A stretch of DNA of 34,387 nt, taken from positions 1-34,387 of the forward strand of contig PMFA01000008.1 of NCBI GenBank assembly GCA_003155915.1, read 5' to 3'. The DNA is from Acidimicrobiaceae bacterium (GTDB lineage: Bacteria > Actinomycetota > Acidimicrobiia > Acidimicrobiales > RAAP-2). The translations under genes were made by a program, and so were the position numbers. Positions 1-34,387 of the stretch are shown here, piece by piece (the stretch's first letter is position 1; every line of letters begins with the position of its first letter). The notes under the pieces are model-generated. The model was not told the DNA's origin, did not search any database, and was given only the letters and a program-made list of their open reading frames with translations.

Positions 1-1
1 C

Positions 2-172
2 GCTCGCTCGTGCCGATGGCCGTCTTGCGGATCAAGATCCCTCGGTGTACCAGGTGTTTTGAACGTAGTTCCGACGGGGGTACTCACGGCACGTGCGAGT
101 CGCGTCGTCGCAACGTTGCGAGCAGATGGGTTACCGATGCTGACTATCGAGAGTTCGGGATCCAGTCAATGA
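2..172 (+). pseudogene. aldehyde dehydrogenase remnant
   Basis: Frame 2 reads GVPGVLNVVPTG followed by a stretch resembling the next segment of NAD-dependent aldehyde dehydrogenases (RVVATLRAD, then MLTIESSGSSQ where the family has a phrase like KLTFTGST), and stops at 170-172. The bases before about 40 fit the family better in another frame (VPMAVLRIKI), so at least one frameshift is likely. The rest of the enzyme, including the catalytic Glu and Cys, is absent because the downstream space is occupied by the oppositely oriented reductase gene. I read it as a decayed plus-strand fragment entering from the left edge. The match is short and rests on remembered family consensus, so confidence is moderate. 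Confidence 0.5.
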
Positions 173-173
173 A

Positions 174-1259
174 TTATGACTGGTACGAAGGGTATCGAAT
201 CTCCTCCATCGTCGGGTAGTCAATGTACCCTCGCTCATCACCACCGTAGAAAGTCGTTCGATCGGGCTCGTTGAGTGGTGAACCGTTCTTGATCCGCTCC
301 ACCAAGTCGGGATTGGCGAGCGTCTGGGTGCCCACGGTGATCACGTCGGCCAGGCCGCTCTCCACGTCGTGGATCCGGGTCTCGAGGTCGGCTCCGCGCC
401 GATTGAGTAGCAGAGGAGATTCCCAGTCGCGTCGAATCGCGTCGATGAGATCTTCGTTGCCTCCGTGCACCACGTTCAAGTAGGCCAGACCGAGTGGGGA
501 CAGTGCGCGAAGGAGAACCGAGTACAGATCATCCACGTCTTCTTCGAGAATGTCGTTGAGTGGATTCCCGGGTGAGATGATGATGCCGGTGCGCTCGCCG
601 CCAATTTCCTCGGCGACTCCTGCGGCCACCTCGAACGCGAAGCGAATTCGATTCTCGATCGAACCCCCGTAGCCATCCGTGCGTTGGTTGGCATTGTTCG
701 AAAGAAACTGGTGGATGAGATAACCGTTCGCGGCGTGTATCTCCACACCGTCAGCTCCCGCCTCCAAGGCGGCCGCCGCGGCGTGGCGAAAGTCACGCAC
801 TGTTCCAGCGATTTCGTCCTCCGTGAGCGAACGTGGTGGTGGCATCTCGAACGTGCCGACCGAGGTGAACATCTGACCGGCCGGCTTCACTCTCGACGGG
901 GCAACGGGCTGACGTCCGTGCAAGGTGTTGAGGGGATGACCAATTCGGCCGGTGTGCATCAACTGGATGATGATCTTCCCGCCGGCCACGTGCACGGCGT
1001 CGCTCACCAATCGCCAACCTGCGATCTGTGCGGCGCTGTAGATCCCCGGCGTCAGCGGATAACCCTGTCCGTCTGCCGACGGCTGCGTACCTTCACTGAT
1101 GATCACGGCCATCGACGCACGTTGGGCGTAATAGGTCGCGTTCAATTCGGTGGGAACGCCTTTCGGTGTCGAGCGTGCTCGAGTCATTGGTGCCATAGCG
1201 AGGCGATGGTCGAGGTGAATGGCCCCTAGATCGATGGGTTGCCAGAGGGTTGAAGTCAT
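174..1259 (-). CDS. Old Yellow Enzyme-family NADH:flavin oxidoreductase
   Basis: A 361-residue FMN-dependent ene-reductase of the OYE/NemA type, which reduces activated C=C bonds or nitro groups with NAD(P)H in the cytosol. Visible signatures are the N-terminal MAPMTR (residues 22-27), the QLMHTGR strand (99-105), and HAANGY (175-180) with the His175/Asn178 pair that binds the substrate carbonyl in this family, followed by the NQRTDGYGGS loop. Length is typical. I chose the ATG at 1257-1259 because GGGAG lies just upstream and the protein begins there as the family does; an upstream in-frame extension looks non-coding. It is divergent from the ABC importer, and both promoters share the 83-bp gap with its palindrome. 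The physiological substrate is unknown. Confidence 0.9.
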   Translation of the reverse strand: MTSTLWQPIDLGAIHLDHRLAMAPMTRARSTPKGVPTELNATYYAQRASMAVIISEGTQPSADGQGYPLTPGIYSAAQIAGWRLVSDAVHVAGGKIIIQLMHTGRIGHPLNTLHGRQPVAPSRVKPAGQMFTSVGTFEMPPPRSLTEDEIAGTVRDFRHAAAAALEAGADGVEIHAANGYLIHQFLSNNANQRTDGYGGSIENRIRFAFEVAAGVAEEIGGERTGIIISPGNPLNDILEEDVDDLYSVLLRALSPLGLAYLNVVHGGNEDLIDAIRRDWESPLLLNRRGADLETRIHDVESGLADVITVGTQTLANPDLVERIKNGSPLNEPDRTTFYGGDERGYIDYPTMEEIRYPSYQS

Positions 1260-1295
1260 TGAGTGCTCCCTGTACTTGGTGGATTTATATAGCCT

Positions 1296-1324
1296 ACTAT
1301 TTCTATTGACTTTATGGAAATAGT
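1296..1324. promoter_or_regulatory. palindromic operator candidate in divergent promoter
   Basis: Perfect inverted repeat: ACTATTTC (1296-1303), 13-base spacer, GAAATAGT (1317-1324). The arms are 21 bp apart centre to centre, two helical turns, as expected for a dimeric repressor. It overlaps the -35 region and spacer of the plus-strand promoter and lies 37 bp or more upstream of the reductase ATG. No regulator gene is adjacent, so the binding protein is unknown. Confidence 0.6.
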
Positions 1325-1334
1325 CATGTATTGT
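1306..1334 (+). promoter_or_regulatory. sigma70-type promoter, probably leaderless
   Basis: TTGACT (1306-1311) and TATTGT (1329-1334) are separated by exactly 17 bp. The expected transcription start, about 7 bases after the -10, falls at about 1341-1343, on the ATG of the binding protein. No Shine-Dalgarno sequence precedes that ATG, which fits leaderless translation, common in actinobacteria. Confidence 0.6.
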
Positions 1335-1342
1335 CTCCACCC

Positions 1343-2416
1343 ATGACAACAACTACCCAAGCAAACAAAGCACTTTCGAACCATTCGACGAGTCGAATAT
1401 TCGGATCGTTGGTGGCTGCGGCCCTCATTGTCTCGTCGATCGTGGCGCTCGGAGGAAGCCGGGCCGTCGCGTCACCGACGACCACGACCACCTTCAAGTT
1501 CCCCTCTGGCACCGTCTTGAACGTCGGCGATCAAGAACAGTTCCTCGAGACTGCCCTCCAGGATTCGGGCGCACTGAAGGGCGCCCACTACAAGGTCAAC
1601 TTCGTCGAATTCGACAGTGGCCCCCTCGTCAACGCCGGCTTCGCGGCACACCAGATTGACGTCGGCTTCATGGGCGACCTGCCGGCGGCCCTCGCGGTGC
1701 AGTCTGGGTTACCCGTCAAGGCCGTCGTAGCGATGTTGCCGATTGGCGCTTCGGAGTTCCTGCTCGCCAAGCCCGGCATCACGTCGATCTCGCAGTTGAA
1801 GGGTCAAACCGTCGCGTACACGACCGGCACCGCCGAGCAGGCCTTCGCGCTTCGCGCGCTTGCCACCGCCGGGCTCACTCAAAAGGACGTGACCCAGGTG
1901 AACGTAGCGCTCGATCAGCTCGGAACGGTGCTGCAGACAGGAGCCGCGGTCGCCTCGGTGGTCAGCGTCGAGCAGAAGGTTGAGTACGAGCAGGCCAACC
2001 CGGGCGCCGTCATCCTAGCGACCCAGGAAACCGTCAAGCCCGCGAGCTACGACTACATGTTGGCGACGACCGCGGCACTGGGGAACAAGGCGAAGGCGGC
2101 GGCGATCGACGATTTCACCGCGCGACTGATCAAGGCCGAGAACTGGGTGAAGACCCACGAGAGCACCTACGTGAACGACTACTACGTGAACCTCTTTCAT
2201 CTGACGACGACCGAGGCGCAGCTCATCTTGAGTGCCGGGGGGACGTATAAGTACGTCGACATCAACGGCTCGGAGGAAAACGCGCTGCAGAACGTCGTCG
2301 ACTTGTTAACCAATGCCGGAGCGATCCCCAGCAGTTTCAACGTCGCACCGCTCTTCTCGTCATCCGTGTCCGCGCGCTACAACGCGATCGTGAAGTCCAA
2401 CCACCAAGTTGGCTAG
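1343..2416 (+). CDS. ABC transporter substrate-binding protein, SsuA/NMT1-like
   Basis: A 357-residue periplasmic-type binding protein of the aliphatic sulfonate/nitrate/taurine family (NMT1/THI5-like fold). Residues 1-20 are polar, 21-38 form a hydrophobic signal segment, and cleavage is likely after AVA (41-43). There is no lipobox Cys, so the anchor is unclear. Family-like features include an N-terminal GDQEQF strand, the DVGFMGDLPAALAVQSGLPV segment lining the ligand site, and SISQLKGQTVAYTTGTAEQ. It is first in a cluster with a permease, an ATPase and two oxygenases, which favours an organosulfur or similar nutrient as ligand, but the exact ligand cannot be read from sequence. The ATG at 1343 lacks a ribosome-binding site and appears leaderless. 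Confidence 0.88.
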   Translation: MTTTTQANKALSNHSTSRIFGSLVAAALIVSSIVALGGSRAVASPTTTTTFKFPSGTVLNVGDQEQFLETALQDSGALKGAHYKVNFVEFDSGPLVNAGFAAHQIDVGFMGDLPAALAVQSGLPVKAVVAMLPIGASEFLLAKPGITSISQLKGQTVAYTTGTAEQAFALRALATAGLTQKDVTQVNVALDQLGTVLQTGAAVASVVSVEQKVEYEQANPGAVILATQETVKPASYDYMLATTAALGNKAKAAAIDDFTARLIKAENWVKTHESTYVNDYYVNLFHLTTTEAQLILSAGGTYKYVDINGSEENALQNVVDLLTNAGAIPSSFNVAPLFSSSVSARYNAIVKSNHQVG

Positions 2417-2435
2417 CGGCTCGATTCGCCGATTC

Positions 2436-2474
2436 GATTGCACGTCCGCGTCCTATGGATCCGGACGTGCAATC
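2436..2474 (+). terminator. intercistronic hairpin between binding protein and permease
   Basis: Perfect 13-bp inverted repeat GATTGCACGTCCG (2436-2448) / CGGACGTGCAATC (2462-2474) with a 13-base loop and no T-run. It lies between the binding-protein stop and the permease start. Such hairpins commonly stabilise or partly terminate the message so that the binding protein is made in excess over the membrane subunits; that role is inferred here. Confidence 0.7.
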
Positions 2475-2506
2475 AGTCCCTTGACGCATCCAGAAAGGTA
2501 GTCGCA

Positions 2507-3376
2507 ATGTCTGTCGTCAAACTCGAAGCGCCCGACCTCGAAGAGGGCGTGGCTCCTCTCAGTCCCATCATCCTCACCTCACCAATCCCCCACCGCCGAC
2601 GTCGCGTACGCGTGCGCGTCCCGCGCACCGTGCGGCGGATCGTCGGGCCGCTGATCGTGTTGATTCTTTGGCAGGTGGTCTGCTCGGCGGGAGTGTTCAC
2701 GAGTTTCGAGGTAGCGTCGCCCATCGCGGTCTTTGACGCTGGTCGCGAGCTCGCCGTCCAGGGCGTACTACTACCAAACCTGTTGATCTCGCTTCGGCGC
2801 GTGCTCGAAGGATTGGGTCTGGGTGTCGGCATCGGCGTCACGCTCGCCGTTCTCTCCGGTCTCTTCCGGGCCGGCGAGGATCTCCTCGACCCGGTCGTGC
2901 AGGCGGCTCGCGCGGTACCGATTCTTGGCCTGGTTCCGTTGGCGATCATCTGGTTCGGTGTCGGTGAAATGCCCAAGATATTCCTCATCGCGCTCGGTTC
3001 AACGTTCGCGATCTATATAAATACCTTCGCCGGAATCCGCAGCGTTGACCAGAAGTTGGTTGAAGCGGGTGAGACGTTCGGCCTCTCACGTTGGGGTCTC
3101 GTGCGTCGCGTCATCTTGCCCGGTGCCCTTCCCAACTTCCTCGTCGGACTGCGTTTAGCGCTTGTGGGGAGCTGGCTCATCGTCATCGTGGCCGAGGAGA
3201 TCAACGCGCAGAGCGGCATCGGCTATCTCATAATGCAGGCTCAGACGACCGACCGGACCGACATCATGATGATGGGACTCGCCATCTACGCGATTCTCGG
3301 ACTTCTCGCCGACGCCTTGGTGCGCTTACTAGAACGCAGGCTCCTTTCGTGGCGTCGCGGCTTCGTGGGTGCCTGA
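2507..3376 (+). CDS. ABC transporter permease, SsuC-like
   Basis: A 289-residue inner-membrane permease of the binding-protein-dependent family. The first 40 or so residues are soluble and end in a basic stretch (HRRRRVRVRVPRTVRR), followed by about six hydrophobic segments. The EAA loop that docks the ATPase is clear: EAGETFGLSRWGL then VRRVILPGALP, carrying the conserved G and LP positions. The ATG at 2507 is preceded by GAAAGG; an earlier in-frame start would run through the hairpin and is unlikely. The stop overlaps the ATPase start by one base (TGATG), so the two are translationally coupled. With the preceding binding protein it should import a sulfonate-like or nitrate-like nutrient. 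Confidence 0.9.
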   Translation: MSVVKLEAPDLEEGVAPLSPIILTSPIPHRRRRVRVRVPRTVRRIVGPLIVLILWQVVCSAGVFTSFEVASPIAVFDAGRELAVQGVLLPNLLISLRRVLEGLGLGVGIGVTLAVLSGLFRAGEDLLDPVVQAARAVPILGLVPLAIIWFGVGEMPKIFLIALGSTFAIYINTFAGIRSVDQKLVEAGETFGLSRWGLVRRVILPGALPNFLVGLRLALVGSWLIVIVAEEINAQSGIGYLIMQAQTTDRTDIMMMGLAIYAILGLLADALVRLLERRLLSWRRGFVGA

Positions 3377-4200
3377 TGGCTGACATTAAGGGCCACGTCA
3401 CCCCCTTCGAGTCCTTGAGCGGCGCCGCGGTCGTCGCGACGAACGTGCAGCGCAGTTTCAATGGCCGCGACGTGCTGAGAAACGTGAATCTGACGATCGA
3501 GCGAGACCAGTTCGTCGCCCTGCTCGGCCGCAGCGGCACGGGCAAGAGCACGCTGCTGCGCATCCTCGGCGGGCTCGACGCAGATTATGAAGGCGAGGTT
3601 CTGGTGCCCGAGCGTCGCGCGGTGGTCTTTCAAGAAGCTCGACTGATCCCGTGGTTGAAAGTGCTTTCCAACGTCGTGCTGGGTCTGAGCCCTCGTCTCG
3701 AGGGCCGAGCGGCGTTGCGCGAGCGCGGGCTCGACGCACTGCGAGAAGTGGAGCTCGAACGGCACGCGAAGGATTGGCCGCTGACGTTGTCGGGTGGTGA
3801 GGCGCAACGAGTGGCGTTGGCCCGAGCACTCGTGCGAGAGCCCCAACTCATGCTTCTCGATGAGCCCTTTGGCGCACTCGACGCACTGACGCGTATCAAG
3901 ATGCAGTCGTTGCTCCAACGGCTGTGCGCGCTTCACCGACCGGCAGTACTTCTGGTCACGCACGACGTGGACGAAGCGATCCTCTTGGCCGACCGTGTCA
4001 CGGTGCTGGTTGACGGGCAGATCTCCCTGGACGTCGAGGTCGATATCCCGCGACCCCGTAGTCGTGGTGACGCGAAATTCATCGAATTGCGCGATCGGCT
4101 GTTGCGCGAACTGGGCGTAGAAGAGCGAACCGCGGCACCTCCTTCGACGCTGGTGTCATTGGCGCCGCGGTCGCGACGTGGCGACGAGGTCTCACGATGA
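3376..4200 (+). CDS. ABC transporter ATPase, SsuB/TauB-like
   Basis: A 274-residue ATP-binding subunit. Visible motifs are Walker A GRSGTGKST (51-59), Q-loop Gln86 in VVFQEARLIPW, signature LSGGEAQR (138-145), Walker B LMLLDEP (158-164), D-loop GALDALT and the switch His in LLVTHDVDEA. The FQEARLIPW wording is typical of nitrate/sulfonate/taurine importers. It starts at the ATG overlapping the permease stop; the longer open frame upstream is only overlap with the permease. It should energise uptake through the preceding permease. The C-terminal 35 residues are family-variable. The next gene, an FMN monooxygenase, begins about 70 bases later, so one transcript is likely. Confidence 0.92.
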   Translation: MADIKGHVTPFESLSGAAVVATNVQRSFNGRDVLRNVNLTIERDQFVALLGRSGTGKSTLLRILGGLDADYEGEVLVPERRAVVFQEARLIPWLKVLSNVVLGLSPRLEGRAALRERGLDALREVELERHAKDWPLTLSGGEAQRVALARALVREPQLMLLDEPFGALDALTRIKMQSLLQRLCALHRPAVLLVTHDVDEAILLADRVTVLVDGQISLDVEVDIPRPRSRGDAKFIELRDRLLRELGVEERTAAPPSTLVSLAPRSRRGDEVSR

Positions 4201-4270
4201 CGGACGATCGAACCAACGTACCCAACGTCGAGCCGTTTCGACCAGGAACAACCAAAAGAGAGGAACAACG

Positions 4271-5614
4271 ATGACGAGGCAACTACATCTGAACGCGTTC
4301 TTGATGGGGACAGGCCACCATGAAGCGTCCTGGCGACTACCGGAGAGTGACCCGGTGGCGACGACGAGCGTTGAGCACTTCCAACGATTGGCCCAGATTG
4401 CCGAACGCGGGACGTTCGATTCGCTCTTCCTCGCCGACGGGCCGGTGATGTTCGGCAACGTCGCGCAGCGTCCCTCGGGCGTAATCGAGCCGTTGACCTT
4501 GCTCACCGCCTTGGCGCTCGTCACGGAACACGTGGGTCTCATCGCAACCGCGTCCACGTCGTACAACTCCCCGTACAACTTGGCGCGGCGATTCTCCGCG
4601 CTCGACCACGTGAGCAACGGCCGCGCCGGCTGGAATATCGTCACAACGGCCGGCGTGGACGCGGCGCGTAATTTTGGCGTCGACGAACAGCCGCTGCACG
4701 CCGAGCGTTACGCGAGGGCCGCCGAGTTCATCGACGTGACGCTCAAGCTTTGGGATAGCTGGGAGGACGACGTCGTCATTGCCGACAAGGGGGCCGGCGT
4801 GTGGGGCGACAACACGAAAATCCACCCGGCGGACCATCGAGGCAAGTATTTCTCGGTGGCGGGAGCGCTGAACAGTCCCCGTTCGCCCCAGGCCTATCCA
4901 CTCTTAGTTCAAGCCGGCTCGTCGGACGACGGCAAGGACCTCGCGGCGCGCTACGCCGAGGCGGTCTTCACCGCCCAGCAGACGCTCGGCGACGCGCAGG
5001 CGTTCTACAACGACCTAAAGTCGCGAACCCATCGTCAAGGACGCGACCCCAATACGATCAAGATCCTCCCGGGTATCGTGCCCGTGCTCGGCAGCACTGA
5101 GCACGAAGCGAAGGAGAGGGAAGCCGAACTCGAGTCGCATATCGTGCACGAACACGCTCAGCGCATGCTGTCGGGTCTGCTGCGGGTCCCCGTCGAACAA
5201 CTCGACCTCGACAGCCAGTTGCCGGACAATCTGCCGGCCGAGAGCGAGATCGAGGACTTCAAGAGCCGCTACTCGCTCATCGTGGAGATGGGCCGACGAG
5301 AGAAACTAACGATTCGCCAGATCATCGGACGCCTGGGCGGCGGCCGGGGGCATTTCACGTTCACCGGCACACCCGAACAGGTCGCCAACACGATCGAAGA
5401 GTGGTTTACGAACGGGGCCGCCGACGGATTCAATATCATGCCGCCACTGCTGCCGTCCGGTCTCGAACTGTTCGTCGAGCACGTGGTGCCGATTCTCCGT
5501 GCTCGCGGGCTCTTTCGCCACGAGTACACCGGACGGACCCTGCGAGATCACTACGGTCTGCCGCGACCGCTCAACCAGCACAGCCCGCGATTCAGCGAAA
5601 GTGTCGCGATATGA
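4271..5614 (+). CDS. FMNH2-dependent monooxygenase, NtaA/SnaA/DszA family
   Basis: A 447-residue luciferase-like flavin monooxygenase of the nitrilotriacetate/dibenzothiophene-sulfone monooxygenase group, which uses reduced FMN from a partner reductase to oxidise or desulfurise its substrate in the cytosol. The start LNAFLMGTGHHEASWR is hallmark wording of the family; SALDHVSNGRAGWNIVTT and the FNIMPPLLPSGLELFVEHVV C-terminus also fit, and length is typical. The ATG at 4271 follows AGAGAGGAAC. It lies in the importer cluster, so it probably attacks the imported compound. No flavin reductase gene is seen in the window, so reduced flavin must come from elsewhere. The substrate is unknown. Confidence 0.88.
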   Translation: MTRQLHLNAFLMGTGHHEASWRLPESDPVATTSVEHFQRLAQIAERGTFDSLFLADGPVMFGNVAQRPSGVIEPLTLLTALALVTEHVGLIATASTSYNSPYNLARRFSALDHVSNGRAGWNIVTTAGVDAARNFGVDEQPLHAERYARAAEFIDVTLKLWDSWEDDVVIADKGAGVWGDNTKIHPADHRGKYFSVAGALNSPRSPQAYPLLVQAGSSDDGKDLAARYAEAVFTAQQTLGDAQAFYNDLKSRTHRQGRDPNTIKILPGIVPVLGSTEHEAKEREAELESHIVHEHAQRMLSGLLRVPVEQLDLDSQLPDNLPAESEIEDFKSRYSLIVEMGRREKLTIRQIIGRLGGGRGHFTFTGTPEQVANTIEEWFTNGAADGFNIMPPLLPSGLELFVEHVVPILRARGLFRHEYTGRTLRDHYGLPRPLNQHSPRFSESVAI

Positions 5615-5648
5615 GTCGTTCCTTCGAGTTCGAACTCGGAGACACCTC

Positions 5649-5671
5649 AACGGGCCGGTCCCCGGCCCGTT
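5649..5671 (+). terminator. GC-rich hairpin between monooxygenase and dioxygenase
   Basis: Perfect inverted repeat AACGGGCCGG (5649-5658) / CCGGCCCGTT (5662-5671) with a 3-base loop and no T-run. It sits in the 174-bp gap before the disrupted dioxygenase and could be a partial terminator or a message-stabilising element. Confidence 0.6.
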
Positions 5672-5788
5672 CGACGGACGCGCTTCAACGAAGCACCAAT
5701 GGTTCTACGACAAACCCCCGCGTACATCGGAGTGTTGTCGCGAGAAGGCGCAGCAAATCGCTGGGCCGAAGTTGAGAGGAGCATACGC

Positions 5789-6669
5789 GTGACACTCATC
5801 GATCAGGAAGTGAAACTTGAAGTGGAGCCGTTGTCGGGATCGATCGGCACCGTGATACACGGCGTGAACCTTCGAGAACTCGACGACGTGACCGTGGCGG
5901 CGATTCGCGAAGTGTGGCTCACGCGAAAGGTCGTGTTCTTCCAGGACAACACCTTGACCCGGATGCCCACCTCGCCTTCGCCGCTCGCTTCGGGCCGCCG
6001 ACCGAAGGTCACCCGGTCATTCCGGGAATCCCCGGCTACCCGAACATCTTTGAAATCGACTACACGAAGGCTCGCGAGCCCAACGCCACCTACGGCGACG
6101 TCGTGTCGCGACGCCAAGGAATCGACTGGCACACCGACGTCACGTTCGTTAAGCGACCGCCGCTCGGTTCGATACTCAACGCCAAGGTGATCCCACCTTC
6201 CGGCGGGGATACGTTGTGGTCCGACCAAGGCGCCGCTCTCGCGGACCTCAGCCCGTCCTTGCAGTCGTATCTATCGACGTTGCACGCCGTTCACGACGGC
6301 CGCGAGGCCTTCAAGAACATCCTGGAGCGGGTCGGCAAGGGCAGTTGGGACGGCAAGGAGTTCGTGGAGTTGGAGCCCGTCGTGCACCCGATCGTGCGAA
6401 CGCACCCCGAGACCGGCGAGAAGGTTCTCTTCGTCAATCCGGGATTCACTTCACACATCGTCGAACTCGACTGTCGCGAGAGCGATGCCTTGCTGAACTT
6501 CCTGTACCAGCACTCAGTTCGGCCGGAGTTCATCGTGCGATATCACTGGAAAGCGGGCGACGTCGGGTTCTGGGACAACCGCTCGACGCAGCACGCCGTG
6601 GTCGGTGACTTCGGTACGCAGCATCGACTCATTCAGCGTGTGACGTTGAAGGGCGATCAACCAGTTTGA
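5789..6669 (+). pseudogene. TauD/TfdA-family dioxygenase, frameshifted
   Basis: An Fe(II)/2-oxoglutarate-dependent dioxygenase of the taurine/alkylsulfonate type, about 293 residues if repaired. A GTG at 5789 preceded by AGAGGAG opens frame 2, which reads through VIHGVNLRELDD and RKVVFFQDNTLT. At about 5958-5960 (CCC) the homology moves to frame 1 and continues as PDAHLAFAARFGPP to the end. One extra C in the run would restore the frame. Downstream the catalytic parts are intact: WHTD carries the metal His and Asp, QHAVVGDF the distal His, and HRLIQRV the Arg for 2-oxoglutarate. Because only one base is missing and the rest is undamaged, either a very recent mutation or a sequencing error is possible. 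It is the last gene of the importer/monooxygenase cluster. Confidence 0.8.
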
Positions 6670-6695
6670 CGAGCATGCGGGCGGGTCTCCGAAGG

Positions 6696-6735
6696 GTAGT
6701 GATCGACGCAAGCACGAACTCGCGTCGATCACTAC
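6696..6735. terminator. strong stem-loop after dioxygenase
   Basis: Perfect 14-bp inverted repeat GTAGTGATCGACGC (6696-6709) / GCGTCGATCACTAC (6722-6735), loop 12 bases, 27 bp after the dioxygenase stop. There is no T-run, as is common for actinobacterial terminators. It probably closes the importer/oxygenase transcript. Confidence 0.7.
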
Positions 6736-7034
6736 TCAGTTCACCCGTCGTCACGGGCTGGTGACGAGCCAATGAATGATGACCTGGAGAGCGCCGTTTT
6801 GTGCATCGTTTCCGAAACATCAACCTTTGATGCATTTGGTCGAACGTGAATTCGTGGGTGACAGTCTTCTGAGGCGCCGCGGCGTTCAATGGGAATCACT
6901 TCATTCGATACTCGACTTCTTGACAAATCCTTCGAACCGCGCTTCGAGCGATACCCACGTTGGTCATAGTGCGGACAATCCAGAACCAAGATGGTCGGAA
7001 GTAACACATTGAGGTAAACGGGGTGACACTCGCC

Positions 7035-7049
7035 AGGGCCAGAAGTCCC
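7035..7049 (-). promoter_or_regulatory. DosR-box-like site A (hydrogenase operon)
   Basis: The minus strand reads GGGACTTCTGGCCCT, matching the mycobacterial DosR pattern GGGAC-N4-GNCCC at every defined position. It lies 332 bp upstream of the hydrogenase beta-subunit start and is the strongest of the sites found in this window. Confidence 0.65.
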
Positions 7050-7155
7050 ATCTCTCGATGTCCCGGGACTCTTCGGCCAATGGCACCACGACATATTTGA
7101 AGCGCTCGGGTGCGGTCGCGCGTTGTCCGAAGTCTCTGATAACGACGACCAATTC

Positions 7156-7170
7156 GTGACGTTTTGCCCT
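7156..7170 (+). promoter_or_regulatory. DosR-box-like site B (hydrogenase operon)
   Basis: GTGACGTTTTGCCCT, with the same GAC-N6-CCCT skeleton and spacing as site A but T at the second position and T in place of the downstream G. It lies 210 bp upstream of the hydrogenase operon start. Paired sites are usual at strongly DosR-regulated promoters. Confidence 0.45.
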
Positions 7171-7380
7171 AGTGAGGCTTTCATCTCCCGAAGCAAAATA
7201 CCGATAGGCCGAACTCGCTGATCGGAGTGGAGATGTTGAAGCCAATGTGGCGACGTAATCATGACGAAGCGCCTGGTCGGGCGCACGTTCCTGCGGCAGT
7301 GGCACCCCACGTCGAATTCTCGAATGAGTCGCAGGTAGTCACCAACACCGCTGCGCGCTCCAACGCAGAAAGGTGTAGTC

Positions 7381-8568
7381 GTGTCCACGGCGATTAACCA
7401 TTCGTCGAGCATCGGACTTGACCTCCAGACCATCGTCGTTCTGACAGTCGAGGGACTCGACGAGTTTGTAGCTCGATTGCGTGCATTGGGCTATGAGGTC
7501 ATGGGGCCAACGCTGCGCGACGGTGCCATCGTGCCCGGTCCGGTCAATTCCAGCAAGGACCTACCTCGAGGTGTGCACGACTTACAATCGCCAGGCTCCT
7601 ACCGCGTCATGCGCGAAGACGACGGTGAGATATTCGGATGGGCCGTCGGTCCGGGATCTTGGAAAAACGAGTACTTCCCCCCCAGCCAGGTCATGTGGCG
7701 CAGCGAGATCGTTGGCGACACACTGGTCTTTCGTCAACCCGATCGTTCGCATGCGCTCCTGGCAATCGTCGGCGCACGGCCCTGTGACGTTGCTGCGCTG
7801 CGCATACTGGACCACGTTCTGGAAGAGGGTGTCCATCGCGATTCGCGATATTCGGAGCGGCGCGACTCGAACTTCATCGCGGTCGTTGAATGCGCGAGTC
7901 CGGCTGACACATGTTTCTGCGCCTCGATGAAAAGCGGACCTGGGATTGACGAAGACTTCGACGTAGCACTGACCGAACTCAATGACGAACTCGGTCATCG
8001 ATTCATCGCGCGAATTGGTTCACCGCGCGGCGCCGACGTCCTCTCATCAGTTTCCACACGCCCGGCCAACGAACTGGACCTCGAGGCGCGCGCACTGCTT
8101 CTAGAGACGGCGTCGCGCGCGATGAGTCGAAGCCTCCCGTTTGACGAAGTCGCGAACCTGCTCGCGCGAAACGTGGAACACCCTAGGTGGCTCGACGTGG
8201 CCGAGCGGTGCCTCTCCTGCGGCAACTGCACCTCGGTCTGTCCCACCTGCTTTTGCAGCGACGTTCATGACACCACTGACACGTCTGGTGCAATCGAGCG
8301 CCGCCGTACCTGGTCGTCATGCTTCGACCTCGAGCACTCGTACCTTCACGGTGGTTCGGTACACGAATCGTCGTCGTCGCGCTATCGACAGTGGATGACA
8401 CACAAACTTTCGACGTGGTGGGATCAGTTCGATTCCACCGGTTGTGTCGGATGCGGTCGGTGCATCGTCTGGTGTCCAGTGGGAATCGACATCACCGAAG
8501 AGGTGGCGGCCATCGCCGCGCACGACCAGGCTCGAGTTGCGGTCCCGTCGCGACCGGGTGCGTCATGA
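7381..8568 (+). CDS. hyhB: group 3b-like [NiFe] hydrogenase, beta (4Fe-4S) subunit
   Basis: A 395-residue iron-sulfur subunit matching the beta subunit of soluble NADP-linked hydrogenases (Pyrococcus sulfhydrogenase HydB type). It carries electrons between the delta and gamma subunits. Two ferredoxin-like clusters are plain: Cys277, 280, 283, 287 (CLSCGNCTSVC) and Cys355, 358, 361, 365 (CVGCGRCIVWC), with extra Cys at 290 and 292 and a Cys-rich ADTCFC at 176-180. GARPCDVAAL (131-140) is typical of the family. The start is GTG at 7381 with AGAAAGG upstream. It heads the operon, and the order beta-gamma-delta-alpha is that of hydBGDA, with one gene inserted. The complex should be cytosolic, since no signal peptide is present. 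Confidence 0.9.
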   Translation: MSTAINHSSSIGLDLQTIVVLTVEGLDEFVARLRALGYEVMGPTLRDGAIVPGPVNSSKDLPRGVHDLQSPGSYRVMREDDGEIFGWAVGPGSWKNEYFPPSQVMWRSEIVGDTLVFRQPDRSHALLAIVGARPCDVAALRILDHVLEEGVHRDSRYSERRDSNFIAVVECASPADTCFCASMKSGPGIDEDFDVALTELNDELGHRFIARIGSPRGADVLSSVSTRPANELDLEARALLLETASRAMSRSLPFDEVANLLARNVEHPRWLDVAERCLSCGNCTSVCPTCFCSDVHDTTDTSGAIERRRTWSSCFDLEHSYLHGGSVHESSSSRYRQWMTHKLSTWWDQFDSTGCVGCGRCIVWCPVGIDITEEVAAIAAHDQARVAVPSRPGAS

Positions 8569-9035
8569 GTAAGGCCATGCGGGACCTCGTGGAAGTGCAC
8601 CCCTTCATGACGAGCATGAACGAAGAGTCGATCGAACTCGTCTCCGGATGTGCGCGCAACGCCGTCTTCGCACCGGGCAGCCTGCTCTGTGCTGAAGGCG
8701 GGGACGCCGACACCTTCTACTTGTTGCGGCGAGGTCAGGTCTCGATCAGTGTCCACATTCCCGGTCGTGGGTCCGTCGTTATCGAGACCGTGGGTGCCGG
8801 TGACGTCGTCGGGTGGAGCTGGTTGGTACCTCCCTACCGTTGGACCTTCGACGCGCGGGCCATGGACGACGTCGGGTGCATCGCCATCGACGGCGCCTGC
8901 TTGCGCGTCAAGGCCCTGACTGATCCGTCTTTGGGCTTCGCGTTGCTTTCCAAAGTCTCGGTGACACTTCTCGAGCGTCTCCAGGCCACGCGGATGCGTT
9001 TACTCGACCTCTACGGAGATCATCGTGTCCAGTGA
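8565..9035 (+). CDS. stand-alone cyclic-nucleotide-binding-fold protein
   Basis: A 156-residue protein consisting of a single CRP-type beta-barrel (about residues 15-125) and a C-terminal helix, with no helix-turn-helix, so it is not a DNA-binding CRP. The barrel shows PGSLLCAEGGDADTFYLLRRG and then GDVVGWSWLVPPYRWTFDARA. In cAMP binders the corresponding phosphate cassette has Gly-Glu and Arg-Ser/Thr-Ala; here these read Gly-Trp and Arg-Trp-Thr, so the usual ligand contacts are altered. It overlaps the beta subunit by 4 bp (ATGA) and the gamma subunit by 11 bp, so it is made with the hydrogenase. A role as regulatory or assembly subunit is inference. Confidence 0.85.
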   Translation: MSKAMRDLVEVHPFMTSMNEESIELVSGCARNAVFAPGSLLCAEGGDADTFYLLRRGQVSISVHIPGRGSVVIETVGAGDVVGWSWLVPPYRWTFDARAMDDVGCIAIDGACLRVKALTDPSLGFALLSKVSVTLLERLQATRMRLLDLYGDHRVQ

Positions 9036-9917
9036 CCGAACGCTGTCGATGAGACCTTCTTCCGTCGCACCACGCGGGAATCTCAATGACTTGACACCGA
9101 TCGTGCACCGAGTTGTCGAGCGCATCGGCGAGACGAACGACATCACGACACTGGTCCTCGAACCGCTCGACGCTCCGTCAATGACTTTCCGATGCGGTCA
9201 GTTCAATATGCTGAGCGCGTTCGGCGTGGGCGAGATCGCGATATCGATGAGCAGCGCCCCCGGTGAGGGCACGTTGCGCCACAGCATCCGAGACGTCGGC
9301 GCCGTATCCCACGCGCTCTGCCAGAGCCGTGTCGGCGACCTCGTCGGTGTGCGCGGCCCGTTCGGCAGCGACTGGCTCGTGGAGTCCGCCAGCGTCGAGG
9401 CCGACCTCGACCCCCGTGACACCATTGTGGTCGCGGGAGGAATCGGACTCGCCCCGCTTCGTGGAGCCGTAGAGGAATTGGTGCGGGCCAATGAACGTGG
9501 CGGCGGCCGCGTCTTCGTGCTCGTCGGCGCGCGCGAGCCTTCCCAAATCGTCTTCAGGGCGGACCTCGACTCGTGGAGGGCCCGCGGTGCCAAGGTTTCG
9601 CTGACCGTCGACCTCGCGACACCGGAGTGGGACGGCCGGGTCGGGCTGGTCACGACACTGCTGGCCGACGCGGGTTTTGACGCTACCAATTCGAGGGCGA
9701 TGCTCTGCGGGCCCGAAGTCATGATGCGTTTCACCGCGCGTGCGTTGGTCGATCTGGGGATGGATCCCGAGGGCATCCTCGTCTCGCTCGAACGCAATAT
9801 GCAATGTGGCGTCGGCTGGTGTGGTCACTGCCAACTGGGACCGTTCCTCCTTTGTCGTGACGGTCCGGTCGTTCCCTACGCCGGACTGGTGTCGCAACTA
9901 CTCACGCAGCGTGAACG

Positions 9918-9921
<4 letters not shown>
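9025..9921 (+). CDS. hyhG: group 3b-like hydrogenase, gamma (FAD/NAD(P)-binding) subunit
   Basis: A 298-residue ferredoxin-reductase-like subunit (HydG/PyrK type) that exchanges hydride with NAD(P)H. The N-terminal half is the FAD barrel, in which the usual RxYS is replaced by [10 protein letters not shown] (around residues 72-81). [10 protein letters not shown] begins the nucleotide-binding half, MLCGPEVM closes it, and a [2Fe-2S] site follows at Cys261, 266, 269 and 277 (CGVGWCGHC...C). The start is GTG at 9025 with ACGGAGA upstream, overlapping the preceding gene; an internal ATG at 9049 is less well placed. The stop overlaps the delta subunit by 4 bp. NADP rather than NAD preference is inferred from the group, not seen. 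Confidence 0.9.
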
Positions 9922-10756
<835 letters not shown>

Positions 10757-10760
<4 letters not shown>

Positions 10761-12058
10761 CCCACGGTGCCCGATCAAGTCGCACCATCAGCGCCGAGGG
10801 GATCTCTCGCGTAGAAGGAGAGGGCTCGCTGCGCGTGCGTGTCCAAGACGGACGGGTCGTCGACGTCGCGCTCGACATCTTTGAACCTCCTCGCTACTTC
10901 GAGGCGCTCTTGGTGGGGCGTCACTTCACCGAAGCGCCAGATATCACGGCGCGAATCTGCGGGATCTGCCCGGTCGCCTATCAGATGTCCGCCTGCCTCG
11001 CCATGGAAGACGCGTGCGGCGTTGTCGTGGACGAGAGAATCGAGGCCCTGCGTCGATTGTTGTACTGCGGGGAGTGGATACAGAGCCACGCGCTGCACAT
11101 CTATTTGCTGCACGCCCCGGACTTTCTGGGTTGCGCCGACGCGGTGGAACTGGCCGATCTCGATCCGATCGGCGTGACGCGCGGTCTCGATATAAAGCGA
11201 ACCGGCAACTTGGTCATGCAGACCGTGGGAGGGCGAGCCGTGCACCCGGTCAACGTCCGCGTCGGTGGCTTCTACCGTTCCCCCGAGCTCGACTCGATAC
11301 GAGCCCTGGCAGAGCCGTTGCGCCGTGCTCGCGACGCGGCCCTGGAGACGGTCGAATGGGTCGCCGGATTCGAGTTTCCTGACGTGACGAGCGAATATCG
11401 CTTCGTGGCGCTCGACCAGTCTGATCGATACGCCATCGATGGTGGCCGCCCTTCATTGGACGGACACACGCTCAGCGCGGCACAGTTCGCCGAGATCGCC
11501 GTCGAAGAACACGTCGAACGCTCAACCGCGTTGCATGCGAAACTCGACGGGCGCGATCGATACCTCACCGGTCCCCTGGCGCGATTTGCGCTGAACGCGT
11601 CACGCCTGCCCGAGGTGGCTCGCGACGCCGCCGCCGCCGCCGGACTGTACGCACCGTGCGTGAATCCGTTTCGAAGCATCGTGGTGCGCGCGGTTGAACT
11701 CGTCTTCGCGTGCGACGAGGCGCTTCGTCTCGTCGAGCGTTACGAGCCTCCGGTTCAGCCCGCCATCGAAGTCGTGGCGCGAGCGGCGACCGGCACGGCC
11801 ACCACGGAAGCCCCTCGAGGTCTCCTGCTCCACCAGTACGACATCGACGACGACGGCATCATCCGCCGGGCCCGAATCATGCCGCCGACGTCGCAGAATC
11901 AACTCAGCATCGAAGACGACCTGCGTCGAGTTGTGGAGAACGGACTCTCCCTCGACGATGAGGAATTGCAGTGGCGCTGTGAACAGGCGGTTCGCAATCA
12001 CGACCCCTGCATTTCGTGCGCCGCGCACTTCTTGGATCTCACGGTGGAAACGTCATGA
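10757..12058 (+). CDS. hyhL: group 3b-like hydrogenase, alpha (large, NiFe) subunit
   Basis: A 433-residue catalytic subunit. The two CxxC pairs that bind nickel and iron are present: Cys68/Cys71 in RICGIC and Cys418/Cys421 in DPCISCAAH. The chain continues nine residues beyond His424, the tail removed by the maturation protease encoded next. Length and the RICGICPVAYQMSA wording fit group 3 (cofactor-coupled, bidirectional) enzymes; assignment to 3b rests mainly on the four-subunit gene order. In mycobacteria the related Hyd3 evolves H2 with NAD(P)H during hypoxia; by analogy this enzyme may dispose of excess reductant. The stop overlaps the protease start. Confidence 0.93.
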
Positions 12059-12555
12059 TTGACACGAGAACCGCCAAGGTCGTCGTGGCCGGGTTCGGGA
12101 GCGAGTATCGCCACGACGACGGTGTCGGCACACTCGTCGCTGAGCGCGCGGTTGCCCAAGTATCGACGTCGCACTTCGTCGGATCGTTGAGCGACCCACT
12201 CGATCTCTTGGGAGAGTGGAACGGAGCGGATTTGGTCATCGTGGTCGACGCCATCCACTCGGGCGCGCCGGTGGGCACATTGCAAACGATCGAAATTGAC
12301 GTGGAGAACCTCTCGTGCACCGCACTCGACGCCGAGTCTGGAGCCGGTGAGTCGAGCACGCACGGCCTGGGCCTCGTCGCCGTCCTTCGACTCGCACGCG
12401 CGATCAATCAGGCACCTCGACGGCTCGTCATTATCGGCATCGAGGGTGAACGATTCGACCTCGGCGAAGGTCTGAGTGCTTCGGTCGAAGCGGCCGTTCC
12501 CGAAGCAGTGGCGCGAGTCGTGGAATTCATCAAGGAGGCGCAATCATGTGCGTGA
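12055..12555 (+). CDS. hydrogenase maturation endopeptidase (HyaD/HycI family)
   Basis: A 166-residue protease that clips the C-terminal tail of the large subunit after nickel insertion. The start VVVAGFGSEYRHDDGVG has the Gly-rich turn and Asp residues of the family, followed by LVIVVDAIHSGAPVG with the second metal-binding acidic position and STHGLGL with the His. The ATG at 12055 overlaps the large-subunit stop. It overlaps HypC by 10 bp. The substrate is almost certainly the adjacent HyhL, whose cleavage motif (His424) is intact. Confidence 0.9.
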   Translation: MIDTRTAKVVVAGFGSEYRHDDGVGTLVAERAVAQVSTSHFVGSLSDPLDLLGEWNGADLVIVVDAIHSGAPVGTLQTIEIDVENLSCTALDAESGAGESSTHGLGLVAVLRLARAINQAPRRLVIIGIEGERFDLGEGLSASVEAAVPEAVARVVEFIKEAQSCA

Positions 12556-12806
12556 GTTGCCTGGCAAATGTCCTCGAGAACGACGGACCGAAAAGGGTCG
12601 TGGTCGAGCACGTCAACGGACTCATTACGAGAGCGTCCTTACTCGCTCTCGACGGCCCTCCCCCGGAACCGGGGGACTGGGTGGTCGTCCACAGTGGTTA
12701 CGTCATCGATCGCCTCGACGCGGCCGACGCGCAGCGGGCCGTGGGCGAGATCCGTCGTGGCGAGCGAGATCTCGCCCACACGTTGATGGAAGGAGCCCAC
12801 CAATGA
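12546..12806 (+). CDS. hypC: hydrogenase maturation chaperone HypC
   Basis: An 86-residue HypC/HupF protein. The essential Met1-Cys2 start (MCVSC) and the GDWVVVHSGYVIDRLDAADA strand are diagnostic. HypC carries the Fe(CN)2CO unit with HypD and delivers it to the large-subunit precursor. The GGAGG ribosome-binding site lies inside the end of the protease gene. HypA, B, D, E and F are not in this window and must be encoded elsewhere if the hydrogenase is active. Confidence 0.93.
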   Translation: MCVSCLANVLENDGPKRVVVEHVNGLITRASLLALDGPPPEPGDWVVVHSGYVIDRLDAADAQRAVGEIRRGERDLAHTLMEGAHQ

Positions 12807-13783
12807 AATCGCGCAGCGATCAACGCATGCCCGGAATGCTCGTAGCCGGCGTCACCGCACTCGTCAGCGGTGTGTCGGTATTCGTCAACAGCTACGGTGT
12901 GCATTCGTTCAGCTCACCGGCGCTCTACACGACGGCCAAGAACATGGCAGCGGTCTTGTTCCTGGCCCTGGTCGCCTCCGCGGGCCTGTGGGCGCGCCGA
13001 GGAAACTCCTCAACATTCAGCGCACACTTCGTCACGCCGGAACGTTCGCACGAACTGCGCCACGGCGTCGGCTACTGGCTCGCACTGGCGTACGTCGGCG
13101 TCATCGGCGGCGGACTCGCCTTCGTTTTGTTCTTCAACGGGCTCGCCGTGAGCACCCCGGCCTCGGCGGCATTTTGGCGCGACACGATGGTGCTGTGGGT
13201 CGCGGCGCTCGCGATTCCCATCCTCCGGGAAAAAGTCGAGTGGTGGAATTACGTGGCGATCGCCCTGCTCGTCGCGGGCGAGATCATCGTCGCCGGTGGC
13301 GTCGGGCACCTGGCGTTCACGCGGGGTGAGTGTGACGTCCTCGCTTCGACCGCCCTGTGGGCCGTTGAAGTCGTGATCGCCCGACGGTTACTGCGCGAGA
13401 TGTCGCCGGCCGCACTGGCCCTCGTTCGCATGGGAGTGGGCGCCCTCGCCCTGTGCGTGTACCTGTCCGCGACCGGAGCGTTCGCGAACCTTCTGTCGCT
13501 CAACGCCCACCAGGTCTGGTGGGTGCTGGCGACGGGGCTTCTCCTTAGTGGCTACGTCGCCACGTGGATGACGGCACTCACTCGGGCCCGAGCACTTGAC
13601 GTGACGTCGGTGTTGGTGGCGAGCGCCGCCGTAACGTGGCTCCTCCAACTCGTCGCGGGCACCGTCACACCGGTGACCTCGACCATCGGGCTCGTGCTGA
13701 TCGCGGCCGGAGCGGGGCTCGTGATCTGGGCGGGCGTAACGAGGGCCTGGCAACCCGCTCGCCGACAAACGGTTATCGGATGA
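12803..13783 (+). CDS. EamA/DMT-family membrane transporter in hydrogenase operon
   Basis: A 326-residue integral membrane protein with about ten hydrophobic helices arranged as two similar halves, as in drug/metabolite transporters of the EamA type. The first half ends in the typical segment STPASAAFWRDTMVLWVA with REKVEWWNYVAIALLVAGE; the second half includes LDVTSVLVASAAVTWLLQ. It begins at the ATG overlapping the HypC stop and ends overlapping the next gene, so it is firmly part of the hydrogenase operon. The substrate is unknown. Nickel is not a known EamA substrate, so a nickel role would be speculation. Confidence 0.85.
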   Translation: MKSRSDQRMPGMLVAGVTALVSGVSVFVNSYGVHSFSSPALYTTAKNMAAVLFLALVASAGLWARRGNSSTFSAHFVTPERSHELRHGVGYWLALAYVGVIGGGLAFVLFFNGLAVSTPASAAFWRDTMVLWVAALAIPILREKVEWWNYVAIALLVAGEIIVAGGVGHLAFTRGECDVLASTALWAVEVVIARRLLREMSPAALALVRMGVGALALCVYLSATGAFANLLSLNAHQVWWVLATGLLLSGYVATWMTALTRARALDVTSVLVASAAVTWLLQLVAGTVTPVTSTIGLVLIAAGAGLVIWAGVTRAWQPARRQTVIG

Positions 13784-14580
13784 GCGTCGGCGACTCGGCC
13801 GTGCTGAGCGAGACACCACTCTCGGGACCACTGCTCTTTGCCCGTTACGCCTATCCACCAAACGAGCTGGGTTACTGCGGACCGAGTGACGCCAGCGCCC
13901 TCATCGATTCAGCGACCGAGGCCGGTGGAGAGAGTGAGTTGGGACACTTGGCCAAGCAGTTCGACGGCGCGTGGCCGTACCTCGAACTCATCGCGAGCTG
14001 TAACGGAATCTCCGATCCGCTCGACCGAAGGGTCGTCGAGGCGTACTGGGTGGGCAACGAATTGGCACGTCGCGTACCCGCGATGTCGCTGGCGGCGTCG
14101 CTCGACGATCGATTTGCCCGTCGCACCGCTCGAAACTTCGAGCCGCTGGTATCGGCGGCGTTCACCGGTGGAGTCATCCAACACAGCTTTCACGTGTTCG
14201 CGGTCTACCCGTGGTTCGGGTTGCTGCGCGCCGGCAAGGAGGGTGCGCCACTCCAGATCCTCGATCGTTGTCGTATCAGATGGGGTCAGGTCCTCAACGT
14301 GGACGGCGACTTCGTCACCGTGAAATCGCGTTCGCTCAAGTTCGAAGGATCACACCTACGTCTCGGTGCCGAAGGACTTGAAGTCGTGCGTCGCGCGCTC
14401 GGGGGTGTTGGTTTCGTTGACGACCTGGCTCCGGGCGACGTGGTATCCATGCACTGGGACTGGGTGTGCGACCGGTTGTCCGACGCGTCACTTAGTTGGC
14501 TCCAGAACTGCACGCGAATAAATCTCCACGCCGTGAACTGTCTCGCCCAACCAGGGCCGGCCGTGGTGTGCGGCGCGTAA
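13780..14580 (+). CDS. uncharacterised hydrogenase-operon protein
   Basis: A 266-residue soluble protein with no catalytic motif I can name. I recall similar proteins near actinobacterial [NiFe] hydrogenases (possibly the family called DUF6390; name unverified). Features include an N-terminal FARYAYPPNELGYCGPSD, repeated Trp/Tyr-rich segments, FHVFAVYPWFGLLRAGK in the middle, and several Cys (residue 33 of the N-terminal motif, INGC-like positions near ASCNG, VCDR, NCTR, NCLAQ). It starts at the ATG overlapping the transporter stop and is the last gene before a strong hairpin. Its conserved position suggests a hydrogenase accessory, perhaps maturation or regulation; this is inference. Confidence 0.75.
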   Translation: MSVGDSAVLSETPLSGPLLFARYAYPPNELGYCGPSDASALIDSATEAGGESELGHLAKQFDGAWPYLELIASCNGISDPLDRRVVEAYWVGNELARRVPAMSLAASLDDRFARRTARNFEPLVSAAFTGGVIQHSFHVFAVYPWFGLLRAGKEGAPLQILDRCRIRWGQVLNVDGDFVTVKSRSLKFEGSHLRLGAEGLEVVRRALGGVGFVDDLAPGDVVSMHWDWVCDRLSDASLSWLQNCTRINLHAVNCLAQPGPAVVCGA

Positions 14581-14595
14581 CCCATGAACAATGAA

Positions 14596-14639
14596 TGGGG
14601 GCGCACGAGTATCTGGAAGGTTTCACCCGTGCGCCCCCA
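14596..14639. terminator. bidirectional terminator, hydrogenase operon / hsp20
   Basis: Perfect 12-bp stem TGGGGGCGCACG (14596-14607) / CGTGCGCCCCCA (14628-14639) with a 20-base loop, placed between the convergent ends of the hydrogenase operon and the Hsp20 gene. It has no T-run, but its position and strength fit a shared terminator. Confidence 0.75.
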
Positions 14640-14671
14640 GCGTTCAAGCGGAGGCGCCGACGACGGCAGCG

Positions 14672-15109
14672 CTACTGGCGCTTGATCGCCACTCGGTGCG
14701 GTTCCTTTTCAGGAACCTCAGCGGTCGAGTGCATCCGTACTTCGAGCATGCCGTCCTTGTACGACGCTTCAATCTTCGATTCGTCAACATCGGAAGGGAT
14801 TGGAACACTCCGCACGAACGAGCCGTACCGAATCTCGCTGCGATAGACGTGGTCGTCGTGACTCCGGTGTGACTCGGACCTTTGCGCCCGGATGACCAAC
14901 TCGTTGTCGACGACCTCGACCACCACGTCCTTGTCGGGATTGACGCCCGGCAATTCGGCGCGCACGACAATCGTGTCGTCGTCATGGGACTCTTCGAGCT
15001 TGAACGACCGGCGCCAGTCGCCATCACGGAATAACTCATCTACCCACGCCCATGGCGAACCGAATCGCACCGGCAAATCAAGTTCTTTCAATGAACTCTT
15101 TGAAAGCAT
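14672..15109 (-). CDS. small heat-shock protein, Hsp20/alpha-crystallin family
   Basis: A 145-residue ATP-independent chaperone. The alpha-crystallin domain spans about residues 40-132, with VVRAELPGVNPDKDVVVEV (beta-strands 3-4), NELVIRA, and ASYKDGMLEVRM, in which the usual GxL reads GML. A short C-terminal tail ends in VAIKRQ. The start at 15109 is chosen because AGGAAGAGG precedes it; a longer frame upstream lacks a ribosome-binding site. It is the counterpart of mycobacterial HspX/Acr, the hallmark DosR-induced dormancy protein, although sequence alone does not prove orthology. It is convergent with the hydrogenase operon. Confidence 0.92.
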   Translation of the reverse strand: MLSKSSLKELDLPVRFGSPWAWVDELFRDGDWRRSFKLEESHDDDTIVVRAELPGVNPDKDVVVEVVDNELVIRAQRSESHRSHDDHVYRSEIRYGSFVRSVPIPSDVDESKIEASYKDGMLEVRMHSTAEVPEKEPHRVAIKRQ

Positions 15110-15203
15110 CACTTGACCCTCTTCCTGGAGAGCCTGCGGGCCCAGGATGAGTCGACAGACCTCTTCCAAACGTGAGAGTAGCGACGCGCGCCACGAGTTT
15201 CTA

Positions 15204-15217
15204 GAGCACAAAGTCAC
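15204..15217 (-). promoter_or_regulatory. weak DosR-box-like site C (hsp20)
   Basis: The minus strand reads GTGACTTTGTGCTC, about 95 bp upstream of the Hsp20 start. The left half matches the GTGACTTT seen in other sites of the window; the right half is degenerate. It is listed mainly for its position before an expected target gene. Confidence 0.25.
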
Positions 15218-15264
15218 ATTCTTCGAGTTGCGCGATAGTCGCTCTCATAAACCAATCAAACGAT

Positions 15265-15280
15265 CCACGTGACCACGTGA
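15265..15280. repeat. tandem CCACGTGA x2
   Basis: Two adjacent copies of CCACGTGA, each containing the palindrome CACGTG, lie about 155 bp upstream of the Hsp20 start within the 289-bp gap between the TetR and Hsp20 genes. It could be a regulator site; nothing else in this gap looks coding. Confidence 0.4.
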
Positions 15281-15398
15281 CGATGGAGGATCGGCGGATT
15301 CAGGCGGTCATTGCAACAGGAGCTTTTCGATCGCGTCGATCGGTTTCTCGAGGGCTAACCGTGTCCGGGGTCGGACGTTGCGGGTCGAATGCCGCGCG

Positions 15399-16001
15399 TC
15401 ACGGCTGGGTATCTACCAGCGCCCTGGCGCGCGCTTCGGGAACTCCCAGGATGAGCAGGCTCGTTATTGCTGCCGCGCGGGCGCTGAGATTCTCGCCGGA
15501 AAGGTTGTTGTCCGCGATGGCGAACACGGCGGCGTAGGCGATTTGGCTGAGAACTTGCGCGGGCAGGTGCCGACCAAATACCTCGCTGTCCTGGCCCTTT
15601 TGCACGAGGTCGGCAAGGGTCTTATCGACGGGTCCCAACAGGGCGTGGATCTCCTCGCCATACTCGCCGCGCCGGAGAGCCAACAGCACTCGGTAACGGT
15701 GCGCCAAGGGCCATAGGCGGGCGATGAAATCGACCCACACCGTTTCGGCTGCTCGGTCGGAGGCGTTGACCTCGTCGAGCACGGCTGCGACCTCGTTCAC
15801 GGCCTGTTGCGTAAGGCTGCGTATCAGGTCGCTGCGGGTCGGGAAGTGGCCGTAGACGGTGCGGCGGACCACGCCGGCAGCGGCGGCGACGTCGCCCATG
15901 CCGGCGTCCGGGTTCTGCCCCAAGACCTCGACGGCGACGTCGAGGATGCGCTTCCGTGTGTCGTTCAGGGAGCGTGACCGGGCGGATTCGATCTGCACCA
16001 T
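15399..16001 (-). CDS. TetR/AcrR-family transcriptional repressor
   Basis: A 200-residue regulator. The N-terminal DNA-binding domain (about residues 10-58) has the TetR helix-turn-helix: GMGDVAAAAGVVRRTVYGHF, then PTRSDLI. The C-terminal domain is alpha-helical and ligand-binding, with no recognisable specificity. The ATG at 15999-16001 directly abuts the operator and lacks a ribosome-binding site, suggesting a leaderless message. It is divergent from an epoxide hydrolase, with two palindromes between them, so it most likely represses both itself and the hydrolase and is released by an epoxide, aromatic or similar ligand. Confidence 0.9.
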   Translation of the reverse strand: MVQIESARSRSLNDTRKRILDVAVEVLGQNPDAGMGDVAAAAGVVRRTVYGHFPTRSDLIRSLTQQAVNEVAAVLDEVNASDRAAETVWVDFIARLWPLAHRYRVLLALRRGEYGEEIHALLGPVDKTLADLVQKGQDSEVFGRHLPAQVLSQIAYAAVFAIADNNLSGENLSARAAAITSLLILGVPEARARALVDTQP

Positions 16002-16002
16002 C

Positions 16003-16032
16003 ACATTATTGCACATCAGTGTGCAATAATGT
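16003..16032. promoter_or_regulatory. TetR operator O1
   Basis: Perfect inverted repeat with 13-base arms, ACATTATTGCACA (16003-16015) and TGTGCAATAATGT (16020-16032), separated by TCAG. It starts 2 bp upstream of the TetR gene's initiation codon. Confidence 0.85.
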
Positions 16033-16035
16033 AGA

Positions 16036-16053
16036 TTGCACATCAGTGTGCAA
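16036..16053. promoter_or_regulatory. TetR operator O2
   Basis: TTGCACATCAGTGTGCAA, an 18-bp copy of the core of O1 including the same TCAG centre. Centres of O1 and O2 are 27 bp apart. It lies 43 bp upstream of the epoxide hydrolase start, where it could block that promoter. Confidence 0.85.
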
Positions 16054-16095
16054 CAGGTCGCTGCACTGTAAATCAATGTTCAGGAGAACAAGGCA

Positions 16096-17253
16096 ATGAT
16101 CCCACCTACGCCCGCAACCCTCGTCCGCCGATTCACCGTCGCGATCTCGGACTCCGAGATTGAGGACTTGAAGCAGCGACTCGCCAGAACTCGATGGCCG
16201 AACCCGGAAACTGTCCCCGACTGGTCGCAAGGTGTCCGCTTGGAGAATGCCAAATCGCTGATCGACTACTGGGAGCGAGAATACGACTGGCGCCGATTCG
16301 AGCGAGAGCTCAATCGTTTCCCCCAGTTTTTGACGGCGATCGATGGGCTGGACATTCACTTCATCCACGTCAAGTCGAAGAATCCGAAGGCGATGCCCCT
16401 GATCTTGACGCACGGTTGGCCAGGTTCGATCGTCGAGTTCCTGAAACTCATTGACCCACTCATTGACCCGGTAGCGTTCGGAGGAAATGTCGAAGATTCA
16501 TTCGACGTCGTCATTCCGTCGCTGCCTGGATTCGGATTTTCCCAAAAGCCGACCGAGACGGGGTGGACTGTTTCACGTATCGCAACCGCATGGGTGGAAC
16601 TCATGAAGCGTCTTGGCTATGAGAACTGGGCCGCTCAAGGCGGTGATTGGGGTGCCGTTGTAACCTCCGCTCTCGGGGCCATGCGGCCTAAGGGCCTTCT
16701 CGGGATTCACTTGAACACTCAATACGCTTTCCCCGCACAGATCCCCGACACGCTGTCACCCGACGAGCGCTACGCCGTAGACACCCTCGCCCTCTACACC
16801 GGCTATCTCGGTGGATCAAACCACCTTCAGGCTACGAAGCCAGAAACCGTCGGATTCGCTCTGGCGGACTCTCCGGCCGGCCAGGCAGCCTGGATCTACG
16901 AAAAGTTTCAATCCAAGACGGACAATCACGGGCTCGCCGAGGACGCGCTCAGTACCGATGACATGCTCGACGCAATCTCGCTTTATTGGTTCACAAACAG
17001 TGCCGCGTCCTCCGGCCGCATCTACTGGGAGAACAGTTCGGGCACCTTAGCTGGCCCAAAGCTCACACTGCCGGTCGCCGTGACTGTGTTCCCACGCGAC
17101 ATCCCACGCCTGCCACGAAGCTGGATCGAAGACACCTACACCAAATTGATTCACTACGGCGAAGCCGACAAGGGCGGACACTTCGCAGCTTTCGAGCAAC
17201 CCGAGATCCTGATCAGCGAAATCCGCACCGGGCTAAGGAGTCTCCGTTCGTAG
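16096..17253 (+). CDS. epoxide hydrolase, alpha/beta-hydrolase fold with EHN domain
   Basis: A 385-residue hydrolase resembling microsomal-type bacterial epoxide hydrolases. Residues 1-110 form the N-terminal EHN lid (FTVAISDSEIEDLKQRLARTRWP). HGWPGS (106-111) builds the oxyanion hole, Asp184 in GGDWGA is the nucleophile, and His362 in GGHFAAFEQP is the base. The lid tyrosines are plausible in SLYWFTN and ENSSG regions but not assigned. It opens epoxides to diols in the cytosol. GGAGAAC precedes the ATG. The divergent TetR gene and double operator imply induction by the substrate or a related compound. Confidence 0.92.
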   Translation: MIPPTPATLVRRFTVAISDSEIEDLKQRLARTRWPNPETVPDWSQGVRLENAKSLIDYWEREYDWRRFERELNRFPQFLTAIDGLDIHFIHVKSKNPKAMPLILTHGWPGSIVEFLKLIDPLIDPVAFGGNVEDSFDVVIPSLPGFGFSQKPTETGWTVSRIATAWVELMKRLGYENWAAQGGDWGAVVTSALGAMRPKGLLGIHLNTQYAFPAQIPDTLSPDERYAVDTLALYTGYLGGSNHLQATKPETVGFALADSPAGQAAWIYEKFQSKTDNHGLAEDALSTDDMLDAISLYWFTNSAASSGRIYWENSSGTLAGPKLTLPVAVTVFPRDIPRLPRSWIEDTYTKLIHYGEADKGGHFAAFEQPEILISEIRTGLRSLRS

Positions 17254-17300
17254 CATGGCCCTCTAGCGCGCCGATTCGGGTCGCCGAGTTGCGCGGAGAT

Positions 17301-17317
17301 ACCTCAACGAGTGAGGT
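17301..17317. terminator. weak stem-loop after epoxide hydrolase
   Basis: ACCTCA (17301-17306) / TGAGGT (17312-17317) with a 5-base loop, in the gap between the convergent epoxide hydrolase and exonuclease genes. The stem is only 6 bp and has no T-run, so the call is tentative. Confidence 0.3.
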
Positions 17318-17375
17318 CCCCTACGTTCGGCCGAATCGCGAAAGCGACGATCTCCACGCCACCACGAATATCGCT

Positions 17376-18056
17376 TCACCCGCGATAAGAACTCAGACGC
17401 TGACTCGCGCGCGCGAGTGACTGCACCGTTTCGGGGATGTACTCTTCGAGATTGGTGGCGAGCGCCAGAAACAACTGAGCCGTCGTGAGCGCATCGCCCA
17501 GCGCGTGATGTTGCTGGTGAACCGGAAGATTCAGACTACGGGCGAGCTCGTCGAGCGCGCGCGGCGCCGGCGGCTGTTGTCGCGTAAGGGCCAAGAGCTG
17601 ACCAAGTTCGCACGTATCGAGGACGGGTTCACGCAGGCGCAGTCCCTGTCGCGCGAATGCCCGGCCCAGGAACGATCGTTCGACCCAGGCCACGTGCACC
17701 ACCAAGACCCTTCCGGCCATCGCGGTGATGAGCGGCCGTATTGCTTCATCCAAGGGCGGCGCCTCGGCGAGGTCGACCGTGCGAATACCGTGAATGAGTA
17801 TGGACCGTTCCGGGAGCGGTCGAGTCGGTCGGCACAGTCCGTACAACGTGCTCCCGGCGAGGACGCGCCCGGCGTCAATTGGCACCGCGGCAAACGAGAT
17901 GATCTCGTCGTTTCGTGGATCAAGCCCGCTCAACTCGAGATCCACGACGCAGTAGTGCGCCTTTCGCCACGGCGTCTTGACCGCTTCCACGGGCGTGCCG
18001 GCGTACAGTTTCGCCGCTGGTGACGTCGGTGTCCGCAAGAGTGATGGACGCCGCAC
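17376..18056 (-). CDS. DnaQ-like DEDDh 3'-5' exonuclease
   Basis: A 226-residue exonuclease-fold protein. Exo I is DLELSG (Asp39, Glu41); Exo II is HVAWVERSFL, with Glu126 where the canonical enzyme has Asp; Exo III is HHALGDA with His183 and Asp188. The Asp-to-Glu change is, from memory, common in the subfamily that accompanies DUF294 proteins. It starts at GTG 18054-18056, one base after the stop of the cNMP-CBS-DUF294 gene, so the pair is translationally coupled. This exonuclease/DUF294 pairing recurs in many bacteria, often near acetate transporters; its substrate is unknown. About 30 N-terminal residues precede the fold. Confidence 0.88.
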   Translation of the reverse strand: MRRPSLLRTPTSPAAKLYAGTPVEAVKTPWRKAHYCVVDLELSGLDPRNDEIISFAAVPIDAGRVLAGSTLYGLCRPTRPLPERSILIHGIRTVDLAEAPPLDEAIRPLITAMAGRVLVVHVAWVERSFLGRAFARQGLRLREPVLDTCELGQLLALTRQQPPAPRALDELARSLNLPVHQQHHALGDALTTAQLFLALATNLEEYIPETVQSLARASQRLSSYRG

Positions 18057-18057
18057 G

Positions 18058-19911
18058 TCAGGGGTTCCACGAGAGGTCGTTCAGGACGCGCCGCTGCACG
18101 GAGATGACCGCGCGGAAGGTCTCTTTCAAGTAGTTGCGCTGCAACGGGCTCAACTCAGCGAGTTCGATCTCGTCATTCGGTTCGAGCCCGGCGATGAGTT
18201 GTGCGACTTGGTGGTCGAGCCTCAACTGGCTCGTGAGTTCGAACGCGTCACGAAGCGTGAGGGCGTCGGAACTCGTGAGGGTGCCGCAGTCGCTCGCCGC
18301 TTGTAAACGCGCGGTCGTCGACGCACACGTGACCCCGGCGGTCATGCCAGCCCACCGGGCAAGGTCGGTGATGGGCACGACGGCGCCCCGTTTGAGATCC
18401 AATCGGCTGCGCCCCTCGCCGGCGACGTCGATGGCGAGTCCCCGAATGAAACCGACCGGCGGCTTGTGCGAGAGCGCGAACCGTGCGAGGAGGCGCAACA
18501 ACTGTGGGTACGACCGAGCAACACGAAACGTTTCGGCGATCAGCGGCTCGGATTCAATCCCCCACACGGGGCGACTGTCGACGAGCACCGATACGAGCAC
18601 GAGGGCTTTCTTTTGGGTGGGGTCTTCGAGAAACGACTGAGCCTCTCGCGTCCACGATGACAGTGATCGGACGAAGAGCGGATCCGAGGCGTTGACCCGG
18701 TGTTCATCGGGACGAAATCCACACCGCGTGAGGGTGTGCGTCACGGCGGTCGCCGCCTCGTCGAAATACGTGCGAACCGACGGCTCATCGTCGTTCTCAC
18801 GACCGAACCACGCGATCGCACTGTCGAGGTCCGAACTCGGCATCGCCTCTCGACGGGCCTGGCTACCGAGTGCGAGCCAGGTGAAGCGCCTTGGCGCGTC
18901 GCCCATCTTCGCCGCCACGAGGTCGAGCGCCCGTCGCGTCAGTGCGTCTGCCACCACCGAGAAGACCGACATGACGTCGAGTGCGGTCATGCCCCCGCGA
19001 TGCAGACTGATCACGGTCGGTCGCAACTTCGACGCCGCTGCGACGAGTTCGTCGACGGTGCTCGCACCGCCAATGGCGTGGCGAAGATGGAACGACGATT
19101 TCGTTTCAATCGCGATGAGGTCATGGTCCTCGACAATGCCCAGAACCCGTCCGGATGCCGAAGTGACGGGAAAGTGCTTGACTCCCCGATCGAGCATGTC
19201 CAACAGAACTTCACTACCCGGACGCTCAGCGGTCACCGTGAACGCGGGAGCCGTCATCACCGAGGACACGGGCTCGTCGCCAGACAAACCCTCGGCCACT
19301 ACCCTCGAACGAAGATCGCTGTTGGTCACAATCCCGATCGAACTACCCAGGTCCACGATGAGGGCACTCGCACCATTCGCGGTCATCAGTTGAGCCGCCT
19401 CGCGAATCGTCGTCGATGGTGGGCAGATGGTCGGGGCGCTGCGAATGGCGTCGCGAACGGGTTGGCGAAGATAGTCCCGGGTTGCTTCGCGCGATGGACC
19501 CGAACGCAGGTGGTGGCGATCTTCGAGGATGAGTCGCGTGACGTAGCGCAACGCTCCAGGGCCCGCCAGTATCTGAGAAGCGGTCGCCGCCGGAAATCGG
19601 TACGTGAGTGTGTCCTCGGCTGCGCGAGCCTCGAAGCCAGTCGGAAGACCGGACAACATTGACGCGTGCCCGAACATCTCGCCCATCTCCAAGAGGTCCA
19701 GCACCTGTCCGTCGCTGACCACCTCGACGGAGCCGGTGCGAATTACGCGTAGAAACTCGACGGGATCTTCACCCTGGGAGAAGATGATCTGTCCGGCCCG
19801 GTGATATTCGACGTCCACGACGTCGCCCAGCAATTCCAGTGCAGCGGGGTCGAGATCAGCGAACGGTGGATAGCGCTGGAGGAATTCAAGAATGTCGGGA
19901 ATGGCCGCCAT
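18058..19911 (-). CDS. cNMP-binding, CBS-pair, DUF294 nucleotidyltransferase-like protein
   Basis: A 617-residue signalling protein with four parts: a cyclic-nucleotide-binding barrel (about 10-135), a pair of CBS domains (about 148-275, nucleotide sensors), a DUF294 nucleotidyltransferase-like domain (about 305-440) with GSQARREAMPSSDLDSA (349-365; acidic Asp361 and Asp363 follow the GS motif), and a DUF294 C-terminal helical domain (about 460-612). The layout resembles GlnD-like sensory transferases without a known target. The ATG at 19909-19911 follows a strong AGGAGGTCCGA. It is transcribed with the downstream exonuclease. CBS-domain proteins are also typical of mycobacterial dormancy regulons, although not of this architecture. 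Confidence 0.9.
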   Translation of the reverse strand: MAAIPDILEFLQRYPPFADLDPAALELLGDVVDVEYHRAGQIIFSQGEDPVEFLRVIRTGSVEVVSDGQVLDLLEMGEMFGHASMLSGLPTGFEARAAEDTLTYRFPAATASQILAGPGALRYVTRLILEDRHHLRSGPSREATRDYLRQPVRDAIRSAPTICPPSTTIREAAQLMTANGASALIVDLGSSIGIVTNSDLRSRVVAEGLSGDEPVSSVMTAPAFTVTAERPGSEVLLDMLDRGVKHFPVTSASGRVLGIVEDHDLIAIETKSSFHLRHAIGGASTVDELVAAASKLRPTVISLHRGGMTALDVMSVFSVVADALTRRALDLVAAKMGDAPRRFTWLALGSQARREAMPSSDLDSAIAWFGRENDDEPSVRTYFDEAATAVTHTLTRCGFRPDEHRVNASDPLFVRSLSSWTREAQSFLEDPTQKKALVLVSVLVDSRPVWGIESEPLIAETFRVARSYPQLLRLLARFALSHKPPVGFIRGLAIDVAGEGRSRLDLKRGAVVPITDLARWAGMTAGVTCASTTARLQAASDCGTLTSSDALTLRDAFELTSQLRLDHQVAQLIAGLEPNDEIELAELSPLQRNYLKETFRAVISVQRRVLNDLSWNP

Positions 19912-20232
19912 TCGGACCTCCTGAGAAAGCGACGGCTGATGCGCATGCCGAGGAGACAAGTGCGTTCAATCGCATGAATCGCCGGCAAGTAATGGCCAAA
20001 GTGTATCCACGTTCTTGGTGCTCGCGGTGTCGAGTGAGCCGCAGACCTTCGATCGTCGCGAATGACGTTCGCCGGTTGGGTGATCACTGAGATGTCGCGT
20101 CATTGCGCGACACCGAGAGCGCCACGGGGACATCAAGATCCGAAAGCGTCGCAACGACATTCTCGAAAAGGATTCCTGCCACGTTGACGAACTAAGAGTT
20201 GCTTCGCCGATCTCCACGAGTGGAAGATGGTC
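19912..20232. other. intergenic region upstream of the CBS-DUF294 gene
   Basis: This 321-bp gap lies between two minus-strand genes. I see no recognisable gene, strong hairpin or clear DosR-like box. A GGGAC half-site at 20127-20131 lacks a properly spaced partner. It presumably holds the terminator of the universal stress gene and the promoter of the CBS-DUF294 gene. Confidence 0.4.
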
Positions 20233-20703
20233 CTAAGAGTGCGAACGAATGACCACGACGGGACACGCCGCATTGGCAACGCAGTGTTCGCTGGTTGAGC
20301 CAATCAACATCCCCACGAATTCGCCATGCCCACGACTGCCCACAACCAACAGATCGGCACCAACCGACTCGTGAATGAGGACGGGCGCCGGATGACCTTC
20401 GACGACTTTCGAGTTCACCACCACGTCGGGATGAGCGGCCCGGAGCTTCTCCAGTACCGGCTCGAGCGTTTCGGCCATATCACGCGCGGGATCGTAGCCA
20501 TCGGGAATGAACGACCAACCGAAACTGGTGGGCCACTCCCAAGCTGCGACGACTTCCAGCGAAGAGTCCGTGTACTCGGCCTGGCGAGCGGCCCATTCCA
20601 GAGCCATCAGTGACACCGGTGAACCGTCGATTCCGGCGACGATCCGGCCGCCCTTCACCGACTGGTTACCGGAGGCGTTGTTGGTCTGTTCCTGCGAAGT
20701 CAT
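20233..20703 (-). CDS. universal stress protein (UspA family), copy 1
   Basis: A 156-residue single-domain USP. Residues 1-18 are a variable leader; IVAGIDGSPVSLMALEWA begins the fold, and VVGSRGHGEFVGMLIGSTS carries the ATP-binding G-2x-G-9x-G-S/T pattern, so it should bind ATP. The start at 20703 is supported by AAGAAGAG upstream; in-frame codons further upstream look non-coding. USPs are a major class of DosR-regulon genes in mycobacteria. Its upstream region holds a CRP-like palindrome and the DosR-like site D. It stands alone between the CBS-DUF294 gene and the divergent exporter. Confidence 0.92.
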   Translation of the reverse strand: MTSQEQTNNASGNQSVKGGRIVAGIDGSPVSLMALEWAARQAEYTDSSLEVVAAWEWPTSFGWSFIPDGYDPARDMAETLEPVLEKLRAAHPDVVVNSKVVEGHPAPVLIHESVGADLLVVGSRGHGEFVGMLIGSTSEHCVANAACPVVVIRSHS

Positions 20704-20777
20704 ATCTCTTCTTTTCGATCCCTGTCTAGCTACATCGTGCCATTCCGACATTAGTAGCGGGGCACTTCTTGGCATTC

Positions 20778-20793
20778 AGTGAACACCGTCACA
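20778..20793. promoter_or_regulatory. CRP-like site upstream of USP1
   Basis: The plus strand reads AGTGAACACCGTCACA; the actinobacterial CRP pattern is TGTGA-N6-TCACA, matched at 9 of 10 defined bases with the correct 6-base spacer. It lies 75-90 bp upstream of the USP start codon, a plausible activator position. The binding protein is unknown; no full CRP-type regulator is encoded in the window. Confidence 0.45.
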
Positions 20794-20965
20794 GTTCGAC
20801 GTGCGACGTGGCGAGATCGCCGTACGGCTCACCGGACACCTGAGCAATGAGACTTCGACGTGCATGAGTCTCGGCCGAACACGAACCGGCGAGAAACGGG
20901 GACCTCTCAGAATCCTTTGAGTACGGGGCCATCCGGAAAACAGTCTCGATTTGTGACACGAGTTC

Positions 20966-20980
20966 AGGACAAATGGCCCT
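20966..20980 (+). promoter_or_regulatory. DosR-box-like site D (USP1 / exporter)
   Basis: AGGACAAATGGCCCT fits the R-K-GAC-N4-K-N-CCCT pattern, with only the first base differing from the GGGAC-N4-GNCCC consensus. It lies about 260 bp upstream of the USP gene and 134 bp upstream of the exporter ATPase, so either could be its target. Confidence 0.55.
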
Positions 20981-21113
20981 AGTCAAGGTATGCCGCAGTT
21001 TTTAGATTCGAGTGAGACTTAACTTTTCAGTCACGTTTCTATGGAAGAAGGAGCTTTGTCGACAACATTCGCTCACTCGGCGGGCCAATCCGAATGAAGG
21101 ATGCTGAGGTCTC

Positions 21114-22031
21114 ATGAGCGCCCCGGCCATTGCCGCCTTCGACCTCGCCAAGAATTTCGGTGACACTCACGCGCTTCAGGGCTTAGATCTTCAGGTCGAA
21201 GAGGGCCAGATTGTTGGTTGCCTCGGTCCTAACGGGGCGGGCAAGACGACGATGATTCGGCTCTTACTGGGCTTGCTCGTTCCGTCTCGAGGTCGAGCGG
21301 AGATCTTCGGTCTGGACACTCGGCGCCAGACCGTCGCGGCACACCGGCGACTGGCGTACGTACCCGGCGAGGCCAACCTCTGGCCTTCGTTGAGCGGGGC
21401 CGAGACGCTTCGTCTCCTGGGAAACGTCCACGGGCAGGTTGACCTGACCTACCAAGCCGAACTGATTGAGCGCTTCAACCTCGACACGACCAAACGGGTC
21501 CGAGCGCTCTCGAAGGGAAACCGTCAGAAGCTGATCCTCGTCGCCGCGCTCATGACGCGCGCCGAACTGCTCATCCTCGACGAACCGACGAGCGGTCTGG
21601 ATCCACTCATGGAACAGGCCTTTCGTCAATGCATCCTTGAGGCCAAGGAGCGCGGTCAAAGTGTGCTGCTCTCGTCGCACATATTGAGCGAGGTCGAGGC
21701 ACTGTGCGACCGGATCGCGATCTTGCGTTCGGGGGCCCTCGTGGAGATGGGCACCATGGCGCAGTTGCGTCATCTCTCGGCGCTGACCGTGGAGGCGACC
21801 TTCGAAGTCGACGTGCCCGACGTCGCCAAGGTCCCCGGGGTCTCGATGATCGAAGTGCAGGGACGAACGTTGCGCTGCCAAGTTCGAGGATCGATCGAAC
21901 CGCTGCTCGCGATGCTCGCGCACTCCGGCGTGCAAGAACTCCTGAGCCACGAACCTTCGCTCGAGGAACTCTTCTTATCGCATTACGGCGCACCCTTGGT
22001 CGAAGCGACGCATGGCCCGGACGAAAAATAG
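21114..22031 (+). CDS. ABC-2 exporter ATPase
   Basis: A 305-residue ATP-binding subunit of a drug/antibiotic-type exporter. Walker A is GPNGAGKTT (38-46), the signature reads LSKGNRQK (133-140), Walker B LLILDEP (153-159) is followed by TSGLDPLM, and the switch His lies in LLSSHILSE. The region YVPGEANLWPSLSG replaces the usual Q-loop wording, as in tetronasin/daunorubicin-type exporters. A C-terminal 80-residue domain is typical. GAGGT precedes the ATG. The gene overlaps the permease start by 20 bp, so the two form one exporter. Confidence 0.92.
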   Translation: MSAPAIAAFDLAKNFGDTHALQGLDLQVEEGQIVGCLGPNGAGKTTMIRLLLGLLVPSRGRAEIFGLDTRRQTVAAHRRLAYVPGEANLWPSLSGAETLRLLGNVHGQVDLTYQAELIERFNLDTTKRVRALSKGNRQKLILVAALMTRAELLILDEPTSGLDPLMEQAFRQCILEAKERGQSVLLSSHILSEVEALCDRIAILRSGALVEMGTMAQLRHLSALTVEATFEVDVPDVAKVPGVSMIEVQGRTLRCQVRGSIEPLLAMLAHSGVQELLSHEPSLEELFLSHYGAPLVEATHGPDEK

Positions 22032-23664
22032 CCCCGAGGTCGACGCGACTCCGGTCACGTCGAATTCCCCCTCCACGGTTATCGCGCGACTCTCGGCACG
22101 GACCTCGGTGCGCGCGGGCGTCGGCTGGGGCTTGGTCTTCGGCTTCTACGTCGCTACCCAGGCCCTGACCTACGCCACGACTTACAAGACCGCGGCCTCG
22201 CGGCACATCTTGGTCCAGGAGTTCGGAAACAACGCGGGGATCAGTGCGCTGGTGGGACCAGCGATCCGGATCGACACGGTGCCCGGCTTCACCTCGTGGA
22301 AGTGCCTGACCGTGTTGGCGATCATGGGCGCGGTGTGGGGAATACTTACGAGCACCAAGTTGACCCGGGGCGAAGAAGACGCCGGTCGCTGGGAGCTACT
22401 GCTGGCCGGGCGAGTCACCCGCCGAAGCGCCGCCCAACAAGCGCTGGTGGGCATGAGCGCGGGCGCGCTCGGCCTCTTCGTCTCAACGGCGCTCATTATC
22501 ACGGCCGTCGGACATTCGTCAAAAGTCAACATCGGTGTGAGCTCCGCGTTGTGCTTTTCTTTGGCCGTCGCCGGCGGTGCCCTCATGTTCCTCGTCATCG
22601 GGGCGTTGTGCGCACAGCTATCAACGTCGCGGCGACAAGCGATTAGTTTCGCGTCCGCGGTCCTGGGCGTCAGCTACGCGATTCGCATGGTCGCCGATTC
22701 GGGATCCGGACTCTCATGGCTGCGTTGGATCACACCACTGGGTTGGATTGAAGAGATGCGGCCGCTGACCTCGCCGCGACTCTGGGTTCTCGCGCCCGTC
22801 GCCGCACTCGTGGCCGTCCTGGGCGCGGGCACGATTCTGCTCGCCGGGCGTCGCGACGTCGGCGCGGGAACGCTGCCCGATCGTTCGACGCTCTCCTCGG
22901 TGCGACGTCTGCCCACGTCACCGTGGGGCCTCGCCGTCTACCTTTCGCGCGGCACCTTGCTGGCGTGGGGCGGTTCCATCGTCGCCTACGGGTTGCTGCT
23001 CGGCAGTATCGCCAAATCGGGCGGCAAGATGATCACGGCCTCCTCCAGTTTGCGAAATGACTTTGCCCGACTCGGCATCTCGGGAGCTGAGGCCTATCTC
23101 AGCGTGGCGTATTTGCTCATGGCCGTGGTGTTGAGCTTCGTCGCGGTAGGCCAAGTGAACGCCGCGCGCAAAGAGGAGTCGGGCGGCCTACTGGAGAACC
23201 TGCTCGTGCGTCCGTTTTCGAGAGTCAGTTGGCTCACGCAAAGAATCGCGCTCGCGACGGCGGTGCTGGCACTAGGTGGCGTACTCGCCGGCCTCTCGAC
23301 CTGGGTCGGCGCCGCCCGCGAGCACGCCGACGTCCCTCTCTCGTCGATGTTCGACGCGGGACTCAACGTGGCCGTGCCCGCCCTTCTCATATTCGGCGTG
23401 GGAGTACTCGCTCTCGCCGTCGTGCCCCGGATGGTGAGCGTCGTCACGTACGCCGTGTTGGTGTGGTTCTTGTTGGTGGAGATCCTGGGCAGTGTCGTGA
23501 CGGCGAACCACTGGATTCTCGACCTCTCGGGCTATCACCAGATGGCCGCGGCACCCGCCGTCGCGGTCAATTGGAGCGCCAACGCCGTGATGATCGCACT
23601 CGCCGTCGGGGCCGCGGGCCTCGGTGTCCTCCGGTTCAATCGGCGCGACGTCAAGGGCGAATGA
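22012..23664 (+). CDS. ABC-2 exporter permease (duplicated, about 12 helices)
   Basis: A 550-residue membrane protein with two similar six-helix halves, the arrangement of tetronasin-type exporter permeases in actinobacteria. Residues 1-35 are cytosolic; the first half ends near 270 and the second begins near WGLAVYLSRGTLLAWG. Paired loops TRGEEDAGRWELLLAGRVTR and ARKEESGGLLENLLVRPFSR show the internal duplication and are the probable ATPase-coupling segments. The start ATG lies within the end of the ATPase gene. Substrate unknown; hydrophobic drugs or lipids are usual. It is convergent with the MFS gene, 13 bp apart. Confidence 0.9.
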   Translation: MARTKNSPEVDATPVTSNSPSTVIARLSARTSVRAGVGWGLVFGFYVATQALTYATTYKTAASRHILVQEFGNNAGISALVGPAIRIDTVPGFTSWKCLTVLAIMGAVWGILTSTKLTRGEEDAGRWELLLAGRVTRRSAAQQALVGMSAGALGLFVSTALIITAVGHSSKVNIGVSSALCFSLAVAGGALMFLVIGALCAQLSTSRRQAISFASAVLGVSYAIRMVADSGSGLSWLRWITPLGWIEEMRPLTSPRLWVLAPVAALVAVLGAGTILLAGRRDVGAGTLPDRSTLSSVRRLPTSPWGLAVYLSRGTLLAWGGSIVAYGLLLGSIAKSGGKMITASSSLRNDFARLGISGAEAYLSVAYLLMAVVLSFVAVGQVNAARKEESGGLLENLLVRPFSRVSWLTQRIALATAVLALGGVLAGLSTWVGAAREHADVPLSSMFDAGLNVAVPALLIFGVGVLALAVVPRMVSVVTYAVLVWFLLVEILGSVVTANHWILDLSGYHQMAAAPAVAVNWSANAVMIALAVGAAGLGVLRFNRRDVKGE

Positions 23665-23677
23665 TCCACCACGCTGC

Positions 23678-25255
23678 TCAGTCCACGGCGTCGCTCGAGT
23701 CGCTTCCTTCCGGGAATTCGCTCCCGTGATTGGGCAGCGAGAGCAAGATGACCAGTGCCGCAACGCCCACGACCGCGGTAGCGATCAAGAGCGCTTCGTC
23801 CATCCCTGAGACGAAGGAACGACGCGCCAATGTCGCGAGTTCGGCTCCCAGCTTCGACGGAGCGCGCCGGGCCACCGCCAGTGCCCCTTCGAGTGATCCG
23901 TCGATGAGCTTCTGCACCGACATCGGCACGTGCGCGCGTGCGACGACCGGCGCCATCATGTTTTGATAGCGCAGGTTGAGCACGGTGCCCAGCACGCCGA
24001 CACCCAGAGCGCCCCCCAATTGCATGGCGGTGTCGCTGGTAGCGGACCCGACTCCGGCCTGGGACCTGGGTAGCGAGCCCATGACCGATTCGGTGCACGG
24101 CGCCAGCGCGAGGGCGACACCCACGCCCACCATCACGAACGGCGCCAGAGTGTCTCGATAGGTTCCGGCGACGGTCGTGTGCGAGAGCATCGCGAAGGCG
24201 ATGGCCACCAGCACGAGCCCGGTCGTGACAACGTATTTCGTACCGACCGAGCGGGCCACCCACACCGAAAGCGGCGCGACGACCAAGAGCACCGCCGCCA
24301 CTGGGATGATGCGCACGCCAGCCTCGAGGGGGCTGTAGCCGAGATCGAACTGTAAGTACTGCGTCATGAGAAAGAACATGCCCAGCAGGGCGAAGAGTAC
24401 GAGCAACAACGCGGAGATGGCCACGCTGTAGCGGCGACTGGCGAAGAAGCGAAGGGGCAGCATCGGGTGATCAATTCGGCGCTCCCACGCGATGAACGCG
24501 ACGATGACCACCAACGCACCCAGCAATGAACCCACGATGATCGGGGAACTCCACCCGCGGCTCGGCGCCTCGATGATGCCCCACAGCAGGAGGCTGAGGC
24601 CGAACATCGAAAGACCGGCACCGACAGCGTCGGGACGCGCCGAACGGGGATTCTTGGAATTGGGCACCAGCCAGAGGGCGGCGAAGAAGCCGATCACGGC
24701 TATGGGCACGTTGACCAGAAACACCGACCCCCACCAGAAGTGAGAGAGGAGAACTCCTCCGAGTATTGGGCCCAGCGCGACGCCAATTCCGGTCGTGCCT
24801 GACCAAATGCCGATAGCGCGGACGCGCTCGCGCTCGGTCGTGAAGACGTTCGTGAGGATTGACAAGGTGCACGGCATCAGCGCGGCCGCGCCGATCCCCA
24901 TGGTGGCGCGCGCGATCGTCAGGACGTCGGGACTCACGGAGAACGCGGCGAACGCCGATCCGCCACCGAAGATCAACAGTCCGCCCATGAATACCCACTT
25001 GCGACCAATTCGGTCGCCCAACGCCCCGAGTGACAAGAGGAGACCCGCGAAGACCACGGCGTAGGCGTCAACCATCCACTGGAGCTGGCTGGGACTGGCG
25101 TTGAGGGCGCGCGCGATTTCCGGCAACGCCACGTTCAAGACGGTGTTGTCCAGACTGATCAGCAACAGGGTGATGCAGAGGACGGACAGCGTGGCCCATC
25201 GACGGTAGGGCGAACCCGGTGCCGACACGTCGCTCTTCGCGACAGAGATGGTCAC
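23678..25255 (-). CDS. MFS multidrug exporter, DHA2 (14-helix) family
   Basis: A 525-residue proton-coupled exporter of the EmrB/QacA type. Family motifs include LDNTVLNVALP in helix 1, GALGDRIGRK (motif A) in the loop after helix 2, and TGIGVALGPILGGVL (motif C, antiporter signature) in helix 5. About 14 hydrophobic helices fit DHA2. It starts at GTG 25253-25255. Its promoter region is shared with the divergent small-ORF/GNAT operon and includes DosR-like site E about 105 bp upstream. Substrate cannot be read from the sequence. Confidence 0.92.
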   Translation of the reverse strand: MTISVAKSDVSAPGSPYRRWATLSVLCITLLLISLDNTVLNVALPEIARALNASPSQLQWMVDAYAVVFAGLLLSLGALGDRIGRKWVFMGGLLIFGGGSAFAAFSVSPDVLTIARATMGIGAAALMPCTLSILTNVFTTERERVRAIGIWSGTTGIGVALGPILGGVLLSHFWWGSVFLVNVPIAVIGFFAALWLVPNSKNPRSARPDAVGAGLSMFGLSLLLWGIIEAPSRGWSSPIIVGSLLGALVVIVAFIAWERRIDHPMLPLRFFASRRYSVAISALLLVLFALLGMFFLMTQYLQFDLGYSPLEAGVRIIPVAAVLLVVAPLSVWVARSVGTKYVVTTGLVLVAIAFAMLSHTTVAGTYRDTLAPFVMVGVGVALALAPCTESVMGSLPRSQAGVGSATSDTAMQLGGALGVGVLGTVLNLRYQNMMAPVVARAHVPMSVQKLIDGSLEGALAVARRAPSKLGAELATLARRSFVSGMDEALLIATAVVGVAALVILLSLPNHGSEFPEGSDSSDAVD

Positions 25256-25358
25256 GCTCTCACCGTATGATCGATCGCTCGGCTGAGAAAGGGTAAAAGG
25301 TCACGAGTCTCCGCGAGGCGCTTTCGCTGCCACGGAGCAGCGACGCCACGCTATAACT

Positions 25359-25373
25359 GTGACATTCGTCCCT
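25359..25373 (+). promoter_or_regulatory. DosR-box-like site E (small ORF / GNAT operon)
   Basis: GTGACATTCGTCCCT matches GGGAC-N4-GNCCC with a single mismatch (T at position 2). It lies 35 bp before the small-ORF ATG at 25408. If TAGATT at about 25401 is the -10, the box centre is near -47, a usual activator position for DosR-type regulators. A 7-bp inverted repeat TCGTCCC/GGGACGA (25378-25400) follows it. Confidence 0.6.
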
Positions 25374-25407
25374 AGCGTCGTCCCACGCGTGGCGGGACGA
25401 TAGATTC

Positions 25408-25554
25408 ATGTCGTCGATGAGTTGGACGCACCCAATGCACACGGAACACTCCGGTGTCGCGCGCCACTGGACGCATTGGCACGAACAATTCGGTCACCTC
25501 GAACTCCTGGCGGACGCTGCGCGCCTCGACACGTTGCACCGGGTCCCGGCTTGA
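25408..25554 (+). CDS. candidate 48-residue His/Trp-rich small protein
   Basis: A short open frame starting ATGTCGTCGATG and ending TGA two bases before the GNAT ATG. The product has 8 His and 3 Trp in 48 residues, clustered in HWTHWHEQFGHLELLADAAR, and ends LDTLHRVPA. About three quarters of its codons end in G or C, compared with about half in the competing frame that would extend the GNAT upstream, so this frame looks like the coding one. No clear ribosome-binding site; initiation at the second ATG (25417) on a nearly leaderless message driven from site E is possible. No family recognised. The His spacing could bind metal or haem; this is speculation. Confidence 0.5.
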   Translation: MSSMSWTHPMHTEHSGVARHWTHWHEQFGHLELLADAARLDTLHRVPA

Positions 25555-25556
25555 CC

Positions 25557-26168
25557 ATGACGTCGTCGCCCGAGTCAATGAAGCGCGAGGAGTTCATACC
25601 CGGGCGCTACCCCGGTGAGTTGGAGGCGAACTTCGTGGTCGTCACCGGAGCGACGTTACGGATGCGCCCGATTCGAGATGAAGACGCACAGAAGTTGATC
25701 GAGTTCCACGCGCGCCTCTCCTTTGACTCGATCTACCGTCGGTACTTCTCCATACACCCCGAGCTCTCCCCCGATGAGGTGCGACACCTCACGCAGGTCG
25801 ACTACGTGGATCGCTTAGCGCTCGTGATTGAAGACGGCGACGACCTCGTCGCCGTCGGTCGTTACGATCGAAGTCCGGACTCGACCACCGCCGAAGTCGC
25901 CTTCGTGGTCCGCGACGACTACCAGCACTTGGGACTCGGGCATCGACTTTTGGAGGCACTCGCCGAAGCCGCCCGGGCTCGAGGGATATCGACGTTCAGT
26001 GCCGAAACTCTGTTCACCAACCGTGACATGATGGCGGTCTTTCGCCACTCGGGCTACCCGTTGACAACGTCAGTCTCGCGCGGGGAGGTCAGTGTGCGCT
26101 TTTCGATCGACCCGACTCCTGACGTCGAAGCATCGCCGCGCGGCAGCGAAAACGGACCTTCCTCCTGA
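25557..26168 (+). CDS. GNAT-family N-acetyltransferase
   Basis: A 203-residue acetyltransferase. The fold runs from about residue 27 (LRMRPIRDEDAQKL) to 170; AEVAFVVRDDYQHLGLGHRL holds the acetyl-CoA pyrophosphate loop (Q-H-L-G-L-G), followed by LFTNRDMMAVFRHSGY. It resembles the catalytic domain of actinobacterial protein-lysine acetyltransferases (Pat-like) but lacks their regulatory domain. The ATG at 25557 directly follows the small ORF; upstream TTG extension is disfavoured by codon use. The stop overlaps the deacetylase start by one base, suggesting an acetylation/deacetylation pair. The substrate is unknown. Confidence 0.85.
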   Translation: MTSSPESMKREEFIPGRYPGELEANFVVVTGATLRMRPIRDEDAQKLIEFHARLSFDSIYRRYFSIHPELSPDEVRHLTQVDYVDRLALVIEDGDDLVAVGRYDRSPDSTTAEVAFVVRDDYQHLGLGHRLLEALAEAARARGISTFSAETLFTNRDMMAVFRHSGYPLTTSVSRGEVSVRFSIDPTPDVEASPRGSENGPSS

Positions 26169-27214
26169 TGGTGCTCGTTATCAATGAAGGGTTCAATGAC
26201 GCGGGTCACGAAGACCCGGGGCATCCGGAGCGTCCCGATCGCGTGGTCGCGGCTCGGTCGGCCGTCGACGACCTACATCTCGGCGATGACCTCGTGGTCG
26301 TCGGGGCCCATTCGGCCACGCGCGACGAGCTCGTGCGCGTTCATAGCGGAATCTATCTCGATGAACTCAGCGCCTATTGCTATTCCGGTGGAGGCGACAT
26401 TGATCAAGACACCTACGCCACGTTGGATTCATTCACAATCGCCAAGTACGCAGCCGGCGCCGGACTCGCCGTGATCGAGGAACTGCAACGGCGAAACGAC
26501 GGCGTGGGCTTCGTCGCGGCCCGGCCACCCGGGCACCACGCACTGGCTGACCGAGCGATGGGATTTTGTTTGTTGAACAACGTCGCGGTCGCCGCGGCCG
26601 CACTGCGAAGTCAGGGCGAGAGAGTCCTCATCGTCGATTGGGACGTGCACCACGGTAATGGGACCCAACAGATCTTCTGGGATGTGCCCGAGGTCCTCTA
26701 CGTCTCGACGCATCAATGGCCCCTCTTTCCCGGTACCGGCTCGGTGAACGAAGTAGGCGGTCGCCACGCAGCCGACCGCACGGTCAACATCCCGTTGCCC
26801 CCGGGCGCCACCGGCGACGTCCTGCGCCGAGGGATCGATGAGATGGCCGGACCGGTCATTGACTCGTTCGACCCGACCTGGGTGTTGGTGTCCGCGGGCT
26901 ATGACGCCCACCGCGCGGATCCGATGGCTGACCTTCGTCTCACGAGCGGAGACTTCGCCTTGTTGGCGCGCTGCGTGAGCGACTACGCGCCAGTGCCCGG
27001 TCGCGTCGTCATGTTCCTTGAAGGTGGCTACGACCTCGGAGCGTTGCGTTCTTCTATCCACGCCTCACTGAGCGCCGCCCTCGGGCAACCTCACGATGGC
27101 GAGTCCCCCTCCAACGGAGGCCCGGGCACGGAGCAGATTGAGCGAATGCGCCAATCCCGCCGATCGACAGTTGAGATGCTGCACGCTAGCGATGACGAGG
27201 AGTCGACACAATGA
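26168..27214 (+). CDS. HDAC/AcuC-family zinc deacetylase
   Basis: A 348-residue class II-like histone-deacetylase-fold enzyme, in bacteria acting on acetyl-lysine proteins or acetylpolyamines. Motifs: HPERPDR (19-25), RPPGHH (119-124; His123/His124 catalytic pair), DWDVHHGNGTQ with zinc ligands Asp159 and His161, DAHRADPMADL with zinc ligand Asp251, and LEGGYDL with catalytic Tyr288, so it should be active. The ATG overlaps the GNAT stop, and its own end overlaps the second USP by 4 bp. Pairing with a GNAT recalls the AcuA/AcuC switch on acetyl-CoA synthetase in Bacillus. The last 40 residues are polar and variable. Confidence 0.92.
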   Translation: MVLVINEGFNDAGHEDPGHPERPDRVVAARSAVDDLHLGDDLVVVGAHSATRDELVRVHSGIYLDELSAYCYSGGGDIDQDTYATLDSFTIAKYAAGAGLAVIEELQRRNDGVGFVAARPPGHHALADRAMGFCLLNNVAVAAAALRSQGERVLIVDWDVHHGNGTQQIFWDVPEVLYVSTHQWPLFPGTGSVNEVGGRHAADRTVNIPLPPGATGDVLRRGIDEMAGPVIDSFDPTWVLVSAGYDAHRADPMADLRLTSGDFALLARCVSDYAPVPGRVVMFLEGGYDLGALRSSIHASLSAALGQPHDGESPSNGGPGTEQIERMRQSRRSTVEMLHASDDEESTQ

Positions 27215-27633
27215 AACCCTTCCAGCACGTGGCGGTCGGTTACGACGGTTCGCCGGACGCGACGAACGCCGTACGCTGGACGTTCGACGCGGCACGCGAA
27301 GTCCACTCCAGCGTCACGATCGTCCACGCGATTGGCTTGATCGAGCATCAACGAAAGCATTTCTCAACGGACCGCGTCCCGCCAGCGCTGCTCGCCCTCG
27401 CCAAGGAGTGCGCGTTCGAGGAGAGTGAGTTGCACTGGCTCGTCGAGGACGGTGACGCGTGCTCAGTTCTCTTGCGCATGACGTCCCCGCCTATCAACGC
27501 CGACATGTTGGTGGTGGGTTCACGGGGCGAAGGAAAACGTGAAGGACTTCTTTTGGGTAGCACGAGCCTCGAACTCGCCGAGCACGCAAGTGTGCCGGTC
27601 GTTGTAGTTCCGTCGGATTTCACCGAACACTGA
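27211..27633 (+). CDS. universal stress protein (UspA family), copy 2
   Basis: A 140-residue single-domain USP. VAVGYDGSPDATNAVRW starts the fold and VVGSRGEGKREGLLLGSTS holds the ATP-binding G-2x-G-9x-G-S/T motif. It is shorter than copy 1 and only moderately similar. It overlaps the deacetylase by 4 bp and ends the operon that begins after DosR-like site E. USPs under DosR control in mycobacteria bind ATP and affect growth arrest; a similar role here is inferred. Confidence 0.92.
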   Translation: MKPFQHVAVGYDGSPDATNAVRWTFDAAREVHSSVTIVHAIGLIEHQRKHFSTDRVPPALLALAKECAFEESELHWLVEDGDACSVLLRMTSPPINADMLVVGSRGEGKREGLLLGSTSLELAEHASVPVVVVPSDFTEH

Positions 27634-27654
27634 AGACGTCAGACGTCAGACGTC
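27634..27654. repeat. AGACGTC tandem repeat x3
   Basis: Three contiguous copies of the 7-mer AGACGTC begin one base after the second USP's stop codon. Each contains the palindrome GACGTC, so alternative small hairpins can form. The rest of the 110-bp gap has an imperfect stem CAGTC...GACTG (about 27693-27713) that may end one of the convergent transcripts. Confidence 0.5.
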
Positions 27655-27743
27655 CTGATCTGCTCACGTACGGCTCCGAGGAATACTCCGATGACAGTCA
27701 CTTAATCAAGGACTGCGCGCCGATCGCGCCGTCTTATCAGCGC

Positions 27744-28118
27744 TCAATTACCCAGGAACTGGTCGCTCGCTGACGCATCACATACTCGACTTCGCACGAT
27801 GAAGTGAAGGCCCGGGCCGGCCGCAAGGGAGAATCCCTCGGGTTCCCCGGCGCCCACGTCTAACGTCAGCCGGGTTCCCTTCCATACCTCGTACTGTCGA
27901 TGATCGATGTAAAACGGACAGTCGCTGATCGTTCCAAGCAGAACATCGTGATCGCCGATGATGAACTCACCCTGGCGAAAGCACATCGGGAGGCTCCCGT
28001 CACAACACCCTCCCGACTGAAAGAACATGACGGGCCCACCCGCGCTCACCAGGTCGGCGATGGCGCTTCGCGCCTCCCCAGTCGCGTCGATACCTGGCGG
28101 CTCCGGTGGGCCCGTCAT
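27744..28118 (-). CDS. DUF779 protein, aldehyde-dehydrogenase associated
   Basis: A 124-residue protein of the DUF779 family. Diagnostic segments are VMFFQSGGCCDGSLPMC with a Cys-Cys pair, IGDHDVLLGTI and FYIDHRQYEVWKGTRL. The Cys and His residues suggest a metal site. Members nearly always sit beside an ExaC/AcoD-like aldehyde dehydrogenase, as here, where the dehydrogenase gene ends 12 bp upstream; an accessory role for that enzyme is likely but unproven. AAGGAC precedes the ATG. Confidence 0.88.
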   Translation of the reverse strand: MTGPPEPPGIDATGEARSAIADLVSAGGPVMFFQSGGCCDGSLPMCFRQGEFIIGDHDVLLGTISDCPFYIDHRQYEVWKGTRLTLDVGAGEPEGFSLAAGPGLHFIVRSRVCDASASDQFLGN

Positions 28119-28130
28119 GCGAGCATGTCC

Positions 28131-29705
28131 TTAGAAGAACCCGAGCGGCTTGGTGCTGTAACTCACGAGAAGGTTCTTCGTTTGTGAGTAGTGCTCCAGC
28201 ATCATCTGGTGGTTTTCACGCCCGATGCCGGAGATCTTGTAACCACCGAAGGCGGCGCCCGCCGGGTACAGGTGGTAGCAGTTCGTCCACACTCGTCCCG
28301 CTTTGATGCCGCGACCCATTCGATAGGCCAAGTTCCCGTCACGGGTCCATACGCCCGCGCCGAGTCCGTAGAGCGAGTCGTTGGCAATCTCCAGAGCTTG
28401 CGCTTCGTCCGTGAAGGTCGTCACCGCGAGAACGGGTCCGAAGATCTCTTCTTGGAAGACTCGCATCTTGTTGTGACCCTTCATCACCGTTGGCTCGAAG
28501 TAGTACCCGTCCGCCAACGTCTCATCCACCGTCGCAACGTTGCCCCCAATGAGGACCTGTGCGCCTTCTTGCTTACCGATCTCGACGTAGGACTCGATCT
28601 TTTCGAGTTGCTGATTCGATACCTGTGCGCCAATCATGGTGCTGGTGTCGAGCGGGTTGCCCTGGGTGATCTTGGCGATGCGGGCCAAGCAGCGTTCCAT
28701 GAACTTGTCGTAGATCGACTCCTGAATGAGTGCTCTTGACGGGCAAGTGCAGACTTCGCCCTTGTTGAAGGCATACAGCACCAGTCCCTCAATGGCCTTG
28801 TCCAGGAATTCGTCGTCAGCGTTCATCACGTCGGCGAAGAAGATGTTGGGTGACTTACCGCCCAATTCGACCGTCGAAGGAATGAGGTTCTGCGCCGCGT
28901 ACTGCATGATGAGTCGCCCCGTCGTCGTCTCACCGGTGAAGCCGATCTTCGCGATACGAGGGCTGGTGGCCAGGGCCTTGCCGATTTCCGCCCCGGGACC
29001 GGTGACAACGTTGATCACGCCCTTGGGTACGATGCCATCGAGCAACTCGGCGAACTTGAGAATTGACCACGGCGTTGGGGAGGCGGGCTTGAGCACGGTG
29101 CAGTTGCCCGCGGCCAGAGCCGGAGCGATCTTCCACGCCGCCATGAGGAGCGGGAAGTTGAACGGGATGATCTGTCCCACGACACCGAGCGGCTCGTGGA
29201 AGTGGAACGCCACCGTGTCCTTGTCAATCTCGGTCGTACGGCCCTCGAGCGATCGAGTGGCCCCCGCGAAATAGCGGAAGTGGTCGATGGCGAGCGGTAG
29301 GTCGGCCGCCAAAGTCTCGCGCACCGGCTTGCCGTTTTCGTAACTCTCCGCGACGGCCAACATGGTGAGATTGGCCTCGAGCACATCGGCAATCATGTTG
29401 AGGACCTTCGCGCGGTCCGTGAGTGAGGTCTCTCCCCAAGCCACTCGCGCTGCGTGGGCCGCGTCGAGCGCCAACTCGACGTCCTCCTTCGTCGAACGCG
29501 CCACCTGGCAGAAGGCCTTGCCGTCGACCGGCGACACGTCGTCCATGTACTCGCCCTTCACGGGTGGTACCCACTTCCCGCCAATGAAGTTCTCATAACG
29601 CGCCTTGAGCGATACGAGACTCCCTTCGAGCCCGGGGGCGATGAATACTTTCACGTTGTCCGCCGCGTCTACCTTTGCCGCGTCATTCACCATCAAATTC
29701 GTCAT
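28131..29705 (-). CDS. NAD-dependent aldehyde dehydrogenase, ExaC/AcoD-like
   Basis: A 524-residue aldehyde dehydrogenase oxidising acetaldehyde or similar aldehydes to acids. Motifs: [20 protein letters not shown] (cofactor fold), [10 protein letters not shown], the general-base Glu280 in ELGGKSPN, and nucleophile Cys319 in [10 protein letters not shown]; the EVCTCPSR wording is typical of the ExaC/AcoD branch. AGGAG precedes the ATG at 29703-29705. It is co-transcribed with the DUF779 gene and divergent from a zinc alcohol dehydrogenase, so alcohol and aldehyde conversion may be co-regulated through DosR-like site F between them. Confidence 0.95.
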
Positions 29706-29775
29706 GGCAAACTCCTGTCTTTGGTGTGGCTTCTGCCACTTATTCGGAGTATTGCGCTCGCGAGATAATTGTCAC

Positions 29776-29790
29776 TAGGTCGAAAGTCAC
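29776..29790 (-). promoter_or_regulatory. DosR-box-like site F (ALDH / ADH)
   Basis: The minus strand reads GTGACTTTCGACCTA: the left half and spacer agree with the mycobacterial form GGGACTTTCG apart from T at position 2, and the right half reads ACCTA instead of NCCCT. It lies 71 bp upstream of the aldehyde dehydrogenase ATG and 89 bp upstream of the alcohol dehydrogenase ATG. Confidence 0.45.
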
Positions 29791-29878
29791 TTTCTTTTCT
29801 CAACGATCGGGGTGAGTCGCGCGACCACCTATGGTCGGGTGTAGAGGCGCTGAATGCTGCGCGAGCCGAGGTGAAATT

Positions 29879-30895
29879 ATGTCGACGATGCGGGCGTGGG
29901 CCGTCCAGACGCCGGGCCCGATTGACACGCAACCGCTTGTCCTCACCGAGCGGGCACTGCCGGCTCCCGGTCTCGGCGAGGTGCGCCTGCACGTCGTTGC
30001 CTGCGGAGTGTGTCGCACCGATCTTCATCTCGCCGAAGGCGACCTCGCACCGCGTCGCCCACTCGTAGTGCCCGGACACGAGGTCGTGGGCGTCGTCGAT
30101 GAACTGGGCGAAGGCACGTCGAAGCTCCGCGTGGGCGATCGGGTCGGCGCCGCCTGGCTGGCGCACACGTGTGGGACCTGCCGCTTCTGTCTCGCCGAGA
30201 AAGAGAATCTTTGCCTTGATCCCACCTTCACCGGATGGGATATCGACGGCGGGTACGCGACGTACGTGGTGGTACGCGAGGACTATATCTATCGTTTGCC
30301 CGAGGGATTCGACGACGCGGCGGTGGCGCCCTTGCTCTGTGCGGGGATCATCGGTTTTCGCGCCCTACGTCGTACGGAACTACCCAAGGGCGGCCGTCTC
30401 GGGATCTACGGCTTTGGTGGCTCAGCGCACCTCACCGCTCAAATCGCCATCGCCGAGGGAGCTCGCGTTCACGTAATGACCCGCTCACCCGAATCACGCG
30501 AGCTCGCCCTCGCCCTCGGGGCGGCGAGCGTGGGTGACACCGATGATGCTCCCCCGGGATCATTGGATGGCGCCATCCTCTTCGCTCCTGTGGGCGAGAT
30601 AGTGCCCACAGCCCTTCGCGCGCTCGATCGTGGCGGGATTCTGGCGGTAGCGGGTATCTATCTCACTGACATTCCCGCGCTGAATTATGAACACCACCTC
30701 TTCCAAGAGCGAACGCTGCGCAGCGTCACCGCGAACACACGACACGACGGCGCCGAATTCCTCGGAATCGCTGCGAAGATTGGCATTCGCTCGACCGTGC
30801 ATCGATACCCCTTCGACGAGGCGGACCACGCACTCAGTGACCTCGCTCATGAGAAATTCAGCGGCGCCGCGGTGCTCGTTGACTTCGATTCATAG
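29879..30895 (+). CDS. zinc-dependent alcohol dehydrogenase
   Basis: A 338-residue medium-chain dehydrogenase. Catalytic zinc ligands are Cys45 in CGVCRTDLH and His67/Glu68 in PGHE; the structural zinc site has Cys98, Cys101, Cys104 and Cys112 (TCGTCRFCLAEKENLC). The Rossmann fold begins GIYGFGGSAH. It interconverts alcohols and aldehydes with NAD(P)H. The ATG at 29879 is chosen for GAGGTGA just upstream and the family-like MRAW start. It is divergent from the aldehyde dehydrogenase. Direction in the cell is unknown; under hypoxia it could regenerate oxidised cofactor by reducing aldehydes. Confidence 0.93.
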   Translation: MSTMRAWAVQTPGPIDTQPLVLTERALPAPGLGEVRLHVVACGVCRTDLHLAEGDLAPRRPLVVPGHEVVGVVDELGEGTSKLRVGDRVGAAWLAHTCGTCRFCLAEKENLCLDPTFTGWDIDGGYATYVVVREDYIYRLPEGFDDAAVAPLLCAGIIGFRALRRTELPKGGRLGIYGFGGSAHLTAQIAIAEGARVHVMTRSPESRELALALGAASVGDTDDAPPGSLDGAILFAPVGEIVPTALRALDRGGILAVAGIYLTDIPALNYEHHLFQERTLRSVTANTRHDGAEFLGIAAKIGIRSTVHRYPFDEADHALSDLAHEKFSGAAVLVDFDS

Positions 30896-30900
30896 GCGCC

Positions 30901-30918
30901 CCGACGACCCGTCGTCGG
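30901..30918 (+). terminator. stem-loop after alcohol dehydrogenase
   Basis: CCGACGA (30901-30907) / TCGTCGG (30912-30918), perfect 7-bp stem with a 4-base loop, 5 bp after the stop codon. There is no T-run; probably the terminator. Confidence 0.5.
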
Positions 30919-30925
30919 ATGAATT

Positions 30926-30940
30926 ATGACCAATGACCCT
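30926..30940 (+). promoter_or_regulatory. DosR-box-like site G (diguanylate cyclase)
   Basis: ATGACCAATGACCCT fits R-K-GAC-N4-K-N-CCCT with an intact right half (GACCC). It lies 134 bp upstream of the diguanylate cyclase GTG and just after the alcohol dehydrogenase hairpin, so the cyclase is the only reasonable target. Confidence 0.45.
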
Positions 30941-31074
30941 GTTCCTGGAACGAGGATGTCATTCAAACTTGGGTTGTGCTTCGGTATTGAGATTGACACC
31001 CAAAGCGCAGCGTTGCACACGTCGGAGGCATCCAAGGCTCGTGAGAACCTCGTCCGAATTAGGAGAGGTTCCCA

Positions 31075-32205
31075 GTGAATTTCATTGTTGAAGGGCCTCG
31101 ATCGAAACATGGCGGTGACGAACCAGTCTCGTCAATTCCACCTCGTTTCGACGGACAACAACACACCAAGCAATTCTGGTCGCGCTACCTTCGCGTGGGC
31201 ATTCTCGTGTTCACCTTTGAAGCCGTCGCGACGCTCGCGTATCTGGTCCTGACACCCAACGCAGCGCACCGGACCTTTCTGATCACCTTTACGTCGATCA
31301 TCATCCTCTGTCTGCTATCGAACATTCCCCTCACTGAGCGCGTCGCTTCGGCCCCGTGGCGAACGAAGTACACCTTCGGCTGGACGCTCGTCGCCGGCTT
31401 GGTCTTAACACTGGAGATACATCTGGACGGAGGTCTCCACAGTCCGCTCTTCGTTCTTCTGACGCTGCCCATCGTGAGCGCTGCTCTGGCGCTCGAAATT
31501 CGCCAGGTCATCGTGTGCGGAGTCGCAACGCTGGGCGAGTTTGCCTACATCTGGCTGAACGACCCGGCGGCGCAAAGATCCTCTTCCGAAATCGCCATGT
31601 TCGCGATGTCACTTCTTGGTCTCGTGATCATCGCGGTTGGCGTCTCGACAGCCCGCTCACGACTCTTGGACGATGAGTATCACCTGAGGGCTGAACTCGC
31701 AACGCTGGCGACGACGGACGCGCTGACCGGATGTCTCAATCACGGCGCGTTCTATGAGCGTCTCGAGGTGGAGATCGATCGCGCACTTCGTTTGGATCTA
31801 CCGTTGAGCCTCTTGATGATCGACATCGATTACTTCAAAGCATTCAATGACACGTTCGGCCATTGGGCCGGCGATGACGCGCTGGGTGCCGTGGGAGCGA
31901 TACTCACGAAAACGAGTCGCAGTTTCGATTCCGTGGGAAGGGTGGGCGGCGACGAGTTCGCCGTCGCACTGCCCACCGCGACAATCGCCCACGCGGCGCA
32001 GATCGCCCATCGTATGCGCGAGGCGTTATCGGGCGACGAACGTCCGTCAGTGAGTGTCGGCTACGCCGCGCTTGATCCGTTGCGACCGAGCGCGGAAGAA
32101 CTGGTTCGCGATGCCGACCGAAGTCTCTACGAAGTGAAGATAGAGAGCCGCGGCCAACAGGCCAACCAGTCACCACGAACGGCTTCACCGTTGGATGACA
32201 CATAG
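31075..32205 (+). CDS. membrane-bound diguanylate cyclase
   Basis: A 376-residue enzyme making cyclic di-GMP from two GTP. Residues 40-195 contain about six hydrophobic helices forming an integral membrane sensor of unrecognised type; a short linker leads to the GGDEF domain (about 205-365). The active site GGDEF (291-295) is intact and the inhibitory site RxxD (Arg282-Asp285) stands five residues before it, so feedback control by product is expected. ATTDALTGCLNHGAF and IDIDYFKAFND are typical. It starts at GTG with AGGAGAGG upstream. No phosphodiesterase is seen in the window. Confidence 0.93.
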   Translation: MNFIVEGPRSKHGGDEPVSSIPPRFDGQQHTKQFWSRYLRVGILVFTFEAVATLAYLVLTPNAAHRTFLITFTSIIILCLLSNIPLTERVASAPWRTKYTFGWTLVAGLVLTLEIHLDGGLHSPLFVLLTLPIVSAALALEIRQVIVCGVATLGEFAYIWLNDPAAQRSSSEIAMFAMSLLGLVIIAVGVSTARSRLLDDEYHLRAELATLATTDALTGCLNHGAFYERLEVEIDRALRLDLPLSLLMIDIDYFKAFNDTFGHWAGDDALGAVGAILTKTSRSFDSVGRVGGDEFAVALPTATIAHAAQIAHRMREALSGDERPSVSVGYAALDPLRPSAEELVRDADRSLYEVKIESRGQQANQSPRTASPLDDT

Positions 32206-32246
32206 GTCGCACCGCCCGACATCGACGCTCACTCCAGATTGTCCTT

Positions 32247-32261
32247 GGGGGCCGCGGTCAC
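32247..32261 (-). promoter_or_regulatory. weak DosR-box-like site H (sensor kinase)
   Basis: The minus strand reads GTGACCGCGGCCCCC, matching GAC-N4-G-N-CCC; its GC-rich spacer makes a chance match easier. It lies about 170 bp upstream of the kinase start, where autoregulation would place it. Confidence 0.3.
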
Positions 32262-32433
32262 GTGTCGCACCTTGCTTCGCGCACTCTTGGCTGAATCGGC
32301 ATTCACGCGTTCTTCGAGCTTTTCTTCACCCTTACGCATTGAGTGACGACCTCGTGAACGGGACAGCCACGATTCTCTGGTTTCGTCCGGTGTTGCGATT
32401 GCCGGCGACTCCGGGTTGAATGGTACGAGTGCT

Positions 32434-34365
32434 ATGAGTGACAAGGGAAGCGGTCCACACATCCATACCGAGAGTGCATCCTCGGCCGCAGACGAAAGAG
32501 CGATTTCAAGCGAACTACTCAGTGCCGTCGTTTCACTCATCCCCGACGCGTCGGTGGTGGTTGACGAAGACGGCGTCATTGTCTCGGTGAACCAGCACGC
32601 CGAGGAGTTGTTCGGATATCCGCTCGGTTCGCTCGCCGGGATCAAGATTGAAACCCTCCTGCCGGAAAGAGCCCGCAGCCGCCACCGACAACACCGGTCA
32701 GCCTTCAATGCGCAGGCCCGCAGTCGTCCGATGGGAGAAGGCCTGGAGTTGACCGGTCGCCGTCGCGACGGCAGCGAATTCCCGATCGACATAAGTTTGG
32801 CGCCCATCGTCAGCGCGGGCGAGCAGTTGGTGATCGCGGCCGTGCGCGACGTCACCGAACAGAGGAGGGCGAGCGCGACGAGCGCGGAATTGGCGACGAT
32901 CGTTCGTTCAACGTCGGACGCGATCATTTCAACGACCCTGGACGGACGGATCACAAATTGGAATCCTGCATCCGAGTCACTACTTGGGTATCGATCGGAA
33001 CAAGTTCTAGGACTGCACATTTCGACGTTGGTGCCTGATAATGCCTCTCGGATCCTCGAGGACCTCCTGGACGCCGCGACCCAGGAAAAATACCGTGAGG
33101 CACTTCTGACGAAGTGGATCCACCTCGACGCCCACGAGGTCGACGCGTCGGTGTCAATCTCGTTGCTCAAGGATCAGAGTTCCACGATCCTGGGCTTTTG
33201 CTACGTGATTCGTGACAACACGGAGCGCAAGAGGGCCGAAGACGATCTCCATCGATTACTCGAGGAAGAAGAGCGCCTACAGCGTCAACACGCGATGACG
33301 TCGGAGGTCAGACTCGTCCTCTTGTCCGGCGCGTCGCTCGAAGAATCGTTGACACTGATCTGTGAACGGGCATCGGAGTTCGTTGGAGCTACGGCGGTTG
33401 CCATCACCGTCAAAGATGAGCGTGGCCTACACGTCGTCGCGGGCGTTGGCCCCGTCGCGGCAATGATTGGGACTCCTCTTCCACCCGGAACCTCATTCTC
33501 AGAAGAAGTCATTGAACGCGGTGAAGCGCTCGACACACCGCGACGCGGCGATCGCTCGCGCGTCCAAGTTCCGGAAGACCTGCCGGGCGGCCCCATGCTG
33601 GGTATTCCGTTGTTGATTGCTGGTGCCGTTTCCGGGTCACTCACGTTTATCCGACCGGGCGACGCACCCGACTTTGACGCCAACGCACGCATCTTCGCCG
33701 AGGCAATCGGAGCTCAGGCAGCGTTGGCCTTCGAGTTGGATCGGGCGCGCAAGGGTCGAGAACAAATGATGTTGCTCAGCGATCGCGACCGCATTGCCCG
33801 AGATCTCCACGATCACGTCATCCAACAACTCTTCGCCACGGGCTTGGGATTGCAGTCATCGCTTATGTGGGTCAAGGAGGAGATGACCCGCGAAAGGATT
33901 TCGAGGTCAATCGACGTATTGGATGACACGATTCGAGAAATTCGCAATACGATTTTCAGTCTCTCGCAACCGATTGGCGGCGGTCAAGCTTTGCGAGTGG
34001 AACTCTCGCAGATCGTCGAAGGTTCGAGCGTGGTATTGGGATTCTCACCCACATTGGAGATCATCGGCCTCACGGATGAAGGCCTGCCCGATCAGCTCGT
34101 TCCACACGTGCTCGCGTGTGCCCGCGAAGCGCTCTCCAATGTTGGTCGTCACGCCCACGCCCAATCGGTACTTGTCTGTCTCAACGTGGACCTCGAGACG
34201 GTGCACCTCAAAGTTGTCGACGACGGCGTCGGGATTGGATCGCCCGAACGCTCGAGTGGGCTAAAGAACCTGCGTGAACGCGCTTCTCTGTTTCAAGGAT
34301 CGCTCACACTTTCCAACATGCCCGAAGGCGGTACCAGTCTTGACTGGGTGGCTTCACTTTCATAA
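32434..34365 (+). CDS. PAS-PAS-GAF sensor histidine kinase, DosS/DevS-like transmitter
   Basis: A 643-residue soluble kinase with no membrane segment. PAS1 spans about 25-145, PAS2 about 150-270, a coiled coil about 265-295, GAF about 300-435, the HisKA_3 dimerisation helix holds phospho-acceptor His459 in RDLHDHVIQQLFATGLGLQ, and the ATPase domain has Asn569 (EALSNVGRHA), DDGVGIG and SGLKNLRERA. The transmitter wording closely follows mycobacterial DosS/DosT, which phosphorylate the LuxR-type regulator DosR; those have two GAF domains rather than PAS-PAS-GAF. In PAS1, His84 (ERARSRHRQH) aligns with the FixL haem ligand. The start is uncertain: ATG 32434, GTG 32428 or TTG 32416. A partner regulator probably follows beyond the window. 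Confidence 0.9.
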   Translation: MSDKGSGPHIHTESASSAADERAISSELLSAVVSLIPDASVVVDEDGVIVSVNQHAEELFGYPLGSLAGIKIETLLPERARSRHRQHRSAFNAQARSRPMGEGLELTGRRRDGSEFPIDISLAPIVSAGEQLVIAAVRDVTEQRRASATSAELATIVRSTSDAIISTTLDGRITNWNPASESLLGYRSEQVLGLHISTLVPDNASRILEDLLDAATQEKYREALLTKWIHLDAHEVDASVSISLLKDQSSTILGFCYVIRDNTERKRAEDDLHRLLEEEERLQRQHAMTSEVRLVLLSGASLEESLTLICERASEFVGATAVAITVKDERGLHVVAGVGPVAAMIGTPLPPGTSFSEEVIERGEALDTPRRGDRSRVQVPEDLPGGPMLGIPLLIAGAVSGSLTFIRPGDAPDFDANARIFAEAIGAQAALAFELDRARKGREQMMLLSDRDRIARDLHDHVIQQLFATGLGLQSSLMWVKEEMTRERISRSIDVLDDTIREIRNTIFSLSQPIGGGQALRVELSQIVEGSSVVLGFSPTLEIIGLTDEGLPDQLVPHVLACAREALSNVGRHAHAQSVLVCLNVDLETVHLKVVDDGVGIGSPERSSGLKNLRERASLFQGSLTLSNMPEGGTSLDWVASLS

Positions 34366-34387
34366 GTCAGATTCGCGACCAACGAGG

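What the first reader, a model, noticed from the sequence alone, without database searches (positions are those of the whole stretch)
7035..32261. A recurrent DosR-box-like motif before functionally matching genes
Reading the intergenic regions by eye gives R-K-GAC-N4-K-N-CCCT at 7035, 7156, 20966, 25359 and 30926, with relaxed versions at 15204, 29776 and 32247. All follow the mycobacterial DosR box pattern GGGAC-N4-GNCCC with the same spacing. With equal base frequencies the strict pattern is expected about 0.5 times on both strands of a window this size (about 0.8 at 60 percent GC); five were found, all intergenic. Coding regions were not scanned exhaustively, so this enrichment is provisional. 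The genes behind the boxes (hydrogenase, USP, GNAT/HDAC/USP, cyclase) are the kinds expected in such a regulon.
Basis: partly seen in the sequence, partly recalled or inferred. Interest (0 to 1): 0.85.

Follow-up and report, generated by a model that had tools for sequence, protein, structure and literature searches.

The report
DosR-type dormancy regulon in a soil actinobacterium
The repeated DNA box is most likely the landing site of a DosR-type regulator, the low-oxygen dormancy switch known from mycobacteria and Streptomyces; here it marks a regulon in a little-studied soil and peat actinobacterium that also includes a protein-acetylation gene pair, sometimes found beside dosR in related genomes.

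Summary
Confirmed and extended. A matrix trained on boxes from other genomes ranks seven window sites first, all intergenic, supports the relaxed sites 15204 and 29776, and puts 32247 at noise. The genome encodes a DosR orthologue, with its phosphorylation and DNA-contact residues, in a PNPOx-kinase-dosR operon; the kinase has a DosT-like GAF domain. The box lies 1582-1639 bp upstream of dosR in 34 of 38 genus members whose DosR is at least 75% identical. Strict boxes precede 22 of 88 promoters of window-gene and cydA homologues; reversed pattern 0 of 88; about 0.6 expected. Named relatives are mostly Acidimicrobiaceae MAGs. New lead: a box-headed operon of Pat-like acetyltransferase, HDAC-type deacylase and Usp; the deacylase gene lies near a dosR homologue in three genus members and in 6 of 20 order-level loci. 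In M. tuberculosis, Pat acetylates DosR K182 and this blocks DNA binding. Binding, oxygen response and acetylation here are inferred, not measured.

The parts
7035..7049 (-). box, upstream of the hydrogenase operon (second, farther site)
   Evidence: strict match; score 17.3, rank 4
7156..7170 (+). box, upstream of the hydrogenase operon
   Evidence: strict match; score 21.9, rank 1; 5 of 10 hydB promoters have a strict box
7381..14580 (+). NiFe hydrogenase gene run: beta 7381-8568, cyclic-nucleotide-binding domain protein 8577-9035, gamma 9091-9921, delta 9918-10760, alpha 10757-12058, maturation protease 12055-12555, 86-aa frame 12546-12806 (unassigned), EamA 12803-13783, DUF6390 13780-14580
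   Evidence: Pfam, gene caller, NCBIfam below cut-offs, alpha nearest to sulfhydrogenase 1 / cytosolic NiFe-hydrogenase structures
14672..15109 (-). Hsp20 family protein
   Evidence: Pfam HSP20 5e-21 on the longer frame 14672-15217; start by gene caller
   Evidence: score 15.7, rank 5, intergenic by the caller's hsp20 start
20233..20703 (-). universal stress protein (Usp1)
   Evidence: Pfam Usp 1e-26
20966..20980 (+). box between Usp1 (262 nt away) and an ABC transporter gene (133 nt away)
   Evidence: strict match; score 13.9, rank 6; distances
23678..25255 (-). MFS transporter
   Evidence: Pfam MFS_1 8.7e-52
   Evidence: strict match; score 11.9, rank 7; same 34-nt gap in G028 and G015
25359..25373 (+). 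box upstream of GNAT-HDAC-Usp
   Evidence: strict match; score 21.5, rank 2
25557..26168 (+). Pat-like GNAT acetyltransferase (longest frame starts TTG at 25422; ATG at 25557)
   Evidence: Pfam; structures 4nxy 1.8e-30, 4ava 9e-22; reading frame
26168..27214 (+). HDAC-family deacylase
   Evidence: Pfam Hist_deacetyl 1.6e-78; HDAC6 and bacterial deacylase structures
27211..27633 (+). universal stress protein (Usp2)
   Evidence: Pfam Usp 8e-21
27744..29705 (-). aldehyde dehydrogenase 28131-29705 and DUF779 27744-28118
   Evidence: Pfam 3.4e-156 and 5.6e-37
29776..29790 (-). relaxed box in the ALDH/ADH divergent promoter
   Evidence: score 9.9; same 70-nt gap to ALDH as the strict box of G063; 4 of 20 ALDH promoters elsewhere have a strict box at -85/-86
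29879..30895 (+). zinc-type alcohol dehydrogenase
   Evidence: Pfam ADH_N 2.6e-28
30926..30940 (+). box upstream of the GGDEF gene
   Evidence: strict match; score 17.7, rank 3; at -149 in both genomes that have the gene
31075..32205 (+). GGDEF (diguanylate cyclase) protein
   Evidence: Pfam 3.1e-33
   Evidence: score 3.6, rank 21 in the window, among coding matches
32434..34365 (+). PAS-PAS-GAF-HisKA_3 histidine kinase; candidate extra sensor (link to DosR not shown)
   Evidence: Pfam; first PAS nearest to FixL, transmitter nearest to DosT

Best explanation
The boxes are operators of a DosR/DevR-family response regulator encoded elsewhere in this probable Acidimicrobiaceae genome (contig C26:96178-96822, minus strand), the last gene of a PNPOx-kinase-dosR run. 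Shown by sequence: the regulator keeps the phospho-acceptor and DNA-contact residues of mycobacterial DosR; the kinase GAF domain is nearest to that of DosT and keeps its heme histidine; the box precedes the dosR run at near-constant spacing across the genus and recurs ahead of homologous target genes. Inferred: oxygen leaving the kinase heme (or NO/CO binding) switches the kinase on, it phosphorylates DosR, and DosR dimers bind the boxes and activate a low-oxygen set: hydrogenase, Hsp20, universal stress proteins, aldehyde and alcohol dehydrogenases, MFS transporter, cytochrome bd, pyruvate phosphate dikinase, diguanylate cyclase, the GNAT-HDAC-Usp operon, and dosR itself (positive feedback).
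For: Six strict sites, all intergenic, 0 of 100 shuffles reach six. Matrix from other genomes ranks seven window sites first of 68,726 placements, all intergenic; background at score 12: 7.05 per 1e5 intergenic against 0.65 per 1e5 coding placements. DosR nearest to DevR 3c3w, 1.1e-59, next VraR 3.8e-35; D54, T82, K104, K179, N183 equivalents kept in 110 of 110 relatives examined and K182 in 108. Kinase GAF nearest to DosT 2vzw, 1.3e-36. Box upstream of dosR in 34 of 38, 8 of 11 named relatives at exactly 50 nt before the PNPOx gene, main conserved block in 9 of 10 aligned upstream regions. 22 of 88 homologous promoters with a strict box, 0 of 88 reversed. Gene content overlaps published DosR/OsdR targets.
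Against: No binding or expression data. 20 of 41 strict genome matches are inside genes. A longer pattern with one mismatch is not enriched, 17 against 24. Four of 61 genus genomes show no DosR at E 1e-45, yet one of them (G001) has five boxes against none reversed; over the four, 7 boxes against 3. 66 of 88 homologous promoters lack a strict box. The matrix was trained on boxes chosen by the same pattern, so its fixed positions are circular; only flanks and spacer are independent. Several intergenic matches elsewhere lie by genes with no obvious link (a transposase fragment, the 3' side of an rRNA methylase gene, a DNA polymerase III subunit gene).
Confidence: 0.88

Rival explanations
1. The boxes are real operators but belong mainly to another NarL/FixJ-type response regulator of the genome, and DosR is one user or none.
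For: Other LuxR-type genes exist (C10, C28 and two more over the cut-off). G001 has five boxes and no DosR found at E 1e-45.
Against: The box is fixed ahead of the dosR operon itself in 34 of 38 genomes; the DNA-contact residues are those of mycobacterial DosR; the register GAC-N4-N2-CC is that of the published boxes. The strict matches on C10 and C28 near the other LuxR genes lie inside genes.
Confidence: 0.08
2. CRP/FNR-type operator: GTGAC is read as a TGTGA half-site.
For: The left half GTGA resembles a CRP half-site (recalled consensus TGTGA-N6-TCACA), and a cyclic-nucleotide-binding domain protein is in the hydrogenase run.
Against: No TGTGA-N6-TCACA in the window; the shorter core GTGA-N6-TCAC occurs at 20779, 23434 and 28411 only, none of them a box (+ strand scanned, the pattern being its own reverse complement). 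The conserved right half is CCCTA.
Confidence: 0.02
3. Chance: a short degenerate pattern picked by eye.
For: Half of the genome's strict matches are in genes; the one-mismatch 17-mer scan is not enriched.
Against: 0 of 100 shuffles reach six; recurrence at matching positions in homologous promoters with 0 of 88 for the reversed pattern; 34 of 38 dosR operons.
Confidence: 0.01

Closest known systems
DosR/DevR regulon of mycobacteria
   Same: DosR-type regulator with the same DNA-contact residues, DosT-like sensor domain, same box register, Hsp20, universal stress proteins; M. smegmatis also counts the hydrogenases Hhy and Hyh in its dos regulon (passages of PMC8125079) and induces the beta-gamma-delta-alpha-protease cluster MSMEG_3931-3927 at low oxygen (passages of PMC2799521; that this cluster is Hyh is recalled).
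   Different: Left half-site mostly GTGAC; operon PNPOx-kinase-dosR; Pfam finds one GAF domain in the kinase, DosS has GAF-A and GAF-B (passages of PMC4082495); boxes before cydA, a diguanylate cyclase and a GNAT-HDAC-Usp operon.
OsdKR regulon of Streptomyces coelicolor
   Same: Same register; predicted OsdR sites precede universal stress, pyruvate phosphate dikinase, PNPOx and zinc-dehydrogenase genes and osdR itself (section 7 of PMC5069765), as here.
   Different: OsdR consensus AGGGCCGATCGGCCCT has GCC where the boxes here have GAC; nitrate reductase, named there as a prominent target, was not among the genes seen here.
Reversible lysine acetylation by Pat / AcuA-AcuC
   Same: GNAT and HDAC-family deacetylase genes together, as acuA and acuC in one operon (passages of PMC8556138); Pat acetylates DosR K182 (passages of PMC5861037) and a universal stress protein (passages of PMC8556138 and PMC6640162).
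   Different: Third gene is a Usp; box-headed; near dosR homologues in several families; HDAC-type eraser where M. tuberculosis uses the sirtuin Rv1151c (passages of PMC5999986); the GNAT frame has no cAMP domain by Pfam.

Membership tests
DosR/DevR two-component regulon | NarL-type regulator with DosR phospho-acceptor and DNA-contact residues (D54, K179, K182, N183; numbering and recall) | tested here: met
   kept in 110 of 110 relatives except K182 (108 Lys, 2 Arg)
DosR/DevR two-component regulon | Partner kinase with a heme-GAF domain (proximal His149/147) | tested here: met
   by sequence only: GAF nearest to DosT 2vzw, His of the HPPM motif aligned (roles). Heme binding not tested
DosR/DevR two-component regulon | Box in the register GGGAC-N4-GNCCC | tested here: met
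   register met; exact GGGACN4GNCCC only once in the window, 7036(-), and up to 2 mismatches are not enriched, 146 against 193 expected; left half mostly GTGAC
DosR/DevR two-component regulon | Box upstream of the dosR operon | tested here: met
   C26:98430, 34 of 38 genus members, 10 of 11 named close relatives, alignment
DosR/DevR two-component regulon | Dormancy-type target genes | tested here: met
   searches compared; gene kinds by family, not expression
DosR/DevR two-component regulon | DosR binds the boxes and genes are induced at low oxygen | not testable with these tools
   no binding or expression data
OsdR (Streptomyces) box | AGGGCCGATCGGCCCT consensus | tested here: not met
   all six strict window sites and all training boxes have GAC by the pattern used, not GCC
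CRP/FNR regulon | TGTGA-N6-TCACA operator (recalled) | tested here: not met
   none in the window; core matches are not at the boxes
Pat/AcuA-AcuC-type acetylation cassette | Protein-lysine GNAT and a deacetylase gene in one run | tested here: met
   by family and gene order; NCBIfam Pat model hit is below its cut-off (100.7 against 460)
Pat/AcuA-AcuC-type acetylation cassette | Acetylation and deacetylation of a protein substrate | not testable with these tools
   substrate unknown; DosR and Usp are candidates from the literature

The most novel reading that the evidence does not exclude
The box-headed GNAT-HDAC-Usp operon is an acetylation feedback loop of the DosR system itself: a Pat-like writer and an HDAC-type eraser, made under DosR control and in several families encoded beside dosR, set the acetylation of the DosR lysine equivalent to K182 (and of the Usp), tying DosR binding to acetyl-CoA supply. 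In M. tuberculosis the same lysine is acetylated by Pat and cleared by a sirtuin.
Probability: 0.25. Interest if true: 0.8.

Novelty: new variant of a known kind. Interest (0 to 1): 0.6.

Why it matters
It carries the DosR dormancy system into Acidimicrobiales, for which two searches of the open-licence library found no paper naming DosR together with that group, and gives a testable low-oxygen regulon, with a hydrogenase and a bd oxidase, for little-studied peat and permafrost-type actinobacteria. The recurrent neighbourhood of dosR with an acetyltransferase/deacylase pair offers a natural system for asking whether DosR acetylation is a built-in step of the switch.

Tried and rejected
CRP/FNR reading rejected. 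Streptomyces OsdR consensus rejected as the literal match. Site 32247 rejected. The relaxed DosR consensus with two mismatches is useless as a scan (146 found, 193 expected). The 17-mer with one mismatch gave no enrichment. Using DosR-less genomes as a control was inconclusive: four genomes, 7 boxes against 3 reversed. A promoter and terminator scan of 20600-21200 found nothing. NCBIfam gave no model above its cut-off for the DosR protein among the 25 rows shown (best MadR, 159 against 300). No structure prediction or fold search was run.

Rows left out before counts: five upstream regions under 150 bases (L186, L188, L215, L250, L253); ALDH loci limited to L235-L256 (65% identity or more) of those returned; own-genome promoter loci left out of matrix training; the two gene-edge matches left out of the position-16 comparison. 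The list of boxes printed was cut, so 34 of 38 is a lower bound, while the totals 151 and 53 come from its per-genome table. The 20 order-level loci are ranks 2-21 of 99 HDAC-positive genomes; four of the six DosR links among them (G051, G040, G039, G046) had been noticed beforehand by comparing, and some stretches are cut by contig ends.
Full report
WHAT WAS CLAIMED AND WHAT IS THERE. The strict pattern RKGAC-N4-KN-CCCT occurs six times in the window: the five sites named plus 25290-25304 on the minus strand. Dinucleotide shuffles give 0.55 on average and 0 of 100 reach six. My own gene caller, trained on stretches of this genome, places all six between genes. The window is one whole contig (C23) of a 2.52-Mb draft in 29 contigs; the strict pattern occurs 41 times in that genome against 24 for the reversed pattern. 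From I count 19 intergenic, 2 at gene edges and 20 inside genes, while non-coding DNA is 13.9% of an unselected 360-kb sample; binomial 1.6e-8 for 21 of 41, and 5e-4 for 13 of 35 outside the window. The bare pattern is a mixture of real sites and chance matches.

SEPARATING SIGNAL FROM CHANCE. I trained a 25-position matrix on 29 boxes from other genomes (homologous promoters and dosR operons) and scanned this genome. The seven best of 68,726 placements in the window are 7156, 25359, 30926, 7035, 15203, 20966 and 25290, all intergenic; a coding match at 28552 comes next, then 29776; 32247 scores 3.6, rank 21. At score 12 or more, the background stretches hold 7.05 sites per 1e5 intergenic placements against 0.65 per 1e5 coding ones, and the window's intergenic DNA 73 (6 of 8216). 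Positions fixed by the pattern are circular in this test; the A-rich left flank and the A and G after CCCT are not. As a separate check, A at position 16 is found in 11 of 19 intergenic and 3 of 20 coding strict matches (Fisher 0.006; bases read by eye; the two edge matches left out).

THE REGULATOR. A search for the LuxR-type DNA-binding domain gives five genes over the cut-off and one below it. One, C26:96178-96822 minus strand, is a receiver-GerE protein whose best solved relative is M. tuberculosis DevR/DosR (3c3w, 1.1e-59; next VraR, 3.8e-35). In 30 loci (own genome included) and 80 named loci, the equivalents of D54, T82, K104, K179 and N183 are kept in 110 of 110, and K182 in 108, the other two having Arg. 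Upstream in the same run lie a GAF-HisKA_3 kinase and a PNPOx gene. The kinase GAF is nearest to the DosT heme domain (2vzw, 1.3e-36), keeps the histidine of the HPPM motif, and has Gly where DosS has Glu87, as DosT does (residue roles from passages of PMC4082495).

CONSERVATION OF THE BOX. GTGACN4GNCCCTA occurs 151 times in 61 genus genomes against 53 for the reversed pattern. It lies on the same strand 1582-1639 bp upstream of dosR in 34 of the 38 genomes whose DosR is at least 75% identical, which is 34 of all 61 dosR loci listed. In the eleven close named relatives the strict box starts exactly 50 nt before the PNPOx match in eight, 77 nt before it in two (L098, L099), and is missing in one (L097). 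An alignment of ten upstream regions shows GTGAC....G.CCCTA as the main conserved block in nine, with a few conserved columns by the start codon and farther upstream; L097 lacks it. Upstream of homologues of four window genes and of cydA, 22 of 88 promoters hold a strict box, 0 of 88 the reversed pattern, about 0.6 expected from shuffles: hydrogenase 5 of 10, GNAT 4 of 28, ALDH 4 of 20, cydA 7 of 28, GGDEF 2 of 2 (own genome included, where four of its five promoters have one; many GNAT entries, down to about 50% identity, may not be orthologues). Positions recur: ALDH -85/-86 in all four, GGDEF -149 in both, cydA -50 to -61 in four of seven. The 25290 box keeps a 34-nt gap to the MFS gene here, in G028 and in G015; the relaxed 29776 site keeps the 70-nt gap to ALDH seen for the strict box of G063.

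WHAT THE REGULON HOLDS. In the window: a NiFe hydrogenase run whose large subunit is nearest to cytosolic/sulfhydrogenase structures, Hsp20, two universal stress proteins, an MFS transporter, GNAT-HDAC-Usp, ALDH/ADH and a GGDEF protein. Elsewhere, intergenic strict boxes lie before cydA (C14), before pyruvate phosphate dikinase (C21:83632), between PfkB and GAPDH genes (C21:95837), between phosphoribosyltransferase and PNPOx-type genes (C11:73018), before an MFS gene (C1:9900) and before the dosR run (C26:98430). Others have no obvious link: beside a transposase fragment (C9:53411), at the 3' side of an rRNA methylase gene (C9:76631), ahead of a DNA polymerase III subunit gene (C26:39886), at a contig end (C3), and near proteins without a Pfam match. 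M. smegmatis MSMEG_3931-3927 rises at low oxygen (passages of PMC2799521) and the hydrogenases Hhy and Hyh are counted in its dos regulon (passages of PMC8125079); predicted OsdR sites precede USP, PPDK, PNPOx and zinc-dehydrogenase genes (section 7 of PMC5069765). The content therefore overlaps documented DosR and OsdR targets.

THE ACETYLATION CASSETTE. The GNAT is nearest to 4nxy (deposited as acyl-CoA synthetase, 1.8e-30), 4ava (lysine acetyltransferase, 9e-22; recalled as mycobacterial Pat) and other protein acetyltransferases; the next gene is an HDAC-family deacylase. The passages I read say that M. tuberculosis Rv0998 (Pat) acetylates DosR at K182 (PMC5861037), that this abolishes DNA binding and is reversed by the sirtuin Rv1151c (PMC5999986), and that M. 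smegmatis Pat acetylates a universal stress protein (PMC8556138 and PMC6640162). In G028, G063 and G008 a DosR homologue of 57-59% identity lies by GNAT-HDAC-Usp; three other genus stretches with the GNAT (L298, L299, L301) show none, nor does this window. Of 20 order-level HDAC loci fetched (ranks 2-21 of 99), 6 have a DosR homologue at 52-63% in the stretch (G051, G164, G040, G039, G183, G046; five families) and 14 do not; in G051, G164 and G040 a strict box lies 118-142 nt upstream of the HDAC match, and in G039 one lies 32 nt before the divergent dosR. This could be plain clustering of regulon genes; that DosR is a substrate is untested.

RESULTS AGAINST, AND LIMITS. The one-mismatch 17-mer scan is not enriched. 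Four genus genomes show no DosR at E 1e-45, and one of them (G001) has five boxes. The hydrogenase gene is found in 11 and the GGDEF gene in 2 of 61 genus genomes, so much of the regulon is lineage-specific. Gene starts come from a simple caller of mine. No expression, binding or heme data exist here. Searches of the open-licence library returned no paper for DosR regulon with Acidimicrobiia or DosR with Acidimicrobi, and one review, seen only in the listing, for DosR with histone deacetylase, acetyltransferase, operon, actinobacteria and regulon; subscription papers are mostly outside it.

VERDICT. Observation confirmed, interpretation supported: a DosR-type regulon, in a lineage form with a GTGAC left half-site, in a probable Acidimicrobiaceae genome. 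The strongest new lead is the recurrent neighbourhood of dosR with an acetyltransferase/deacylase pair.

Noticed in passing
window 32434-34365: Histidine kinase whose first PAS domain is nearest to the FixL heme PAS (2cmn, 6.6e-19; the RSRH stretch with the heme histidine, recalled, is aligned) while its transmitter is nearest to DosT (3zxq, 4.6e-17): a possible second, FixL-like oxygen input. Weak relatives (29-31%) lie near DosR homologues in L293, L295 and L342.
   Followed up: partly
L296 (G005:C73) and L297 (G006:C43): cydA lies directly downstream of dosR on the same strand, with a strict box in the short gap between them.
   Followed up: partly
L149:5940, L165:5139, L174:5940: In three more distant relatives, one titled Ferrithrix thermotolerans, a strict box lies about 60 nt directly upstream of the dosR homologue.
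   Followed up: no
L337:6124-6139 (G051): A fully palindromic box, AGGGACGTACGTCCCT, lies between HDAC and dosR genes.
   Followed up: no
window 1331-6669: NMT1-type binding protein, ABC permease and ATPase, luciferase-like monooxygenase and TauD dioxygenase genes in one run: looks like organosulfur uptake and use; no strict box ahead of it.
   Followed up: no
window 17376-19911: DUF294/CBS/cyclic-nucleotide-binding protein next to an RNase_T-type exonuclease gene.
   Followed up: no
genome G001 of the genus: Five GTGACN4GNCCCTA boxes (0 reversed) but no DosR found at E 1e-45 in a draft of 91% completeness: missing contig or another regulator.
   Followed up: no
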